Assembly: GCA_022775085.1 (NCBI GenBank)
Contig: JALFJQ010000068.1
Span: forward strand, 1 to 64,000
Source: Clostridiales bacterium
GTDB taxonomy: Bacteria > Bacillota > Clostridia > Oscillospirales > Oscillospiraceae
Direction: 5' to 3'
DNA: 64,000 nt
Positions 1-64,000 of this stretch are shown piece by piece (position 1 is the first letter of the stretch; every line of letters begins with the position of its first letter). Under the pieces are notes generated by a model. The model saw only the letters and a list, made by a program, of their open reading frames with translations. It ran no database searches and was not told the DNA's origin. The translations under genes were made by a program, and so were the position numbers.

Positions 1-113
<113 letters not shown>

Positions 114-321
114 GTATCTTAAAGCCGAAGCTCTAAAATCAAGTTTTTGAATAATTTGCTTCTAGCAATATTACTCAAGAATTTTCGTTGGCTGTTTTTT
201 CGCTTACGCTTAAACAATCCATTAATTGTCCAAGGTGTTAAAAATCGTCTTTACGTTATTCAATTTACAAGGTACAGACGTGTTCGCGCTTCCCAGTTTT
301 TGGTTCGCTATGAACTTTTTT

Positions 322-563
322 AGTTTATCACATCTTTTTGAACTTGTCAAGAACTTTTTTCGATTCTTTTCGAAGTTTTTTGAGCTGTGACGCTACGTTC
401 CAAGTCAAAGCTTTTCATCACGCAACTTTTTTATTATACCTCAGCAAGTCCAATTTGTCAAGAACTTTTTTCAAATTCTCTCAAATTTTCCTTGTTTTCA
501 GCATATTTTAGCTGCCCTCGCGGACAGCTCTGGTATAATACCATCTCTCTCCCCATTTGTCAA
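322..563 (-). promoter_or_regulatory. Three tandem rRNA operon promoters
   Basis: Three sigma-A type promoters point towards the 16S gene, each with TTGACA and a 17 bp spacer: -35 558-563 with -10 535-540 (TATTAT); -35 456-461 with -10 433-438 (TATAAT); -35 345-350 with -10 322-327 (TAAACT). Multiple strong promoters are usual for rrn operons. The rest of 114-640 is AT-rich leader, and I see no gene in it; a plus-strand frame at 387-644 looks spurious. Confidence 0.85.
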
Positions 564-640
564 GCTTTTTTTCACAAAAAATGGCATTTCTTTTTGTGTA
601 GTTTAATTGCGTACATTTGCTCCTCCATTGCACATATTTC

Positions 641-1072
641 TTAGAAACGGCTGGACAGATGGTCGCTGATCTCCGTCAGGGCATCCCCCGCGTCAATGCT
701 GCTCTCCTCCTTTAGCGCCAGATCTCCAAGACTCAGCATACCGCACAGCTTCCCATTTTCCGTCACCGGCAGCCTTCTGATCTGTCTGCTGCCCATCAGC
801 CCCGCCGCCAAGCCCAATTCCATATCCGGCGGCGCGGACACCACGCCTGTTGTCATAATGGCTCTTACGGGCGTGGTGGACGGCGAACGTCCCGCTGCCA
901 GGCATCGCGTTACAATGTCCCGGTCGGTGAGCAGTCCACACATCCGTCCGTCGTTTCCGCACACCGGCAATGCTCCAATATTGCTCCGCTCCAGCATCCG
1001 CGCCGCAACTGCCACCGTCTCCTCCGGATGAATACGGATCACCGGTGTTGACATAATATCCCGAATCTTCAT
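641..1072 (-). CDS. CBS-domain pair protein
   Basis: A 143-residue protein made of two CBS domains (about residues 7-58 and 70-125). It opens with MKIRDIMSTPVIRI and has a second copy of the pattern at RAIMTTGVVSAPPDM. Stand-alone CBS pairs bind adenine nucleotides or S-adenosyl compounds and act as sensors, often on a partner enzyme or channel; no partner is evident here. The start is ATG with GGAGGG eight bases upstream. It lies downstream of asd in the same direction, and a hairpin between them contains its ribosome-binding site. Confidence 0.88.
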   Translation of the reverse strand: MKIRDIMSTPVIRIHPEETVAVAARMLERSNIGALPVCGNDGRMCGLLTDRDIVTRCLAAGRSPSTTPVRAIMTTGVVSAPPDMELGLAAGLMGSRQIRRLPVTENGKLCGMLSLGDLALKEESSIDAGDALTEISDHLSSRF

Positions 1073-1074
1073 AA

Positions 1075-1116
1075 AAATCCCTCCTGCGGGGAGTATCGCC
1101 CGAACAGGAGGGATTT
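1075..1116 (-). terminator. Hairpin between asd and the CBS gene
   Basis: A perfect 12 bp stem (1075-1086 with 1105-1116, AAATCCCTCCTG and its complement) with an 18-base loop. On the minus strand it follows asd and could terminate it. Its 3' arm contains the GGAGGG ribosome-binding site of the CBS gene, so it could also block that gene's translation. Confidence 0.65.
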
Positions 1117-1133
1117 ATACATATTCTTATCGT

Positions 1134-2135
1134 TTACTTGACCAGCAGCTCCGCGATCTGGATGGCGTTGGTGGCAGCGCCCTTGCGCACCTGATCGCCG
1201 CAACACCACAGGCACAGACCGTTGTCATCGGTCAGATCCGGGCGGATACGGCCAACGAACACGATGTCCTGATCGGAGGTATCCAGAGGCATGGGGTACT
1301 GCTTATTGGCCAGATCGTCCACCAGCTTGACACCGGGGGCGCGCTTCAGAACCTCACGGGCCTCGGCAACGGTGATAGGATGGTCAAAATGCAGGGACAC
1401 GGAGATGGAATGGCTGCGGACAACAGGCACCCGGACGCAGGTGCAGCTGACCTTCAGCTCGGGCAGGTGCATGATCTTCCGGCCCTCGTTCTGCATCTTC
1501 ATTTCCTCGCTGGTGTAGCCCTCGAACTGCTCGCCGCCGATCTGGGGGATCAGGTTGTAGGCGATCTGGTGGGAGAATACCTTGGGCTCGTAGGTCTTGC
1601 CTTCCCGCAGAGCCTCCACCTCGTTCATCAGCTCAATGGGGCCGCCGGCGCCGGCGCCGGAAACCGCCTGATAGGTGGAAGCGGTCATAGCCTTGATGGG
1701 GGACAGTTGGTTCAGGGCGTTGACGGCGGTGACGGTGATGATGGTGGAGCAGTTGGGATTGGAGATGATGCCGCTGTGCCAGCTCACGTCCTCAGGATTG
1801 ATCTCAGGAACGATCAGAGGGACCTTGGGGTCCAGACGGAACGCAGAGGAATTGTCCACAAAAACCGCGCCGGACTTGACGATGGCGGGAGCAAACTTCT
1901 GGGCAATGTCGTTCTCCGCCGCGCCCAGCACAATGTCCACGCCTTCAAAAGCGGTATCGCAGGCTTCTTGGATGGTCACGTCCTCACCCTTGAACTTGAC
2001 GGTCTTGCCGGCAGAGCGGGCAGAGGCCAGGGGTATCAGCTTCCCAACAGGGAAGTTCCGTTCGGCCAGAATTTTCATCATTTCCTGTCCCACAGCGCCG
2101 GTGGCGCCCAGAACAGCGACAGTATAGAGTTTCAT
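1134..2135 (-). CDS. asd: Aspartate-semialdehyde dehydrogenase
   Basis: Reduces L-aspartyl-4-phosphate to L-aspartate 4-semialdehyde with NADPH, the branch point to lysine, methionine and threonine; cytoplasmic. The N-terminal Rossmann motif is AVLGATGAVGQ. The active-site cysteine sits in SNPNCST, about residue 129. The 333-residue length is normal. Start: an ATG six bases upstream and a TTG at 2150 are in frame, but GGAGG spacing (8 bases) favours the ATG at 2135, giving MKLYTVAVLG. It follows lysC closely in the same direction, consistent with one transcription unit. Confidence 0.96.
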   Translation of the reverse strand: MKLYTVAVLGATGAVGQEMMKILAERNFPVGKLIPLASARSAGKTVKFKGEDVTIQEACDTAFEGVDIVLGAAENDIAQKFAPAIVKSGAVFVDNSSAFRLDPKVPLIVPEINPEDVSWHSGIISNPNCSTIITVTAVNALNQLSPIKAMTASTYQAVSGAGAGGPIELMNEVEALREGKTYEPKVFSHQIAYNLIPQIGGEQFEGYTSEEMKMQNEGRKIMHLPELKVSCTCVRVPVVRSHSISVSLHFDHPITVAEAREVLKRAPGVKLVDDLANKQYPMPLDTSDQDIVFVGRIRPDLTDDNGLCLWCCGDQVRKGAATNAIQIAELLVK

Positions 2136-2202
2136 TTTCATTACCTCCAAATTATGAATCGCAGGGGAGGGTCGGTGACCCGCCCCTACGGATCGGTTTT
2201 GC

Positions 2203-3522
2203 TTATTTCGTCACGAAGCTGTTGTACAGCACGCGGATGGCTTCCTTGAAATCCTTATTGTCCACACCAAAGATAATGTTGAGTTCGTCGGGTCCCTGGT
2301 TAATCATGCGGATATTGATGCCGCTTTCGCCCAGAGCCGCAAAAATCTTACCGGAAATACCGGGACGGAAGGCCATCTTCCGGCCGACAGCAGCAACCAC
2401 CGCGATCTGGTGGTGAACATCCAATGTATCAGGCTGTGCTTCCCGCTTGATCTCCGCCATGATGGTATACAGCTCCTTCTCAATAGAGCTGGTGGGCAGC
2501 ACCACGGAGACATTGTCGATGCCATTGGGCACATAGTCCACGGAGATGCCGTGGCGCTCCAGTACGGTGAGCACCTTGCGCAGAACACCAACCTGGTTGC
2601 TCATGCCCCGCTTGCTCAGGGAGATGATGGAGAAGTCCTTCTTGCCGGTGATGCCGGTGATGAACCGATCCGGGTCATGGTCTCCGCTGAATTTCTCCTG
2701 AATCATGGTGCCGGGAGCGGCAGGATCGTTGGTATTGCGGATGTTCACGGGGATGTTCTTCTCCCGGACAGGGAAAATGGAGTCCTCGTGGAGTACCTGA
2801 GCGCCGGAGTAGCTCAGCTCCCGCAGTTCGTCATAGGTCACCTCAGGGATGGCCTGGGGATCATCCACGATGCGGGGATCCGCCATGAGGATGCCGGACA
2901 CGTCGGTCCAGTTCTCGTACACGTCAGCATCCAGGGCCGCCGCCGCCAGCGCGCCGGTGATGTCGCTGCCGCCACGGGAGAAGGTGTGGATGGTGCCGTC
3001 GGGCATAGTGCCATAGAAGCCGGGGATCACCGCGCCGTAACCCAGAATCACCTGGCTTTGCAGGGCTTTATAGGATTCCTCCTCATTCACGGTGCCGTCC
3101 ATGTTGAACTTGACCCAGTCCGCGGCATCAATGAACTGGAAGCCCAGGTAAGCTGCCATCAGCTTGGCAGACAGGTACTCGCCCCGGCTGACCAGCTCCT
3201 CCTGAGAAATATCCTTGGCATCGATGCGGTGCTTGAGCAGTTCCAGATCCACTTCGATGGGCAGGTCAAGGCCCAGGTCGTCCCGGATGTCGATGTAACG
3301 GTTGGCGATGGCGTCAAAAATGGTGGAGCAGTCCACGCCGTACTGGATGTGGGCGTAGCACAGGTACAGAAGATCCGTCAGCTTGTGATCGCCGGAAAAG
3401 CGCTTGCCGGCGGCGGAAACCACCACCACCTTGCGTTCCGGGTCTGCCATGAGAATATCCCGCACCTTGCGGTACTGGCCGGCATCCGCCATGGAGCTTC
3501 CGCCGAATTTTACTACTTTCAT
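2203..3522 (-). CDS. lysC: Aspartate kinase
   Basis: Phosphorylates L-aspartate, the first committed step of the aspartate family. The 439-residue protein begins MKVVKFGGSS, the amino-acid-kinase phosphate motif, and has SRGGSDITGA near residue 180 in the substrate region. Two C-terminal ACT domains (about residues 300-439) should give feedback control by an end-product amino acid. It is a monofunctional kinase, not fused to homoserine dehydrogenase. The start is preceded by a good AGAGGAAAG site. The next gene downstream is asd; upstream a palindromic repeat separates it from hom. Confidence 0.96.
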   Translation of the reverse strand: MKVVKFGGSSMADAGQYRKVRDILMADPERKVVVVSAAGKRFSGDHKLTDLLYLCYAHIQYGVDCSTIFDAIANRYIDIRDDLGLDLPIEVDLELLKHRIDAKDISQEELVSRGEYLSAKLMAAYLGFQFIDAADWVKFNMDGTVNEEESYKALQSQVILGYGAVIPGFYGTMPDGTIHTFSRGGSDITGALAAAALDADVYENWTDVSGILMADPRIVDDPQAIPEVTYDELRELSYSGAQVLHEDSIFPVREKNIPVNIRNTNDPAAPGTMIQEKFSGDHDPDRFITGITGKKDFSIISLSKRGMSNQVGVLRKVLTVLERHGISVDYVPNGIDNVSVVLPTSSIEKELYTIMAEIKREAQPDTLDVHHQIAVVAAVGRKMAFRPGISGKIFAALGESGINIRMINQGPDELNIIFGVDNKDFKEAIRVLYNSFVTK

Positions 3523-3556
3523 TGGTCTTTCCTCTCTATTTAATAGAACTCAAAAT

Positions 3557-3653
3557 CGGCTCCCCTTGAGGGGAGCTGTCAGCGAAGCTGACCGAAGGGT
3601 GTCACCCCTCAGTCACGGCTTTCGCCGTGCCAGCTCCCCTAAAAGGGGAGCCG
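3557..3653. repeat. Palindromic intergenic repeat, copy 1
   Basis: A 97 bp element with nested inverted repeats: outer arms CGGCTCCCCTT and AAGGGGAGCCG, inner arms GGGGTGACAC-like and ACGGC/GCCGT. It fills the lysC-hom gap. A related copy lies at 4979-5075. It is folded and non-coding and could act as a transcript stabiliser or attenuator. Confidence 0.8.
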
Positions 3654-3665
3654 TTCAGCCGCGTA

Positions 3666-4775
3666 TTACTCTTTGATGGCCGCGATAAACGCGTCCGGGT
3701 TTTCCTTCAGCCAGGCGTGGATTTCGCCGACGGCCACGGGTGCGGTCACAACGCCGTCACCCCAGCTTTCTTCTGCCGCGCCGTTCCAGCCGCCACGAAC
3801 GTAGTAGCGAAGCTTGCCGGAATTGTCGGCGGACACGCTGCCGCCGTAGGGAGCGTAGAAGCCCTTGCCATTCAAAACATCCACCAGATCCTCCACCACA
3901 TTGTATGCGGTGGGATACCGGCCCGCACCCTGACCATAGAAGCTCATGCGCTCGGAGGTCTCGCCCAGGAAGGTAATGAGGTTGTAGTTCATAGGCACGG
4001 CAGCTTCCAGTTCCCCGGCCTTCACCAGGGTGGGCTGGACGTAGACGCTGAAGCCGTCCCCCACCCGCTTGCCGGTGGAGATCAGCTTGCACACCATGCC
4101 GTGGGCCTTGAAAGCATCCACGTCGGCGGCGGTGATGTTGCGGATGCCCGCCACGGGAACGCTCTGCTTGTCCACGGTCACGCCGAAGGCGATATTGGAG
4201 GACAGGATGACCTTGTGCCAGGTGTCGATGCCGTCCACGTCGGTGGAGGGGTTGGCCTCGGCATAGCCAAGGGACTGAGCCTGCTTCAGAGCCTCATCGT
4301 AGCTTAGCCCAGTTCGGGTCATGTTGTCGAGGATATAGTTACAGGTGCCGTTCATAATGCCGCCGACCTCAACGATCTTCTGCACCCGGCGGGCACGCTC
4401 CAGCTCGCTGAGCCAGCCGATGCCGCCGCCGACAGCGGCAGTGCACCGGAAGTAAATTCCCTTTTCCTTCACCAGGGGCAGCAGTTCATCATAGAAGGTG
4501 CACACCAGCGCTTTGTTGGAGGTGACAACGTTCTTGCCCGCCTCCATGGCAGCCCGAACGAATTCGTAGGCCGGGTGCAGACCGCCCATGGCCTCCACCA
4601 CAGTATCGATGGAGTCGTCCTCCACGATGGCGCGAATGTCCTTGACCGCCTCAGCGTCCGGAAGTTTGATGTCCTCCAGACACAGGACCTTGACGACCTG
4701 CATATCGTCCCGGTTTTCCGTGATTTCGTAAACGCCCCGGCCGACCACGCCGAAGCCAAGCAAACCGATTTTCAT
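3666..4775 (-). CDS. hom: Homoserine dehydrogenase
   Basis: Reduces aspartate semialdehyde to homoserine, feeding threonine and methionine synthesis. The NAD(P)-binding loop GLLGFGVVGRGVYE starts at residue 3, and the catalytic region includes GIMNGTCNYIL and the ANPSTDVDGID segment. At 369 residues it lacks the roughly 60-residue C-terminal ACT domain of many homologues, so feedback inhibition may differ. An upstream in-frame ATG at 4874 is rejected because GGGAGG lies eight bases before the ATG at 4775. A well-formed promoter lies about 90 bp upstream. It is divergent from thrC and thrB, which use its product. Confidence 0.95.
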   Translation of the reverse strand: MKIGLLGFGVVGRGVYEITENRDDMQVVKVLCLEDIKLPDAEAVKDIRAIVEDDSIDTVVEAMGGLHPAYEFVRAAMEAGKNVVTSNKALVCTFYDELLPLVKEKGIYFRCTAAVGGGIGWLSELERARRVQKIVEVGGIMNGTCNYILDNMTRTGLSYDEALKQAQSLGYAEANPSTDVDGIDTWHKVILSSNIAFGVTVDKQSVPVAGIRNITAADVDAFKAHGMVCKLISTGKRVGDGFSVYVQPTLVKAGELEAAVPMNYNLITFLGETSERMSFYGQGAGRYPTAYNVVEDLVDVLNGKGFYAPYGGSVSADNSGKLRYYVRGGWNGAAEESWGDGVVTAPVAVGEIHAWLKENPDAFIAAIKE

Positions 4776-4864
4776 AAAAGTTTCCTCCCTTTTTCCGGGG
4801 AATTCGGCAGGATGCGCAAAAGAACTGTATCCATGCTGAAAACACTTGCTTTTTGACGAAAAAC

Positions 4865-4893
4865 AGTATATCATATCCCTGTGAAAATTGCAA
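4865..4893 (-). promoter_or_regulatory. Promoter of hom
   Basis: TTGCAA (4888-4893), a 17 bp spacer and TATACT (4865-4870) on the minus strand, about 90 bp before the hom start. The remainder of the 4776-5098 gap contains palindromic repeat copy 2 and no gene. Confidence 0.75.
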
Positions 4894-4978
4894 CTGCATC
4901 AAAAAGCCAAGGATTATGTTGGAATTTTCCGCTTTTTGTGCAATACGCAACAAAGAAATTGGCATTTCGCCAACAGCT

Positions 4979-5075
4979 GGCTCCCCTGACAGGAGAGCTG
5001 CCGAGCATCGCGAGGCTGAGGGGTGCACCCCTCCGTCACGGCTGACGCCGTGCCACCTCCCCTGACAGGGGAGGC
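4979..5075. repeat. Palindromic intergenic repeat, copy 2
   Basis: A relative of the element at 3557-3653: GGCTCCCCTGACAGGAGAG at the left, a central GGGGTGCACCCC palindrome, GTCACGGCTGACGCCGTGCC, and CTCCCCTGACAGGGGAG at the right. It ends about 20 bp before the thrC start and lies in its 5' untranslated region. Confidence 0.8.
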
Positions 5076-5098
5076 AAATTTCACAGTAGGAGGTTACT

Positions 5099-6544
5099 AT
5101 GCTTTATCATTCCACCCGGGGTCAAAGCCCCAGCGTTGACAGCGCAGAGGCGGTTCTCGAGGGTCTGGCCCCTGGCGGCGGCCTGTATATGCCCGAAGGC
5201 CTGCCCGCATTCGACTGGAAGGACTGCCTGACCGGTTCTTCCATGGATATGTCCACGAAAATTCTCTCCGCCCTGCTGCCGGATATTCCCAATATGCCGG
5301 AGCTTGTAAAGCGGGCCTACACCGGCAAATTCGAGACGGACGACCTGACCCCCACCGTTCCCGTGGGCGATTTCGGCGTTCTGGAACTGTTCCGGGGCCC
5401 CACGTCCGCATTTAAGGACGTGGCCCTCAGTATGCTTCCTCAGCTGCTCACCGCCGCAAAGACCGTCAAGGGCATGGACAAGGACATCCTCATTCTCACT
5501 GCCACCTCCGGCGACACCGGCAAGGCCGCTCTGGAGGGCTTCCACGACGTACCCGGCGTTCGCATCTGCGTGTTCTACCCCGATGGGGGCGTGTCTCAGG
5601 TGCAGCGTGCCCAGATGGTGACCCAGGAGGGTGAAAACGTAGCCGTCTGCGCCGTCCGGGGCAATTTTGACGACGCCCAGACCGGGGTCAAGAACATTTT
5701 CGCCGCTTGTCAGGGAAAGGAACTGCCCTTCGCCCTGTCTTCCGCCAACTCCATCAACATCGGCCGTCTGGCCCCCCAGATCATGTACTACTTCCGGGCC
5801 TACCGGGATCTACTGGATGCCGGAAAAATTCAGCTGGGCGATGAAGTGAATTTCTCCGTCCCCACCGGCAACTTTGGCGACATTCTGGCGGGGTATCTGG
5901 CAAAGCAGCTGGGCCTGCCTGTGGGCACGCTGATCTGCGCGTCCAATGCCAACAACGTCCTGACGGACTTTATCCGCACCGGCACCTATGACCGCCGCCG
6001 CCCCCTGCTGAAAACCACCTCCCCCTCCATGGACATTCTGGTGTCCTCCAATTTGGAGCGCCTGCTCTATCTGCTGAGCGGCGACACCGGTCTGGTTGCC
6101 GATCTCATGAAACAGCTGAATACCGAGGGAAGCTACACCGTGCCCGCCGATCTGCTGGCGAAAATTCAGAGTGCATTCTGGGCCGCCTATTGTGACGATG
6201 CCCGGGCTGCTGAAATTATGGGCCGGGTCTACAAGGAAAAAGGCTATCTGTGCGACCCCCACACCGCCTCCGGCTGGGCTGCTGCGGAAGATTATGTAAA
6301 CCAAACCGGTGACAAGCGGCCCATGGTGGTGCTGTCCACCGCCTCCCCCTACAAGTTCCCCGTTGCCGTCCTCACCGCCATCGGCGGCGACACCTCCGGC
6401 AGTGAATTTGACCAGATGGCCCGGCTCAGCGATCTCACCGGCGTACCTGTACCAAAGAACCTTGCTTCTTTGCAGGGCAAGGAGGAGAAGCACACCGGCG
6501 TTATTGATAAGGATAAGATGCTGGATTATGTGTTGAATCTGTAA
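5099..6544 (+). CDS. thrC: Threonine synthase
   Basis: A PLP enzyme converting O-phosphohomoserine to threonine. The 481-residue protein starts MLYHSTRG, the N-terminal signature of the family. The PLP lysine is in GPTSAFKDVAL (about residue 106); TSGDTGKAALEGF and the glycine loop SVPTGNFGDILAG (near 260) hold the cofactor phosphate. The length fits the fungal/bacterial type II enzymes. The start codon has AGGAGG eight bases upstream. It precedes thrB in the same direction, with a 120 bp inverted repeat between them. Confidence 0.96.
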   Translation: MLYHSTRGQSPSVDSAEAVLEGLAPGGGLYMPEGLPAFDWKDCLTGSSMDMSTKILSALLPDIPNMPELVKRAYTGKFETDDLTPTVPVGDFGVLELFRGPTSAFKDVALSMLPQLLTAAKTVKGMDKDILILTATSGDTGKAALEGFHDVPGVRICVFYPDGGVSQVQRAQMVTQEGENVAVCAVRGNFDDAQTGVKNIFAACQGKELPFALSSANSINIGRLAPQIMYYFRAYRDLLDAGKIQLGDEVNFSVPTGNFGDILAGYLAKQLGLPVGTLICASNANNVLTDFIRTGTYDRRRPLLKTTSPSMDILVSSNLERLLYLLSGDTGLVADLMKQLNTEGSYTVPADLLAKIQSAFWAAYCDDARAAEIMGRVYKEKGYLCDPHTASGWAAAEDYVNQTGDKRPMVVLSTASPYKFPVAVLTAIGGDTSGSEFDQMARLSDLTGVPVPKNLASLQGKEEKHTGVIDKDKMLDYVLNL

Positions 6545-6551
6545 AGAATAC

Positions 6552-6672
6552 TGTCATTGCGAGGAGCACAGCGACGTAGCAATCCGCGTTCCTTTTGTAC
6601 CGGGTTCGAAATCGAGGCGCGCAAAGGGAAAACGGATTGCCACGCCAGTGCGCGCACTGGCTCGCAATGACA
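6552..6672. repeat. MITE-like inverted repeat between thrC and thrB
   Basis: The ends are perfect inverted repeats TGTCATTGCGAG (6552-6563) and CTCGCAATGACA (6661-6672). A second nested pair, CGTAGCAATCCG and CGGATTGCCACG, lies inside. The 121 bp element is non-coding and sits inside the presumed thrCB transcript. Confidence 0.85.
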
Positions 6673-6698
6673 TACAATTGCCATAATTGGAGAATAAA

Positions 6699-7601
6699 AT
6701 GAAACGTGTTACCATTCGTGTCCCTGCCACCACTGCCAACTTAGGCCCCGGCTTTGACGCCTTCGGCTGCGCCCTGAGTCTTTACACCGACGTGACCTTT
6801 GAGGAAACCGACTGCGGTTTGGAGATCACCGGCTGCGACGAAGCCTTTACCGGCCCGGACAATCTGGCCTACACCTCCTACTGCGCCGTGCTGAACACCA
6901 TGAGTGAAGAAGTCCGAGGCGTGAGAATTCATATTGACGCCCACATTCCCATCTGCCGCGGTCTCGGCTCCTCCGCCGCCCTGCTGGTGGCGGGAGCCAT
7001 GGGTGCCAACGTGCTCCGGGGCAATAAATTGTCCACCCAGGGCCTGCTCAACATCACCAACGCCATGGAGGGCCACCCGGACAACCTGGCCCCGGCCTTT
7101 TATGGCGGCCTGACGGCTTCCATGGTAGACGGCGGCCTGCCCGTGTGCGTCAGCTTCCCCCTGCACCCGGGCTGGGAATTTTTGGCCCTGATCCCCGAAT
7201 TCAACCTGCCCACCACCCTGGCCAGAAGCGTGCTTCCCGAGCAGGTCAACCGGGCCGACGCCATCTACAACATCTCCCACGGTGCGCTGGTGCTGAAAGC
7301 GCTGGAGCTGGGCGACGAAAAGCTCCTGCGCAACGCCATGCAGGACCGGCTCCACCAGCGCTACCGCAAAAAGCTGATTCCGGATTACGAAAAAATTGAA
7401 GCATTGGTGCGCACCACCGGCGCGGCCTTCTGTCTGTCCGGCGCAGGCCCCACCCTGCTGTGCATCACCCGGAACCCCGGCTTGCAGGAGAAACTGGAAA
7501 ATAAGCTGAACGCCGTCACGGAGCACAGCTGGCAGATGCTGCCCCTGCACGTGGAATTCCAGGGGGCACACATCATCAGTGAAGAGTGGAATTTGGAGTG
7601 A
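6699..7601 (+). CDS. thrB: Homoserine kinase
   Basis: A GHMP-family kinase that phosphorylates homoserine to give the substrate of ThrC. The ATP-binding loop is PICRGLGSSAALLVAGA (about residues 84-100), with an N-terminal RVPATTANLGPGFDAFGCAL substrate region and a C-terminal GAAFCLSGAGPT motif. The 300-residue length is typical. The ATG at 6699 has GGAG six bases upstream; an in-frame TTG at 6687 overlaps that site and is unlikely. It completes the local set asd, lysC, hom, thrC, thrB. Confidence 0.96.
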   Translation: MKRVTIRVPATTANLGPGFDAFGCALSLYTDVTFEETDCGLEITGCDEAFTGPDNLAYTSYCAVLNTMSEEVRGVRIHIDAHIPICRGLGSSAALLVAGAMGANVLRGNKLSTQGLLNITNAMEGHPDNLAPAFYGGLTASMVDGGLPVCVSFPLHPGWEFLALIPEFNLPTTLARSVLPEQVNRADAIYNISHGALVLKALELGDEKLLRNAMQDRLHQRYRKKLIPDYEKIEALVRTTGAAFCLSGAGPTLLCITRNPGLQEKLENKLNAVTEHSWQMLPLHVEFQGAHIISEEWNLE

Positions 7602-7611
7602 CATCTGCACT

Positions 7612-7778
7612 TAAGGCAACACCGCATAATGGGGCAAGGAGATTCAGCGGGAGATTTTGGCCCAAGCGAAAGTATGGAAAGTGCGGGAATACTGGATGTA
7701 TTTCCCATTTTTCATACTGCACGATTGGGGCAAAAGATCCGCTGAAGCCCGTAGCTCCCATTGTGCGGTGTTGCCTTA
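7612..7778. repeat. MITE-like element with 21 bp terminal inverted repeats, copy 1
   Basis: The ends are TAAGGCAACACCGCATAATGG (one base over the usual quoting limit, 7612-7632) and its near-perfect complement at 7758-7778. The interior (7651-7738) is closely matched by 8541-8638, ending in GGGGCAAAAGATC in both. It is non-coding and starts 11 bp after thrB. Confidence 0.85.
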
Positions 7779-7802
7779 ACACTCCGCCCCGCTCCCAAAA
7801 CG

Positions 7803-7833
7803 AAACCGCTCCGGCGAAATGCCGGAGCGGTTT
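7803..7833 (-). terminator. Hairpin downstream of thiT
   Basis: A perfect 13 bp stem AAACCGCTCCGGC / GCCGGAGCGGTTT with a five-base loop. It lies about 100 bp after the thiT stop on the minus strand and could also serve thrB from the other side. T-richness is only modest on either side. Confidence 0.6.
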
Positions 7834-7859
7834 ACGCTGTAAAGAATCACATCAGGGAA

Positions 7860-7935
7860 CGATACCGAGCGGTGCCCTATGGTGTTGCGACTATACACCA
7901 GCCGTGCACGCATTGTCCGCGGCGACTCGCCGCAT
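7860..7935. repeat. Single diverged copy of the 101 bp repeat unit
   Basis: The sequence beginning CGATACCGAGCGGTGCCC and continuing through ACCAGCCGTGCACGCATTG matches the layout of the tandem units at 34823-35129 (CGATACCGGGCGGTACCC, then CCAGCCGTG-GCGCGTTGG). It abuts the thiT stop codon. Confidence 0.6.
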
Positions 7936-8486
7936 CAGGCCAGATCCTGGCCGGTGATGTACTTTTTGGCGGGGGTATTCATGAGGATCACGCCGATGAC
8001 CAGCAGGATCACCATGTCCGGCAGCATGTACGCGCCGTTATACAGGGCGGAATAGAACCAGGGGGTAGTCATGGTCATGTTGAAGAAGGTCTCGGGCATG
8101 TACTCGGCCCAGATGGTGGCGCCCACCACGTAGTGGATCAGGAACCGGGCAACGCAGGCCACAATGGTGGCAGGCACGTACTTTCCCTTGAACAGACCGG
8201 CAAGGCCCAGCACGGTGTAGGCCAGGATAAAGTCGCCGATAATGCTCTGCCAGCCGATGGCGATGCCGCCCTCAAAGAGCGTCTGGAACACGGCGTGGGC
8301 AAAAGCCACAACCATGCCGGGCGCAAAGCCCCAGCGGACGCAGAACAGGATGATGGGCAGCATGGCAAGATCCACGGAGCCACCCCAGGGCATTTTGTAC
8401 AGGGGCAGGAAGCTGAGGATCTCCGCCAGAGCGATGCACAGGGCGCCCTCGGTCAGCATCCGCACCTTACGATGGGAATTGTTCAT
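7935..8486 (-). CDS. thiT: Energy-coupled thiamine transporter, S component
   Basis: The substrate-binding membrane subunit of an ECF-type thiamine importer; it pairs with a shared EcfA/A'/T module encoded elsewhere. The 183-residue protein has about six hydrophobic segments and the family pattern LTEGALCIALAEILSFLPLYKMPWGGSV near the N-terminus, followed by PIILFCVRWGFAPG and a YxxGAYMLPD-like C-terminal segment. GGAGG lies eight bases before the ATG at 8486. A TPP riboswitch upstream supports thiamine specificity. An unusual repeat sits between the riboswitch and the start codon. Confidence 0.93.
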   Translation of the reverse strand: MNNSHRKVRMLTEGALCIALAEILSFLPLYKMPWGGSVDLAMLPIILFCVRWGFAPGMVVAFAHAVFQTLFEGGIAIGWQSIIGDFILAYTVLGLAGLFKGKYVPATIVACVARFLIHYVVGATIWAEYMPETFFNMTMTTPWFYSALYNGAYMLPDMVILLVIGVILMNTPAKKYITGQDLA

Positions 8487-8540
8487 TGAGAATACCTCCA
8501 AATTGGAAGCTCCGATTTAATCGGCAAGCGCTGGCAGCCG

Positions 8541-8638
8541 AAGATTCTGGCTCAGGCGAAAGTTTGAAAAGCAGAGGAATACTTGATAAATTTCCTGTTC
8601 TCAAGCTGCACGACTGGGGCAAAAGATCGGATGTTCAG
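8541..8638. repeat. MITE-like element, diverged copy 2, in the thiT leader
   Basis: Aligns with 7651-7738: GATTCTGGCTCAGGCGAAAG, then GGAATACTTGAT, TTTCCTGTTCTCA, and GCACGACTGGGGCAAAAGATC. It lacks the clear 21 bp ends of copy 1. It lies between the TPP riboswitch and the thiT ribosome-binding site. Confidence 0.75.
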
Positions 8639-8666
8639 CCGCAGACGGTTGATTCAGAGTTTCCAT

Positions 8667-8706
8667 AATAATAATCGCGCCGCAAACCGTCCGGGATGCA
8701 GCGCGA
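8667..8706 (-). terminator. Probable expression-platform terminator of the TPP riboswitch
   Basis: On the minus strand, TCGCGCTGC pairs imperfectly with GCGGCGCGA and is followed by TTATTATTATT. It lies just downstream of the aptamer, where a ligand-controlled terminator is expected. Confidence 0.65.
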
Positions 8707-8727
8707 TACCAAAACCGGTATTCTGAT

Positions 8728-8818
8728 CTTTCCCTCCGACGGTACTAACCGTATCAGGTTCACGGGTCAGAGCCGGCAGGCTCACTCTCAGCCGGATCCA
8801 TCCGGCCCCCCGAAGACG
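8728..8818 (-). promoter_or_regulatory. TPP (THI-box) riboswitch
   Basis: The minus strand carries the conserved thiamine pyrophosphate aptamer landmarks in order: CTGAGAGTG, TGACCCGTGAACCTGATAC, and GTACCGTCGGAGGGAAAGA. The P1/P2 arms are GC-rich around GGATCCGGC. It precedes the thiamine transporter gene thiT, so binding of TPP should reduce its expression. Confidence 0.95.
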
Positions 8819-8872
8819 TATTTGCTTTGCTGGCTTCATTATAACCGGATGGAGAAAAATGTCAAGGAAAAC

Positions 8873-10309
8873 TCACCCAATGTTCTTGTAATAGGTGGAG
8901 AAGGCTTCGATTTCCCGGCTGATCAGCGCGTCAGTCTGCTTATCGTATTTGCACTTGTAGCTCCGGGCGTAGACCGCCAGATCGTCCTCCCCGGAGGAGG
9001 TCTCCATCTTCACATAGTAATCCTTCTCATCGGTGCCCAGAAGCTTCATTTTTACATAGCCATCACTGACCTCCGCCCGGATCTTCACAGGGAAGCGGTA
9101 CTGGTTCCGGAACTGAAAATCCGTGGTCAGGTAGTTCACCGTGGCATCCAGTCCGGCAGGAACGTAGCTCACCGCCGCCCCGTGGCAGGCCCGGAACACC
9201 ACTTCCAGATCCGCCAGCAGCACGCAGTTATACAGGGTCGTGGAGCCTTGGCACACGCCGCCGCCCACCGAGTCCGTCAGACGGTTCCCGGAGTAGGCCG
9301 GGGCAGGCAGGTAGCCCCGCTCCGCTGTCCGCTCGCCCACCACAGCGTTGTAGGAGAAGGTCTCCCCCGGCTCCACGATGTACCCGTCCAGCGCCTGACA
9401 CAGCAGCCGCAGATTGTTGTTGCGGTTCTCGTTGGTGTTGTGCTTTGTCTCGTATTCGCCCAAAACATCCTGAAACAGGGCGTCCTCGCCAATCACATCC
9501 GGGGCGGTGTAAGTCAGCGGCAGGTCAACCGTCTGTCCGTATTCCGCCGCCGCAAGAGCCGCTTTCAGTGCCTCTAAATCCACAGACTGCCCATAGGTTC
9601 CGGGCTTCACGCCGCCGGTGGTCAAATCCGGAGAATCATTCACCGGTTCGATATACACTTCCTTGTACAGGCTTTCAGCGTCAGGCATCTGTGGAATCCG
9701 TTCCGGCTTCACTACGGAAGCGATGAGATCCCCATTCCGGGAAACCGGGTGGGAAAAGGAATCCAGAATCGCGTCCAGCACGCCGTCCACGTTCAGATGG
9801 GCCTCCGGCAGGCCCATCCCCACCACCAGCCTTTGGCCCGGAGCGGTTGGATCAAAGCGGTCGGTTGCCAGTTCCGGGGCGGTTCCCGTCAGATGCCACT
9901 CCGCCTCCCGGTAGGTCGTGTCATATTTTTCGGCATAGTTTTCCAGCTTCGTGCGGATAGCATCTTCATCGGCTTTCAGAAAGGGGCGCAGCTCCACATT
10001 GCAGCGGGTCTTCCGGGCAGCGCCCACCGCCGCACCCATATCAAATTTCACACCGCACTCCCGGGGTTCAAACTTCAGTTCTTCCTCCGGCAGAGACACC
10101 CGGATGGGTTGCGGATACAGCTGCTTCGCCGCAGACCAGGCTTTCCAATAGGGCAGACCAGAAAGATCCTGCCCATCCAGCGCGGCCCCCTCCGGCATAG
10201 GCAGGCTGAGGTACACAGCCACGCCAACCAGAGCCGCCAGCAGGCACACCGCGGTAATCACCAGCGTATGTTTCTGTCTCAATTTTCGCAAAATCAAATC
10301 AATCGGCAT
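8873..10309 (-). CDS. VanW-family membrane-anchored protein
   Basis: A 478-residue protein with one N-terminal membrane segment (about residues 16-36, TLVITAVCLLAALVGVAVYL) and the rest presumably outside. Residues about 60-300 contain two YoaR-like putative peptidoglycan-binding domains. The VanW domain follows at about 305-430, with PGETFSYNAVVGERTAERGY and GGGVCQGSTTLYN. VanW-family proteins are tied to the cell envelope, but the biochemical role is unknown. GGAGG precedes the ATG. The gene stands about 18 bp downstream of the next gene in the same direction, so they may be co-transcribed. Confidence 0.88.
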   Translation of the reverse strand: MPIDLILRKLRQKHTLVITAVCLLAALVGVAVYLSLPMPEGAALDGQDLSGLPYWKAWSAAKQLYPQPIRVSLPEEELKFEPRECGVKFDMGAAVGAARKTRCNVELRPFLKADEDAIRTKLENYAEKYDTTYREAEWHLTGTAPELATDRFDPTAPGQRLVVGMGLPEAHLNVDGVLDAILDSFSHPVSRNGDLIASVVKPERIPQMPDAESLYKEVYIEPVNDSPDLTTGGVKPGTYGQSVDLEALKAALAAAEYGQTVDLPLTYTAPDVIGEDALFQDVLGEYETKHNTNENRNNNLRLLCQALDGYIVEPGETFSYNAVVGERTAERGYLPAPAYSGNRLTDSVGGGVCQGSTTLYNCVLLADLEVVFRACHGAAVSYVPAGLDATVNYLTTDFQFRNQYRFPVKIRAEVSDGYVKMKLLGTDEKDYYVKMETSSGEDDLAVYARSYKCKYDKQTDALISREIEAFSTYYKNIG

Positions 10310-10327
10310 TGTTTTTCCTCCAAATTT

Positions 10328-11257
10328 TCAAAAAACGGCATACTCCGGGTGGCACTTGGCCTGACGGCGGACCCAATGGCTGTTCAAATTATGATAAGGC
10401 GCAGGGCCTTCCAGCTCACAGTCGTCGATGGTCATATCCGCCCGGATGGCGCTGTCGTAGATGGAACGGCCCAGAAAGGGAACCGGAATCCGGGCCGGGG
10501 CCGTGAGGAAGCAGGCGTGGTACTGCACCTCGGCGGCAAAGCTGGGGAAGGAAATGTCCGCGGTGTAGGCCGCGAGAATTGCCAGCTTTTCAAAGGGATT
10601 CAAGCTGTCGGCATCCCGGGTAAAGATGAACCGGTGGTCGCAGACAGTGTAACCAGCTGCGGCGTTGTTTTCTTCAATAAATGACCGCAGGCGTACATCT
10701 TTTTTCGCTTTTTGATAGGCGTCTGGCGTGGGAATTCTGCCATTTTCCGCCAACAAGGCGATTTTCCGCACATATTCCTCCGCAATGAGGTAGGCGCCCG
10801 CAGATTCGGTTTTCCCAAAATAGGCTTTCAGCGCCGGGTGATGGTGCTGCCCCCGCAGGGACACCACCCGGTTGATCTCCCGGTTCAGAGCCTGCCGGTT
10901 TTCAAAGGTCGGCGACTCCAGACATTTCATGAAAATCTCAGGCTGGAAGGCAATAAAACTCACCGTCACGCCGGGGGTGTCCCCATCGCCGATACGGCCT
11001 TCTTCCTTATCGTGTTCCTGCTCCCGGAGCTTCACCAGCGAGTGGATCCAGCCCCCGTCCTCGACGGCATAAAGATGCCAGTCGTCAAAAAACAGGCCGC
11101 ATTCCCGCTCTTCCCCCCGGTCGTTGGGAAAGGTGCGGATATTTTTATCAATCAGGATGTCCGCAACGGATTTCCGGGACATCCAAAAGCCGTCGCTGGT
11201 ATGGACGCTGGGCAGGCCCAGCTCCCGGAATCTGGGCGGCAGATTCGTATTGCTCAT
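10328..11257 (-). CDS. Conserved hypothetical protein
   Basis: A 309-residue soluble protein that I do not recognise. It has no signal peptide or membrane segment. It is rich in charged residues, with an HHHP patch near residue 138 and several Trp-containing blocks (GFWMSRKS, FFDDWHLYAVEDGGW). The ATG at 11257 has GGAGAG seven bases upstream; the longer frame to 11287 has no ribosome-binding site. It lies just upstream of the VanW-family gene in the same direction. No function is proposed. Confidence 0.75.
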   Translation of the reverse strand: MSNTNLPPRFRELGLPSVHTSDGFWMSRKSVADILIDKNIRTFPNDRGEERECGLFFDDWHLYAVEDGGWIHSLVKLREQEHDKEEGRIGDGDTPGVTVSFIAFQPEIFMKCLESPTFENRQALNREINRVVSLRGQHHHPALKAYFGKTESAGAYLIAEEYVRKIALLAENGRIPTPDAYQKAKKDVRLRSFIEENNAAAGYTVCDHRFIFTRDADSLNPFEKLAILAAYTADISFPSFAAEVQYHACFLTAPARIPVPFLGRSIYDSAIRADMTIDDCELEGPAPYHNLNSHWVRRQAKCHPEYAVF

Positions 11258-11278
11258 AAAATTCTCTCCGCTTTCTCT

Positions 11279-11400
11279 GAAATGCAAAATTCAAAATAAT
11301 AAATGCAGAATTGTGGTATTTCCTCCGGAAATATTTGAATTTTGATCTGTCCGCGTAAGCGGACTCCCTCATTTTGCATTTAGCATTCTTCATTCTGTAC
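11279..11400. repeat. AT-rich imperfect inverted repeat
   Basis: GAAATGCAAAATTCAAAATAA at the left is partly complementary to the right side (TCATTTTGCATTTAGCATTC), and a short GTCCGCGTAAGCGGAC palindrome lies between. It is non-coding and AT-rich against the GC-rich neighbours. The origin is unknown. Confidence 0.45.
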
Positions 11401-11461
11401 TTCACATACTTTCCCTCCTACCATATCCCTTTTCCCTTCAAATGTCAACAGCGTAAAAAGC

Positions 11462-11484
11462 GCCCCCGCGATATTCGCGGGGGC
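11462..11484 (-). terminator. Terminator of the hydrogenase operon
   Basis: A perfect GC-rich stem GCCCCCGCG / CGCGGGGGC with loop ATATT. On the minus strand it is followed by GCTTTTTAC. It lies 17 bp after the hydA stop. Confidence 0.88.
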
Positions 11485-11500
11485 CGCAGTGGATATGGTA

Positions 11501-13195
11501 TTATTCGTGGTGGCTGGTGTGCAGCAGCTCGTGGGTCTTATCCTTGAAGGGGCCGTTGTAGAACACATCCATCAGGGGATTCTCATGGGGCTTCTTGATG
11601 ACCATGTCGCTGTCGGCGTTGTACAGGCCCTGACGGCGGGTCGCCACACGGGTGGCCTTGGTGCCGTAGATGGGCTGACCGCCGCCCATGACGCAGCCGC
11701 CGGGGCAGGCCATGACCTCGATGAAGTGGTAGTTCTTCTCGCCGGACCTGACAGATTCCAGCACCTTCTTGGCGTTTGCCAGACCGGAGGCCACGCAGAT
11801 GTTGACGTTGATTCCCTTGTAGGGCACGGTGAATTCCCGGATGCCCTCCTTGCCGCGGACACCGCAGTCGGCGATCGCGTCCAGGGAGGGAGTGTCCTCG
11901 CCGCCGGACAGACGGCGCAGAACCGCCTCGGTCACGCCGCCGGTGGTGCCGAAGATCACGCCGCCGCCGGAACCCATGCCGAAGGGCATATCGCAGGCCT
12001 CGCTGGGCAGCGTCTCAAAGTTGACACCGTGGGCATCGATCATGCGGATCAGCTCGGTGGTGGTCAGCACCAGATCGGTGTCCTGCTCGCCGTAGGTGTG
12101 GTAGTCCGGGCGGCGGGCTTCCAGCTTCTTGGCTGTGCAGGGCATGATGGAGACCACCACGGTCTTTTTGCCCTTGGCGTTCTTCTCATCCCGGTAGTAT
12201 TCCTTCAGCACGGCGGAGAACATACCCTGAGGAGAACGGCAGGTGGACACATTGGGCTTAAACTCAGGGAATTCGTTCTCCACGAACTTGACCCAGGCAG
12301 GGCAGCAGGAGGTGAGCAGCGGCAAGGTGCCGCCGTTGGCGACCCGATCCAGGAACTCGGCGGACTCCTCCATAATAGTCAGGTCGGCGGAGTAGATGGT
12401 GTCGTAGACCTCGTCAAAACCCATGCGGTGCAGGGCCGCCACGATCTTGCCGATGGAGTTCTCGCCTTTGGGCAGGCCGAAGGCCTCGCTGACCGCCACG
12501 CGGACGGCGGGAGCGATCTGGGCAACCACCCGGACGTTGGGATTGCCCAGCGCCTGCCACACATCGGTCATGTTGTGGTGGATGGTCAGTGCGCCGGTGG
12601 GGCAGACCACCCGGCACTGGCCGCAGCCAACACAGTTGGTGTCGCCCATGAGGCGGTTAAAGGCGGGTGTGACGATGGCGTCGGTGCCCCGGTGGGCAAA
12701 GCCCAGCACGCCAATGCCCTGCAGCTCAGAGCAGGCCCGGACGCAGTTGCCGCACAGGATGCACTTGTTGGGGTCCCGGACGATGGAGGGAGAGGAGAAG
12801 TCCACAGGCTGCTCTTCCCGGTGGTTTTCAAACCGAACCTGATTGACGCCCAGCTGGTAGGCCAGCTTTTGCAGCTTACATTTGCCGTGCTTATCACAGG
12901 TGGTGCAGTCCCGGCAGTGGGCCGCCAGCAGCAGCTCCACGATCAGCTTGCGGTGCTTGCGCAGCCGCTCGGTGTGGGTATAGATGACCATGCCGTCTCT
13001 CGGCTCCTCAGAGCAGGAGGCAAAGCAGCGGCCCCGGTCGTCCTCCACCGTACACAGACGGCAGGCGCCGAACACGGAAAGCTCCGGCTGGTAGCACAGG
13101 GTGGGGACCTCGATACCCGCGTTGCGGATGATGGTCAGGACGTTTTTCTCATTGGTAAATTCGTATTTTTTACCGTTAATCGTGATAGTTCCCAT
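11501..13195 (-). CDS. hydA: [FeFe] hydrogenase, catalytic subunit
   Basis: Catalyses reversible H2 formation; with the next two genes it forms a trimeric, probably electron-bifurcating enzyme using ferredoxin and NAD(P)H. Domains: N-terminal 2Fe-2S (CYQPELSVFGACRLC), a His-Cys [4Fe-4S] region (HCRDCTTCDKHGKC), two 4Fe-4S clusters (CILCGNCVRAC and CVGCGQCRVVC), then the H-cluster domain. H-cluster motifs: L1 TSCCPAW, L2 MPCTAKKLE, L3 EVMACPGGCVMGGG, and a C-terminal small subunit. The 564-residue length fits. The gene order NuoE-like, NuoF-like, HydA supports the assignment. Confidence 0.96.
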   Translation of the reverse strand: MGTITINGKKYEFTNEKNVLTIIRNAGIEVPTLCYQPELSVFGACRLCTVEDDRGRCFASCSEEPRDGMVIYTHTERLRKHRKLIVELLLAAHCRDCTTCDKHGKCKLQKLAYQLGVNQVRFENHREEQPVDFSSPSIVRDPNKCILCGNCVRACSELQGIGVLGFAHRGTDAIVTPAFNRLMGDTNCVGCGQCRVVCPTGALTIHHNMTDVWQALGNPNVRVVAQIAPAVRVAVSEAFGLPKGENSIGKIVAALHRMGFDEVYDTIYSADLTIMEESAEFLDRVANGGTLPLLTSCCPAWVKFVENEFPEFKPNVSTCRSPQGMFSAVLKEYYRDEKNAKGKKTVVVSIMPCTAKKLEARRPDYHTYGEQDTDLVLTTTELIRMIDAHGVNFETLPSEACDMPFGMGSGGGVIFGTTGGVTEAVLRRLSGGEDTPSLDAIADCGVRGKEGIREFTVPYKGINVNICVASGLANAKKVLESVRSGEKNYHFIEVMACPGGCVMGGGQPIYGTKATRVATRRQGLYNADSDMVIKKPHENPLMDVFYNGPFKDKTHELLHTSHHE

Positions 13196-13207
13196 GATTT
13201 CCCCTCC

Positions 13208-15097
13208 TTATGCTTCCACATAGATGGCATCGAAGGCGCAGTTCTCCTTACAGGCGCCGCACTTGATGCACTTGTCGGAATCGATGGTGTAGGGCTTCTT
13301 GACCACGCCGGAGATGGCGTTGACGGGGCAGTTCCGGGCACACTTGGAGCAGCCCTTGCAGAACGCGGGATTGATGACGTACCGGCGCAGAGCGGTGCAC
13401 TGCTTGGCCCGGCACTTCTTGTCCACGATGTGCTCGATGTACTCGTCCCGGAAGGTGGCAAGGGTAGACAGGACAGGCAGCGGGGCGGACTTGCCCAGGC
13501 CGCACAGAGCCATGGTCTGGATCATCTTCGCCAGCTCCTCCAGCGTATCCAGATCCTCCAGCTTGCCCTGACCGTTGACGATGCGCTCCAGAATCTCCAG
13601 CATCCGCTTGGTGCCCTCCCGGCAGGGGGTGCACTTGCCGCAGGATTCCCGCTGGGTGAAGCTCATGAAGAACCGGGCGACCTCCACCATACAGGTGTCC
13701 TGACCCATGACCACCATGCCGCCGGAGCCGATGATGGCGTTGTACTTCTTGACGGAGTCGAAGTCCAGAGGCACGTCCAGATGGGCCTCCGTCAGGCAGC
13801 CGCCGGAGGGGCCGCCGATCTGCACGGCCTTGAAATCCGCACCGTTTTTCAGGCCGCCGCCGATGTCGAAGATGATCTGCCGCAGGGTGGAACCCATGGG
13901 CACTTCAATGAGGCCGGTGTTCTCAATGGCACCGGTGAGGGAGAAGGTCTTGCAGCCGGGGCTGCCGGGGGTGCCGATGGACTTAAACCAATCCGCACCC
14001 TGCAAGATGATCTTGGGCACGTTGGCGTAGGTCTCCACGTTGTTCAGAACCGTGGGTTTTTCCCACAAGCCCTTTTCCACGGTTCTGGGGGGCTTGGTTC
14101 TGGGCATACCCCGGTTGCCCTCGATGGAGGCGGTCAGGGCGGAACCCTCGCCGCAGACGAAAGCGCCCGCGCCCTTGTTGATGTGCATATGGAAGTTAAA
14201 GTCGCTGCCGAGAATATTGTCACCCAGCAGGCCCCGCTCCTCCAGCTGAGCGATGGCGTTCTTCAGCCGTGCCACGGACATGGGGTACTCGGCACGGACA
14301 TAGATGTAGCCGTTTTCCGCACGGACGGCGTAGCCCGCGATCATCATGCCTTCAATCAGCTTGAAGGGGTCGCCTTCCATGACAGAGCCGTCCATGAATG
14401 CGCCGGGATCGCCCTCGTCACCGTTGCAGACCACGTAGCGCTCGGTCTCCTTCTGCCGGGCAACCTGCTTCCACTTCTTGCCGGTGGGGAAGCCGCCGCC
14501 GCCCCGGCCCCGAAGGCCGGACTTGTCCACCTCGTCAATGACCTGATCCCGGGTCAACTCAAACATGGCCTTCTTCAGCGCCGCAAAGCCGCCGGCAGCC
14601 AGGTACTCGTCCAGAGACTCGGCGTCGAACTTGCCGCAGTTTTCCAGAACGATTCTCGTCTGCTTGGCGATGAAGGGAATTTCGTCTGGCTGGACGTAGG
14701 CCTGCTCGCCCTTCTTGTAGAGCAGCCGCTCAATGATCTCGTCACCAAGGACGCTCTTTTCCAGAATTTCCTTGCAGTCGTCGGGCTGAACCTTTACGTA
14801 CTGGATGACCTTGTCACCCTTCTGGATGCGCACCAGGGGGCCCAGCTCGCAGAAGCCCTGACAGCCGGTCTTTTTGACGCCCACGGACTTTTCGTCGTGA
14901 TGGCCGCCGCAGGGGGAGAACACCAGCTCCACACCATCGGTCTGCTTGACGAGATCGGAGAAAATTTCATGAATTTTGTTGGAGCCGGTGGCGATACAGC
15001 CGGTGCCGGAGCAGACCAGAATCCGGCAATCATACTGCTTGATCTCCTCGCAGGCAGTTTTCTGGGCCTGGGCCAGTTCTTCAACAGTCTTAATCAT
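13208..15097 (-). CDS. hydB: Hydrogenase NuoF-like flavoprotein subunit
   Basis: The NAD(P)H-oxidising subunit of the HydABC complex. The 629 residues hold, in order: a thioredoxin-like 2Fe-2S domain (CSGTGC near 29, CQGFCEL near 80); the NuoF core with GRGGGGFPTGKKW (FMN/NADH loop, about 196) and GNRGMPRTKPP; the NuoF 4Fe-4S motif ESCGKCTPCREG (about 480); and a C-terminal pair of ferredoxin clusters (CKGCSKCARNCP, CIKCGACKENC). The start overlaps the hydC stop by one base (TAATG), indicating translational coupling. Confidence 0.95.
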   Translation of the reverse strand: MIKTVEELAQAQKTACEEIKQYDCRILVCSGTGCIATGSNKIHEIFSDLVKQTDGVELVFSPCGGHHDEKSVGVKKTGCQGFCELGPLVRIQKGDKVIQYVKVQPDDCKEILEKSVLGDEIIERLLYKKGEQAYVQPDEIPFIAKQTRIVLENCGKFDAESLDEYLAAGGFAALKKAMFELTRDQVIDEVDKSGLRGRGGGGFPTGKKWKQVARQKETERYVVCNGDEGDPGAFMDGSVMEGDPFKLIEGMMIAGYAVRAENGYIYVRAEYPMSVARLKNAIAQLEERGLLGDNILGSDFNFHMHINKGAGAFVCGEGSALTASIEGNRGMPRTKPPRTVEKGLWEKPTVLNNVETYANVPKIILQGADWFKSIGTPGSPGCKTFSLTGAIENTGLIEVPMGSTLRQIIFDIGGGLKNGADFKAVQIGGPSGGCLTEAHLDVPLDFDSVKKYNAIIGSGGMVVMGQDTCMVEVARFFMSFTQRESCGKCTPCREGTKRMLEILERIVNGQGKLEDLDTLEELAKMIQTMALCGLGKSAPLPVLSTLATFRDEYIEHIVDKKCRAKQCTALRRYVINPAFCKGCSKCARNCPVNAISGVVKKPYTIDSDKCIKCGACKENCAFDAIYVEA

Positions 15098-15573
15098 TAG
15101 CCTTTCCCCCTCAATTCCTCGATGAGCGCCAATGCCTTCTCCGGGGTCATAGACGGATGCACCTGGTCATTGACCATCATGGTCGGGGCCAGACCGCAGG
15201 CGCCGAGACACGATACCGTTTCAACCGTGAAGAGCATATCGTCGGTGGTGTGCTTTTTCTTGCTGAGTCCCAGTTCCTTCCACAGGGCCTCCAGCACCGG
15301 GGTGGAGTGACGAACATGGCAGGCGGTTCCGTCGCAGACCTTGATAACGTACTTGCCCTTTGCTTCAAAGGAGAAGTTCTCATAGAAGGTGGCCACGGAG
15401 TAGGCCTTCGCCTCGGTGATCCCGATCTGCTTAGCGACATAGCTTAATAGTTCCGCGGGCAGGTAGCGGTATTCCGCCTGAATGTCCTGCATAATGGGGA
15501 TCAGGGAGCGGGCATCCCGCACGTAACGGGAAATGATCTCGTCCGTTTTGCGGTAGTAGGATGCGTCCAGCAT
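15097..15573 (-). CDS. hydC: Hydrogenase NuoE-like subunit
   Basis: A 158-residue 2Fe-2S protein with a thioredoxin fold. The ligands are the first Cys pair in CDGTACHVR (near 79-84) and the second in CLGACGLAP (near 120-124). It transfers electrons between the flavoprotein HydB and the hydrogenase. It is the first gene of the operon, with AGGAGG before the ATG. The whole set resembles the HydABC and HndACD arrangement of anaerobic Firmicutes. Confidence 0.94.
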   Translation of the reverse strand: MLDASYYRKTDEIISRYVRDARSLIPIMQDIQAEYRYLPAELLSYVAKQIGITEAKAYSVATFYENFSFEAKGKYVIKVCDGTACHVRHSTPVLEALWKELGLSKKKHTTDDMLFTVETVSCLGACGLAPTMMVNDQVHPSMTPEKALALIEELRGKG

Positions 15574-15719
15574 AGTTTTGTTTACCTCCTTATACTTATC
15601 CCGATGATAAGTGCTTTTCGGTTTCCTAGTCTATTATAGCAAAGGAAGGGACAAGTTTCCATGAATGTATCTTCCAGATTTTGACGGCAAAGTTTGTACA
15701 ATTTTCATAGAAAACAAAG

Positions 15720-15747
15720 AAAAGAACCGCATAAATGCGGTTCTTTT
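15720..15747 (-). terminator. Terminator after the VWA gene
   Basis: A perfect 12 bp stem AAAAGAACCGCA / TGCGGTTCTTTT with loop TAAA. It is flanked by A and T runs and works in either direction. It lies about 80 bp after the VWA-protein stop and upstream of hydC. Confidence 0.9.
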
Positions 15748-15828
15748 GCTACAAAAATATCGAAAGTTTATCAGAGGCTGACATTCCGCTATGCTGCTTT
15801 TCACTCTTGGGGAATCAGGCTCCAATTT

Positions 15829-17106
15829 TCAGCTCAGCGTCAGTCTCCGGCAGGCGGCCGCCAGCTCCCGCAGGGTTCCGCAGGATACCATAGGGCACAC
15901 CGCCGCCACGGTCTGGACGCTTCTGAGGTACTGCCAGTTATGCTCCGGAATGGGGTTCAGGAACAGCACCCGTCCGGCCTGCCGTTTAGCCTCCGTCAGC
16001 GCCGCCAGGGCCCGGGGCTGGTCGATGGTCTTGGTGTCCGACAAAATCAGCAGGGTAGTCGCAGAATTCAGCACCGCCGGTTTTTGCAGACAGAGGTATT
16101 CCAGCGCTGTGCCCAGATCGGTGCCCTTGCCGTAGATGCCAGAGTCCCGGACGAAGGCGCGGAACTGGTCCATATTTTGCAGCTGGAAAGCGTCGGCTTC
16201 GGTGATGGTTTCGGAAAACAGAAAGGTGCGGGAATTGTCGGAGACCTGATTCAGGCTCTGAATGAACCGCAGAGCAAACTCCGAAAACTGCACCATGGAG
16301 CCGGACACATCGCACAAAAGCACCAGATGCTTCCGGTGTGCCCGCTTTTTCTTATAGCGCAGGTGGTAAAAGCTGCCGCCGGTCTCCAATCCCTTGCGGA
16401 TGGTTTTGCGGAAGTCCAGCTTGCCCGTGCGGCCCCCGGCCCGGCGGCGGGCGGACAATTCGCCGTTGATCTGACGGGCCACGCTCTGGATCAGCTCGAT
16501 GGCCTTGGGAATTTCCGTATCCTTAAAATCAGAAATATCCCGGTAGAGAATGCCGATTTCCGGGTCCAGCTCCTGAGCGCCCAGCCCCGCGTTTTCCATG
16601 AGCATTTGCTGCTCCATCAGGGTCTTGGCGAAGACGGAGTGGATGAACTCGCTGTAAAGCTGAGGGTTGCGCTCGGCGGTGCCACGATACTTTTCCATAA
16701 AACTGCGCAGCCGCTCCCGGGTTTCCTCGGGCATGGCGGCATAGGTCTCCCGCTGCTGCTCGTTTAAGTCCATGGGCTTGCCGTTTAATTGGAGTTCTTC
16801 CTCCGCTTCCTGGCGGTGCCGCTGAAGTTCCTTCTCCCGCTCCATCTGTTCTTTTGCCTGACGGCGCATAGCCTCCTCGGAGATAAAGAAGCCATCGAAA
16901 GCCCGGTCGAAGGTGATCTGCTCCTCCCGGGACTTTGCGTAGACCGTGCGCAAAGCGGTTTTCACCCGCTACCGGTCATCAAGGCCCAGCGCAATCAGCA
17001 GACGGCTGGCATCCTCCGTTTCTTTCGGGCTGACGGTCAGGCCCTCCATGCGCAGGATTCGGGAAAAAGCGGAGAGTTTTTCGAGATACACCTCCGGCTC
17101 AGCCAT
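15829..17106 (-). pseudogene. VWA (CoxE-like) protein gene with an in-frame TAG
   Basis: The frame starting at 17106 (MAEPEVYLEKLSAFSRIL) reads 45 codons to LGLDDR and then meets TAG at 16974-16972. The same frame continues CGG GTG AAA into a 378-codon VWA domain protein with DVSGSMVQFSEFA (MIDAS DxSxS), KGTDLGTALEYL and ILSDTKTIDQPRAL. A GTG two codons after the stop (16965) could allow re-initiation, but no good ribosome site is seen. Such proteins pair with MoxR ATPases, as here: its ATG overlaps the MoxR stop by 8 bp. The likely ancestral codon is GAG. It could be a recent nonsense mutation, a sequencing error or a split gene. Confidence 0.8.
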
Positions 17107-17995
17107 GGTGGTGTCCTCCGCAGCTGCCGCCGCAAGAGCAGGTGTGGGGCTGTTCCTCCTCCAAGTCCATGGCATCCAGATCCTCGTTGTTCTTGAGGAC
17201 AAAGCCCGCGGTCTGCCGCAGGGCGTCGGGGGTCAGCTCCCGGATACCCAGGGCATCCAGCGCCGCCGCCCAGTCCAAAGTCTCGGCAATGGAGGGCTTC
17301 TTCAAAATCACATCATTGGCCCGCAGCTTCTGCACCGCCAGGGCCACCTGGGCGCAGAGCCGGTCATCCACATGGGGAAGCTTTGCCCGCAAAATCGCCA
17401 ACTCCTTCTCCATGTCGGGATACTCAATGTAGAGGTAGGCGCAGCGGCGGCGCAGAGCCTCGCTCAGGGGTCGGGCACGGTTGGAGGTCAGCACCACGAA
17501 GGGAATGGACTTGGCCTTGATTGTGCCAATCTCGGGAATCGTCACCTGCATCTCCGACAGCAGTTCCAGCAGAAAGGCCTCGAATTCCTCATCCGCCTTG
17601 TCGATTTCGTCAATCAGCAGCACCACCGGCTTTTCCGAGCGGATGGACTGCAAAAGGGGCCGTTCCAGCAGGTATTCGTCGCTGAACAGAGATTTTGTCA
17701 AACTGTCTTTGTCCTGAGTATTCATATTCACCTGAATACTCAGCAGCTGCTTCTGATAGTTCCACTCGTAGAGGGCCTTGCTCTCGTCCAGCCCCTCGTA
17801 GCATTGCAGCCGCACCAGATCCCGGCCCAGAGCAGAGGCCATGACCTTGGCTACCTCCGTCTTACCGACACCCGCCGCACCCTCGATGAGCAGGGGCCGT
17901 CCCAATTGCAGGGCAACGTACAGCACCGTGGCAAGGGTCTCGTCATAAATATAATGGGCTTCATCCATTTTCTGTTTCAGTTCTTCATAGGTCAT
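17099..17995 (-). CDS. MoxR-family AAA+ ATPase
   Basis: A 298-residue AAA+ protein with Walker A GAAGVGKTEVAKV (about 40-52), Walker B VVLLIDEIDKAD, sensor 1 VVLTSNRARPLS and arginine-finger region RRRCAYLYIEYP. MoxR ATPases act as chaperones that insert cofactors or remodel protein complexes together with VWA proteins. The C-terminus is unusual: HTCSCGGSCGGHHHG, three cysteines and a histidine cluster, possibly metal binding. The start is ATG at 17995 with AGGAGG upstream; a longer frame to 18058 lacks a ribosome site. It overlaps the VWA gene. Confidence 0.9.
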   Translation of the reverse strand: MTYEELKQKMDEAHYIYDETLATVLYVALQLGRPLLIEGAAGVGKTEVAKVMASALGRDLVRLQCYEGLDESKALYEWNYQKQLLSIQVNMNTQDKDSLTKSLFSDEYLLERPLLQSIRSEKPVVLLIDEIDKADEEFEAFLLELLSEMQVTIPEIGTIKAKSIPFVVLTSNRARPLSEALRRRCAYLYIEYPDMEKELAILRAKLPHVDDRLCAQVALAVQKLRANDVILKKPSIAETLDWAAALDALGIRELTPDALRQTAGFVLKNNEDLDAMDLEEEQPHTCSCGGSCGGHHHG

Positions 17996-18074
17996 ACTAC
18001 TGCCTCCTTTTTTGTCAGTATACCATATTTCCGCCCTTTTCGAAAGTAACAAAATCACGAAACCAAAAAGGGAA

Positions 18075-18097
18075 AGGGCGGGTCAATGACCCGCCCT
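18075..18097 (-). terminator. Terminator of the LRR gene
   Basis: AGGGCGGGTCA / TGACCCGCCCT with a one-base centre, about 20 bp after the LRR-protein stop. On the minus strand it is followed by TTTCCCTTTTT. Confidence 0.75.
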
Positions 18098-18114
18098 CAA
18101 GAGATTGAAAGCGC

Positions 18115-19782
18115 TCAGTCCAGCTCGTCAGCCAGATACCAGCCCACATGGTTGGGGGTGGCGGGGAAAATGTCGTAGCGGAAGACCTTGCGGATGGTGG
18201 AATACCATTCCAAAGGATCGTTGTTATCGTCATACCGCCATGCGGAACCATAGGGCTGAGAGCCCACGAAGGTCATCTTGCAGTCCGGCTTCAGGGCCTG
18301 GAACCGTTCCTGCTCCTCCTGGGGCACCCGGGACTTGCCCTCGTACATGGCGCACAGGTTCACAAGGTTCAGGTTATCCAGCGGGGACAGGTCGGTGATA
18401 TGGGTGTAGCTGATGTTCAGCCGTTCCAGAGATTCACAGCCTTCCAGACCTTCCGCGCTGTAGATATACTCGCAGAAAGCCGCTTCCAGCACCTTCAGGT
18501 TCTTGCAGTTGGCGAAGGGCTTCAGATCGCTTATCATGGAGCCGGAGATAATGACATATTCCAGACTCTTCATGCCGGAAATGAAGGAGGATTCTTTCAA
18601 AAACTCATTGTGGCCGATGTCCATGAACCGGACGTCCTCCAGGTAGGTGAGGTTCGCGCAGTTGGTGTCCACCAGGTCATAGACCGCCCGGAGAATCTGG
18701 GCGTCGGTGAGGGAGCTGCCCTTGCCGAAGGACACCCGCCAGACCACCTTGGTGCGGTCCCGGTAGTCGTCCCGGAGCTTTGCCATGACCTCGTTGGAAA
18801 TCTGGCAGTTTTCCAGTACGAACCGCTTGCAATCCGGCAGCAGATCCAGCGCCGCCCGGACTTCGCTCTCGCCCTCGTCGCCGATCTTTACATTTTTAAT
18901 GTGGACTTCCTCCTCGGCGGTGGAAAGCTTTGTGCCGAAGAAATCAAAGCTGTAGTCGATGACCACATTGGGGACGGCTTCCTGCAATGTCTTCACGTCC
19001 TCTTTGGGCAGCTGGCTGTTCCCTTCCGCATCGGTCAGGATGATTTTTTCCAGCGCGGGCAGCATGGGCAGCTTCCCTGCCGCCTCCGTCACCTGCTCCG
19101 AGGCCATGGCGGACAGGTCAAGCTCTGTGGTGTCCTCGCCGTATTCCTGTCCCAGCAGGGACACGGTAACGTGGAAGGTGATGCCGGGGAAATCGGTGCG
19201 AAGCTGCTCAATCTGCTCCAAAGTCAGCTCCGTCCGCAGGAAGGTCACAGCCGTCAGCTGCGGCAGGTATTGCAGATTCTCATTCAGCGTATCCAGATCG
19301 TAGTCTCCCGGTTCCAGTGCCAGCTCGACACTATCCGGGGCAAAGGACTTGCCGCCCAGAGAAACCGTATAGCTCACTTCCACATCCGGCAGCCGCTCCT
19401 GCAGCTTTTCCAGCATGGCGTAGTCGCCGCACTGGGACGCATCCACTTTTTTCAGCTTGGAGAAGTAAGCCGCAAGCACTTCGATGTCCTCATCCGACAG
19501 GGTGGCAACGCTGATTTCCGCGCTGTCACTGGTTACCGCACCGCTCTGGAAGGGTACGTTCCAGAGGATTTCGCAGTCCGGCAGCAGGGCGTGGAGCTGG
19601 TCGTAATGCTCAATGGACATGGCTTCTTCCCGCAGGTCTAAGGTGTCCTCCCGGTTGGAGTAGGCCTTGCCCTCCACAAATACATGGGTATTGCGATACC
19701 ACAAAAATCCCACAGCCCCGGTCACCACCAGCGCCAGCACCAGCGCGATAATTGCCAGAACTGTAACCAATTTCTTGCTCAT
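18115..19782 (-). CDS. Membrane-anchored leucine-rich-repeat protein
   Basis: A 555-residue protein with an N-terminal membrane anchor (about residues 5-30, VTVLAIIALVLALVVTGAVG) and an extracellular remainder. Several irregular leucine-rich repeats are visible, clearest at about 390-490: YLEDVRFMDIGHNEF, LEYVIISGSMISDLKPF, LKVLEAAFCEYI, LERLNISYTHITDLSPL. Earlier repeats of a PEVxxxxxVSLxG type recur near 150, 225 and 300. A role in surface binding is inferred only from the fold. The ATG at 19782 has GGGAGG eight bases upstream. No operon partner is obvious. Confidence 0.82.
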   Translation of the reverse strand: MSKKLVTVLAIIALVLALVVTGAVGFLWYRNTHVFVEGKAYSNREDTLDLREEAMSIEHYDQLHALLPDCEILWNVPFQSGAVTSDSAEISVATLSDEDIEVLAAYFSKLKKVDASQCGDYAMLEKLQERLPDVEVSYTVSLGGKSFAPDSVELALEPGDYDLDTLNENLQYLPQLTAVTFLRTELTLEQIEQLRTDFPGITFHVTVSLLGQEYGEDTTELDLSAMASEQVTEAAGKLPMLPALEKIILTDAEGNSQLPKEDVKTLQEAVPNVVIDYSFDFFGTKLSTAEEEVHIKNVKIGDEGESEVRAALDLLPDCKRFVLENCQISNEVMAKLRDDYRDRTKVVWRVSFGKGSSLTDAQILRAVYDLVDTNCANLTYLEDVRFMDIGHNEFLKESSFISGMKSLEYVIISGSMISDLKPFANCKNLKVLEAAFCEYIYSAEGLEGCESLERLNISYTHITDLSPLDNLNLVNLCAMYEGKSRVPQEEQERFQALKPDCKMTFVGSQPYGSAWRYDDNNDPLEWYSTIRKVFRYDIFPATPNHVGWYLADELD

Positions 19783-19869
19783 GGACAATCCTCCCGGTTG
19801 TTTTTCTGCTGAGGAAGCAGATCCTTTCATCCGGAAAGCATACCACATTTTCCGGGCGAATGCAACTCT

Positions 19870-22485
19870 TTACCCCAATTTCCTCAGAAGGCCAAAGAGC
19901 AGGAACCAGATCTGACCGTCTCCGGTGGGCGGATTGGTCTCATCGGCAGTCACCTCCGCCGGAGCGGTCTGCCGTGCCGCCACCGCCGTGACCTCGTCAC
20001 AGTTTCGCACCCGAAGGACAGTCTGTCCGTCCTCTTCCCGGGAGAGCAGGCCGATCACACGAACAGTGCTGCCCGCTTTCACCGTTCCCGCCAGCCGGTT
20101 TACACCGTAGGCGCCGGAGCGGATCTCCGCCCCGATGACCGCTTCCGCAGTGTCTCCCCGGCTGTCCCGGAGGGTGAAGCGCTCCACGCCCTTTCCGTCC
20201 GCGCTCAGAGTAACCTCGGTCACCGTTCCTTCCGTTCCCACCAGGCTTCCGCCCCGCAGAGCGTAATCCGCCGCTTCCCGGCAGGACAGCCATCGTGGCG
20301 TATAGCGGCGCATGGTCTTTGTGAGTGTCTGGCACTCCGCCAGTTCCAGATACCGCTCCTCCGCTCCTTCCCGGAGCACGCCGGTAATCCGCAGCGGCGT
20401 GCCGATCTGAATTTTCTGTGTGAAGGTTCCCCTTACGGGAATGCCGCCGGTGTCATCCTGCACATAGATCATATCTGGGAACGTGGTGTAAGGGTTGGTA
20501 TTTCCGGAGGTGGCGTAGCCTTCGATGGCATAGGCCGTGCCTTCTGTCCCATTCCGCGTCTGCCGGATGGACGCCTGTACCGGATCCGGGGCGGCAAAAT
20601 GCAGGATCAGTTCCTTTTCATAGCTTCTCTGGCTGCCGTTCACAGTCCCCCGAACCACCGCCGTCAGCCGGAGCTGTCCCGGTCTCTCCCAGCGCAGGGG
20701 ACAGGTATAGCGCAGATCTCCCGCCTGCGTAAAATTCCCCAGGATTTCTCCGTCTCCCATCAGCACCGCGTCGGTCACCGTAAAGGGGACCAGCTCCCGG
20801 TTGAACAGCGTCAGCTCCAACGTAAGAGTCTGCCCTGCCAACGGCTGTTCTGCGTCACATTGGAAAGACAGGATCCCCACATCCTTATAATCATCCACCC
20901 ACACGGGTGCCGTCACTGCCACATCTCCATCCGCCTGGGTGATCCGCAGAAAATAGTAGGGGTATCCATCCGGCACCGGCAGCGTCACTTCCCCCGCCGA
21001 CGTATCCAGCTTGCAGGACGCGAGAACACTGCCGCCTGTACTGATGACCTCCACGGTGCCGACCGCGCCGTCGGTGGGATCCTCCAGCACCGCCCGAACC
21101 TCCAGTCCCTCCGCCGCGCTCAGAATGGAACCCATGATCTGGCCGTTCAGCCGATAATCGATATACAGATCCGGATCCTGTGTCGCGTAGACCCGGCAGG
21201 CCCCCATCGCCTCATACAGTGCTTCCTCTGTCAGAGATTCCGCCAGCACCGCCGTGCGGCTGCTGCCCGCGGTGCCCCAGTCGGCGCTGTGGTTGTCCTG
21301 CCCCACCGTGGGCGCCACATGCCAGCCCGCGTCCAGCGCCAGGAGATAATAGGGATAGAAGGACGCGCCGTCCTCTCCCTCCACCTGAAGCAGCTGCATG
21401 ACCCGGTCACAGGCGGGGTCGTAATCCTGAAAGCAGTCGAATTCTCCGTACATCAGGCCGGGATGATTGAACTGGCTCACCGCCCCCGGAACCTTCGCCA
21501 AGGCGGCGCAGTAACCCGCCAGTGTGCCCATCCCGGGCTGCCGGGGCGTCTGCCAGCCGGGGGTGTGGAAGGTGTTGATATGCCCCAGCATTTTGTCCTC
21601 GCTCCAGCTCATCTCATAGCCGAAGATCCCCACGAAGTTCTCCCCGGTCACCGCCGCGGCAGCCTGTTTCCCCGCCGCCCATTCGGCGCTGACGGCGGAG
21701 CCGTCCCGGGTGATGCTGCCGTTTGCCGCGTTGTCAAAGGAGTCGCTGTGATCCGTCACGGCAAAAAAGTCCAGCCCTTCCACCGCCGCTGCGGTGGAAA
21801 AAGCCTCCTCTACACTTCCCAGGCCATCAGAGAAAGCGGTGTGGGCATCCAGAAGGCCGTAATATACGTTCCATTCCCGGTTCGGCCTGCCGGCGGGGAC
21901 GATGGTATCGGCATAGAACGTCTCCCCCAGAAGGATGCCGTAAACGTCCGCCGTCCCCTCGGGGATCTTGTCGGCACTCACCGGGACGCGGCACCCGTCC
22001 CGCATCAGCACGCCGTCTTTCAGGATGCCGCCCCGGATCACGACCCGCAGGCCCTCCGGAAGGTCGGCGAGGGAGCCAAGCTCCGCTGCGGGCAGCGGTC
22101 CGGTTCCCTCCGCCAGCAGCGCTTCCACCAGGAATTTTTCCTGCCCCGTCTGTCCGGTGACCAGTACAACGTCTCCCGGCCAAAGCGTCTGGGAAACGGT
22201 CAGAAAAATACTGCCGGTGTCGTCCTGCACAAGAACCAACTCCGCTTCCGTCCAGACCACCGTTCCCCGGAATGTGACTCCCATGGATCCCTCCGGGAGC
22301 CGTTTCACCCGGTCAATGGAGATCACGGCCGCCGGCTCCGCTCCCAGCAGCTCCGGCACCTCCGGTTCCTCAAGCAGAAGCAGTGTCTGCTCTTCTCCGG
22401 GCACCTCCTCAGCCCGTACCGGGGCGCAAAAAAATGCCGCACTCAGTAAAACTGATAGCAGCAAACAAATCATCTCTTTTTTCAC
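19870..22485 (-). CDS. Surface PHP-domain (CehA/McbA-like) protein with sorting signal
   Basis: An 871-residue secreted protein. The N-terminal signal peptide ends near PVRAEE. An OB-fold-like domain follows (about 50-150), then a PHP metallohydrolase domain (about 210-470) with FFAVTDHSDS, FGYEMSW, QFNHPG and GQDNHSADWG. The usual first HxH motif reads LLDAHTAFSDG, so one metal-binding His is Asp. Beta-rich domains and a second OB-like region follow. The C-terminus NPPTGD, a hydrophobic stretch and RK resemble a clostridial (N/S)PxTG sortase signal. The start chosen is GTG at 22485, with GGTGG eight bases upstream; GTG at 22497 is also in frame. Confidence 0.75.
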   Translation of the reverse strand: MKKEMICLLLSVLLSAAFFCAPVRAEEVPGEEQTLLLLEEPEVPELLGAEPAAVISIDRVKRLPEGSMGVTFRGTVVWTEAELVLVQDDTGSIFLTVSQTLWPGDVVLVTGQTGQEKFLVEALLAEGTGPLPAAELGSLADLPEGLRVVIRGGILKDGVLMRDGCRVPVSADKIPEGTADVYGILLGETFYADTIVPAGRPNREWNVYYGLLDAHTAFSDGLGSVEEAFSTAAAVEGLDFFAVTDHSDSFDNAANGSITRDGSAVSAEWAAGKQAAAAVTGENFVGIFGYEMSWSEDKMLGHINTFHTPGWQTPRQPGMGTLAGYCAALAKVPGAVSQFNHPGLMYGEFDCFQDYDPACDRVMQLLQVEGEDGASFYPYYLLALDAGWHVAPTVGQDNHSADWGTAGSSRTAVLAESLTEEALYEAMGACRVYATQDPDLYIDYRLNGQIMGSILSAAEGLEVRAVLEDPTDGAVGTVEVISTGGSVLASCKLDTSAGEVTLPVPDGYPYYFLRITQADGDVAVTAPVWVDDYKDVGILSFQCDAEQPLAGQTLTLELTLFNRELVPFTVTDAVLMGDGEILGNFTQAGDLRYTCPLRWERPGQLRLTAVVRGTVNGSQRSYEKELILHFAAPDPVQASIRQTRNGTEGTAYAIEGYATSGNTNPYTTFPDMIYVQDDTGGIPVRGTFTQKIQIGTPLRITGVLREGAEERYLELAECQTLTKTMRRYTPRWLSCREAADYALRGGSLVGTEGTVTEVTLSADGKGVERFTLRDSRGDTAEAVIGAEIRSGAYGVNRLAGTVKAGSTVRVIGLLSREEDGQTVLRVRNCDEVTAVAARQTAPAEVTADETNPPTGDGQIWFLLFGLLRKLG

Positions 22486-22683
22486 AGCGACGACCACCTA
22501 TCGACTTTTTTCGACAGCGTAACATTGCATAGAGGCAGGAACTACCCATTTTGAGTTAGACCCCAATTTCCACGGAAACGACCACTCAAAAACGGGAATC
22601 AGGATAATTCTTCATAATTATCAGGCTTCACAAAGGGCCATATTGGGTGTATGATAATGATTAAAATGGTAAAGGAGAAAACT

Positions 22684-24033
22684 ATGGAAGTGACATTGCT
22701 GGAAATGCTGGAGGCCCGGGAGCGCCGGGCAAACCGGCAGCGGGAGTTGCTGAGCGCCCACGGAAAGACCATGGTCTGCTTTACCATGAACATTGCGGGG
22801 CCGGTGAAAAACAATGCCCTGATCCGCCGGGGCTATACTCTGGGCAGGAAGCTTCTCAGGGAACAATTGGCCATAGCCGGAATCCCTGTGGTGTATTTTG
22901 AGGAAATCCGGGAAAATACAGGGAATGAGGCTTTTTTTCTGCTGGATGCCGAGCCCCTTGCGGTGAAAAGCGTGACAACAGAAATTGAGGACTGCGCCCC
23001 GGTAGGACGGCTGTTTGACATGGACGTACTCTGCCCCGATGGCAGGAAGGTAGACCGGCAGGAGCTGGGCCGGGAGGGCCGCAAATGCCTGATCTGCGGC
23101 GGCATGGCCCAGGGCTGCGCCCGGAGCAGGGCACATTCTGTCGCGGAACTTCAGCAGAAAACATGGGGAATCCTGTGCGATGCTCTGGATACCGTGGATA
23201 GTGCGGATGCCGCAAGGCTTGCCACTCAGGCCCTTCTGTATGAGGTAGCCGCCACCCCCAAGCCGGGGCTGGTAGACCGGGAGAACAGCGGCAGTCACAA
23301 GGATATGGATTTCTTCACCTTTCAGGCCAGTGCCGCCGCCCTATACCCCTATTTTTCGCAATGTGTGAAAATTGGAAGAACCACAGAAGACCCCCGGGAG
23401 ACCTTCCGCCGTCTGCGCCTTCCGGGGAAACTCGCCGAGGGGGAAATGCTCCACGCCACAGGCGGGGTCAACACCCACAAGGGGGCCATTTTCTCCATGG
23501 GCATCCTCTGCGGTGCGCTGGGGCGGCTGGAACGGCAGCAGTGGAGCGACCCCAAGGCTGTGCTGGCGGAGTGCGCCGCCATGACGAAGGGGTTGGTCAA
23601 CTCTGATTATGTAAATCTGACCCTGGAGACGGCCAAAACCGCCGGGCAGAAGCTGTACCTGCAATACGGCATCACCGGGGTTCGAGGACAGGCGGAAGCG
23701 GGCTTCCCCGCCGTATTCCATGTGGGTCTTCCCAAACTGGAAGCGGCCCTTGCCGCCGGAAAATCCATCAATGAAGCTGGCTGCGCCGCGCTCCTTGCCA
23801 TGCTGGCAAGCACCGCAGACACCAACATGATCCACCGGGGCGGCTATGAGCTGGCGAAGGAAGCATCGCAGAAGCTGAGAGCCTTGCTTGAAAAGGAACC
23901 ATTTCCCTCCCCGGAAACACTGGAAGCCCTGGACGCGGAATTTATCAAAAAGAACCTGTCCCCCGGCGGTACAGCTGACCTGCTGAGCCTTACCTATATG
24001 CTGCATTTTTTGAAGGAGGAACCCCATGAGTGA
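22684..24033 (+). CDS. citXG: CitX-CitG fusion for citrate lyase prosthetic group
   Basis: The 449-residue fusion joins CitX (about 1-165), which transfers the phosphoribosyl-dephospho-CoA group to the acyl carrier protein of citrate lyase, to CitG (about 175-449), which makes the triphosphoribosyl precursor from dephospho-CoA and ATP. CitX-type residues include ALIRRGYTLGRKLLREQL; CitG motifs include YEVAATPKPGLVDRENSGSHKDMDF and LHATGGVNTHKGAIFSMG. The start ATG at 22684 has AAAGGAG seven bases upstream. It overlaps citC by 8 bp. Neither citDEF nor a citrate carrier is in the window. Confidence 0.92.
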   Translation: MEVTLLEMLEARERRANRQRELLSAHGKTMVCFTMNIAGPVKNNALIRRGYTLGRKLLREQLAIAGIPVVYFEEIRENTGNEAFFLLDAEPLAVKSVTTEIEDCAPVGRLFDMDVLCPDGRKVDRQELGREGRKCLICGGMAQGCARSRAHSVAELQQKTWGILCDALDTVDSADAARLATQALLYEVAATPKPGLVDRENSGSHKDMDFFTFQASAAALYPYFSQCVKIGRTTEDPRETFRRLRLPGKLAEGEMLHATGGVNTHKGAIFSMGILCGALGRLERQQWSDPKAVLAECAAMTKGLVNSDYVNLTLETAKTAGQKLYLQYGITGVRGQAEAGFPAVFHVGLPKLEAALAAGKSINEAGCAALLAMLASTADTNMIHRGGYELAKEASQKLRALLEKEPFPSPETLEALDAEFIKKNLSPGGTADLLSLTYMLHFLKEEPHE

Positions 24034-25069
24034 TTACGCCATTTCCCAAGTCTACCCCTCGGACAAGCGGAGTCTGGCCCAAATTGACGCATTGCTGCAA
24101 AGGGAGGGCATCACCCGGGACGGCAATCTGGACTACATCTGCGCCATGCGGGATGGAAACGATGAAATCATCGCCACGGGCAGCTGCTTTGGCTGTACCC
24201 TGCGGTGCATTGCCGTCAGCTCCGAGCATCAGGGAGAGGGACTGCTGAACGAGCTCATTTCCCACCTGATGGAGGTGCAGCAGGCACGGGGGAATCTCCA
24301 CCTGTTCCTGTACACAAAAGTCAAGTCCGCCAAATTTTTTAGGGATTTGGGCTTTCACGAAATTGCCCGGGTGGACGGCACGCTGGTGTTCATGGAGAAC
24401 CGCAAAAGTGGCTTCCCCAATTATCTGAAAAATCTGGAAAAAACGAAAAAAGAGGGCGTTTCCGCCGCTCTGGTCATGAACGCCAACCCTTTCACGCTGG
24501 GCCATCAGTACCTTGTGGAGACTGCCGCCAGCCAGTGCGGCACTCTGCACCTGTTTGTCCTCAGTGAGGACGCGTCTCTGGTGCCCTTCGCCGTGCGCAA
24601 AAAACTGGTGCAGGCCGGGGTTGCCCATATCCCCAATGTGGTGCTCCACGACTCCGGCCCCTACATCATCAGCAGCGCCACCTTCCCCAGCTATTTTCTC
24701 AAGGACGAGGCCGCTGTCATTGACGGTCACGCCCGTCTGGATCTGGCGGTGTTCACAAAAATCGCCCAGGCCCTGAATGTGACCCATCGGTTCGTGGGGG
24801 AGGAACCCACCAGTCAGGTCACGGGTCTGTACAACAAAATTATGGTGGAGGAACTGCCCAAGGCGGGCATCCAGTGCCACATCATCCCCAGAAAGGAGGC
24901 CGGCGGCAAAGCCATCAGCGCCTCCACCGTCCGGGTTGCCCTGCAAAACGCCGATTGGGAAACCCTCAAAACACTGGTGCCCCAGACCACATTGGACTAT
25001 TTCACCAGCCCGGAGTCCGCCCCGGTACTGGCGCGCATCCGCTCGGCGGGCAGCGTGATACACTATTGA
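24026..25069 (+). CDS. citC: [Citrate (pro-3S)-lyase] ligase
   Basis: Acetylates the thiol of the citrate lyase prosthetic group using ATP and acetate. The 347 residues contain an N-terminal GNAT-like domain (IAVSSEHQGEGLLNELISHL, about 70-90) and a nucleotidyltransferase domain with the HxGH-type motif NPFTLGHQYLVE (about 152) and the distal ISASTVRVAL motif (about 300). The gene overlaps citXG, so the two are translated together. With citXG it is the maturation half of a citrate lyase locus. The structural half must be elsewhere. Confidence 0.93.
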   Translation: MSDYAISQVYPSDKRSLAQIDALLQREGITRDGNLDYICAMRDGNDEIIATGSCFGCTLRCIAVSSEHQGEGLLNELISHLMEVQQARGNLHLFLYTKVKSAKFFRDLGFHEIARVDGTLVFMENRKSGFPNYLKNLEKTKKEGVSAALVMNANPFTLGHQYLVETAASQCGTLHLFVLSEDASLVPFAVRKKLVQAGVAHIPNVVLHDSGPYIISSATFPSYFLKDEAAVIDGHARLDLAVFTKIAQALNVTHRFVGEEPTSQVTGLYNKIMVEELPKAGIQCHIIPRKEAGGKAISASTVRVALQNADWETLKTLVPQTTLDYFTSPESAPVLARIRSAGSVIHY

Positions 25070-25327
25070 CGGCACCATAGGAACCGCTCCCTGTCAGCAG
25101 ACAGGTGAAAAGCAAAAATCTTTTTGCCAGGATTATGCGTGGGAAACGCAATGCCCGTTTGCCTTGTGAGATGGCACTCCACAAGGATTTTCGGCGCACA
25201 ATGGTGGATATTGAAATCTTCGTTGACCGGATCGCAGATATACATGTCCGCCCCGTCGAATGCCGCATAATCCCCCAATTCCTGCAAACAATACCACTGG
25301 GAATTTACCGCAAGGAGAGGAATATCA

Positions 25328-25501
25328 ATGAAAGCAACAGGCATCGTTCGCCGGGTGGACGATCTGGGAAGAATCGTCATCCCGAAGGAAATAAGAAGAA
25401 CCCTTCGTATCAGAGAGGGCGACCCGTTGCAGACATCATTGTCACGGTGGGAGAAATACTGTTTTTCTATGTTGGATTTGGCCAAACGGCGGGGGTGGTA
25501 G
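25328..25501 (+). pseudogene. spoVT: spoVT 5' fragment, interrupted after codon 33
   Basis: The ATG at 25328 has AAGGAGAGG upstream and encodes the AbrB-type DNA-binding start of SpoVT: MKATGIVRRVDDLGR, IVIPKEIRRTLRIREGDP. The match stops exactly at GACCCG (25421-25426). The next 24 codons (LQTSLSRW to KRRGW, stop at 25499) are foreign. The rest of SpoVT, beginning LEIYTEKDGG, is found 13.8 kb away at 39196-39639, fused to a serine recombinase. The 33 + 147 codons together give 180 residues, essentially the family length. Upstream, 25070-25327 holds no gene I can support. Confidence 0.93.
25411..25436 (+). other. Left attachment site (attL) of the spoVT element
   Basis: CAGAGAGGGCGACCCGTTGC marks the switch from spoVT to element sequence. 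It shares GACCCG and the spaced pattern G-GG-GACCCG-TG-AGA with 39184-39202. Large serine integrases need only a short identical core. Confidence 0.8.
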
Positions 25502-25591
25502 TTGTACATAGTGACAACAAAGAGAGCCGAAACTGTGCGTATACGAAAGGGGTAAATTGAGACGAAAGAAGTCACTTCCTGCGAATTTAAC

Positions 25592-25807
25592 ATGGACACC
25601 GCCTGCGTGGAGCTTCACTTTTCCGATGGCAGCATGGTCGCTATCAGCACCATCGCCGTGGAAAACGAAGTTGCAGACAGTATGTATCAACGCTCAGAGT
25701 TGGATTGGCTGATTTACAATAAGCCAATGGAGTACGCTCGGTTCGTCCTCTCCGGCGGCTTGGAGGAATACCTGAAAGGTCCGGCTGAACACCAGTTGGC
25801 TGATTAA
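25592..25807 (+). CDS. Small DUF6061-like protein
   Basis: A 71-residue acidic protein (CVELHFSDGSMVAISTIAVE, then NEVADSMYQRSELDWLIYN) resembling small hypothetical proteins found on clostridial mobile elements. The frame stays open upstream through TKEVTSCEFN to an ATT at 25556, with AGGGGT before it, so a non-ATG start and a protein of 83 residues are possible. The function is unknown. It is the first gene inside the element's left end. Confidence 0.6.
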   Translation: MDTACVELHFSDGSMVAISTIAVENEVADSMYQRSELDWLIYNKPMEYARFVLSGGLEEYLKGPAEHQLAD

Positions 25808-25864
25808 CTAAATAACCACGGCGCAGCCCACCGTTCCATCCGACCGGTGGGCTGTAATACTTAC

Positions 25865-25911
25865 GAACAAATTCCATTCGCACTTACATCACAGAGCAGA
25901 GAGCATCGTAT
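25865..25911 (+). repeat. 47 bp direct repeat, left copy
   Basis: Identical to 35413-35459: starts GAACAAATTCCATTCGC and ends GAGAGCATCGTAT. It is transposase coding sequence at both sites. Confidence 0.95.
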
Positions 25912-26138
25912 ACGATCCCATCCAAAAGTAATGTGACCGAGCCTTGGTTCTGTGATTTCCACACCTATAAGGAACGCCACCTGATTGAGTGTTTCTTCAA
26001 TAAACTTAAAGTTTTCCGCAGGGTCGCTACACGCTATGATAAGCTTGCTGTGTCCTTTCTTGCTTTTGTCCAGCTTGCTTCCATTTGGATTTTGTTGAAA
26101 TAGCACAAGAATACTATGTTTTCAGATAGGCTCTAAAA
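25865..26138 (+). pseudogene. IS5-type transposase, C-terminal fragment with right inverted repeat
   Basis: Frame from 25866: TNSIRTYITEQRASY, TIPSKSN, then HTYKERHLIECFFNKLKVF, RRVATRYDKLAVSFLAF and stop TAG at 26101. This is the C-terminal third of an IS5-family DDE transposase, including the Y(2)R(3)E(6)K-type signature (YKERHLIECFFNKLK). The terminal repeat GTTTTCAGATAGGCTCTA is at 26118-26135; a close match is found at 57459-57476. The N-terminal two thirds are absent. A fragment ending in the same 47 bp lies at 35363-35459. Confidence 0.85.
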
Positions 26139-26212
26139 ACTCGTATAAATCCCCCTGAAGCGGCGTTGGTATTTCCAAAGTCTGCTTCAGGGGGATTTCT
26201 TTTATTGTTTTA

Positions 26213-26971
26213 TCATTTTCCGTAGGTCAGGCCAAATCTGGCATAGGCTTCGGGCATTTCCTCCGGGCGAAGCTCTCTGGCTGTGACTGTGCCGTTATGG
26301 ATTTCCTTATACAGGTTCCCGTCCAGGGTTCGGCGGCCGTCCAGGGTCTTCAGAGCGAACATCTCCTGCTTGTTGAACGGGGATTCCGGATGCTTTTCGC
26401 AGTAGAAGTTCAGAGCCACAAAATCTGCCACCAGCTGGGGTTCCTCAGTGAAGGAATAGAACTTGCGCCAACTGCCCTTGTACAGATCCCAAAGCACCCA
26501 ACCCAGGAAGTCTTCCTTTTCCAGCCGATAGCTCTCGCCGAACTGCTCCTGCACCAGACCCTCCACCAGGCGGATGGGCTCCCGTTGGGCCGTTTCGCCG
26601 ATGCCCACATCGCACAGCCAGACCCCGTCGGTGGCCTGCACACGCATCACCCGATGGCGGCGCATGGGCGGCGTGGGTTCCCCCCGGAGATAACGGGCGG
26701 CGTAGTCCGTTACTCCGTAGCCAAGGCAGCGCAGAAGATTTCCGAAGCTCCCGTTCAGCTCAAAGCACAGACCGCCCCGGCCCTCCGTGACAATTTTCCG
26801 GAAAAGGGCATCCGCCTCCAGAGAGGTGGGAATATCCCGGAGAATATCCAGATTCTCGTAGGGAACCGCGGTGCAGTGCGCCAGATGGAGCTTTCGCAGC
26901 AGTGCGGAATCAGGGACAATTTTTTCCGGCATTTCCAGTCCCAGCCGATGAAAATACGCATTTACGTCCAT
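26213..26971 (-). CDS. nat: Arylamine N-acetyltransferase
   Basis: Transfers acetyl from acetyl-CoA to arylamines, hydrazines or related amines. The 252-residue protein has the full catalytic triad in context: Cys in GRGGLCFELN (about 70), His in RHRVMRV (about 108) and Asp in LCDVGIG (about 123). The ATG at 26971 overlaps the preceding oxidoreductase gene by 10 bp, so it is the last gene of the sugar operon. Its role there is unclear; it may modify an aminated or aromatic substrate. Homologous NAT-fold enzymes in biosynthesis act as amide synthases. Confidence 0.92.
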   Translation of the reverse strand: MDVNAYFHRLGLEMPEKIVPDSALLRKLHLAHCTAVPYENLDILRDIPTSLEADALFRKIVTEGRGGLCFELNGSFGNLLRCLGYGVTDYAARYLRGEPTPPMRRHRVMRVQATDGVWLCDVGIGETAQREPIRLVEGLVQEQFGESYRLEKEDFLGWVLWDLYKGSWRKFYSFTEEPQLVADFVALNFYCEKHPESPFNKQEMFALKTLDGRRTLDGNLYKEIHNGTVTARELRPEEMPEAYARFGLTYGK

Positions 26972-27942
26972 TTGCTGACCTCTTCCAGAATTTCCATGAC
27001 CGTGAGCAGCTGCTCCTGGGAAACATAGGGCGTGGGAACACCCTCCCGGATGCACTGGGCAAAGTGCTTCAGTTCGTTATAGTACCATCCGCAGGGCGGC
27101 ACATTGATGCCGGTGGAGATCTCCACCTCGTCCTTGGTATCAAACACTCTGGGCGGTGCGTCAAAGGTATAGGCCGTCATGGTTTTTCCGTCGTTGATGA
27201 CCACCGCATTCTCAAAGTAGACCCGCCAGCGGGCGGTCCAGGGGCTGTCGGCGTTGAACCAGGCGGCCTCGCCGTTTACATGCTTGTCACCGAAATCGTA
27301 ATCGATCCGCAGATGCTCCGCGTAGGTCTTGCCCCGGCCATGGCAGGTGTTGATCGTAAAGCGCTCGGGCTTGCCGAACAGGGAGACGATCACGTCCAGA
27401 TCATGGATATGCAGATCAAAGGGCAGCAGCCCGGACTTGCTCTTGTCAAACAGCCAGCCGCCGACGGCCCACCGGGGTGCCGCGGACAGACGCTCAAAGC
27501 TGGCATCCAGAACCTTGCCGTATTCTTCGGATTTCACCAGTTGACGCAGAGCCTGGATTTCTTTGGTAAATTGCAGTACCTGAGCAATGTACAGATGACA
27601 GCCCTTGGCCTGGGCGGTATCCAGCATTTCCTTCGCGTCCGCGTAGTGCAGGGCAATGGGCTTCTCGCAGATGGTGTCCATGCCCAGATTCAGGCTTTCC
27701 ATGACCATATCGTGGTGAAGGAAGGTAGGCGTGCAGATATCCACCGCGTCCAAATCGCACTCCTGAACCATCTGCGTGATAGAGCGGTACAGAGGAACGC
27801 CCCACTGGGCAGCCGTGTCAGCCGCACTGGGAGCCGTATCGCACAGCGCGACCACGGACGCGTTTTCCACCACCTGCCAGTTGGCAAAGTGAACCCGGCC
27901 CATGCCGCCGCCGCCCACAATGCCGATTCTCAGATTTTTCAT
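26962..27942 (-). CDS. Gfo/Idh/MocA-family oxidoreductase (1)
   Basis: A 326-residue NAD(P)-dependent dehydrogenase. The N-terminal Rossmann motif is IGIVGGGGMGRVHFANW, and the family motif CEKPIAL lies near 95. The C-terminal alpha/beta domain has HIHDLDVIVSLFG, with the conserved His-Asp pattern of substrate binding. Family members oxidise sugars, inositols or their acids. The start is the ATG at 27942 with GGAGG six bases upstream. It lies between the first TIM-barrel gene and the N-acetyltransferase. The substrate cannot be named from sequence. Confidence 0.9.
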   Translation of the reverse strand: MKNLRIGIVGGGGMGRVHFANWQVVENASVVALCDTAPSAADTAAQWGVPLYRSITQMVQECDLDAVDICTPTFLHHDMVMESLNLGMDTICEKPIALHYADAKEMLDTAQAKGCHLYIAQVLQFTKEIQALRQLVKSEEYGKVLDASFERLSAAPRWAVGGWLFDKSKSGLLPFDLHIHDLDVIVSLFGKPERFTINTCHGRGKTYAEHLRIDYDFGDKHVNGEAAWFNADSPWTARWRVYFENAVVINDGKTMTAYTFDAPPRVFDTKDEVEISTGINVPPCGWYYNELKHFAQCIREGVPTPYVSQEQLLTVMEILEEVSKWT

Positions 27943-27976
27943 AATGACCTCCATAAGCGTAGGGGACTGTCCGAGC

Positions 27977-28792
27977 TCACAGGACGAAGCCGTGCTCTTT
28001 CAGATACCGGGCGGAATCCAGCACCGCCTGATTGACCTCGGCCAGATCCTTGGGCCCCGCGGCGGTGAATTCGATTTCGATGGAGAAGGGGCAGCGGTTT
28101 TCGGCCTTGTCCAGCATGGCAAACAGTTCCGGGAAGGGAACGTAGCCCTTGCCCAGAGCGGGGAAATCCCATTCCTTCCGGCCGCCGGCCTTGTCCTTCA
28201 GATGGATATAGCCAACCCGATCCATACAGGCCCCCAGATCCTGTACTACGTCCACGTCACCGTAGAAAATAGCGTTGGCAGTGTCGTAGTTGATCCGCAC
28301 CCGGTCAGAGTCTACCAGGTTGACGATCTCCTTCAGAATCGCGCCGGTGCCATGGTCGCCATGAACCTCCAGCACCAGAATCATGTCATATTTTTCAAGA
28401 TAGGGAAGGAACCCCCGGATATGCTCCGCTACCACCGCGTTGGAGGCGACGGCATTGTCCTTCAGGTGCGCTTCGCCAACGGACGAGACAATATACCTTG
28501 CCCCGAAGAAATGGGCCAGACGGATATTCTTTACGAAATCCGGGATTCGCGCCGTGTCCATCAGATTGGTGTGTCCGCTCATGGCGAAGGGGATCAGGCC
28601 TGCCTCGTCCAGCTTGTCCTTCACTTCCAGCAGCCGCTGGAAGCTCTGATCCGGGAACACATGCTCCGTCCAGCCCTTCGTGGCGGTCAGCTCAATGTAA
28701 TGGAAGCCTGCGGCCCGGATGCCGGCAATGGCCTCCTCAATGGAATAGCCATGGTAGCAATTGGAGTTGACCGCAATGATTCTGTCCGTCAT
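27977..28792 (-). CDS. Xylose-isomerase-like TIM-barrel protein (1)
   Basis: A 271-residue AP-endonuclease-2/IolE-like TIM barrel. It shows the metal-binding carboxylate and histidine pattern: LVLEVHGDHGTGA (about 143), NYDTANAIFYG (about 170), HLKDK (about 198), and FSIEIEF near the C-terminus. Enzymes of this fold isomerise, epimerise or dehydrate sugars and inositols. The ATG has GGAGGGAG upstream. It lies in an operon with a second barrel protein and two dehydrogenases, typical of catabolism through keto intermediates. Confidence 0.88.
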   Translation of the reverse strand: MTDRIIAVNSNCYHGYSIEEAIAGIRAAGFHYIELTATKGWTEHVFPDQSFQRLLEVKDKLDEAGLIPFAMSGHTNLMDTARIPDFVKNIRLAHFFGARYIVSSVGEAHLKDNAVASNAVVAEHIRGFLPYLEKYDMILVLEVHGDHGTGAILKEIVNLVDSDRVRINYDTANAIFYGDVDVVQDLGACMDRVGYIHLKDKAGGRKEWDFPALGKGYVPFPELFAMLDKAENRCPFSIEIEFTAAGPKDLAEVNQAVLDSARYLKEHGFVL

Positions 28793-28805
28793 GGAATCTC
28801 CCTCC

Positions 28806-29729
28806 TCAAATCAGGAAATTATCCAGATACCGCTTGCTCAGGCGAATGGAATTGAGAATGTCCTCCCGGCTTCCCTCGAAGGCCTTGTCCTCCACTTCAA
28901 TGACGGCGCAGCCGTTATAGCGGATGTCGTTCAGGGCGGAGACAAAGGCAGACCAGTTCACATCTCCCAGGCCGGGGATTTTCGGGGACATATAGTCCAG
29001 CGGATATGCCAGCACGCCGCACTCGGCCAGCTTTTCGGGATAGAGCTTGATATCCTTAAAGTGGACGTGGAAAATGCGGTCGGAGAAGTCGTAGATGGTC
29101 TTCACATAGTCCAGCCCCTGCCAGACGTAATGGCTGGGGTCGAAATTCAGGCCGAAATTGGGGGAGGGGATGATCTCGAACAGCTGCCGGTAGATTTTCG
29201 GGGTGCACATCAGGTTCTGTCCGCCGGGCCACTGATCCGCGCCGAAGAGCATGGGGCAGTTCTCGATGGCGACCTTCACGCCGCACTGCTCGGCCAGAGC
29301 GATGATGTCGGGCCAGATCTGCCGGAACAGCTCGATGTTCTCTTCGAAGGTCTTATGCTGATCCTTGCCGATAAAGGTGGTGACCATGTTTACGCCCAGC
29401 TTGGCGGAAGCCCGGATGACGGCCTTCAGGTGGGAAATCGCCGCTTCCCGCTTTTCCAGGTCCGGGTCCATGGTGTTGGGATAGAAGGCCAGAGAAGAAA
29501 TCTCCAGTCCCTTGGACGAAGTCAGCTTCTTGACATAGTCGGCGTAGGAATCGTCCTGGCAGACACGCTCGCAGTCAATGTGGCTCACACCGGCGTAGCG
29601 GCGTTCCGCTTTGCCCGCGGGCCAGCAGGCTACCTCCAGGCATTTGAAGCCCATCTGGGAGGCGATGTCCACAACTTCCTCAAAGCTCCATCCATCCAGA
29701 ATGGCGGTGAGCAGACCGAATTTCATCAT
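28806..29729 (-). CDS. Xylose-isomerase-like TIM-barrel protein (2)
   Basis: A 307-residue TIM-barrel protein of the same superfamily, only distantly similar to its neighbour. Metal-site motifs are GVKVAIENCP (about 148), GLNFDPSHYVW (about 187), FHVHFKDIK (about 215) and AVIEVEDKAF (about 280). The start is ATG ATG at 29729 with AAGGAG nine bases upstream; the longer frame to 29828 overlaps the upstream gene and is unlikely. An epimerase or isomerase role is likely, specificity unknown. Confidence 0.88.
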   Translation of the reverse strand: MMKFGLLTAILDGWSFEEVVDIASQMGFKCLEVACWPAGKAERRYAGVSHIDCERVCQDDSYADYVKKLTSSKGLEISSLAFYPNTMDPDLEKREAAISHLKAVIRASAKLGVNMVTTFIGKDQHKTFEENIELFRQIWPDIIALAEQCGVKVAIENCPMLFGADQWPGGQNLMCTPKIYRQLFEIIPSPNFGLNFDPSHYVWQGLDYVKTIYDFSDRIFHVHFKDIKLYPEKLAECGVLAYPLDYMSPKIPGLGDVNWSAFVSALNDIRYNGCAVIEVEDKAFEGSREDILNSIRLSKRYLDNFLI

Positions 29730-29742
29730 AACGGTTTTCTCC

Positions 29743-30786
29743 TTATCTGTTTTCGGGGATTTCCACGGCCGTTCCCAGCTCGGAAGACCGCAGAGAGGCA
29801 AACACGGCACGCATGGCAGCCAGGGCACTGCGGCCGGAGATCTCCGGCTCCCTGTTGTTCACCAGGCTGTCCATCCACAGGTCGATGACGCCGGACTTGG
29901 TCTGATTGTCATTGGTCTGAATGGCTTCCACATCATAGCTGATCTTGCTGCCGTCGGCCAGGATCACCTTAATGGCCGCGGCGGGATCGTCATAGATGCG
30001 CATAATGCCCTTGGTGCCGTAGAGAATGGTAGAATTGTCCTCCGCACCGTAGTAGGTCCAGCTGGCGGTCATGGTGCCCATGGCTCCGCCGGACAGCTCG
30101 TAGACGCAGATGGCATTGTCGTCCACGCCAATCAGATTGCCGGAGGCATCCTTCTTGTCCAGGGTCGTCACCCTGGCAGTGGTGCGGATTACCCGCTGAC
30201 CGGTGAGGAACTGGATCAAGTCGGTCTTGTGGATGCCGAGATCGGCCATGGCGCCCATGGCAGCCCGATTCTTGTCGAAGAACCAGGTGTTCTTGCCCGG
30301 GTCAATGGACCAGGTCTCCGGGCCGCCGTGGCCGAAGATGGTCCGGAAGGTGATGATATCGCCGATCAGACCCTCCACGATCAGCTTCCGTGCCAGGCTG
30401 TGGGCCTTGGCAAGACGCTGGTTGTGACCGATCATCAGAAATTTCCCGTTTGCGTCGGCAGCCTGAACCATGGCTTCGCAGTCGGCGAGGTTGGTCGCCA
30501 TGGGCTTTTCACACAGAACGTGCTTGCCCGCATTCAAGGCTGCGATGGTCAGCTCCGCATGGGCAAAGTTGGCGGCGCAGATGGACACGGCCTGGATTTC
30601 CGGCTCTGCCAGCAGCTCCTCTACGGTGGCGTAGGCACGGCCGCCGTACTTAGCCGCCAGCCCTGCTGCCCGCTGCTGATTGATGTCGTAAAAGCCCACC
30701 AGTTTTGCTTCTGGATGGGCCGCGTACTCCGGAATGTGGCGAACCTGTGCGATTTTGCCGCAGCCGATGATACCGATTCCAAACAT
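29743..30786 (-). CDS. Gfo/Idh/MocA-family oxidoreductase (2)
   Basis: A 347-residue dehydrogenase with GIIGCGKIAQVRHIPEY (Rossmann), VLCEKPMATNLAD (about 90, catalytic lysine motif) and MADLGIHKTDLIQFLTG (about 180, His in substrate site). It differs clearly from the first oxidoreductase, so the pair may perform an oxidation and a later reduction on the same carbon skeleton, a scheme known for such operons. The gene lies 20 bp after the permease gene. Confidence 0.91.
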   Translation of the reverse strand: MFGIGIIGCGKIAQVRHIPEYAAHPEAKLVGFYDINQQRAAGLAAKYGGRAYATVEELLAEPEIQAVSICAANFAHAELTIAALNAGKHVLCEKPMATNLADCEAMVQAADANGKFLMIGHNQRLAKAHSLARKLIVEGLIGDIITFRTIFGHGGPETWSIDPGKNTWFFDKNRAAMGAMADLGIHKTDLIQFLTGQRVIRTTARVTTLDKKDASGNLIGVDDNAICVYELSGGAMGTMTASWTYYGAEDNSTILYGTKGIMRIYDDPAAAIKVILADGSKISYDVEAIQTNDNQTKSGVIDLWMDSLVNNREPEISGRSALAAMRAVFASLRSSELGTAVEIPENR

Positions 30787-30806
30787 AGCTGTTTCCTCCC
30801 GATTGG

Positions 30807-31838
30807 TTAATTGCTGTCCTTCTTCTGCAGAAGAACGGCGAAGATGATGATGAGTCCCTTGACGGCCTCACACAGGAAGGTGGGCACGCCGACGGTATTG
30901 AGGATGTTGTTCATAACGCCGATGATGAGCATTCCCACGAACGCGCCCACCAGGCTGCCCTTGCCGCCTGCCATGGAGGTTCCGCCCACGACGACTGCCG
31001 CGATGGCGTCCATTTCATAGCCGGAGCCCGCATTGGCGAAGTCCATGGAACCGATTCTGGCAATGTAGATGATTGCGCCGATGGCGCACATCACGCCGCC
31101 CAGCGCATAGACCTTCATCTTGACCCAGGCCACATTGATGCCGGAGAGCTTGGCGGCTTTTTCATTGGAGCCGATGGCGATGGTCTGGCGGCCGAAGGCG
31201 GTCTTCCGGAAAATAATGTGCATGATCACAACCATGATGACCCAGTACAGGATAGGCAGGATGATCTGATTTCCAATCCGGGCGGAGGCGATTGTCTTGA
31301 AACCCGCAGGAACGGAAGGATTGAAGGTCTGGGTCATCTGCTGGGTCACGGACCGGAAAATCTTCATGGTACCCAGGGTGGCGATAAAGGGCGGCAGTTT
31401 GCCGTAGGCAATCAGCGCGCCGTTCAGGCCGCCCATCAGCACGCCCATGAGGATCGCCGCGAGAATGGCGATTACATAGGCAAGGGGGCCGGTGATGCCC
31501 ATGGCGGCCAGAGGGCCGTTGGTCTCATCGAGCATATAGAGCAGCCCCGCACCGATGGCGCAGAGGGTGGAGCCTACCGAAAGATCGATGCCGCCGGTAA
31601 TGATGGCAAAGCACATGCCCAGGGCGATTACGCCCGCGTAGGCGTTGTTCCGGAGAATGTTCAGCCAGGCGATCCACATTTTGCCGAGCATGCCCGTAAA
31701 GGAGCCTGCGTTGAAGCCCTGCACCGCGGCCTGAATCAGGATCATCACCAGCAGGGCAAACAGGGTGGACAGGAAGCTGTTCTTCGACCAGATTTCCCCG
31801 ACGCTGCCGATGGTTCGCTTGCTTGTTTTGTTATTCAT
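30807..31838 (-). CDS. Sugar ABC transporter permease (RbsC-like)
   Basis: A 343-residue inner-membrane protein with about 8-10 hydrophobic segments. It carries the branched-chain/monosaccharide permease signatures ALGMCFAIITGGIDLSVGS and AVVVGGTSMAGGKGSLVGAFVG. It forms the membrane channel with the ATPase and lipoprotein encoded upstream. The ATPase stop and the permease start are only a few bases apart. The substrate is likely a pentose, hexose or inositol, by family. Confidence 0.93.
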   Translation of the reverse strand: MNNKTSKRTIGSVGEIWSKNSFLSTLFALLVMILIQAAVQGFNAGSFTGMLGKMWIAWLNILRNNAYAGVIALGMCFAIITGGIDLSVGSTLCAIGAGLLYMLDETNGPLAAMGITGPLAYVIAILAAILMGVLMGGLNGALIAYGKLPPFIATLGTMKIFRSVTQQMTQTFNPSVPAGFKTIASARIGNQIILPILYWVIMVVIMHIIFRKTAFGRQTIAIGSNEKAAKLSGINVAWVKMKVYALGGVMCAIGAIIYIARIGSMDFANAGSGYEMDAIAAVVVGGTSMAGGKGSLVGAFVGMLIIGVMNNILNTVGVPTFLCEAVKGLIIIFAVLLQKKDSN

Positions 31839-31841
31839 GGG

Positions 31842-33347
31842 TTACATTGCCCCCTCTTTCTCGGATTGATTGCCACCGGTGGCAAGATACATAATGTGCT
31901 TTTCGTTCATATCCTCTCCGGATACATGACCTACGATCCGGCCGTGGTACATCACAAGGCTGCTGTCGCAGACGCGGATGATCTCCTGGGCCTCGGAGCT
32001 GAGAACGACGATTGCCACGCCCTCCTGGGCCAGGCGATGGATGATGCCGTAGATCTCTTCCTTGGCACCTACGTCAACGCCCTGGCTGGGATTGTCCAGG
32101 ATCAGCACCTTGGGGTCGGACATGACCCACTTGGCCAGGACTACCTTCTGCTGGTTGCCGCCGGAAAGGCTGGTGATCAGGTCATACTTGTCGCCCATCT
32201 TGATCCGCAGCTTCTCCTGCTGGATCCGGAAAGCCTCCTGCTGCTGATTCTTGTTGATGAACAGTCCCCGGACGAATTTGGGCAGCTGCACAATGGTGCC
32301 GTTGTCCAGAATGGACATATCCTTTAGGATGGCGTTTTCCTTACGGTTTCTGGGCAGATACGCCAGACCTTCCAGAAGCGCCTGGTGGGTGTCCGTCAGA
32401 TGGACTTCCTTTCCGCCGATTACCACCTTGCCGGTGTAACGGCCGCCCATGGCACCAAAGACCGTCTGGAACAGCTCGCTTCTGCCGTCACCCAGCAGGC
32501 CTGTGATTCCCAGCACCTGACCGGCCCGGACGGAAAGGGAGATATCCCGGAAATGCTTCCCGTCGCTCAGATTCTCCAGCCGCAGCATTTCATCGCCATA
32601 GTTCTGATCCCGTTTCAGGGATTCCGTCCGGATTTCGTGGCCCACCATATACTCGGCCAGCTTCTTGGAATTGGTATCCTTCACCAAACCCTGGGCCACC
32701 ATACAGCCGTCACGCAGGACGGTATAGCGGTCGCAGATTTCCATGACCTCGCCAAGCTTATGGGAGATGAAGATAATTCCGACGCCCTGCTCCTTCAGCG
32801 TGCGCATCATGGCGAACACCCGCTGAATTTCCGGCTCCGTCAGAGAGGTGGTAGGCTCGTCCATAATGATAATGGAGGCATCCTGCATCAGGGCCCGGGA
32901 AATTTCCACAATCTGCTTGTAGCTGGCATCCAGATCCCGAACCATGGTATTGGGATCCAGCTCCAGATTCATGCGCTCGAACAGCTCCTTCGTCTTTTTC
33001 CGCATCAGGGCCTTGTCCAACAGACATCCTTTGTGGGGCAGATGGGTCAGGAACATATTCTCGTAGATCGTCAGATCGTTGATGAGATTCAGCTCCTGGT
33101 GGATGAATCCCACGCCGGAGTCCAGCGATTCCAGAGGCGTTGTAAAATGTACTTCCTTCCCGTCCAGGCAAATGGTGCCGCTGTCGGCGGGAAGAACGCC
33201 GCCCAGAATATTCATCAGGGTCGATTTGCCGGCACCGTTTTCTCCCAGCAGCGCGCAGATTTCCCCGGTTCCCAGGGAAAAGTCCACATCCCGTAGTACA
33301 CGGTTCGCCCCGAAGGATTTGTTGATTTTTTGCATTGAAAGATTCAA
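31842..33347 (-). CDS. Sugar ABC transporter ATP-binding protein (RbsA/MglA-like)
   Basis: Two fused ABC domains, about 501 residues. Domain 1: Walker A GENGAGKST (about 38), Walker B IIIMDEPTTSL. Domain 2 lacks a perfect Walker A (GLLGDGRSEL, as usual in this family) but has LSGGNQQKVVLAKW and VLILDNPSQGVD. The start is uncertain: TTG at 33347, with a GGAAGTGA site close by, gives MNLSMQKINKSFG; ATG at 33335 has no well-placed site; a longer frame to 33425 runs into a hairpin. It energises uptake together with the permease and lipoprotein. Confidence 0.92.
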   Translation of the reverse strand: MNLSMQKINKSFGANRVLRDVDFSLGTGEICALLGENGAGKSTLMNILGGVLPADSGTICLDGKEVHFTTPLESLDSGVGFIHQELNLINDLTIYENMFLTHLPHKGCLLDKALMRKKTKELFERMNLELDPNTMVRDLDASYKQIVEISRALMQDASIIIMDEPTTSLTEPEIQRVFAMMRTLKEQGVGIIFISHKLGEVMEICDRYTVLRDGCMVAQGLVKDTNSKKLAEYMVGHEIRTESLKRDQNYGDEMLRLENLSDGKHFRDISLSVRAGQVLGITGLLGDGRSELFQTVFGAMGGRYTGKVVIGGKEVHLTDTHQALLEGLAYLPRNRKENAILKDMSILDNGTIVQLPKFVRGLFINKNQQQEAFRIQQEKLRIKMGDKYDLITSLSGGNQQKVVLAKWVMSDPKVLILDNPSQGVDVGAKEEIYGIIHRLAQEGVAIVVLSSEAQEIIRVCDSSLVMYHGRIVGHVSGEDMNEKHIMYLATGGNQSEKEGAM

Positions 33348-33386
33348 ACGATCACTTCCATTCTTTTGCTTGTAGTAAATTCCCAC

Positions 33387-33475
33387 AAAAAAGTGCCGAA
33401 AGCGCCGGAAAGGCGGCTTCGGCACTTTTTCATAGGAAACGCGCGGGGCTATGGCTACCCAGCCATAGCCCCGCG
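33387..33475 (-). terminator. Two strong hairpins between lipoprotein and ATPase genes
   Basis: Hairpin A (33387-33431): AAAAGTGCCGAA with TTCGGCACTTTT plus an inner GCGCC/GGCGG stem, next to T runs on both sides. Hairpin B (33444-33475): GCGGGGCTATGGCT with AGCCATAGCCCCGC. They lie in the 190 bp between the binding-protein and ATPase genes. Partial termination or 3' protection here would make the binding protein more abundant than the rest. Confidence 0.8.
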
Positions 33476-33540
33476 TAAAGTTCTAGATGCCGCCCTTGAC
33501 TCTGCCGCAGCCGACAGGCGCGGAGATCGGGAAGATCCGC

Positions 33541-34560
33541 TTAGTAAACGGTGTTCTCGGGATCCAGGTAGTCAGCCACGTTATCCGCGCTGACGATGGT
33601 GGTGGGGATCACAACGACGGACTCGGGATGGCCGCCCTGCAGCACATCGATAGCGGTGCGGATGGCATCCTGAGACATTGCGGGAGAGTACAGAGCGGAA
33701 GCCAGACCCAGATCCGCATAGGCAGGATCGTTAATCATCCGGAAGTACTCCTGGCAGCCGCCGCCGCCGGTGATGGCCTTGATGTCCTTACGGCCGGCCT
33801 CGGTGATGGCCTGGATCGCACCCATAGAGGTCTCGTCATCCATGGAGAAGACGGCGTCGATCTGGGGGTGAGCCTCCAGAACGTCGGCCATGCCGGCCAG
33901 ACCCTTGTCACGGGCGAAGGACTCCAGCTGAACCTCGAAGATGTTGGACTCGTCGTAGCTGACTTCCTTCAGGTAGTCATAGAAGCCCTGCTTCCGCAGC
34001 TCGCAGACGGAGCCGGAGGAGGGAACGTCCATCACAACGATATTGGCGGCGGGGCCGACCTTCTCGGTGATGTACTTGGCGGACTGATAGCCCATGTCGT
34101 AGTTATCGCCGGTAACCTTGTAGATACCCTGGCAGTCCACATCCACGTCAAAGTTCACAACGGGGATGCCGCTGTCGATGATGTTCTGCAGAGCGGTCTC
34201 CATGCCGGTCCACTGGGGCCAGGAGACGATGACCGTTGCGCCCCAGGCAACCAGATCGTCCAGAGCGGTGGTCATGGAAGCGGCGTCCTTGGAAGTGGTG
34301 ATCATGTAGTCCAGGTTGTTTTCCTTGCAGTACTTCTCAGCGTAGTAAGCAACACCGGCAACCCAGCCGTGAGTAACGTCGGGAGCGGCGATGCCGACCT
34401 TGATTTCCTTGGCAGCGGGAGCCTCGGTCGTGGCGGGAGCCTTCGTCTCGGCAGCGGCAGGCGCTTCGGTTGCGGCCTGGGTGGGGGTGCTCTGTGCGCC
34501 GCAGGCGGCCAGGGACAGAACCATAGCCAGCGTCAGCAGCATAGCAATCAGCTTTTTCAT
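33541..34560 (-). CDS. Sugar ABC transporter substrate-binding lipoprotein
   Basis: A 339-residue periplasmic-binding-protein family 1 (ribose/galactose type) lipoprotein. The signal peptide MKKLIAMLLTLAMVLSLAAC has its lipobox at LAAC (Cys 20), followed by a flexible Ala/Thr/Pro/Glu linker to about residue 48. The mature domain contains IKVGIAAPDVTHGWVAGVAY, VNFDVDVDC and GDNYDMGYQSAKYI. It should capture the substrate outside the membrane. It is the first gene of the operon and has its own strong promoter. GGAGG precedes the ATG. Confidence 0.94.
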   Translation of the reverse strand: MKKLIAMLLTLAMVLSLAACGAQSTPTQAATEAPAAAETKAPATTEAPAAKEIKVGIAAPDVTHGWVAGVAYYAEKYCKENNLDYMITTSKDAASMTTALDDLVAWGATVIVSWPQWTGMETALQNIIDSGIPVVNFDVDVDCQGIYKVTGDNYDMGYQSAKYITEKVGPAANIVVMDVPSSGSVCELRKQGFYDYLKEVSYDESNIFEVQLESFARDKGLAGMADVLEAHPQIDAVFSMDDETSMGAIQAITEAGRKDIKAITGGGGCQEYFRMINDPAYADLGLASALYSPAMSQDAIRTAIDVLQGGHPESVVVIPTTIVSADNVADYLDPENTVY

Positions 34561-34648
34561 TTTGTATTCCTCCAGTTCTATTCGATTCACGGCCATGTGC
34601 CGTTGAATACGCAAGCACCAAATTCAAGACACCGGTACTTGTAGAGTC

Positions 34649-34677
34649 TATATATCATAAACAGTTTAAAATGTCAA
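34649..34677 (-). promoter_or_regulatory. Promoter of the sugar transport operon
   Basis: TTGACA (34672-34677), a 17 bp spacer and TATATA (34649-34654) on the minus strand, about 90 bp before the lipoprotein gene. No regulator gene lies next to it. Confidence 0.85.
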
Positions 34678-34822
34678 TTGCCTTCACAAAAATAGCATAT
34701 TGCACAAAGCTGCTGCTTGACTTCCGAGCAGATTGCCCAATTTCTTTTGCAAAATTCTGCTTTCCGGGCTTTTCCGGTGCAGGGCTTCCGTTTCGCAGGG
34801 CGGTTTTTCGGATAGCCGCCCA

Positions 34823-35129
34823 TGCCGACTACGCACTGTCAGCGGTGACACGCCATCGATACCGGGCGGTACCCAAAGGTCTGACGATTTCGGACCAGCC
34901 GTGGGCGCGTTGGCTGTTGGCCCTGCCGACTGCGTACTGACAGCGGCGACACGCCATCGATACCGGGCGGTACCCAAAGGTCTGACGATTTCAGGCCAGC
35001 CGCGCGCGCATTGGACGTCGACCCTGCCGACTGCGCACTGTCAGCGGCGACACGCCGTCGATACCGGGCGGTACCCAAAGGTCTGACGATTTCAGGCCAG
35101 CCGTGTGCGCGTTGGCTGTCGGTCCTGCC
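34823..35129. repeat. Three tandem copies of a 101 bp unit
   Basis: Units begin TGCCGACT at 34823, 34924 and 35025, with a truncated fourth start at 35125. Each contains CACGCCATCGATACCGGGCG, GTACCCAAAGGTCTGACGAT and a CCAGCCG...GCGCGTTGG segment. The units differ by a few substitutions. They are non-coding. A lone relative is at 7860-7935. The rest of the 34678-34822 gap shows no gene. Confidence 0.9.
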
Positions 35130-35135
35130 GACCCG

Positions 35136-35362
35136 CTAGGCGGCCTCCCGCATTCGCTGGCGGACTACGTTGGCAATCCGGGCGATGAACTCCCCGTTGG
35201 TGGGCTTGCCCCGGTCGGGGCTGACGGTGTTGCCGAAGTAGCCGCAGAGAATGTCCATGTCCGCCCGGGTCCAGGTGACCTCGATCAGGTGGCGGATGCC
35301 CCGCTCCACCCGGGAGGCGGTGGTGTCGAACTTGGCGGCGATCTGGGGATAGAGGCCGAAGG
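35136..35362 (-). pseudogene. Spo0A C-terminal DNA-binding domain fragment
   Basis: Minus frame ending TAG at 35136: GLYPQIAAKFDTTASRVERG, IRHLIEVTWTRADMDILCGY, then TVSPDRGKPTNGEFIARIAN. This matches the sporulation regulator Spo0A C-terminal domain (recognition helix region SRVERxIRHxIE). The N-terminal part is replaced at about 35363 by IS5 transposase sequence, so the gene is truncated. Short Spo0A-C proteins occur on clostridial elements, so this may not be the chromosomal spo0A. Confidence 0.8.
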
Positions 35363-35459
35363 TTCGGAAGTGAAAATTTCCGGAAGCAACATTCTGGGTG
35401 ATAAAGCATACGGAACAAATTCCATTCGCACTTACATCACAGAGCAGAGAGCATCGTAT
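35363..35459 (+). pseudogene. IS5-type transposase, internal fragment
   Basis: Plus frame: GSEVKISGSNILGDKAYG, then TNSIRTYITEQRASY. It contains the second catalytic Asp region (ILGDKAYG) of an IS5 DDE transposase. It ends in the same 47 bp with which the fragment at 25865 begins, and continues in frame into it if the two ends are joined. Confidence 0.8.
35413..35459 (+). repeat. 47 bp direct repeat, right copy
   Basis: Identical to 25865-25911 and in the same orientation. Confidence 0.95.
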
Positions 35460-35830
35460 CCCCGTGCTATATCAATTGCCACATCCGTGAAGCAGTGAAC
35501 AAAAACACCTTTGGCCTCAATCTTATTGCGAATATATAGGTAAAGCTGGCGTGACGAACCACACCTATATTGCTCACTTAAATCGATAGAGAATTGTTTG
35601 CGAATTGCACTAGCCCATTCATCAACAGAATTGCTATCTGGGATAATCGGATTAAAATTTGGTGGAGCTATTCCAAATTCATCATCGGCACTTAGCAGAA
35701 AATCGCGCTCAAGTAGGACATCTATCATAGCAATATTCTATGCACTATCATCGGTATTTGCTGTTCCATACATCGTTCGCATATTCCGGACGCTTGGAAT
35801 CCTTTTTAGGGGAATATCGATAGGGTTCAT
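35460..35830 (-). pseudogene. ImmA/IrrE-family peptidase gene, truncated and with a nonsense codon
   Basis: Starting at ATG 35830 the frame reads MNPIDIPLKRIPSVRNMRTM and then meets TAG near 35740. After it the frame resumes MIDVLLERDFLLSADDEFG, DEWASAIRKQFSIDLSEQYR and IEAKGVFVHCFTDVAIDIAR. This is the N-terminal part of the ImmA/IrrE metallopeptidases found next to element repressors. The HExxH zinc site is lost because the sequence stops at the 47 bp repeat. Both lesions show the gene is dead. Confidence 0.75.
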
Positions 35831-35849
35831 ATAAAGTCCTGCAAAAGGT

Positions 35850-35927
35850 ATGCGCTATCGGGAAGTGCTGGAACTTGCTGATGTGCTGGGCTATGAGATT
35901 GTCTGGCAGAAGCGGCGGGAAGATTGA
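35850..35927 (+). pseudogene. 3' fragment of a small HTH gene
   Basis: Encodes MRYREVLELADVLGYEIVWQ and KRRED, nearly identical to the last 25 residues of the intact gene at 44910-45146 (RYREALELADVLGYEIVWQK). The rest is absent. Confidence 0.8.
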
Positions 35928-36043
35928 CAGGGAACAGGTTTACAGACCAATGCGCGCAGGATTCCCTGCTGTAGAAAGGAGTACGCCTATTCGCATTAAA
36001 AAAGGAAACTCTGGGAACAATTCGGAGAAAAGGGGGCAGTAAC

Positions 36044-36307
36044 ATGGAAATTATTCAGGATGATGCAAAGAAGCTGGTACAGGTGTGGTTGAGCCGGAAG
36101 GAGAGTGGGGACGAGGCTCTGCAAAATCAGTTGAAGCCCATGTATGCCCAGTGGAAGCAGCAGAAATATATGGTGGCGGTATTTCACTCCGGGCAGGAGG
36201 ATTTGAAGGAGAACACCATGGCCCTGCTGGCGTATAACAAACGGCGCAGTGTGGAACTGGCGGTGCAGCGGGAGAAGAAGCAGCGGACGGCAAGCTTGGA
36301 ACGTTGA
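36044..36307 (+). CDS. Small conserved hypothetical protein
   Basis: An 87-residue, highly charged protein (DDAKKLVQVWLSRKESGDEA at the start, REKKQRTASLER at the end) without membrane segments. GGGGG lies eight bases before the ATG. It lies upstream of RhuM and the recombinase in the same direction, so it is part of the right-end module of the element. I do not recognise the family; a short helical protein is likely. Confidence 0.65.
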   Translation: MEIIQDDAKKLVQVWLSRKESGDEALQNQLKPMYAQWKQQKYMVAVFHSGQEDLKENTMALLAYNKRRSVELAVQREKKQRTASLER

Positions 36308-36466
36308 ATTCTGGGGCGGAGGGAAGAAATTTCCTCTGCCCATTTTCAATTTGTCCTTGCAAAGTACAGGAATATGATGTACAATATTATCTGTAATTAC
36401 ATCATTCAGCAAAAGACCACAATGTACTGCAAATACACTGATACAACGGATACTGGAGGGAAAGAA

Positions 36467-37483
36467 ATGGGAAAAGAAATTGCAAATCAGGGAGAAATTC
36501 TGCTGTACAATGACGAGGGCGAGAAGCAATATGTTAGTGTGATATTTGCGGAGGAAACCTTCTGGCTAAGTCAGAATGGTATGGCAGAGCTGTTTGACTG
36601 TACCCCAGAAAATATCATTCAGCATTTGAAGAACATATACGCTGAAGAAGAATTGTCCCTCGACGCAACTGCTAAGAAATTCTTAGTGGTTCGCAGAGAG
36701 GGCAACCGCAATGTGCAGCGCAGCATTGACCACTACAATCTCGATGCCATCATCGCCGTAGGCTACCGTGTCAACTCCAAAAAGGCCACCCGATTCCGCC
36801 AGTGGGCGACGAAAACGCTGAAAGAGTACATCCAGAAGGGCTTTGTTCTCAACGATGAGATGATGAAGAACGGCCGCCCCTTTGGCAAGGATTACTTTGA
36901 TGAGCTGCTGGAACGGATCCGGGAAATTCGTGCCAGTGAGCGGCGGGCCTATCAGAAAATTGCGGATGTGTTTGAACAGTGCAGCTATGACTACGACAAA
37001 AACAGCGAGACAACGAAAGCATTCTATGCCTTTGTCCAGAACAAGCTGCACTATGCCGTCACCGGCAAGACGGCGGCGGAGCTGCTTTCCCAGCGGGCTA
37101 CTCTGGACAGCCCCACCATGGGTCTGACCACCTGGAAGGGGGCACCGGATGGGAAAATTCTGAAAAGTGATACGCTGGTGGCTAAGAACTACCTGAATCA
37201 GAAGGAGCTTTCCCGGCTGAATCGGCTGGTGACGATGTTCATCGACTATGCCGAGCTGATGGCCGAGGACGAGCAGCTCATGTCCATGCAAGACTGGCTG
37301 AAAGAGACGGACCGGTTTCTGACCAACAACCGCCGCCAGGTATTGGACGGTAAGGGCCACATTTCCCGGGAGGCGGCGGTGAAAAAGGTCAGCGGCATCT
37401 ATGAGGAATTCCGCAAACGGCAGGATGCAGACTATATTTCCGAATTTGACCGCCAGACCGAAAAATACCTCAAGGGAGAATAA
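36467..37483 (+). CDS. rhuM: RhuM-family protein
   Basis: A 338-residue protein of the RhuM (virulence-associated) family. It has the typical start EILLYNDEGEKQYVSVIFAE, then ETFWLSQNGMAELFDCTPEN (a helix-turn-helix-like segment), YNLDAIIAVGYRVNSKKATR (about 105) and FRQWATKTLKEYIQKGFVLN. The biochemical function is unknown; the family is common on mobile elements and in accessory islands. The ATG at 36467 has GGAGGG upstream. The recombinase starts 2 bp after its stop, which suggests coupled expression. Confidence 0.92.
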   Translation: MGKEIANQGEILLYNDEGEKQYVSVIFAEETFWLSQNGMAELFDCTPENIIQHLKNIYAEEELSLDATAKKFLVVRREGNRNVQRSIDHYNLDAIIAVGYRVNSKKATRFRQWATKTLKEYIQKGFVLNDEMMKNGRPFGKDYFDELLERIREIRASERRAYQKIADVFEQCSYDYDKNSETTKAFYAFVQNKLHYAVTGKTAAELLSQRATLDSPTMGLTTWKGAPDGKILKSDTLVAKNYLNQKELSRLNRLVTMFIDYAELMAEDEQLMSMQDWLKETDRFLTNNRRQVLDGKGHISREAAVKKVSGIYEEFRKRQDADYISEFDRQTEKYLKGE

Positions 37484-37485
37484 CC

Positions 37486-39639
37486 ATGACCGAAACCTTT
37501 GACATTGCCGGCTACTGCCGCATCTCCGTAGACGAGGAACTGGACCGGGACAATGTGTCCATTGAAAACCAAAAAGCCATCATCCGGGATTTTGTGAACC
37601 GCCGATTTCCGGGAAGCAGCCTGACCTTTTATGAGGATCGGGATCGTTCCGGCTATACCTTTGAACAGCGGGAGGGCTACCAGACCATGCGAAAGGGGCT
37701 GATCCGGCATCAGTATGACATTCTGGTGGTGAAGGATTTTTCCCGATTTTCCCGGCGAAATTCCCGGGGACTGGTGGAATTGGAAGATTTGCGGGATGCA
37801 GGCGTTCGCATCATTTCCGTGGGGGACAACATCGACTTTCCCAACGATGACGACTGGCTGAAAATCCAGTTTCAATTCCTCATCAACGAAATGCCTGTCA
37901 CCGACACCAGCAAGAAGGTGAAAAACGTCATCCGGCGGCGGCAGGCCGACGGGAAATGGCTTTGCGCCGCCCCCTACGGCTATATCATCAACAGGCAGAA
38001 AGAATTTGAGATCGTCCCTACGGAAGCGGAGATCGTCCGGCAGATTTTTGACCTGTACAACAACCAGGGCTGGGGCTACAAGAAAATTGCCAACTACCTG
38101 ACGGAGCAGGGCATTCCAACTCCCCGGATGTCGGAGCAGATGCGCAAAGAGGCAGCGGGGGAAACCACCAGCCGGAAAACCAAGGCCGCCTGGGCCATCG
38201 TCACGGTGCAGGGGATTTTAGACAACGATTTTTATATCGGCACTTTCCGCCAGGCCAAATACACCCGAGCCAAGATCAACGGCAAGGATGTACGCCGGGA
38301 CGAGGAGGAACACATCGTCATTGAGAACCACCACCAGCCCATTATCGACTACCGCACCTTTGCCATCACCCGGGCCCTCCGGGAGAAGCGTTCCACCGCC
38401 AATTACCGGGGCGTGAAGAAGTACGACAACGTGTACTCCGGCTTCCTGTTCTGCGGGGACTGCGGCAGCCCCATGTTTGCCATGAGCCGCAGGGATTTGA
38501 GTGCCGCCTACACCTGCGGCACCTACCACCGCCGGGGCCGTTCCGGGTGCAGCTCCCACCACATCCGGGTGGACAAGCTGGACGAGCTGCTGAAAATCTA
38601 TGTGCGGCGGGTCATGGAGCATTCCCATGCCATGATGGAAGAACTGAACGCCGAACTTGCACGGCAGGATTCCGATGTGGTGGAAACCGAACAGTCCGCC
38701 GACCATCTGGCCCAGGTCATGGAGGAGCTGCGGGAGGAGCTGAAAGCCACCAAGCGGCAGCGCATCCGGGACATGGTAAAGCACCCGGATCAAGAGGAAC
38801 TTCTGGCGGAGACCTATGACGAGCTGGAAGCCGATCTGCAAAAGAAAATCGAGGGGTTGAATCACCAGATTAACATGCTCTCGGACAAACGGAACACCAT
38901 CATTCAGGCGGGGCGTGCCGCCAAAACCGCCATGGAGGTATTCGGGGACATTCTTTCCAAGGAAACGCTGGAACGAAACGATTTAGAACTGCTGATAGAG
39001 CGCATCGACGTATTCGAGGATCGGCTGGAGATCCGGCTCCACAGCGATGTGGACACCCTGCTCCACGTCAACCAGGGAGACATCGCCGTAAATTTTAATT
39101 TCGGCACGGAAAATAGCGAAAATACACTGATCCAGTCCTCCAAAAACCACGAGGACAAAGTTTTCCGTGTCAATGTTATCAGTGACGGTGACCCGCTGGA
39201 GATTTATACAGAGAAGGATGGCGGGGTGATTTTTCGGAAATATTCGCCCATGGGGGATTTACAGGAATTCGCGGCGCAGATGTGCGAGTCTATTGGCTCC
39301 GCCACGGGGCACATTGCCGCCGTATCTGACCGGGACAGCATCATCGCCCTCCACGGCGCGCCGAAACGGGAGCTGGTGGACAAGCCCAACTCCCCGGAAC
39401 TGGAAAAGCTGATGGAGCAGCGGAAAAATTATCTGTTCAAAACCGGTGATACCCCCATCTACGCTGCCGACGGGGAAGATAAATACCGCCTCGGCGCGGC
39501 GGCACCCATTCTGTCCCAGGGGGATCTGATGGGCTGCGTCATGCTCCTGCTGGGCGAGCATGACAGCCCCCTGTCAGAGAGCGACCAGTCCCTGACCAAA
39601 ACCGCCGCAGGCTTCCTCGGGCGGCAGATGGAAAATTGA
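37486..39639 (+). CDS. Large serine recombinase fused to the SpoVT C-terminus
   Basis: A 717-residue protein. Residues 1-150 form the resolvase domain: GYCRISVDEE with nucleophile Ser 14, and FSRFSRRNSRG. Next come the recombinase domain (about 170-270), a zinc ribbon (FCGDCGSPMF, then CGTYHRRGRSGC) and a coiled coil (about 375-480). From Leu 571 the sequence is SpoVT: LEIYTEKDGGVIFRKYSPMG, then a GAF-like domain to the end. The junction falls on the shared GACCCG. In a free circle the recombinase would instead end with the 24 codons at 25427-25501 (594 residues). The fusion arose by integration. Confidence 0.92.
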   Translation: MTETFDIAGYCRISVDEELDRDNVSIENQKAIIRDFVNRRFPGSSLTFYEDRDRSGYTFEQREGYQTMRKGLIRHQYDILVVKDFSRFSRRNSRGLVELEDLRDAGVRIISVGDNIDFPNDDDWLKIQFQFLINEMPVTDTSKKVKNVIRRRQADGKWLCAAPYGYIINRQKEFEIVPTEAEIVRQIFDLYNNQGWGYKKIANYLTEQGIPTPRMSEQMRKEAAGETTSRKTKAAWAIVTVQGILDNDFYIGTFRQAKYTRAKINGKDVRRDEEEHIVIENHHQPIIDYRTFAITRALREKRSTANYRGVKKYDNVYSGFLFCGDCGSPMFAMSRRDLSAAYTCGTYHRRGRSGCSSHHIRVDKLDELLKIYVRRVMEHSHAMMEELNAELARQDSDVVETEQSADHLAQVMEELREELKATKRQRIRDMVKHPDQEELLAETYDELEADLQKKIEGLNHQINMLSDKRNTIIQAGRAAKTAMEVFGDILSKETLERNDLELLIERIDVFEDRLEIRLHSDVDTLLHVNQGDIAVNFNFGTENSENTLIQSSKNHEDKVFRVNVISDGDPLEIYTEKDGGVIFRKYSPMGDLQEFAAQMCESIGSATGHIAAVSDRDSIIALHGAPKRELVDKPNSPELEKLMEQRKNYLFKTGDTPIYAADGEDKYRLGAAAPILSQGDLMGCVMLLLGEHDSPLSESDQSLTKTAAGFLGRQMEN
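39180..39205 (+). other. Right attachment site (attR) of the spoVT element
   Basis: CAGTGACGGTGACCCGCTGG: recombinase coding sequence to the left of GACCCG (39190-39195), spoVT codon 34 onward to the right. Recombination with attL at 25421-25426 keeps both reading frames. Confidence 0.8.
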
Positions 39640-39686
39640 ACGCATACCGTAGAGGGTGATGTCCACATCGCCCCTACGAATGCAAA

Positions 39687-39725
39687 AAACAGCTGGCATC
39701 GCGTTTTGTGCAATGCCAGCTGTTT
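39687..39725. terminator. Bidirectional terminator between spoVT 3' end and folT
   Basis: A perfect 13 bp stem AAACAGCTGGCAT / ATGCCAGCTGTTT, with A and T runs on either side. It serves the convergent recombinase-spoVT and folT genes. Confidence 0.88.
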
Positions 39726-39727
39726 CA

Positions 39728-40840
39728 TTATTTCATCTCAAAGGACACCACGTCGCCGGTATCCGTATTCAGGACAATGGTGGCATCCGCCGCGCGGGTC
39801 ATAACGCCGTCGTCGGCTACAGCCTTTGCCTTGGACTTGGACAGGCCGCGAATGCTTCCCAAATCCTTGTCATAGCCATTTAACGCATTCTCGTCCACCA
39901 CGTACACCGCCACGTTGTAGGTGGTGGTGTCGCCGAGAAACTTTTTATAGGCGCTCTCCACTGTGGTCACCAGCACCGCGTCGTCGTACTCGTCAGACTG
40001 GGCCTGCACCACATCAATCATCTGGGTGTTGATGTCGTAGCGCTCCTCGGCAGAGTAGCTGCCGGAAATGGAGGTGTGGTCATAGTAGTAGGCCAGGTAA
40101 CCTACCACGCAGCACACACCCACAGCAAACAGGGCCAGCAGAAGAACCAGATGCTTCTTGTCGAACTTCAGCTCGTCAGCCCGGTGGGACTTCTTCTTGT
40201 CAGGCTCTGCCACTTCGGTGCCATCGCTGGGGGCCACGTAGGTCAGCTTCAGCCGCCGGGTGACAGGGATCACCACGCTGAGGAACAGGGCCAGCAGGAA
40301 AGACTCAATGGGGAACAGGCACAGGTTCTTGATGACGGCGGGCAGGATCATAAAGGCATAGGACTTGCCCATAACTGCCGCGTAGTACCACATGGACACC
40401 AAGGAATTGAGGATGATGTTCACAAACAGATCCATGGAGAACCGGGCCAGAATAACACGGGTCACCGTTACCTTCGCCCGGTAGAAGAACAGGGCGAACA
40501 GGACGCTTCCTGCCACCTCCACGAACATATAGGGCACGAAGTACACGCCGCCCTGGGGGAACAGCAGGAAGCCCAGCAGGTCGGAGATGCAGGCCGCCAG
40601 CGCCGCCACCACCGGCCCGAAGATCATGGCGCCCATGGCGTTGACAAGAGGGGCGCCCACATTGATGTTCAGGTTAGGGGCCAGAGGAATCACCGTCCAC
40701 TTCATGGAAACGCGCAGGGCGATCATCAGAGCGGCGATGACCAGCATTTTGGTGTCCTTCAGCTCCATGGCCGCGTCACGCCAGTAGGCCTTGGAGAAGG
40801 GATGGGGATAGAGGGTGGTGCTTTTTTGAATTTTTTGCAT
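39728..40840 (-). CDS. folT: Folate ECF transporter S component with extra C-terminal domain
   Basis: A 370-residue protein. Residues about 35-200 form the usual six-helix folate-binding S component (MLVIAALMIALRVSMKW, NINVGAPLVNAMGAMIFGP, DLLGFLLFPQGG, FSMDLFVNIILNSLVSMWYY). FolT proteins are typically about half this length. Here a charged loop, one more membrane helix (about 235-255) and a roughly 110-residue C-terminal domain follow; I do not recognise the latter. A THF riboswitch upstream supports folate transport. The ATG at 40840 has GGAGG upstream. Confidence 0.92.
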   Translation of the reverse strand: MQKIQKSTTLYPHPFSKAYWRDAAMELKDTKMLVIAALMIALRVSMKWTVIPLAPNLNINVGAPLVNAMGAMIFGPVVAALAACISDLLGFLLFPQGGVYFVPYMFVEVAGSVLFALFFYRAKVTVTRVILARFSMDLFVNIILNSLVSMWYYAAVMGKSYAFMILPAVIKNLCLFPIESFLLALFLSVVIPVTRRLKLTYVAPSDGTEVAEPDKKKSHRADELKFDKKHLVLLLALFAVGVCCVVGYLAYYYDHTSISGSYSAEERYDINTQMIDVVQAQSDEYDDAVLVTTVESAYKKFLGDTTTYNVAVYVVDENALNGYDKDLGSIRGLSKSKAKAVADDGVMTRAADATIVLNTDTGDVVSFEMK

Positions 40841-40883
40841 AAAAATGCCTCCTTTTTGTGGCAACGGTTGACATAAAATCAAA

Positions 40884-40907
40884 ATCCCCCAGTGAATTTC
40901 ACCGGGG
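40884..40907 (-). terminator. Expression-platform terminator of the THF riboswitch
   Basis: On the minus strand, CCCCGGTGAAATTCACTGGGG folds into a stem (stem arms 10 bp) followed by GATTTTGATTTT. It lies between the aptamer and folT. Confidence 0.8.
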
Positions 40908-40980
40908 AGCAGTTTTCTCTCGTCAAGCCCATTGCCCGACCGAGTATCGTTGCTACATAAAGGAGGTTATCCCATATGCA

Positions 40981-41077
40981 ACAGCGGGTGCGGAGACCTC
41001 ATCGTGGACGTTCGTCCTTCGTCCTCCGGGCAAACTCCCCGTCCCGGTGGCACTTGACGCGCGGTCTCCTACTCTGT
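40981..41077 (-). promoter_or_regulatory. Tetrahydrofolate (THF) riboswitch
   Basis: The minus strand shows the landmarks of the folate aptamer in order: ACAGAGTAGGAGACC, CGCGTCAAGTG, GGGACGGGGAG, CGAAGGACG, GATGAGGTCTCCGCACCCGC and closing CTGT. GGAGACC and GGTCTCC pair, as do ACAG and CTGT. It sits upstream of folT, where THF riboswitches are known. The rest of the 40841-41277 gap has no gene. Confidence 0.88.
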
Positions 41078-41277
41078 TCAAGGGTCAATATACACGATTT
41101 GTTCACAAAAGTAAATAGGTTTTTCCAATTTTTATACTGTAGAGGCGGTGACCCGTCCCTGAAAATCGATTTGCAGAAAAAGTCGCAAGGTTTCCATATC
41201 CTGCTCACCCCTTTCGCTGTATTTCCCCCGTTCCATGGCCTAAAATGGAGCCATCATTCTATAAGGAGGACGGCGCA

Positions 41278-42060
41278 ATGCAGTGCCAGAAGCTGAAAAC
41301 CTATATGGAAACCGGGCGGGTGGTGTTCCTGCCGGCTCAGTCCATCCAGCCCAACCCGGCCCAGCCGCGGAAGGTCTTTGCCCCCGGAGCCCTGGACGAG
41401 CTGGCGGAGTCCATCCGGCAGCACGGCATTTTGCAGCCGCTGTCCGTCCGCCGCCGGGACAACGTCTACGAGCTGATCTCCGGGGAGCGGCGGCTGCGGG
41501 CTGCCCAGCTGGCCGGGGTCACGGACATCCCCTGCATCCTCATGCGTATGGACGATCTGGAATCCGGCATGGCGGCGCTGGTGGAGAATTTACAGCGGCA
41601 GGACTTAGACTTCATTGAGGAAGCCCATGGCATCCGCAGTCTTCTGGACCGGTTCGGCATGAGTCAGGAGCAGGCGGCGCGGCTGCTGGGAAAGAGCCAG
41701 AGCGCCGTTGCCAACAAGCTGCGTATTCTGCGCCACTCCCCGGCGGTGCTGGAAGCCCTGCGGGAGGCGGGATTGACAGAGCGCCACGCCCGGGCGCTGC
41801 TGCGGCTGTCCGACGAGGCGGCGGTGCTGGCAGCCATCCAGGAGATCGTCCGGCAGAACATGAGCGTGGCCCGGACGGAGCGGTACATCGAAAGCCTGCT
41901 CAGCACCTCCACGGCGAAAAAGCGCAGTGCCAGCGTGGGGGCATTCCTAAACAATCTGACCCAGAATCTGCAAAAAATCCAGCTGTCCGGCATCCCGGCG
42001 GTATCGGAGCGCCGGGAAACCGACAGCCAGATCGTTCTGACCATTACGATACCCAAATGA
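41278..42060 (+). CDS. noc: ParB/Noc-family DNA-binding protein
   Basis: A 260-residue protein of the ParB/Noc family, which binds short chromosomal sites and spreads along DNA with CTP. The CTP-binding motifs are QPNPAQPRKVF (about 27) and SGERRLRAAQLAG (about 68), with LVENLQRQDLDFIEEA (about 103) next. The helix-turn-helix is MSQEQAARLLGKSQSAVANK (about 130). Noc acts in nucleoid occlusion, ParB in segregation; Noc is favoured because no parA or soj lies beside it, but this is weak evidence. GGAGG lies eight bases before the ATG at 41278. Confidence 0.88.
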   Translation: MQCQKLKTYMETGRVVFLPAQSIQPNPAQPRKVFAPGALDELAESIRQHGILQPLSVRRRDNVYELISGERRLRAAQLAGVTDIPCILMRMDDLESGMAALVENLQRQDLDFIEEAHGIRSLLDRFGMSQEQAARLLGKSQSAVANKLRILRHSPAVLEALREAGLTERHARALLRLSDEAAVLAAIQEIVRQNMSVARTERYIESLLSTSTAKKRSASVGAFLNNLTQNLQKIQLSGIPAVSERRETDSQIVLTITIPK

Positions 42061-42180
42061 CCCGCAGGGCGGCCAGCCAATGCGTGCGCAAGCCAGTTGT
42101 TTTCGCTTCTCCATTGGGTGTTGCTCGGTATCGACGGCAATGCAGGTACTGTAGGGTCAGGTCATTGGCCCGCCCTTTAT

Positions 42181-42714
42181 TCAGAACAGCAGCAGAGAGA
42201 TCCAGGTGACCACATTGGCGCCGAACTGGAAGTCAAGCCCCAGTTTTTCCAGAATGGGCACCACATTGATGCCGTGACTCTCCACACAGGGGTGCATTTT
42301 CTCCGGGAACCGGCAGGGCTGGTCATCCAGAATGGCGCAGCGCTCGCAGATGGCGCAGGCCTGGGTGGACAGGATGTAGGGATTTTCACCCTGCTCCCGC
42401 AGAAGTGCCGCCGCCTGTTCTGTCAGTTCCTCGTGCGCCGGGCGGGTGGCCAGCGTCTCGTCAATATCCGCGATGTCGTTTACCTCGGCAATGGAGGAGA
42501 TCAGAAGGCAATTATGGTAAACCGCGCACCTTGCCCGGCATTCCTCCACCGTGCCCACGCCGGGGGGGCAGGCCCAGCTGGTGCCGTACTTGGGGCACTC
42601 ATTCCGGCAGATCCAGCGAATGCGGTCGGAAAATTCCAGCTCCGCGGGATCGATAAAATCATAGATGTACAGCGGCAGCTCTGCCAGCCTTTCTTCCAGT
42701 AATGCTCTGTTCAC
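42181..42714 (-). CDS. DUF2284 metal-binding protein
   Basis: A 177-residue cysteine-rich protein with the DUF2284 pattern: CRNECPKYGTSWACPPGVG (about 36) and CAICERCAILDDQPCRFP (about 118), then MHPCVESHGINV. The cysteines probably bind an iron-sulfur cluster or another metal. The role is unknown. Its start immediately follows the phosphatase stop (42715), so the two are translated from one transcript. Confidence 0.9.
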   Translation of the reverse strand: MNRALLEERLAELPLYIYDFIDPAELEFSDRIRWICRNECPKYGTSWACPPGVGTVEECRARCAVYHNCLLISSIAEVNDIADIDETLATRPAHEELTEQAAALLREQGENPYILSTQACAICERCAILDDQPCRFPEKMHPCVESHGINVVPILEKLGLDFQFGANVVTWISLLLF

Positions 42715-43143
42715 TTAAAATTCCTCCAAAATCTTCCGGCATCCTTCCGCCAGATCCTCATAGGTCTGGGTGAAATCCCCAGTGTACCAGGGGTCGGCCA
42801 CGTCCCGGCTTAGCAGCGGGCGAATTTTGTCCGGGTCCCGGGGCAGCAGCCGGTCAAGGAATCGGGCGTTGCTTTTGTCCATGTAATAGATGCGGTCAAA
42901 ATGCCGGTAGTCCTCCATGGTGACCTGCCGGGCCCGGTGCCCGCCACAAGGCACCCCCTGACGCTCCAGCTCCCGCCGGGCAGGCGGATAGACCGGGTTT
43001 CCGATCTCCTCCCGGCTCACCGCCGCCGAGTCGATCTCAAATTCCGCCGCCCGTCCCGTCCGGGCAGTCATATCCTTTAATATGTACTCCGCCATGGGAC
43101 TGCGGCAAATATTGCCGTGGCATAAAAATAAGATTTTTACCAT
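42715..43143 (-). CDS. Low-molecular-weight protein-tyrosine phosphatase
   Basis: A 142-residue phosphatase with the CX5R loop LFLCHGNICRSPMAE at the N-terminus (Cys 8, Arg 14) and the general acid Asp in DVADPWYTGDF near residue 116. It dephosphorylates phosphotyrosine or related residues; arsenate reductases share the fold, but context gives no arsenic link. It is the first gene of a two-gene unit with DUF2284. The tyrosine-recombinase element begins just upstream. Confidence 0.93.
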   Translation of the reverse strand: MVKILFLCHGNICRSPMAEYILKDMTARTGRAAEFEIDSAAVSREEIGNPVYPPARRELERQGVPCGGHRARQVTMEDYRHFDRIYYMDKSNARFLDRLLPRDPDKIRPLLSRDVADPWYTGDFTQTYEDLAEGCRKILEEF

Positions 43144-43258
43144 CTTCTAAACTCCATTTCTTGCGCCTTTATGCCGGAATATGCCATAATTCACTCCGGT
43201 TTTCAGAACCGTTCTTCCCTGCCGTTCCGGCATATCCTGGCATATCAGCGCATAGCTT

Positions 43259-43316
43259 ACCACCCGAAAGTGGTAAAAATCGTGGTAAAATACCCGCTCT
43301 AAGCTGGTTTTACCAC
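43259..43316. repeat. Probable integrase arm-binding repeats
   Basis: GTGGTAAAA occurs at 43270-43278 and 43282-43290, and inverted (TTTTACCAC) at 43308-43316. A related ACCACCCGAAAGTGGT hairpin overlaps the first. Short repeats like these beside int are typical arm sites. Confidence 0.6.
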
Positions 43317-44573
43317 TCAGCGAAAATTGGCCAGTTTTCCTTCCTTCATCAGGCGCAGCCCCTCTTGACGGGTATCCTCGGTCTTCGTATGAACATAGTG
43401 CTTCATGGTCACGGAGATATCCGAATGGCCCATGTAATACTGAAGATGCGCCGGATTCATGCCGGAATTGGCCATGTTGTTACAAAATGTGTGACGGCAG
43501 ACGTGGGGTGTGACCTTTGGCATCTGGACTTTATAGATGCTGTTGTACTTGTCCAGAATGCGCTTGAAGATGTGCTCCCAATCCATCGCGACCATCGGAC
43601 GCAGGCCCTTGCGCGCCATCTCATTCAGGATCAAAAAGCCGCCGTAGCCATCTACCAGAGGTTCCACCTTCGGTGTCTTTCGGTTCTGAACCAGATTTCG
43701 GAACGCTGCGTGTACCTCGTTGGTCAGCATGGGGATGCACCGTGTTCCGGAAGGCGTCTTCGTTTTTGCGGACAGGCTCTGACCATCAAGAATATACAGT
43801 TCGCCATTGCCCTTGCGCTGGAGCTGGTGGTCAATGTTGATGGTTCTCTGCTCCAAATCGATATCCGCCAGCGTCAATCCGCAGAACTCCGAAATTCGCA
43901 TTCCTGTTTTGAACAGAATATAGATTGCGTCGTAATAAACGGAAAAGTGCGGATCTTCCTTCACAAATTTCAGGAATTTCTTCTCGTCCTGCCTGGAAAT
44001 GGCTTCGCGGGTCACAGCGTCGTTGACCAGTACATCCTTCAGCTGAAAATCAAAGGGATTCCGCTTGATATAGTCGCTCTCCAAAGCCAGTTGGAACGCG
44101 GGACGCAGGACTCCTCTGATACTGTGGATGGAACTGTAAGACCTTCCGTCATCTTTCTGAAGGCTCACCAGAAACAGCTTGGCGTCCAGAACCTTGATCT
44201 TGTCGATTCTGGTGCTTCCAAAGGGATGCTTCTTCAGAATGTTCATCACCGTCTTATGGTTGGCTCTGGTGTTTTCCCGGATACCATTTTGTGTCAGCAG
44301 GTATTTCTCACACATCTGCACAACCGTCAAGCCGCCGCCATCTGGAACGATGCCGAAATTCAAATCTGCCTGAACCCTTCGGATCATATCCCGGAGGGGT
44401 TCACAATTCTTTACGCCAGCCGGAACCTTGTCCGTGGAAACCAGCCGCCAGGAATAGAGATCCCTCTCTTTTCCATTGGCGTCAATGTACTTGTATCGAT
44501 ACCTGCCGTCGGGACGCTGACTTTCACCATTTTGCAAAATTCGGTTTTTGCTGTCCCTTCTCTTTACGCTCAT
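43317..44573 (-). CDS. int: Tyrosine recombinase (Tn916-type integrase)
   Basis: A 418-residue integrase. The N-terminal region has an AP2-like arm-binding domain (GRYRYKYIDANGKERDLYSW). A SAM-like core-binding domain follows (about 85-170). The catalytic residues are Arg in FKTGMRISEFCGL (about 222), HVCRHTFCNNMA (about 370) and MGHSDISVTMKHYVH with the nucleophile Tyr near residue 399. The ATG at 44573 has GGAG upstream; the longer frame to 44612 is less likely. It excises or integrates the element with the small Xis encoded upstream. Confidence 0.94.
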   Translation of the reverse strand: MSVKRRDSKNRILQNGESQRPDGRYRYKYIDANGKERDLYSWRLVSTDKVPAGVKNCEPLRDMIRRVQADLNFGIVPDGGGLTVVQMCEKYLLTQNGIRENTRANHKTVMNILKKHPFGSTRIDKIKVLDAKLFLVSLQKDDGRSYSSIHSIRGVLRPAFQLALESDYIKRNPFDFQLKDVLVNDAVTREAISRQDEKKFLKFVKEDPHFSVYYDAIYILFKTGMRISEFCGLTLADIDLEQRTINIDHQLQRKGNGELYILDGQSLSAKTKTPSGTRCIPMLTNEVHAAFRNLVQNRKTPKVEPLVDGYGGFLILNEMARKGLRPMVAMDWEHIFKRILDKYNSIYKVQMPKVTPHVCRHTFCNNMANSGMNPAHLQYYMGHSDISVTMKHYVHTKTEDTRQEGLRLMKEGKLANFR

Positions 44574-44659
44574 TCGCAGCTCCTTTCTCATAAGAAGGGG
44601 CAGACATGACACCTCTATATTACCATGTCTGCCCCGAAATGAAAAGACTGATTTTCAGT

Positions 44660-44860
44660 TTATAAGCACTCAGCCTTATCAAGGAACTGGGTAAACGCTG
44701 CCCGCTTGAACAGTGTCTTGTTCCCGATCCTCAGAAGAAAATCCGCGTCCTTGTATTCGTTGATGACCCAATGGAGTTTCTTCTGACCGATATTGGTATA
44801 TGCGGCCATTTCATCGACAGTCAGCGCATATTTTTCTTGAATTGGCACCTTATATTCCAT
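44660..44860 (-). CDS. xis: Excisionase (Tn916 Xis-type)
   Basis: A 66-residue winged-helix protein of the Tn916 excisionase type: EKYALTVDEMAAYTNIGQKK, then RIGNKTLFKRAAFTQFLDK. It bends DNA at the element ends and directs the integrase towards excision. The start is the ATG at 44860 with AAAGGAA upstream. It lies 86 bp upstream of int in the same direction, the usual order. Confidence 0.88.
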   Translation of the reverse strand: MEYKVPIQEKYALTVDEMAAYTNIGQKKLHWVINEYKDADFLLRIGNKTLFKRAAFTQFLDKAECL

Positions 44861-44909
44861 TCGCGTTCCTTTCCGATGGTAAACGGATTTCTTTTCGAAC
44901 AGGACGAGA

Positions 44910-45146
44910 TCAATTATCCCGCCGCTTCTGCCAGACGATCTCATAGCCCAGCACGTCGGCAAGCTCCAGTGCTTCCCGATAGCGCAGGGTCTGGTCACTC
45001 AGTTTGGCGGAAAAATTGGAGTCGCTGTCACTCCATCCATACTCGGCGGAGCAGGCCTCCACCGCTTCCTTCTGGGTGTAACCCGCGGCAATGATGTGAG
45101 ACTGAATGTCGCAGCGGACTCTGTTGATTTTTCTTCCATTTTTCAT
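44910..45146 (-). CDS. Small helix-turn-helix-like protein
   Basis: A 78-residue basic protein (MKNGRKINRVRCDIQSHIIA, then GYTQKEAVEACSAEYGWSDS) ending RYREALELADVLGYEIVWQK. The helices around 20-40 look like a Cro/XRE DNA-binding motif adapted to a small element protein, so a regulatory role is likely but unproven. GGAGGG precedes the ATG at 45146. A 25-codon fragment of a close relative is at 35850-35927 in the spoVT element. Confidence 0.75.
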   Translation of the reverse strand: MKNGRKINRVRCDIQSHIIAAGYTQKEAVEACSAEYGWSDSDSNFSAKLSDQTLRYREALELADVLGYEIVWQKRRDN

Positions 45147-45678
45147 GTTCGTTCCCTCCTGAATCAAATTCTGTTTTCTGTACAGTAACCTTGCTGTCCG
45201 GCGAATTTTCTTTGGTCCTGAAAATCCCTCCATTTTCTCATCCGCCATGTCCGGGTCACAGGCTGACCCGGCGAATGCAGCAATTTGCGAACCAATTCGT
45301 CAACCAGTGCAGTCCTTTCCCGTACTGCGAATTGGATTCGATCTTTGCTTCATCGCTTGTTGGCGCATTTTTCACAGGGAAGGAAAAACTATTTCGCTGT
45401 TTTCCAAACCCTTTATTTTCCCTGCGCAGATATTGCGCCACTAATCGTTGACGGGCTGGTGTAAACGGGCGCAAGAAAACCTCTGTGCAGTTGACATTGG
45501 CCCTTTCCACCCTCGTTTCCTGTTTTGCAATTCTCTGTTTACATCTTCTCTTCAAAAAGAAAAAAGCAAGGAATCCAAAGAGAATTTAAGGATTATTCCT
45601 CTTTTCGGCATTTGAAGGTTTTGAAAATACGTTGACCGGCTCGTTTACCGGCTGTTTACTGGGATAGAGGATGACTGC
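45147..45678. other. Non-coding gap with repeats, possible origin
   Basis: No convincing gene. It contains a CCGGGTC/GACCCGG hairpin (about 45249-45271) and, near 45631-45660, tandem GTTGACCGGCTCGTTTACCGG / CTGTTTAC motifs resembling short iterons, with a related GTTGACGGGCTGG at 45446. Its place beside the VirE and primase-like genes makes a replication origin conceivable, but the evidence is weak. Confidence 0.35.
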
Positions 45679-46968
45679 TTACCAGCCCTCCGGCAGTTCC
45701 AACTGCTCCACTCCTACCCCAGCCTTTCTGCGCCATGTGCGCTGGATACCGTAGCCGGGAATCCGTTTTGTTGTACCCGGCTCCCAGCCCTCGATCGTGT
45801 GGTTCATAATGTCGTTGATCTCCCGGATCTCCCATTGCTTTGGTTCACCTATGCGTCCCAGTCCCAATTCAAAAATCTGCCGGGAGCATACATCATCACT
45901 TCCGAAAGAATCCAGAAAGCACTGGATGCGTCCGCTTGTGGTGTCCTCGGGCATGAATGCCTTCTGACGGTTCCGGGCTTCCTCCTCCAACTCCTTCGGC
46001 AGCGACAGCCGGAAATCTCCGCTGCGGTAAATGGTCATCGCCTCTGCCCACATCTGATCGATATATGCGCGGGACGCTGCTTCATCTTCCAGAATGTGTA
46101 CTTCCGCCTTGTCCGGCTCCACCATGACCGGCAGAAAACGACGGTTGCCCGCCCTGTCCAGCGGCAGAAAGTCCAGCGAATTGGAGGTGCCGGCGAATAC
46201 ACACTGCCTTGGCCGATCCTCCGGGTGGATGTCGTAGGGCACCTTATAGGTTTCCTTCTGGCGGCTGATGAAGCTGCGGATCTCCTCAATGCTTTTCGCG
46301 TTGGCGGTGGCCAGCATCTCCGACATTTCGATGATCCAGTGTCCCTGCATTTTTCGGTATACATTGTCATCGTCGATCTTTTTCAGATCATCGGAAAACC
46401 ATTCGTCCTGCACGGCCAGCAGCCGGAAGAAGCTGGACTTACCCGCCCCCTGACTGCCCACCAGACACAGCATCAGCTCAAACTTGATGCCGGGATGGAA
46501 TACCCGGCTGATGGCACCCAGCATGAAAATTTTCAGGCATTCGGTGTTGAATAGACATTCCTCCGCCCCCAGGAATCTGTGCAAGGCGTGCTGAATGCGG
46601 GGCTGCTCGTCCCAGCGGAGCGCTTGGAGATATTCCTGAATGGGATGGAAGCGGTTTTCGTTGGCGACTATGCGGATGGCATCCCGCAATGCCTTCTCGT
46701 GGTTCAGATGGTAGTGCCGCTCGAAATACAGCTTGAGGTAGCTCATGTCCCGTTCTGTAATGGCACTGCCTGTCCTCTCCCAGCCAACATCGCCTACAAT
46801 ACAGTCCCGCTCGGTCAGCACGTTGAATCGAATGGTTCCCCTCAAATTCTCGTCATGCTCCAGAACAAAAATGCAGTTGTCAATGGTTTGCAGAACATTG
46901 TCCTTGCCGCTCTTCTTGAGATTCAGAAATATCTCCTGCTGTGTCATTCCTGTGGATTCGTTCATCAA
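45679..46968 (-). CDS. VirE-family P-loop ATPase/helicase-like protein
   Basis: A 429-residue protein of the virulence-associated E family, the helicase-like partner of phage and plasmid primases. Walker A is LVGSQGAGKSSFFRLL (about 170), and Walker B-like segments include HWIIEMSEML. RKEKETY-type basic residues and FAGTSNSLDFLPLDRAGNRR (about 255) are family hallmarks. The start overlaps the upstream primase-like gene by 89 bp; MTQQEIF, seven codons in, is an alternative. It probably unwinds DNA for replication of the excised element. Confidence 0.9.
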   Translation of the reverse strand: MMNESTGMTQQEIFLNLKKSGKDNVLQTIDNCIFVLEHDENLRGTIRFNVLTERDCIVGDVGWERTGSAITERDMSYLKLYFERHYHLNHEKALRDAIRIVANENRFHPIQEYLQALRWDEQPRIQHALHRFLGAEECLFNTECLKIFMLGAISRVFHPGIKFELMLCLVGSQGAGKSSFFRLLAVQDEWFSDDLKKIDDDNVYRKMQGHWIIEMSEMLATANAKSIEEIRSFISRQKETYKVPYDIHPEDRPRQCVFAGTSNSLDFLPLDRAGNRRFLPVMVEPDKAEVHILEDEAASRAYIDQMWAEAMTIYRSGDFRLSLPKELEEEARNRQKAFMPEDTTSGRIQCFLDSFGSDDVCSRQIFELGLGRIGEPKQWEIREINDIMNHTIEGWEPGTTKRIPGYGIQRTWRRKAGVGVEQLELPEGW

Positions 46969-47497
46969 TCTCTATCACCATCTTTCTGTAATGCTCGTAA
47001 ACGGTTTTCACTTCTTCCGCAGTTCCGAACTCCAATTCAAAAATCAACTGGCGAATGTCTGCCTGCCTTTGAAGTGCTTCGATAAACAGCGGGTGCCAAT
47101 TCTTGTCCGGCGCTTTTGGACAATACTTCCGCTTCCAGTCAAGCAGCAAATCGTAGTAGCTGTGAAGGATTTCCTTCGCATGGGAAATCCATTTTTCCAT
47201 TTCTGTCCGGGCAGCCGGTGGGACTCGAGGGTGATCATCCACTGGAATCCCAAAATCCGCGGACAGCTTTTGTGCCGCTTCCCCCGGTGGAATTTCAAAG
47301 AGCCGGGACACAAATGTGATAACATCCCCTTGGGCACCGCAACCGAAACAGTAAAAGCCCCGGCTGAGCTTCAGGCTGGGCGAGCGCTCATCGTGAAAGG
47401 GACATAACGCCATCCCGGCGGCATTCACTTTCAAGCCGTAGCGGGGAGCCACCTCCCGGCAGGTCAATCTTTGTTTCAACGCTGGATAGTAACTCAT
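46880..47497 (-). CDS. CHC2 zinc-finger primase-like protein
   Basis: A 205-residue protein whose N-terminal 90 residues form a DnaG-type CHC2 zinc finger: ALCPFHDERSPSLKLSRGFY and CFGCGAQGDVITFVSRLFE. No TOPRIM catalytic domain follows, so it is a separated zinc-binding part or a primase accessory protein. The rest is helical. It is the first gene of the minus-strand replication pair with the VirE-type ATPase. AAGGAG precedes the ATG. Confidence 0.88.
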   Translation of the reverse strand: MSYYPALKQRLTCREVAPRYGLKVNAAGMALCPFHDERSPSLKLSRGFYCFGCGAQGDVITFVSRLFEIPPGEAAQKLSADFGIPVDDHPRVPPAARTEMEKWISHAKEILHSYYDLLLDWKRKYCPKAPDKNWHPLFIEALQRQADIRQLIFELEFGTAEEVKTVYEHYRKMVIEIDERIHRNDTAGDISESQEERQGQCSANH

Positions 47498-48311
47498 GTT
47501 CTTCTCCTTCGTTCAAAGTGGTCACAGGATACCCATTGACCGGGTATCCCCGTGTATTCAGTTGTCAAGGTACATGGGCAAAACTGCCCGGAGGACGAAA
47601 AAAGGGCATGACAACAGCGTGGTAAGCTGTTTGTCATGCCCTAACTCGATGGTCCTCGTTCTCACCAGCAAGGCTGGTGGATGCAGGCTCTTATCCGGCT
47701 TCCTATACTGGAAAAATCCAGCGTGTCCGGCGGTTGAACTATGTACGAAACGTGTCAATAGAAAATATGAAGTTGTAATCACGAACTGATTTAGAAAGTT
47801 TGTTCGTGTATCAAGAGTATACTACATCCAAAACGCAATGTCAATACCTAATTCGAAAATATTTTCGAAAATAAATTTTGCTTAGGCAAAAACAAAAGCG
47901 ATTGAAGATCGCGCAGCCGCAGACGAACAGACTGCGACTACCGGGGACTGGGGCGAAGCCTCAATCCCCGGTGAGCAAGAAATTGTTCTGAATAACTCTG
48001 CCCTCTGGGCATCGGCTGCGCAATTGGGAATTGCTGTTGTTGGATTAAACCGTCATCTGTACATCAGGAATTATCTCAGTACAAAAAATCTGATGCAGTT
48101 GAACAATTTATCACGCAAGAAAGTCATTCGCCAAGCGGACACAAAAACGAGGCATTGAACGAGCGACCGAACAATGCCTCTTGTTTGCATTTGCTATGAA
48201 TCTAATCTATTTGAAGTGACCGTAAATGCTTCCCTTTTCTCTGTTTGCGCCCTTTTTCGATTGGCTTGTTTCCTTCAGCAGCATCTTTTAAAAACATCTC
48301 TCACAATAATC
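47498..48311. other. Element right-end region, no supported gene
   Basis: It holds a strong hairpin at 47603-47640 (GGGCATGACAACAGC with GCTGTTTGTCATGCCC), a GGATACCC/GGGTATCC hairpin near 47530, and an 18 bp perfect palindrome TTCGAAAATATTTTCGAA at 47852-47869. An open plus frame of about 88 codons (47889-48155, including WASAAQLGIAVVGLNRHLYI) has no start codon and may be a gene remnant. Confidence 0.5.
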
Positions 48312-49808
48312 CTACTTTTTCACAAGTGCAGATTCCGGGAAGAACATTTTACGGGAGAACACCCTGGAGAACTGCGGGCAGGATGCCAGCTCCAAAAATT
48401 CGGTCTGGCCGCAAAGCTCACGCGCCAGCACAGCCAAGTTTTTATTGTGGGCGATCAGTTTTGCGCCCTCTCCCGCCAGATTGCCCGCTGACCGAATGCG
48501 GTCATGCAGCTCCGGCGGCAGCAACCCGATCCGGCAGGCATTCTGCGAATTCATATAGGTTCCGAAGGCCCCAGCCAGCAGCACGCACCGGATGTCCTCC
48601 GGCTGTATCCCCACCTGTTGGGACATAAGCTGAATACCCGCGGCGATGGCGCCCTTGGCCATCATAATCTGCCGTATATCATCCTGCGTCAGGAAAACCC
48701 GTTTTGAAAGATGGATCGCCCGCTGGCCATTTTCCTTCTCCGTCAGAAGGATCCTGCCCCGTTCGTTTATCCATCCAAGCTCCAAAAACACGGCAGCCGC
48801 GTCGATCAGACCGCTTCCGCAGATGCCCGTGGCTTCCCCGTTCCCGATCACATGAAAACGAAGCTGTCCGCCCTCTGTCCAGACATGATCGATGGCACCG
48901 GGGGAACCCCTCATTCCGCACTGGATATTCGCCCCCTCCAAAGCAGGCCCGGCGGCAGTCGCACAGGCGATCATCTTCCCCTGATGCTGCAAAACCATTT
49001 CTCCATTGGTTCCAATGTCCACCATCAGGGTCGTCTGTGGGAGTTTGTCCAGCTGCGACGCCAGAATACAGGCCACTGTATCCGCACCCACATAACCCGA
49101 AATATCAGGGATCGTGGTCAAAACAGCGTCCGGACATTCCGGGAAGTAAGGCGCGGCAGGGCACACAACTGTTTCGGTGATCACGGGAGAAAACGGAATG
49201 GCAGCCAGATTGCCCGGAGAAATTTCCAGAAAGAGCTGCTGCATACAGGGATTGCCCACCACACTGATGGTTTTTACCAGTGCCGCCGGGATCCCGGCTT
49301 TTGCGCAGGCGTTTTGGAGCAATTCTCCCATGGTTTTGCGGATCAGCCCGGAAAGTTCCGTCAAATTCCCCGCCAGTGCGTATCGAATCCGGGAAATGAC
49401 ATCCGCGCCAAAGGCAGTCTGGGGATTCAGGGCGCTTTCCACGCCAATAGTTTTCCCCTGCGGATCCATCAGATAGCAGACGACCGTGGTCGTACCGATG
49501 TCGAAGGCCGCCAGATAGCCGCTCTGAAGCGGGTCTACCGGGACACTGACGGAATCCCCCTCGGTAAGAATGACATTTTCCGCAGCCCCCGGAAGGATGA
49601 TCTCCGTGTCGCCTTCCAGCACGGAAGCGCAGAGCAGCGTCTTTTTCCCGTTAACAACAGCTTGACATTTTCCGCACTTCCCGTTGCCGCCGCAGGGCGC
49701 ATCCACGGTGATCCCCACATCCTGCAATACCCGCATCAGGGTATGGTTCCATTCCGTTTCCGCGAAAAAGGTCAGGTTATTCGGCTGGACAGTAACTTTT
49801 ACCTTCAT
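48312..49808 (-). CDS. Corrinoid reductive activase (RamA/ASKHA-type, DUF4445)
   Basis: Reactivates corrinoid proteins by ATP-driven reduction of Co(II). The 498 residues have an N-terminal plant-type 2Fe-2S domain (CGGNGKCGKC, about 39-48, then LLC) and an actin-like ATPase domain with FDIGTTTVVCYL (about 118), MVDIGTNGEM (about 300) and CGSGLIDAAA. The ATG at 49808 lies inside the DUF1638 gene, a 32 bp overlap. It is the last gene of a corrinoid methyltransferase operon, where an activase is expected. Confidence 0.93.
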   Translation of the reverse strand: MKVKVTVQPNNLTFFAETEWNHTLMRVLQDVGITVDAPCGGNGKCGKCQAVVNGKKTLLCASVLEGDTEIILPGAAENVILTEGDSVSVPVDPLQSGYLAAFDIGTTTVVCYLMDPQGKTIGVESALNPQTAFGADVISRIRYALAGNLTELSGLIRKTMGELLQNACAKAGIPAALVKTISVVGNPCMQQLFLEISPGNLAAIPFSPVITETVVCPAAPYFPECPDAVLTTIPDISGYVGADTVACILASQLDKLPQTTLMVDIGTNGEMVLQHQGKMIACATAAGPALEGANIQCGMRGSPGAIDHVWTEGGQLRFHVIGNGEATGICGSGLIDAAAVFLELGWINERGRILLTEKENGQRAIHLSKRVFLTQDDIRQIMMAKGAIAAGIQLMSQQVGIQPEDIRCVLLAGAFGTYMNSQNACRIGLLPPELHDRIRSAGNLAGEGAKLIAHNKNLAVLARELCGQTEFLELASCPQFSRVFSRKMFFPESALVKK

Positions 49809-50469
49809 GTTTCTTTCCCTTCCATATAAGCATATCCTGAGATATGGTCGAATGGGGCGGCACGACCAGAAACCGCCCGGGATCCCAGCGGCCGGAGAGC
49901 AGGTCGCTGAGATAGTCCAGCGATCCGTCCAAATGCACATAGGACAGTTCCAGTGCTTTCGCGATCATCTGGATCTGTTCCGCTATGCCGGGGTCGTCTG
50001 TGCAGCCGGTATCCAGATATGCCATCTTTTCATAATGCCGGAGCATTACGGAGAAAATGCGCCGACCGCGCTTTTCTCCGTATTTTTTCAGGCAGACCTG
50101 ATACTCCTGCCAAATCGTCTTTTCCCCTTTCAGCCAACCCTCTGTCAGGAAATAGGTCGCAAACTGCTGCTTCCGCGCCTCATCCGATCCAAGGAGCAGT
50201 GTGATGCAGTCGTCGCACCGGGGGATGACCAGCTTAAAATCGTGAGTATGCAGACCCAAAACGGAATTCCCGCAAAAGCCCATGGCCAAAAGCACATTTT
50301 CACAGCCGTCGCAGGCATCCAGCTCAGCCTGAAGCCGGGCGTTCAGTTTATCGGGCCAGTTGTGCAGCCCCGACTCCACCCAGCGAACCGGGTGCTGACA
50401 TCCTGTTCGTTCTATGGCAGTCAAAAGCTCTTTCTCAACCGTTTTGCAGGTGATGACCCAATCGCTCAT
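49777..50469 (-). CDS. DUF1638 protein
   Basis: A 230-residue protein of DUF1638, a family often next to corrinoid methyltransferase genes. Cysteines in ITCKTVEKEL, DACDGCENVL, GFCGNSVLGL and PRCDDCITLLLG are conserved in style and could bind metal. The role is unknown; a link to methyl-group metabolism rests on context. The start is ATG at 50469 with AGGAGATG upstream. It overlaps the activase. Confidence 0.88.
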   Translation of the reverse strand: MSDWVITCKTVEKELLTAIERTGCQHPVRWVESGLHNWPDKLNARLQAELDACDGCENVLLAMGFCGNSVLGLHTHDFKLVIPRCDDCITLLLGSDEARKQQFATYFLTEGWLKGEKTIWQEYQVCLKKYGEKRGRRIFSVMLRHYEKMAYLDTGCTDDPGIAEQIQMIAKALELSYVHLDGSLDYLSDLLSGRWDPGRFLVVPPHSTISQDMLIWKGKKHEGKSYCPAE

Positions 50470-50587
50470 AGCCACATCTCCTTTCTTCGTCTCATCTGTA
50501 TATGAGCATAGCAGAAAATCCAAAAAGTGCAACCATAAATTCAGGGCTGCGGAAATCGCAGCCCCGATGTAAGGAGGTAAAGGAGAA

Positions 50588-51757
50588 TTAGTATTGTCCG
50601 TGGGCAGCGATATACTCACAGGCTGCAATGGTGTTCTCCGGTGTGCCGTCAGATAGAGTCATCATAGACTTATCCGTAGAGAAGATGTAGTTGCCGCCGG
50701 GTGCCAGCGTATCCAGCAGCTCCTTGCATTTGTCAATGACTTGCTCCTTTGTACCAAGAGCCAGCAGTTCCACAGGCATACCGCCCATGATCACCATTTC
50801 TTTGCCGACTTTTTCCTTGATGATCTTGAGATCTCCTTTTTCAAACAAACCTACGACCTTTGCGTCCTTAGGCAGTTCTTCCCGCAACAGGTCCAGATAA
50901 GGCATCCAGTCGTTCTCCATGAAGAAATAGCAGGAGTAGCCGCGCTTGACCGCCATCTCCTCCAGATACTTTTTCATGAAGGGCAGGTACAGCTTTTGGA
51001 AATCCTTGGGCCGCAGATATGTGGGCAAATGCAGCGGGGAGAAGAGCAGCTTTCGATTGGGCGGTGTAGCTGTGTCATCAAACATCCCGATGATATAGTC
51101 ATACAAGGACAGGCAGGCCTCCAGCAACTCATCTGAGTGGCGGCGAACGTCTAGAGAAATTCCTACAAAATCTCTCAGGTAGTCCAGAACCACATCCGGT
51201 GCGAGGAAATTGGTGCCGCGGACAATGATAGGCAGTCCCAGTTCCTTCTCGATTCTGGCGTTTACACCACTGTTATACTTGATGTATTCCAGATTGTCCT
51301 TGTAAGCCTGCTTAATGATGTCGACCTTTTTCTCAATGCTGGGGGTATTAAAGATTTCAAACTTTCTGGGAATCAGTACATTTGCAAAAAATTTCATGGG
51401 ATCCTGTGCCAGCAGCGGGTACTCCTGAGGCTCCATCAGATGACCGCCGCTACCCTTGATCTGGACACCATTCTCGGAGAAGGTATAAATTCCATCACCG
51501 ATCTTCTTTGCCAAATTGATGGGGATCGTATTGGAAGTGCTGACCAGACCATCCAGTGGAAGTGTATCGTTCAAATGCTTGGCAGCGCGGAAAATCTCAT
51601 TAGGATCTTCAGTAAACGCCGTTTTGACACTGACACCCGCCAGATGATACATCCAGGTGTTCATGTTGGGGATAATGGGAACGCGGTCCGGGATCCGGCG
51701 GCTCATCACATCATCGAACCGCTGAAGTCTCTGCTCATACAAATCGTTTGCATTCAT
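50588..51757 (-). CDS. UroD-family methyltransferase (corrinoid-dependent)
   Basis: A 389-residue protein of the uroporphyrinogen decarboxylase/MtaA-CmuA superfamily. In operons with a corrinoid protein such enzymes move a methyl group from a substrate to cobalt; vanillate O-demethylase component MtvB is a known example. Recognisable parts are RFDDVMSRRIPDRVPIIPN at the start, MFDDTATPPNRKLLFSPLHL (about 228) and GGNYIFSTDKSM near the end. The substrate is not readable from sequence. It follows the small protein gene and transporter in the same direction. Confidence 0.85.
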   Translation of the reverse strand: MNANDLYEQRLQRFDDVMSRRIPDRVPIIPNMNTWMYHLAGVSVKTAFTEDPNEIFRAAKHLNDTLPLDGLVSTSNTIPINLAKKIGDGIYTFSENGVQIKGSGGHLMEPQEYPLLAQDPMKFFANVLIPRKFEIFNTPSIEKKVDIIKQAYKDNLEYIKYNSGVNARIEKELGLPIIVRGTNFLAPDVVLDYLRDFVGISLDVRRHSDELLEACLSLYDYIIGMFDDTATPPNRKLLFSPLHLPTYLRPKDFQKLYLPFMKKYLEEMAVKRGYSCYFFMENDWMPYLDLLREELPKDAKVVGLFEKGDLKIIKEKVGKEMVIMGGMPVELLALGTKEQVIDKCKELLDTLAPGGNYIFSTDKSMMTLSDGTPENTIAACEYIAAHGQY

Positions 51758-51804
51758 ATCGTATCAACTCCCTATATTGCGGAATGTGGATAGCTTTCAT
51801 AAAA

Positions 51805-51954
51805 TCAGATTCTGGTGACAATGAGGTATATCAGCTTTTTCATGGACTTCATCACGTCCTCTTCCGGTTTTCCGGTTTCCTGTGCGATCTGCTTTGCTGC
51901 CAATTCAAAAGCTTCCAGTGTATTTCCATCCAAATTTGTTGCAATTTCAGCCAT
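51805..51954 (-). CDS. 49-residue protein in the methyltransferase operon
   Basis: A short frame MAEIATNLDGNTLEAFELAA, KQIAQETGKPEEDVMKSMKK, LIYLIVTRI. AAAGGAG lies ten bases before the ATG, and the stop is TGA at 51805. It sits between the SLC13 transporter and the UroD-type methyltransferase in the same direction, with no other gene in the 244 bp gap. It looks like one long amphipathic helix with a hydrophobic end. The function is unknown. Confidence 0.65.
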   Translation of the reverse strand: MAEIATNLDGNTLEAFELAAKQIAQETGKPEEDVMKSMKKLIYLIVTRI

Positions 51955-52001
51955 ACCGGCGGTACTCCTTTCTTAGTGTGCGGTTAACGGTTTGAAATGG
52001 C

Positions 52002-53450
52002 TCAGAAAATCAGGTTTGCTACCGGCCAGAAGATAAGCATCGTCACCACATACATCATGGTGATGAGCAGAAGGCTGTAGCGCATGGTTTCTCCGCCCTC
52101 GATATATCCGTCCTTCTGGGCAATGGCAACGAAGCCGCTGCCGCCGGGGGTAGCGATGCCCATGTTGCACAGGATCGCGACCAGAACACCGTAGGCGGTG
52201 ACATATCCCACGGAGGATACACCCAAAAGGGCAGGGGCGCAGACGCTGATGCCCACAATGCCGGTAACACCGTTGGAGGCAAAGTTAGTGACGTAGATTA
52301 CCAGGAACAGGAACACCGCTGCGAGGGCCGCGGCAGACAGGCTGTTGGTCAAGGGGCTGACCAGCGCTTTCAGGAATACGTTGATGCCGCCGGACTCCAT
52401 ATTGAATACGGAGGCGTACAGGAAAATACAGGCGATAAAGATAACGGTTGACCAGTGGATTTTCTTGACTGCGGTCTCATACTTTAGCACAGGCTCACCG
52501 TCAACCTGGATGGCGCATACGATGGCCACCGCGATCAGAGACGGAATGGAAGCACCGACAGCCTCAACTGTCTCCGCTAGGCCAGGCAGGAAGCCGCCGA
52601 CCAGATCAGGCAGCAGCCAGAATACGATCAGGCCAATGTAGACGATCAGGGAGATCTTTCCTTTTTTGCTCAGCTTGCCAATATTTTTCCTCTGTTCCAT
52701 CACATCGTAGGCATCAAATTTAGAGCAGTCAGGGCGAAGAATGAAGCGGAAAATCAGCATGGTCAGTCCCAGGGTGACCAGTGACAGAGGAATGCCGATA
52801 ACCATATATTTCAGCCAGGAAACAGTTTCACCAGTGACCGTAGCCAAGGTGTTCAGCATCAACAGGGGCACAGGATGGCCGATAGGCGTCGCACCGTTGC
52901 CAATGCAGGTGATCCAGAGAATTCCAAAATACAGCGCTTTGGAGAACTTGTCCTTGGTGGTGTAGCCCAAGCTGTCCAAAATGCTCTTGGCCAGCGCTAC
53001 AAAAATGATTGCGACAGCGGTGGCTTCCATAAAGTAGGTGATGACCATATTTGCCAGCAAGAACATAAACAGGAACATATAAGGCCGCTTATGTACAATC
53101 TTCCGGGAAATGAACCAGTTTGCGATCATGTTGGTAACGCCGTTTTCTTCCAGCGCAACGCAGAGGATCAGCGTTCCGATGCAGATGACGACTGTAGAGT
53201 TGCCAAAGGAATTCGCCATAACGGTTTTTGCGGGACATACACCGCTGAACGCCAGCAGACCGATGGACAGCATACTGGTCCAGCCGGAACCATAGGTGAT
53301 CCAGAGGTAGATAGTTGCGATGAACAGAGACAGGGCGGTTGCACCGGCGGTGGTAATCCCCATATCTGTGCAGTTTCCGAGGATCAGACGAAGTACGACA
53401 AAAACAATTGCCGCGATCAAGATGTGGATCTGCTTCGACTTTGTTTTCAT
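52002..53450 (-). CDS. SLC13/DASS-family anion transporter
   Basis: A 482-residue membrane protein with about 12 hydrophobic segments. Family-like segments are GNSTVVICIGTLILCVALEE, EATAVAIIFVALAKS, GNGATPIGHPVPLLMLNTLA (about 182) and SNGVTGIVGISVCAPALLGV (about 395), the two repeats carrying the sodium and anion sites. It likely imports a carboxylated, methylated substrate for the operon. Divalent metal or sulfate transport is less likely given the neighbours. Confidence 0.88.
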   Translation of the reverse strand: MKTKSKQIHILIAAIVFVVLRLILGNCTDMGITTAGATALSLFIATIYLWITYGSGWTSMLSIGLLAFSGVCPAKTVMANSFGNSTVVICIGTLILCVALEENGVTNMIANWFISRKIVHKRPYMFLFMFLLANMVITYFMEATAVAIIFVALAKSILDSLGYTTKDKFSKALYFGILWITCIGNGATPIGHPVPLLMLNTLATVTGETVSWLKYMVIGIPLSLVTLGLTMLIFRFILRPDCSKFDAYDVMEQRKNIGKLSKKGKISLIVYIGLIVFWLLPDLVGGFLPGLAETVEAVGASIPSLIAVAIVCAIQVDGEPVLKYETAVKKIHWSTVIFIACIFLYASVFNMESGGINVFLKALVSPLTNSLSAAALAAVFLFLVIYVTNFASNGVTGIVGISVCAPALLGVSSVGYVTAYGVLVAILCNMGIATPGGSGFVAIAQKDGYIEGGETMRYSLLLITMMYVVTMLIFWPVANLIF

Positions 53451-53496
53451 ATGTTACCTCCTACTGTAATGTTGACAAGAACGATCATCTGAAAGG

Positions 53497-54129
53497 TCAC
53501 TCAGCTGCCCAGGCCTTACAGGTTTGAATCGTTTTCTGAGGGCTGTGCGCCCACTCATCCGCTCCGGTCACCTTGCAGGCAGCCTCCGACACAGGCGCGC
53601 CGCCGATGATGACTTTGCAGTCCAGTCCCGCTTCCTTCAGCGCTTCGATGGTGGCCTTCATGGAATCGATGGCCAGCGTCAGAACGCCAGACAGAGCAAC
53701 GATCCTGATGCCTTCCGCCTTGGCTGTTTCCACAACCTTTTCCGCGGGCACATCGATGCCCAGGTCGAGCACATCAAAGCCGTTGGCCTCCAGCATGGCC
53801 TTGACAATATTTTTGCCGATGTCATGCAGATCGTCTTTGACCGTGCACAGGATCATCTTGATCTTGGGGCCGCTGGCGTCGCCGGTGGCCAGAGCGTCCT
53901 TCAGAATGACCACTGCCTGGGTCATCAGCTCACCGGCATAGATCAGGTCACCGACGAAATACTCGCCTTCCTCAAACAGCTTGCCCACGGTGTCCATGCC
54001 CTTCTGGCATGCCTCCATGGCCTTGGATGCCTCAGTGCCGCCTTCCGCCATGACGGCTTCCAGCAGCTCCACTACGGTGTCTTCATCCAGTTCGCCCATT
54101 GCCTGGGCCAGTTTTTCAAAATCGATCAT
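53497..54129 (-). CDS. Corrinoid (B12-binding) protein (1)
   Basis: A 210-residue methyltransferase corrinoid protein. Residues about 1-90 form the helical cap domain; about 92-210 form the B12-binding Rossmann-like domain with the cobalt-ligand motif DDLHDIGKNIV (DxHxxG, His about 105), then LSGVLTLA and GGAPVSEA. It carries the methyl group between the UroD-type enzyme and the pterin enzyme. Gene order pterin methyltransferase, corrinoid protein, transporter, methyltransferase, activase. Confidence 0.95.
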   Translation of the reverse strand: MIDFEKLAQAMGELDEDTVVELLEAVMAEGGTEASKAMEACQKGMDTVGKLFEEGEYFVGDLIYAGELMTQAVVILKDALATGDASGPKIKMILCTVKDDLHDIGKNIVKAMLEANGFDVLDLGIDVPAEKVVETAKAEGIRIVALSGVLTLAIDSMKATIEALKEAGLDCKVIIGGAPVSEAACKVTGADEWAHSPQKTIQTCKAWAAE

Positions 54130-54205
54130 GATTGTTTCCCCCTTGTTTTATCTTCCTGGTTTATACAGTCCGCACGGAGGATTGCCCTTCTCCGCGCCGA
54201 CAAGT

Positions 54206-55015
54206 TCACTTCTTCACGCCAATCTTACCCTGCCGGTAAGCACGGTTGTACTTTCTTCCGCCCTTATCCTTCATGAGCAGGGCTTCGCAGGCATAGATGG
54301 TGCTCATCATGTCCACATTGCAGGGATCCAGAATTGCGCTGTCCAGCCCCGCAGCGACGGCATACGCCATGCAGTTGGAATTGACATACTTTCTGGCGGG
54401 CATATCAAAGCTGATATTAGAAATGGCACCCGTCACCTTAACTTCCGGCGCGTATTCGTGAATACCAATGATGCACCGCTCAAAATCCTTCATCGAGGTC
54501 GGCATGGTTGCCAGTGCCATGACACAGGGATCAATGTGCAGTCTGGACAGCTCCACGCCGTACTTGACCGCCTTGTCAATGATCCGTTTGGCAATGTCGA
54601 TCTTCTTCTCGGGGTCGCTGGGGATGCCGTCCCGGTCACAGGTCAGACCCACTACGTTCCACTCTGTCCCCGCGATCAGAGGGAAGATCGTTTCGCACTT
54701 GGTTCCTTCTTCGTTGACGGAATTGACCATGCCCGGCTTGGTGACGTGGCCCTCTTCCAGAATCCGGGCCAGCAGATTGGCGTTGGGGCTGTCAACGCAC
54801 AGCGGCACCTGGGAAACCGCCTGAATTTCGTTGATCAGCCATACCATCGCGTCGTATTCCAGCTCCGGCGACGTAGAGGGGGCGCAGTCAAGATAGTGCG
54901 CTCCTGCCTTGTCCTGGGCAATGGCACGATCCCGAATCGTCTGGGAATCTCTGGAGGCAATCGCAGCCTTAACAGAGGGGATCGCTCCGTTGATTTTTTC
55001 TCCAATGATAATCAT
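54206..55015 (-). CDS. Corrinoid:tetrahydrofolate methyltransferase (pterin-binding)
   Basis: A 269-residue TIM-barrel protein of the pterin-binding family (AcsE/MtrH/MtvA type). The start MIIIGEKINGAIPSVKAAI is a signature, and CVDSPNANLLA, GLTCDRDGIPSD and SNISFDMPARKYVNSNCMAY line the pterin site. It would pass the methyl group from the corrinoid protein to THF, feeding the Wood-Ljungdahl or one-carbon pathway. It is the first gene of the operon and has its own promoter. Confidence 0.94.
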   Translation of the reverse strand: MIIIGEKINGAIPSVKAAIASRDSQTIRDRAIAQDKAGAHYLDCAPSTSPELEYDAMVWLINEIQAVSQVPLCVDSPNANLLARILEEGHVTKPGMVNSVNEEGTKCETIFPLIAGTEWNVVGLTCDRDGIPSDPEKKIDIAKRIIDKAVKYGVELSRLHIDPCVMALATMPTSMKDFERCIIGIHEYAPEVKVTGAISNISFDMPARKYVNSNCMAYAVAAGLDSAILDPCNVDMMSTIYACEALLMKDKGGRKYNRAYRQGKIGVKK

Positions 55016-55053
55016 ATCAGCACGCTCCTTGTGTGTTTTGCTTGTCTATACAT

Positions 55054-55082
55054 ACAATACAACATGCACATCCCATTGTCAA
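55054..55082 (-). promoter_or_regulatory. Promoter of the corrinoid methyltransferase operon
   Basis: TTGACA (55077-55082), a 17 bp spacer and TATTGT (55054-55059) on the minus strand, 40 bp before the pterin methyltransferase start. It faces a second promoter region for the plus-strand genes. Confidence 0.8.
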
Positions 55083-55186
55083 TCCCGAGGCTTCTTTTTG
55101 TATACCTGCATAAATTCGGCAGGAAAATCTTTGCTTTTTGACGAAAATCTTTTTTCAGAATTCCCTTCCCTTACTGTCCTGAATCG

Positions 55187-55213
55187 GTTATAATATAGTA
55201 TCAAAAGACTATA
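55187..55213 (+). promoter_or_regulatory. -10 region and candidate GntR operator
   Basis: TTATAATATAGT on the plus strand is a good -10 for the second corrinoid gene. It overlaps an inverted repeat TATAGT (55194-55199) / ACTATA (55208-55213) of the kind GntR proteins bind. A half-site (CTATAC) also lies by the opposite promoter. Confidence 0.5.
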
Positions 55214-55229
55214 CAAGAGGTGTTGGATC

Positions 55230-55877
55230 ATGAGCAGCAAGAAGGAACTTGTGGACGCCATGACGGAATTGAACGAGGAACGTGTTCTGGAAGTCGTCCA
55301 GGATATGGTATCCGAGGGAGTTAGTATGAACGCGATTTCCATGGCGCTGAATGCCGGCGTGTCCAATGTGGGGAAGCGTTTTGAAAATGGGGAATATTTC
55401 ATTGCGGACCTGATCGTTTCCGGTATGATTTATCGGGACGCGCTTCGCATCATAACGCCAGTATCCACGGGAGAACGCCCTATGCCAATCGGCAGAGTCG
55501 TGATCGGTGTTGTGGAGGGAGATATTCACGACATCGGCAAAGATATTGTCGTCGGTCTGCTCCGGGCAGAGCGGTTTGAAGTAATTGATCTGGGCGTGGA
55601 TGTCAAGCCGGAACGCTTTGCCTACGCCATTCGAACATACCTCCCGGATGTGCTCCTGATGAGCGGTGTTTTGACCTTCGCCAAGGATTCTATGAAAAAG
55701 ACGATCGAATTGCTGGAAAAGGAACAGCTTCGTAAAAAAGTACCGATTCTGATTGGCGGTATGTGTACCGGCGAGTATCAGTGTCAGTGGATCGGCGCGG
55801 ATGAATGGGCATATGATCCCCTGGAGACGGTTGCTTTCTGCAAAAACGTTATGGAGGCAAAGACCGTCCATGAATGA
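55230..55877 (+). CDS. Corrinoid (B12-binding) protein (2)
   Basis: A 215-residue corrinoid protein, divergent from the operon and only moderately similar to the first. It keeps a cap domain and the DxHxxG motif EGDIHDIGKDIV (about 95), then MSGVLTFAKDSMKKTI and GGMCTGEYQCQWIGADEW. Its last codons overlap the GntR gene by 8 bp, so the two are co-expressed. It may serve another substrate or replace the first carrier under some conditions. Confidence 0.93.
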   Translation: MSSKKELVDAMTELNEERVLEVVQDMVSEGVSMNAISMALNAGVSNVGKRFENGEYFIADLIVSGMIYRDALRIITPVSTGERPMPIGRVVIGVVEGDIHDIGKDIVVGLLRAERFEVIDLGVDVKPERFAYAIRTYLPDVLLMSGVLTFAKDSMKKTIELLEKEQLRKKVPILIGGMCTGEYQCQWIGADEWAYDPLETVAFCKNVMEAKTVHE

Positions 55878-56583
55878 GAAAACCAACCGTGTGTATGAAA
55901 CAATATACAAGGAAATCAGGAGCAAAATATTCGCAGGTCAATACCGCCCGGGTGATTTGCTCCCCTCCGAAAGTCAGCTGTGCAGCGAGTACTCTGCCAG
56001 CCGGGAGACCGTCAGAAAAAGTCTGAAACAGCTGGAACAGGAAGGGCTGATTTTTTCCCGTCCTAAGGTAGGCTACTTTGTCAGCACCCCCAATCACAGC
56101 AGCTTTACCATCTCCTTCCAGGAAGGAGCTGAAGGGTTTACCACCCATTTCTGTGATGTGCACGGCATCATGCCGGACAAGCTACTTCAGGAAAAGCTGG
56201 ATATAGCCCCTGAGCAAAAAGTCATCGAGCTTTGCCAGCTTACCACAGATGCGAATGGAACACCGGTAGCTTTCGATATGAAATACGTTCCATATGAGCG
56301 GGCCTATCCTTCTGTGGAAAGTGAAATACGCTACGCAGTCCTGCCAGACATAACGCTTTCAAAGGTTGATTCCTTTGACTACTACACGACCATTGAGATC
56401 AGCGCGGCAGCTGCGCCCGAACGCGTCGCCGCCGCAATGCGGTGCGAACCAGGCGCACCCATGCTGCTGATCGAGAGGACCTTTATCCGCCAAGATCAGA
56501 AAAAATTCGGCTATTCCATGCAGTACTGCACCGGAGCCTTCGGTAAATTGCTTGGCTCCTCGGGCGTTGTGTTCAAACAGTGA
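55870..56583 (+). CDS. GntR/HutC-family transcriptional regulator
   Basis: A 237-residue regulator. The N-terminal winged helix (about 5-72) includes GQYRPGDLLPSESQLCSEYS, ASRETVRKSLKQLEQEG and LIFSRPKVGYFVS; the C-terminal UTRA effector domain (about 85-237) includes AFDMKYVPYERAYP and LLIERTFIRQDQKKFGYSMQ. The ATG at 55870 overlaps the corrinoid gene. It probably senses the substrate or product of the divergent operon and controls both promoters. Confidence 0.93.
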   Translation: MNEKTNRVYETIYKEIRSKIFAGQYRPGDLLPSESQLCSEYSASRETVRKSLKQLEQEGLIFSRPKVGYFVSTPNHSSFTISFQEGAEGFTTHFCDVHGIMPDKLLQEKLDIAPEQKVIELCQLTTDANGTPVAFDMKYVPYERAYPSVESEIRYAVLPDITLSKVDSFDYYTTIEISAAAAPERVAAAMRCEPGAPMLLIERTFIRQDQKKFGYSMQYCTGAFGKLLGSSGVVFKQ

Positions 56584-56680
56584 TCGTTTTTCGTAATAAC
56601 GTGTCACATTTCGGCATCAGCCTTCCTTTACTTTGGCACTGCCATTGTATCGGAGGGCAGGAGAAATGTCGAATATGCCG

Positions 56681-56714
56681 AAGCCCCCCGGTTCCAATCA
56701 GAACCGGGGGGCTT
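56681..56714 (+). terminator. Terminator of the GntR gene
   Basis: A perfect 14 bp stem AAGCCCCCCGGTTC / GAACCGGGGGGCTT with loop CAATCA, about 100 bp after the stop. The T run is weak. Confidence 0.75.
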
Positions 56715-56804
56715 ACGCTTAATAGGTAATGTCTTTGATATAATACTAAAATCTAATAAAACAGTTTAATAATCTTGCCAGATATGATATACTGTATCAG
56801 GGTG

Positions 56805-57458
56805 ATGAAAATGGCATCGAACTACAAATTCAGCAGTGAGGAAATAGCAGCAATAAAAGCTGCGCGCAAGGAGAATAAGGATAAACGCGCCGATGCAAGA
56901 TTGAAAGCACTGGAACTGCGCGCGGAGGGGATGGAATCGGCAAAAGTTGCGCAGGCAACGGGGTTCCACCCGGCCTATATCAGCCGGCTTGTGGCAAAAT
57001 ACCGGGATCATGGATTAGAGGCAATCTCTGGGAACCACTATGGTGGGAATCACCGGAATCTGAGCTTCGAGGAAGAAGCCGCGATCCTTGCTCCCTTTAA
57101 GGCAAGAGCCGAGAAGGGAGAACTCGTAGAGGTCAGCGAGATTGAAGATGCATACCGGCAGGCGGTAGGCCACTCTATCGGCACCAGCCAGATCTATTAT
57201 GTTTTGCACCGACATGGCTGGCGAAAGGTCATGCCCCGCAGCAGGCACCCGAAAAAGGCCAGTGAAGAGGTCATTGAGACCTCAAAAAAATTAAAACCAA
57301 AATCGAAGAACTGAAAAATCTCCACAAGGGCTGTGGAAAAGTGCGCCTTATATTCCAGGATGAGGCCGGTTTTGGTCGAATCGACAAGCCAAAATACTGC
57401 TGGTGCATTACTCTGCTCCTGCAGTTCGAGAAATTTCACTCAAAAATTACAAGGCACT
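56805..57458 (+). pseudogene. IS630-family transposase, truncated copy
   Basis: OrfA runs 56805-57314 (MKMASNYKFSSEEIAAIKAA, HTH region HPAYISRLVAKYRDHGLEAI, ending at TGA). OrfB lies in the -1 frame after CCTCAAAAAAATT and reads IKTKIEELKNLHKGCGKVRL, then FQDEAGFGRIDKPKYCWC. The homology stops there, before the second and third catalytic acids, so the copy cannot transpose. The same -1 frame relation occurs in the copy at 57728-58591, which suggests programmed frameshifting at the A run rather than decay. Confidence 0.8.
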
Positions 57459-57727
57459 AGAGCGTATCTGAAAACGCAAAACGATCGTACTATTTCAATA
57501 AAACGCAGATAGAAGCAAGGTGAATGAAGGCGATAAAGAACACAGTCAGTTTGTCATAGCGAGTAGCAATCCGGCGAAAAGCTTTCAGGTTATTGAAGAA
57601 AAACTCCACTAAGTGCCTTTTTTATAGGTATGGAAGTCGCAGTGCCAAGGTTCGTTACAGCCGCTCTTTGGTGGAATGGTAAAAGTTATGCCGTGCAAAT
57701 GCACATCTCATCGCCAACAACTAACCT
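57459..57727 (-). pseudogene. IS5-type transposase C-terminal fragment, frameshifted
   Basis: The minus strand reads TIPPKSGCNEPWHCDFHTYK, then after a one-base shift HLVEFFFNNLKAFRRIATRY and DKLTVFFIAFIHLASICVLL, stop TAG at 57490-57492. The terminal repeat TAGAGCGTATCTGAAAAC (57459-57476) matches the one at 26118-26135. It is a relative of the IS5 fragments in the spoVT element. Confidence 0.8.
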
Positions 57728-58591
57728 TGCGTGGAAACACAACGGGGACAAGCACAATATTCTGAGGCACTTCCAGTGCGCCCGATTTATGCCATGCAGC
57801 TCCATCGCAGCACAGCAGAATGGTATCCTGCGGAAATTGTCTGGATAATTCCTTCAAAAACAGATTCATACAGGCAGTATTGCAATAGGGCATGACAAGA
57901 AAGCAGGATTCACCAGTCAGCGGCTCAACAGCGCCATAGGCATATCGATATTCACGCATGTGGTGGCATGGAACGCTGGGCCGGACACCTTTCTCACACC
58001 AGCAGTATTTGGGCTTGTTGATGCGGCCGAAACCGGCCTCATCCTAGAACATAAGGCGCACTTTTCCACAGCCCATGTGGAGATTTTTCAGCGTTTCGAT
58101 ACTGGTTTTAATTTTTTTCAGGCCTCTATGACCTCTTCACTGGCCTTTTTAGGATGTCTGCTCCGGGGCATGACCTTTCGCCAGCCATGCCGATGCAGGA
58201 CACGATAAATCTGTCCTGAACTCATAGAATGTCCAACAGCCTGCTGGTACGCCCTCGCAATCTCGCTGATTTCCACCAGTTCCCCCTTTTCTGCCCGTTC
58301 CTTAAAGGGGGCAAGGATAGCCGCTTCTTCCTCTATGCTCATATTGCGATGATTGCCGCCGTAATGATTGCCAGAAATCGCCTCAATACCATAATCTCTG
58401 TATTTGGCTACAAGTCGTGTTACAGAGCCAGCATGGAATCCCGTTGCCGCCGCAACCTCCTTGGCTGATGCTCCTTTTGCCCGCAGCTCTAATACTTTCA
58501 ATCTGACCTCTGCTCGCTTGTCCTTGTTTTCTTTACGAGCCTGCTCAATTTCCTTGATTTCTTCCTCACTGAATTTATATCTGGATGCCAT
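57728..58591 (-). pseudogene. IS630-family transposase, inverted copy with nonsense codon
   Basis: OrfA (58591-58118, MASRYKFSEEEIKEIEQARK to EEVIEA) is followed by OrfB in the -1 frame at CCTGAAAAAAATT. OrfB has TAG in place of Gln in F-Q-DEAGFGR, then KYCWCEKGVRPSVPCHHMRE, GAVEPLTGESCFLVMPY and LLCCDGAAWHKSGALEV. It ends at VFPRKVSCWR, before the final catalytic Glu, where the IS5 fragment begins. The copy is inactive. Confidence 0.8.
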
Positions 58592-58854
58592 ATTTATCAC
58601 CCGGATATAGTATATCACATCACTGCAAGCAATTGCGTTGTTTTATTGAAGAATAGTATTATGCAAGAGATGGAAAAGAAGCCGGACTGGCTGCCCGGCC
58701 TCTTGCTCCAGATATATTGTCATAGAAATGGCATGAGGGGCGTTGATCACGTGGAAAGCGGCACATCGGCCCGGGTATTGGGGGCTGATGTGCTGCTGAT
58801 TGCGCGGGATCCAGAACATATCTGCCGCAAATTTTCCCGGTCAGCGTGATGCTG

Positions 58855-60177
58855 TTATTTGTATGTTTTTTCTTCGGTCATTTCTTTGACCGCATCTGCG
58901 CGCTTGCGCAGCCAGAAGTATCCGCAGGCAGCCTCCAGGATCATTGTCACAACAAGAGAATTGACCGCTGGGATACCGATATTGGGGAACCACCATTTTG
59001 TGGAGACGCCGACAACGTAGCACGCGAGACTTAAGTAATTCCAGGACGCAAGGTGCGGCATCGCTTTTTCCAGAGCAGGCATCTTTCCGCGCCAGCTGAC
59101 GATATAGTCGGCGATCACAACACCGGCCATGGGAGGAAACGCTGTGGCCAAAAAACTCAGCCATGCGCTGAAATACTTATACAGACCAAACAGTCCCGTA
59201 ACAGTACCGATGACACCAAAAATGATCAGCAGTTTCTCGCGCTTGACCTTTGTAAAAATAGAGGCAAGGTTCAGAGAGCTGGAATAGGCATTTCCCTGAG
59301 CTGTTGACCAGATGTTCGTGAACAGGCCAATAAATGCCAACGAAAGCAGCCCCTGTTCCTTAAGAATGTAGGCGATATCATACTGCCCGTAGACAAGCAT
59401 ACCAACGATGCCAATCAAAAGCATAAACGGGCCGCAGATGCCAAGGCCGATCGCCATAACACCGGTGGTGGTTTTATAATCCTTGGAAAAACGCATCAGG
59501 TCGGGTGCCCAGGAGCAGCATCCGCATACACAGGAACCAACCGCAATGGTAATGAGCTGGGTCATGGTCGTGTCCGTTTCCTTTTGGATCGCGAAAATTC
59601 CGCCCTGGTATATGGAATGCGCGTCCTTAAGGCCGACAGCCACCGCTGTGATGCCAACCACAAAAACCGCCGCACACGCGAACATTCCGATGTAGTTCAT
59701 CACCTTCTGGCCTTTCAGCGCGGAGAAAACCATGAGTGCGCCAAAAAGCAGAACGACTGGCCAGCGGGGAATAGCCGGAAACAGAACGTGAGTGACGTCT
59801 CCCATTAGGTAGCAGTTTATGGAAAACCAGCCGCACAACGTAACCGTGGTGAAAAACGAGATGAGCTTCGCGCCGTTTTTGCCGAAGCTGAACCGGCTGA
59901 CAAGTCCGAAGGACAGGCCTGTACGCATGGATATGATCGAAGTTGCCATGGCAATTACGAATAGGATCGCGTAGCCAATGTAAACAGCGGCCATAGCCTG
60001 TCCGAAACTTGCCGCGCCGCTGGCGATCTGTCCGCCGGCACTCATGATCGTAACAGTGAATACATATCCGATCCATGTGAAGACCAAAGAACCAATGCTC
60101 CTGCGCGCGCTGTCAGGCACGGTCCCGGTACTGAACTCTGAATCTTTTTTCGCCGCAAGGGATTTATTTTCCGCCAA
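58855..60177 (-). CDS. NCS1-family nucleobase/heterocycle permease (1)
   Basis: A 440-residue membrane protein with about 12 hydrophobic segments, of the cytosine/purine permease (CodB) type. Signature regions are SARRSIGSLVFTWIGYVFTV at the start, SIISMRTGLSFGLVSRFSFG (about 85) and SWAPDLMRFSKDYKTTTG (about 220). It likely moves a nucleobase, hydantoin or related compound with sodium or protons. It is the last gene of a three-gene minus-strand set. Confidence 0.92.
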   Translation of the reverse strand: MAENKSLAAKKDSEFSTGTVPDSARRSIGSLVFTWIGYVFTVTIMSAGGQIASGAASFGQAMAAVYIGYAILFVIAMATSIISMRTGLSFGLVSRFSFGKNGAKLISFFTTVTLCGWFSINCYLMGDVTHVLFPAIPRWPVVLLFGALMVFSALKGQKVMNYIGMFACAAVFVVGITAVAVGLKDAHSIYQGGIFAIQKETDTTMTQLITIAVGSCVCGCCSWAPDLMRFSKDYKTTTGVMAIGLGICGPFMLLIGIVGMLVYGQYDIAYILKEQGLLSLAFIGLFTNIWSTAQGNAYSSSLNLASIFTKVKREKLLIIFGVIGTVTGLFGLYKYFSAWLSFLATAFPPMAGVVIADYIVSWRGKMPALEKAMPHLASWNYLSLACYVVGVSTKWWFPNIGIPAVNSLVVTMILEAACGYFWLRKRADAVKEMTEEKTYK

Positions 60178-60254
60178 ATCGGCCTACCTCCATTTCATAT
60201 TTATTCATAACTTGCATAAATATACATCAATTTTCGAAATTTTGGGTGTAGTAT

Positions 60255-60282
60255 TACTCCTGCGGTAAAAACCGCAGGAGTA
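60255..60282 (-). terminator. Hairpin between amidase and permease genes
   Basis: TACTCCTGCGGT / ACCGCAGGAGTA, 12 bp perfect, loop AAAA, 20 bp after the amidase stop. There is no T run, so it may be a processing or stabilising hairpin rather than a full terminator. Confidence 0.6.
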
Positions 60283-60302
60283 TACAGTTAGCCATGCATT
60301 TT

Positions 60303-60953
60303 TCAGGCCTCGTTGATTTCTGCCTTTGCCTGCTCAGCGGTCATGACCCTTGCAAAGCCTTCGCCCCAAAGATCGAATTCCATCTTATTCCAGGTCTCGG
60401 CGTCCGCACCGGCGTGAGGGAAGGTGCTGATGCAGTCGGCAAGCGCCACAACATTGAAGTCCTTATGATAGGCATCACGGATGGTGCTGTCTACACACCA
60501 GTTTGTGCAGGTGCCGCAAACGATCACGGTGCGGATCCCCTTTTCTCTCAGGATCGGTTCCAGCTCCGTGTGGGCAAAGCAGGAATAGGTGTACTTGGTA
60601 AAGTAAGTATCATCCCCGGTGGGAGCCAGGGCATCCGTGATCTCTCCGTCAGGCGTGCCGCGGCGGAGCTTACAGGTCCCATCGTCATTCAGCAGGCCCC
60701 GTTCCTTGTTGCGGAACCAGTAGTAATCATTGTGATACTCGGGATCCTGAACAAAAGCGGAAAGGAATACAGGGATGCCCTTGTCCTTGCAGAACTGCTT
60801 AAAATCCGCGATAACGGGGATCTGTGCCTTTGCGTCCGGCGTATAGAAGCAGAAGCCCTCATCGACAAAGCCTTTCTGCATATCCACAATGATCAGCGCG
60901 GTTTCGGACGGAACGATCTTAAAAGGAGAACTCCATTCCCAATATCTGGCCAT
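60303..60953 (-). CDS. Isochorismatase-family amidohydrolase
   Basis: A 216-residue cysteine hydrolase. The Asp-Lys-Cys triad is visible: Asp in ALIIVDMQKGF (about 24), Lys in YFTKYTYSCF (about 121) and Cys in CGTCTNWCVDSTIRDAY (about 157). Relatives include nicotinamidase, N-carbamoylsarcosine amidase, ureidoacrylate and maleamate amidases. Flanking NCS1 permeases suggest that it cleaves a ring-opening product or amide of an imported N-heterocycle. The ATG at 60953 has GGAGG eight bases upstream; TTG at 60968 is less likely. Confidence 0.9.
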   Translation of the reverse strand: MARYWEWSSPFKIVPSETALIIVDMQKGFVDEGFCFYTPDAKAQIPVIADFKQFCKDKGIPVFLSAFVQDPEYHNDYYWFRNKERGLLNDDGTCKLRRGTPDGEITDALAPTGDDTYFTKYTYSCFAHTELEPILREKGIRTVIVCGTCTNWCVDSTIRDAYHKDFNVVALADCISTFPHAGADAETWNKMEFDLWGEGFARVMTAEQAKAEINEA

Positions 60954-60997
60954 ATATTTAACCTCCAAATCACATAATATCGTTTGTATTTAAGATG

Positions 60998-62263
60998 TCA
61001 GCTCTTGTAGTAGATCTTCGCGGGGGAATCCTTGCCGACCATGTTCAGCACGATACGGACGATGACCGCGCTGCATACGCACCAGACCTGAGAGATGCCC
61101 GGCAGACCGGCATATGCCAGAACAATACCCACAGCGACAGCCACAAGACCTCTCCAGTCCCACTTGATGTCGATCTGCTCAGCATTGGGATAGCCCTTGC
61201 GGTAGGTGTAGAGATAGTCAGCCATAAAGACGCCAATGATAGCAGGAACGCAGTTGGACAGGAAAATGAGGAATGTGCCGAAATACTGGAAGAAGTTCAT
61301 AGCGGTCAGGATCAGCGCGATGATGCCGCAGATGACCGTCATCTTTTTGTGCTCAAGTTTAAACATATTGCCCCAAGTCAGAGCGCAGGAGTATTCGTTG
61401 CCCTGGGCGGGACCCCAGTTTCCGAAAATACCGATCAGCAGACCGGGGATCGCAAGGCCCTGCGCGGCCAGAACATAAGGCATATCGCCATATCCCGTCG
61501 CGATGGCGCCGATGGCACCGATGATCAGCATCAGGGGATTCAGGATCAGCATGAAGAGGATGCCAAGTCCTGCCGCGACCTTTGTATTCTTGGCAAATCT
61601 CATAAAGTCAGGGAGCAGGGAGCAGGCGCAGCCGATCCAGGAGCCGATGGCCAGGCCGACCAGAGAGCCGAAGGGCAGCTTAGAGGCAGGCACATAAGCC
61701 ATAAGGCCGGACATACCGCCCAGGCCTCTGATGCCGATAAAAGCGGATACAAGGCCAAAAATGCCGATAACAGGAATGCAGATCGTGCCAAGCTTGCTCA
61801 TGGCCTTCATTCCGAAAGCCGCTGTCGCGGTGAAAAGGATCACAGAGACGAGGCTCATTGCGTATTGCGGGATACCGGGGATAAAAGCGTTGATCGCGCT
61901 TCCCATCAGACCTGCGTCCACCGCGGTCCAGCCCAGCAGAGAGAACGCAAGGAAGAAGCCGATGATTTTGGATCCGTATTTTCCGTATGCGTAGTTGATG
62001 AGCTGACCAAAGGTCATGCCGGTTTTTGCCGCGGCGCAGCCCATAATGACCGCAATCACGGTGAGAAATACCGCGCCAACCGCGATCGCCATCAGAACTG
62101 TTTTGAAATCGCCGCCAAACCCCATGTTTGCGCCAGCCTGAAGGGATGTTGTCATGAAGATGAATCCGGACATCGCTCCGAATAGGGAGGTCGTCTTCAT
62201 CCTCTGATCCATGGGTACTGCCTGTGATGCAAACTGGCCGGTAGATTCTTTTTGTTCTGCCAT
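60998..62263 (-). CDS. NCS1-family nucleobase/heterocycle permease (2)
   Basis: A 421-residue CodB-type permease with about 12 membrane segments. It has MKTTSLFGAMSGFIFMTTSL near the start, AAAKTGMTFGQLINYAYGKY (about 82) and GCACSLLPDFMRFAKNTKVA (about 210). It is clearly diverged from the first permease. It is the first gene of the set, with AAGGAG before the ATG. Two permeases around one amidase imply two related substrates or an import-export pair. Confidence 0.92.
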   Translation of the reverse strand: MAEQKESTGQFASQAVPMDQRMKTTSLFGAMSGFIFMTTSLQAGANMGFGGDFKTVLMAIAVGAVFLTVIAVIMGCAAAKTGMTFGQLINYAYGKYGSKIIGFFLAFSLLGWTAVDAGLMGSAINAFIPGIPQYAMSLVSVILFTATAAFGMKAMSKLGTICIPVIGIFGLVSAFIGIRGLGGMSGLMAYVPASKLPFGSLVGLAIGSWIGCACSLLPDFMRFAKNTKVAAGLGILFMLILNPLMLIIGAIGAIATGYGDMPYVLAAQGLAIPGLLIGIFGNWGPAQGNEYSCALTWGNMFKLEHKKMTVICGIIALILTAMNFFQYFGTFLIFLSNCVPAIIGVFMADYLYTYRKGYPNAEQIDIKWDWRGLVAVAVGIVLAYAGLPGISQVWCVCSAVIVRIVLNMVGKDSPAKIYYKS

Positions 62264-62380
62264 TATTTCTACTCCTTTTCTGATCTATTTCAGACATTTT
62301 TTCTTTGCGAAAAAACAGTTCTGACGGATATTATCTGCCGGCTTCCCCCACCGACTGGTGGAAAACTGTCGATTACTGCC

Positions 62381-62409
62381 TTGCGCTCAATAGCCGGATG
62401 TGGTATAAT
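62381..62409 (+). promoter_or_regulatory. Promoter of the LysR gene
   Basis: TTGCGC (62381-62386), a 17 bp spacer and TATAAT (62404-62409). The 331 bp divergent gap (62264-62594) also holds a CCACC-GACTGGTGG hairpin and no gene. Confidence 0.7.
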
Positions 62410-62594
62410 ATTTTTTAAGACGATACGGCTGAGACGTTGGCGATACGAAACAACAGGATGGAAAACCAAACGAGTTTTTTGTTCAAATTTCATAACTTTG
62501 ATTATATTATTACCGCTTTTTTCTCTTTTTGCAATTCAGACAAAGAATCCGGTTATTCCATAACGGAATGATATGCCTGACAAAGGAGGTTATC

Positions 62595-63482
62595 ATGAAT
62601 TCTCAGATGATCAAATGCTTCAACGCGCTGTGCCAGACGCGTAATTTCACCAAGGCGGCGGATTCTTTGTATATGTCACAGTCCTCCTTCTCAAAATGCC
62701 TGAAAAGCCTTGAGGCGGAGCTTGGCTGCAATCTGATAGACCGGCGGAAAACGCCAATCAGCCTGACGGAAGCGGGCGAGGTGTTCGCGAAATATTCCGT
62801 CAGATTTGTCGAACTGCACAATGACATGATGACCGAACTTCAGCCGTATCTTGCGAACACGGAACAGCATTTGCGCATATCCGCCATACCTCTGGTCCTT
62901 GATTACGGCGCGGTCAGGACCATTACCTCCTTCCAGGCGATCACTCCGAAGCTCAGGATCGACTATTTGGAGTGCGATCAGGCGAAGACCCTCCAGTCTC
63001 TGGCAAATAATACTTCCGATGTGGGGATCGTCCGTATCGATACCCTGGATCTGTCGCTTTATGACTATGTGGTCATCTCTGAAGAAGAGCTGGTCGTAGT
63101 ATGCAATTCCTCCTCGCCGCTTTCCAAAAAGGGAAGCGTATCCATTCGGGATCTGCGAAACGAACCCTTTATTACATTTGACCGGTCCTCCGAGCTGTAC
63201 GCGTATGTGATCTCCGCGTGCGAAAGATGCGGATTTTTCCCGAAAATCGCCAATATCAGCAGCCGGGTGAATATCATGCTGGGGATGGTCAGCGAGAATG
63301 TCGGCATCGCGCTCCTGCCTGCCCAGCTTGCGAAAAAGTTCCAGTCCAATTTCCCGGTCTCCATACTTAAGCTTTCAGACCCCATTATCACCAAGACAGC
63401 ATTCGTAAAGCTGAAGGCTTCCGTTGCGGATCAGACGGTCGTATCTGATTTTTGGAAGTATATACATGACACCTTCGACTAG
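62595..63482 (+). CDS. LysR-family transcriptional regulator
   Basis: A 295-residue LysR regulator. The N-terminal winged helix is MIKCFNALCQTRNFTKAADS and LYMSQSSFSKCLKSLEAELG (about 5-45); the effector domain spans about 88-295. The ATG at 62595 has AAGGAGG upstream. It is divergent from the NCS1-amidase operon, the classic arrangement for a LysR activator of the neighbouring operon, with an N-heterocycle or its product as the probable inducer. The stop is TAG. Confidence 0.93.
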   Translation: MNSQMIKCFNALCQTRNFTKAADSLYMSQSSFSKCLKSLEAELGCNLIDRRKTPISLTEAGEVFAKYSVRFVELHNDMMTELQPYLANTEQHLRISAIPLVLDYGAVRTITSFQAITPKLRIDYLECDQAKTLQSLANNTSDVGIVRIDTLDLSLYDYVVISEEELVVVCNSSSPLSKKGSVSIRDLRNEPFITFDRSSELYAYVISACERCGFFPKIANISSRVNIMLGMVSENVGIALLPAQLAKKFQSNFPVSILKLSDPIITKTAFVKLKASVADQTVVSDFWKYIHDTFD

Positions 63483-63605
63483 GGGACCACAGGCAATCGC
63501 GCAGGATCCTCTGAGACGCAGGCGCCGGAAAACGCGGGAGGGACTTGTATTCAACCGCGTTTTGCCGTATAATTAAGGAAAAAGCAATGATATGGAGGGA
63601 TCACT

Positions 63606-64000
63606 ATGGCAGGAGCGCTGGAAGGAGTGAAGATCCTTGGGTTTACGCATTTTGCGCAGGGACCGTTCGCTTTGCAGCTGCTGGGTGATTTGGGCGCGGA
63701 TGTCATCAATGTAGAACGGCCCGGTAAAGGGGACTTTAACCGTAGTTTTCATCAGCGGGAGGACATGGGAGGAGAAAGCCCCATTTTTCTGGCGCTGAAC
63801 AGAAATAAGCGGAGTCTCGCGGTCGATCTGAAATCTCCCGAGGGCAAGCAGATCATCAAGGAGCTGGTAAAGGACACAGATGTTCTGGTGACCAATTACC
63901 GGGCCGGTGTGCTGGAGCATTTGGGCCTGGGCTACGACGAGCTGCGGAAGATCAATCCCGCGCTGGTATACTGTGAGGCACTGGGATATGGGGAGTCTGG
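63606..64000 (+). CDS. Class III CoA-transferase (CaiB/BaiF), partial
   Basis: The first 131 residues of a CaiB/BaiF-type CoA-transferase; the gene runs off the right edge. The start is LEGVKILGFTHFAQGPFALQ, followed by LLGDLGADVINVERPGKGDF and NRNKRSLAVDLKSPEGKQII. This fits formyl-CoA, carnitine or bile-acid CoA-transferases. The catalytic Asp usually near residue 165-170 lies beyond the window. GGAGGG lies seven bases before the ATG. Its position after the LysR gene may link it to catabolism. Confidence 0.93.
   Translation, partial: MAGALEGVKILGFTHFAQGPFALQLLGDLGADVINVERPGKGDFNRSFHQREDMGGESPIFLALNRNKRSLAVDLKSPEGKQIIKELVKDTDVLVTNYRAGVLEHLGLGYDELRKINPALVYCEALGYGES

Follow-up and report, generated by a model that had tools for sequence, protein, structure and literature searches.

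A sporulation gene in two parts

The sporulation gene spoVT lies in two parts in the window that we analysed (64,000 nucleotides of a Clostridiales contig), and this raises the question of whether the 13.8 kb between them are removed to restore the gene, and in which cell. Our answer is that the segment is probably a skin-like intervening element that is excised in the forespore. The gene and its surroundings are laid out as follows:

25265-25293, + strand: forespore-type (sigma-F/sigma-G-like) promoter motif of spoVT, GCATA-17-AACAATA
25328-25426, + strand: spoVT codons 1-33 (5' half), encoding MKATGIVRRVDDLGRIVIPKEIRRTLRIREGDP
39196-39639, + strand: spoVT codons 34-180 (3' half), in frame with the recombinase, Pfam SpoVT_C
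39728-40882, - strand: flanking folT-like ECF-transporter S-component, also found downstream of spoVT in relative G009

A split between codons 33 and 34 had been claimed in an earlier sequence-only reading, and its coordinates were right: the halves, joined by script, gave an uninterrupted SpoVT of 180 residues, and the downstream part, described there as SpoVT-like, matches Pfam SpoVT_C (E 1.5e-38). When the joined SpoVT was searched against its own genome, only the two halves and one weak AbrB-like match (36% identity) were returned and no second spoVT was found, in line with that reading. The uninterrupted citC-spoVT-folT order that it proposed to look for in relatives was found in part. 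In G009 an uninterrupted spoVT (SpoVT 95% identical) is followed by folT (91%) and parB/noc (noc 96%) with the order kept, but its upstream neighbour is glf-like and citC was not found within the 2.7 kb examined. The window's genome is an assembly of 82 contigs, a point that we count against the favoured reading.

A serine recombinase that reads into SpoVT

Between the halves, the segment carries a recombinase and a varied set of other genes:

25592-25807, + strand: DUF6061 small protein (cargo)
26213-34614, - strand: metabolic and transport cargo block
35993-36022, + strand: weak forespore-type promoter candidate 5' of the small ORF, GCATT-18-AACAATT
36044-36307, + strand: conserved 87-aa protein, candidate recombination directionality factor
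36374-37483, + strand: RhuM-family protein (PADLOC candidate PDC-S05), its stop 2 nt before the recombinase start
37486-39195, + strand: large serine recombinase (Resolvase, Recombinase and Zn_ribbon_recom), 570 residues before the junction

The proposal of a serine-recombinase element inside spoVT is supported by this last protein, in which PF00239, PF07508 and PF13408 all score above cut-off. Its reading frame runs on into the spoVT 3' half to give a single fusion ORF of 717 aa (37486-39639). The window holds two of the features expected of a skin-like element, a split sporulation gene whose parts join in frame and an adjoining recombinase of the element's own. The cargo block encodes an arylamine N-acetyltransferase, two Gfo/Idh/MocA oxidoreductases, two xylose-isomerase-like TIM barrels, and a ribose-type ABC permease, ATPase and binding protein. 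The RhuM gene lies between the small ORF and the recombinase in the window, which counts against the favoured reading. We read the widespread element family as an integration module with swappable cargo.

Prophage identity was considered and rejected, since no structural or packaging genes were present among the element ORFs scanned with Pfam. We found no plasmid match to the element at 1e-100, and the two matches in the phage collection are to fecal scaffolds that are unverified, one of which likewise carries a recombinase-SpoVT fusion. No relaxase or mobilization gene was detected among the window ORFs scanned (small ORFs in part). In relatives, four of five near-recombinase ORFs, chosen by eye for their mobility-gene look, encode relaxase/Mob proteins, and this speaks for a plain integrative element that uses spoVT only as a conserved docking site. 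Excision would then be a rare vegetative event serving transfer and not tied to sporulation, and carriers would form spores poorly, or only once the element has left. We regard this as unlikely.

The in-frame recombinase-SpoVT fusion and the directionality-factor candidate at 36044-36307 had both been missed in the sequence-only reading.

Attachment sites and predicted crossover

The two ends of the element share the 6 bp GACCCG:

25421-25426, + strand: attL core GACCCG, with the predicted crossover dinucleotide GA at 25421-25422
25427-25501, + strand: element left end, attP right arm and coding tail (coding-frame test, 21 tails of relatives)
39169-39186, + strand: attP left arm, contained in the recombinase gene at its 3' end
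39190-39195, + strand: attR core GACCCG

Crossover is predicted at the central GA of GG(T/C)GACCC, in spoVT codon 32, and the putative attB of the element family is the REG-D-P motif of spoVT. That attB lies within spoVT and that excision would restore the gene, as had been proposed, is supported. Neither of the findings that were to speak against the proposal was made: the genome lacks a second spoVT, relatives with an unsplit gene exist, and the downstream segment is SpoVT_C. The attP arms form inverted repeats around GG(T/C)GACCC, with a mean of 16.5 of 23 positions complementary (range 7-21; 19 elements) against 6.2 (SD 2.2) for shuffled arms. The arms of the window element are complementary at 15 of 23 positions around a non-palindromic GA, and its outer right arm differs from that of the closest relative, which we also count against the favoured reading. 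Read on from the spoVT 5' half, the left-end tail gives a 57-aa ORF (25328-25501); in the circle, this tail would form the native C-terminus of the recombinase.

An attP (circle) junction was found in none of 136 genomes of the genus with two mismatches allowed, using a pattern that would match 14 of 19 known element sites within that limit, and in no viral contig by exact match; a search for end overlap in contig G140:C23 gave nothing. The absence of a circle from these assemblies fits a plain integrative element. One viral contig ends exactly at the core; we gave it no weight, since the opposite end does not fall at attL.

Recurrence of the junction

Among recombinase loci in named genomes, 77 of 80 had the junction at SpoVT residue 33/34, a proportion biased upward because the query (one of six peptide patterns) contained SpoVT_C; of the three exceptions, one ends inside the recombinase and two continue into other sequence. 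A recombinase-only search of the genus and a SpoVT-only census are free of this bias. In a sample of 100 other genomes of the genus, all 17 with a long recombinase match had the same junction. Since the same codon is split in dozens of genomes, the split is not a matter of chance. An assembly artefact was likewise ruled out, because dozens of independent genomes share the junction, as does the finished Ruminococcus bicirculans 80/3, where the 5' half lies 20.2 kb upstream of the fusion on chromosome II. In 17 of 50 genomes a 5' half lay about 7-81 kb upstream, on the contig and strand that carry the fusion (one partial and degenerate). The family spans many genera and occurs commonly in uncultured gut Clostridia.

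In 49 of 50 genomes the spoVT 3' half sits in a stop-free open frame of 707-810 aa. Together with the coding tail, which would be an alternative C-terminus, this could mean that the fusion is itself the functional product, with SpoVT_C regulating the integrated recombinase and spoVT dispensable. However, in-frame continuity also follows from the position of attP within the recombinase reading frame. If the fusion were the product, the 5' halves should drift, yet they stay conserved with a forespore-type promoter, and most of the genus keeps a whole spoVT. We consider this explanation highly improbable.

The spoVT census of the 136 genomes, counted by eye from the listing, comprised 80 complete or near-complete genes, 22 fused to the recombinase, 2 truncated at a contig edge, 6 represented by the 5' half only and 26 without a match at 1e-13. 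Matches to the 80 began at residue 1 or 2 in 71 and at residues 6-10 in nine; four of these nine were read, one lying at a contig edge and three having codons 1-9 replaced. No codon-33 split without a recombinase was seen where the context was visible, which argues against a plain integrative element.

Age and conservation of the insertions

The recombinase and spoVT have different histories. spoVT dS exceeded recombinase dS in 19 of the 20 nearest pairs, which were picked by recombinase similarity, and recombinase dS is often low between species (0.02-0.5). Trees and dS covered 68 loci, after removal of L111, L114 and L115 (start offset) and of loci with a truncated recombinase start; L105 was left out of the divergence tests. 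The disagreement indicates that insertion recurs, and movement of the elements between species is also what a plain integrative element would show.

The low dS values imply that many insertions are young, as they would be if the carrier spoVT were a pseudogene, kept only because the insertions are recent. In at least three near-complete spoVT genes (G002, G016 and G017) other sequence takes the place of codons 1-9 and this recombinase is absent, so that damaged spoVT can persist and loss seems at times to be tolerated; this slightly raises the odds of a dead insertion. On the other hand, the genus census contains no decayed recombinase beside a split spoVT, spoIVA is kept in 47 of 50 carriers, and 53 of the 59 5' halves read (some duplicates) have a normal start and no stop. 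There is thus very little chance that these are dead insertions. pN/pS was 0.105 for the 5' halves (49 distinct) and 0.137 for intact genes (24 distinct); at least one truncated copy (L011) remained in the 5'-half set after the removal of seven array or degenerate copies. Because vertical pairs are few, the conservation of the 5' halves could in part be a trace of recent insertion.

A candidate directionality factor under possible forespore-type control

Of 62 loci, 56 carried the 87-aa ORF, for the most part no more than 1.2 kb upstream of the recombinase; in 3 of these 56 the distance is 3.9-8.2 kb, which we count against the favoured reading, as we do the lack of a known relative by family or fold. 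The protein has no Pfam or NCBIfam match. Its AF2 model has a pLDDT of 86, and fold searches gave no convincing match in the PDB (best E 0.36) or BFVD (best E 0.10). Among the 120 matches listed of its 447 homologues, none carried a Pfam domain or a name.

We scored upstream regions with a forespore promoter consensus. The pattern was drawn up after the spoVT upstream regions had been viewed, so that the spoVT counts (45 of 50 split copies, 13 of 21 intact copies) are descriptive. When it was drawn, the only small-ORF upstream region that had been read was that of the window. The motif occurs 5' of the small ORF in 17 of 55 loci (0.75 expected) and 5' of the recombinase in 1 of 62 (0.95 expected); six of the 17 come from one subclade and may fall in coding sequence. 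Against 1,017 other ORF upstream regions, the small-ORF scores were higher at p 8e-24, kinship ignored, and recombinase scores were also above controls (p 1e-6) with none beyond the 99th percentile. The motif is clear at the small ORF in many relatives, but in the window the small-ORF promoter reached only the 89th percentile of control regions, a weakness that suits a plain integrative element. In contrast, the placing of a forespore-type promoter on the candidate directionality factor and not on the recombinase tells against it.

The difference between sigma-F and sigma-G promoters was taken from PMC3789822, which describes a drop in spoVT expression in C. difficile sigF and sigG mutants. 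These data and the motif upstream of the split copies bear out the earlier proposal of a forespore rather than a mother-cell setting. The parts of the element suggest that it may leave while the spore is forming, in the cell destined to become the spore.

A model for excision in the forespore

We hypothesize that the recombinase is made in vegetative cells from a sigma-A-like promoter (a comparison that used one shuffle set) and by itself would favour integration. The 87-residue protein might be the directionality factor, switched on in the forespore, where recombination of attL with attR would join codons 1-33 to codons 34-180. SpoVT would then be produced in the compartment in which the forespore-type promoter of spoVT is active. 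Integration would also exchange the C-terminus of the recombinase, from the short tail in the circle to the SpoVT_C domain in the chromosome. The circle would be trapped in the forespore, so that re-integration might follow germination, once the directionality factor is gone. The sequence-only reading had held that excision in the forespore would be inherited; its forespore setting stands, but a circle that stays in the spore could re-integrate, and loss therefore need not be inherited.

Relation to known intervening elements

The interrupted sporulation genes named in the literature excerpts are sigK, spsM, spoVFB, gerE, yabG and kamA, together with the element vrin, and all of these are tied to the mother cell except for kamA, for which no compartment is given there. 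The mother cell dies, so that loss of an element there costs nothing; with a forespore target, one has to ask how an element that is removed from the germ line can survive. Our literature searches found no description of an intervening element in a forespore gene, no relevant account of spoVT with a recombinase or integrase, and nothing relevant on att sites inside integrase genes or on a split sigG.

A precedent for such control is the C. difficile skin element in sigK (CD1231/CD1234), described in PMC5025042, where the recombinase is not cell-type-specific and a separate 72-aa directionality factor under mother-cell control carries the developmental regulation. There, however, the interrupted gene encodes a mother-cell sigma factor and the element leaves in that cell only, whereas here the target is a forespore regulator, and the excerpts of that paper mention no in-frame fusion of recombinase and target. 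SP-beta in spsM of Bacillus subtilis (SprA/SprB) similarly pairs a vegetative serine recombinase with a sporulation-induced 58-aa partner and has inverted-repeat att sites, but its excision is confined to the mother cell and the prophage is kept in the spore genome (PMC4191935). SP-beta is a phage, whereas the identified cargo of the window element is metabolic.

Among non-phage elements, gin in gerE of Bacillus cereus ATCC 10987 also interrupts a gene that is rebuilt during sporulation (PMC5595907), but it is described with three recombinase genes, and gerE acts together with SigK, a sigma factor of the mother cell (PMC10747680). The same source describes yin in yabG and vfbin in spoVFB as recombinase elements that interrupt sporulation genes, with a putative SigK promoter on the directionality-factor candidate of yin. 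Their targets are SigK-regulated or mother-cell genes and yin is reported there from one strain only, whereas the spoVT family spans many genera. Serine-recombinase integrative and mobilizable elements of the IME_Rho_tet type (PMC12904643) resemble the family in their recombinase, the relaxase of relatives, varied cargo and att inverted repeats, but they are described in other target genes, and the window ORFs tested lack a relaxase.

spoVT is required for heat-resistant spores in C. difficile, according to PMC3789822. Cultured carriers of the element exist, for example Pseudoflavonifractor sp. MSJ-30 and Ruminococcus bicirculans 80/3, which makes the predicted excision testable, and the family offers many natural serine recombinases for which attB and attP are defined.

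Recombinase-less cassettes at spoVT

At spin-off loci we found tandem arrays of small recombinase-less cassettes, each bringing its own spoVT 5' end; the array repeat unit is the promoter and 5' half of spoVT. The recombinase-less cassettes examined are located before a whole spoVT, an arrangement that counts against a plain integrative element. We tentatively raise, as a possibility that we hold to be doubtful, an obligate germ-line cycle combined with a C-terminal switch and cassette deposition. The element would leave in the forespore, be packed as a circle in the spore and re-integrate on outgrowth, with the recombinase C-terminus (tail or SpoVT_C) acting as a switch set by the integration state. 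Exit through alternative attL sites might leave behind recombinase-less cassettes with their own spoVT promoter and 5' half, and at spoVT such deposits could add up to arrays of small cargo genes that resemble integrons. The likeness to integrons lies in the tandem small cargo units bounded by repeated sites at the spin-off loci; here, in contrast, the repeat is the spoVT promoter and 5' half. Integrons use a tyrosine recombinase, and the spoVT loci may represent a serine-recombinase route to cassette arrays.

Fusion of a serine recombinase to the 3' half of spoVT

Both halves of spoVT lie at the positions that the sequence-only reading had given for them, and no second spoVT was found in the window's genome (G000). 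The features concerned, on the forward strand, are:

25328-25426: spoVT codons 1-33 (5' half), ending in GACCCG at 25421-25426
36044-36307: small ORF, candidate directionality factor
37486-39639: single 717-residue ORF with Resolvase, Recombinase, Zn_ribbon_recom and SpoVT_C domains
39190-39195: GACCCG, directly preceding the 3' half
39196-39639: spoVT codons 34-180 (3' half)

The recombinase has no stop codon ahead of the junction, so that 37486-39639 reads through as one protein, a continuity of frame with SpoVT_C that the earlier reading had overlooked. Two more recombinase fragments, 85% and 87% identical, occur in this genome (G000:C53:2204-3034 and G000:C49:1894-2430); one runs off its contig end and the other has two stops.

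The same junction in other genomes

A query with only the recombinase part (E ≤1e-100) matched 17 of 100 other sampled genomes of the genus, one match losing its start to a contig end, and the SpoVT 3' half came next in each. Scanning of named genomes detected 80 recombinase loci in Oscillospiraceae, Ruminococcus and neighbours. Entry into SpoVT was at residue 34 in 77; one of the other three stops within the recombinase and two, L147 among them, continue into other sequence. With a joined-SpoVT query, the 3' half was part of an uninterrupted 707-810-residue frame in 49 of 50 carrier genomes, of which one (G147) additionally has a whole spoVT. In 17 of the 50, the 5' half shares contig and strand with the 3' half and lies ~7-81 kb upstream of it. 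Among these 17 are Pseudoflavonifractor MSJ-30, An85 and An386a, none of them flagged as a MAG in its record, and R. bicirculans 80/3, on whose finished chromosome II the halves are 20.2 kb apart.

Some loci depart from this layout. In R. flavefaciens NALB_7963_3 (L147, 11700-11800), whose genome has a whole spoVT, a recombinase of the same family is followed by non-spoVT sequence with core GACGC. On contig G140:C23 (L194, L240, L097) the order is reversed, with the fused 3' half first and the 5' half on the same strand 18.5 kb further downstream; the contig ends showed no overlap when compared, and this order may be a rearrangement or an assembly error. An 18.3-kb viral-collection contig carrying this recombinase terminates exactly at the att core (L267, 11771-11793), and its far end resembles putative mobilization genes.

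Uninterrupted relatives exist: G009, with a SpoVT 95% identical, has an empty site and the same downstream genes as the window. Tallied from the match listing, SpoVT was matched at 1e-13 in 110 of 136 genus genomes: 80 with a complete or near-complete gene (71 matching from residue 1 or 2, nine from residues 6-10), 22 with a recombinase-fused 3' half, two with a 3' half truncated at a contig edge and six with a 5' half alone. Where context was visible among the 136, no codon-33 split lacked the recombinase. As counter-evidence, at least three genus genomes (G002, G016 and G017) have codons 1-9 swapped for unrelated sequence, which is a different kind of damage. These replacements (L011, L027 and L025, respectively, and also 5' copies in L046 of G012 and L205 of G127) end in a common YLT-like stretch right before codon 10, and perhaps reflect a second insertion site within spoVT, used by another element.

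As for retained function, pN/pS of the 5' halves was 0.105 in split genes vs 0.137 for the corresponding segment in intact ones. The sporulation gene spoIVA was found in 47 of 50 recombinase-carrying genomes and, among 14 control genomes, in B. subtilis only. It is also present in G000 and in seven same-genus relatives with a split or 5'-half-only spoVT (G018, G019, G020, G023, G026, G030 and G036).

Attachment sites and the recombinase tail

The att centre is GA, within the Asp32 codon of spoVT. In 19 elements, complementarity between the attP arms averaged 16.5 of 23 positions (range 7-21; shuffles 6.2, SD 2.2). It was 15 of 23 in the window, where the outer right arm is unlike the one in MSJ-30, the relative with the closest recombinase. 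Relatives have GTCAATGTTATCAGTGAC-GG(T/C)GACCC at the 3' end of the recombinase and roughly GTCACTGACAACATTGAC in the tail following the 5' half. This tail is coding in the same frame, as judged by the synonymous share of single-base codon changes in 21 tails (0.48 vs 0.24 and 0.23 for the two alternative frames), and thus would form the native C-terminus of the recombinase in a circle. On integration, the recombinase would exchange this tail for the SpoVT_C domain.

Movement between hosts

Recombinase and SpoVT similarities conflict; between loci L087 and L092 the recombinases are 94% identical and the SpoVT sequences 50%. Of 20 reciprocal nearest pairs, 19 had a higher dS for spoVT than for the recombinase, an outcome favoured by picking the pairs by recombinase similarity. 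Nearest-neighbour pairs by recombinase and by SpoVT overlap partly (10 common to sets of 23 and 21). Between the window and MSJ-30, dS was 0.18 for the recombinase and 1.11 for the spoVT 3' half; by blastn, their elements match only in a 3.8-kb right module (93.6% identity) and at the left end. Four of five near-recombinase ORFs tested in relatives, picked by eye, encode relaxase or Mob proteins.

The window element carries an ABC-transporter and sugar-metabolism operon and the MSJ-30 element different genes. An identical 47-bp direct repeat (25865-25911 and 35413-35459) brackets the metabolic cargo, which may have been inserted as one unit. The left copy adjoins a DDE transposase remnant (25936-26100), and a tandem repeat (34818-35132; period 101 bp, 3.1 copies, 88% match) separates cargo from integration module.

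Promoters and a candidate directionality factor

C. difficile spoVT is described as required for heat-resistant spores, reduced in expression in sigF and sigG mutants, and preceded by a promoter similar to both consensus types (PMC3789822). A forespore-type motif was found upstream of 45 of 50 split copies (shuffle expectation 0.38) and 13 of 21 intact copies (0.07). Of 62 loci that extend far enough, 56 have, upstream of the recombinase and mostly <1.2 kb from it, a small ORF for a conserved protein of ~87 residues. Of 55 upstream regions of this small ORF, 17 contain the motif, against an expectation of 0.75; for the recombinase the count is 1 of 62, against 0.95. By comparison, sigma-A-like sites (≤3 mismatches) precede the recombinase in 47 of 62, vs 22 of 62 in one shuffle set. 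Under a weight matrix built from the spoVT promoters, the median score was 9.6 for the small ORF vs -3.3 for 1,017 other ORFs. The 99th percentile was exceeded upstream of the small ORF in 16 of 55 cases and upstream of the recombinase in 0 of 62; the window's own match is weak (89th percentile). Many small-ORF regions have GG ahead of the -10 element, where sigma-F promoters are reported to conserve a G (PMC3789822). In C. difficile skin, as described in PMC5025042, the recombinase is not confined to one cell type, and cell-type control acts on a directionality factor of 72 residues. The spoVT elements would be alike in pairing a putatively general recombinase with a small candidate directionality factor under a predicted cell-type promoter, and unlike that account in that the arrangement would be shifted to the forespore.

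Cassette arrays of spoVT 5' halves

In 13 genus genomes, a whole spoVT has at least one extra tailed 5' half ahead on the same contig:

G012, G033, G067, G073, G078, G093, G095, G112, G114, G184, G185, G202, G205

Locus L244 (G093:C13, 963-10050) has six tandem extra 5' halves with differing tails, one clearly degenerate, spaced ~0.7-2.5 kb apart with small cargo genes in between, one encoding an AbiD-like defence protein (E 8.8e-81). No recombinase was found in the array stretches fetched. In G205 and G202 the promoter type of the whole spoVT differs from that of the upstream copy, and it looks as though the cassette had brought the promoter of the whole gene. We hypothesize that arrays form through alternative attL exits: an old cassette and a new element in tandem would exit via the outer attL, the departing element would take the old cassette into a new host, and its exit there via the inner attL would leave cassette and whole spoVT behind.

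Interrupted sporulation genes

Sporulation genes named as interrupted in the sources cited here are sigK, spsM, spoVFB, gerE, yabG and kamA, plus the element vrin. Skin, vfbin and vrin are described as mother-cell-specific, and SP-beta excision as demonstrated in the mother cell only (PMC4191935); gerE and yabG are linked to SigK (PMC10747680), and the kamA interruption appears with no compartment stated (PMC8270828). Searches of open-access PMC literature listed no description of a split spoVT; relative to the genes named in these sources, the interrupted spoVT is the new aspect.

The forespore sigma factor gene sigG also seems split, at about residue 92-96:

L228 (G019:C4), 5476-7754: split sigG locus
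L227 (G019:C36), 1353-2126: split sigG locus
L229 (G020): split sigG locus
L230/L231 (G037): split sigG loci

In G019, where spoVT is split as well, the two sigG parts are on separate contigs and another large serine recombinase (584 aa) immediately precedes the sigG 3' half.
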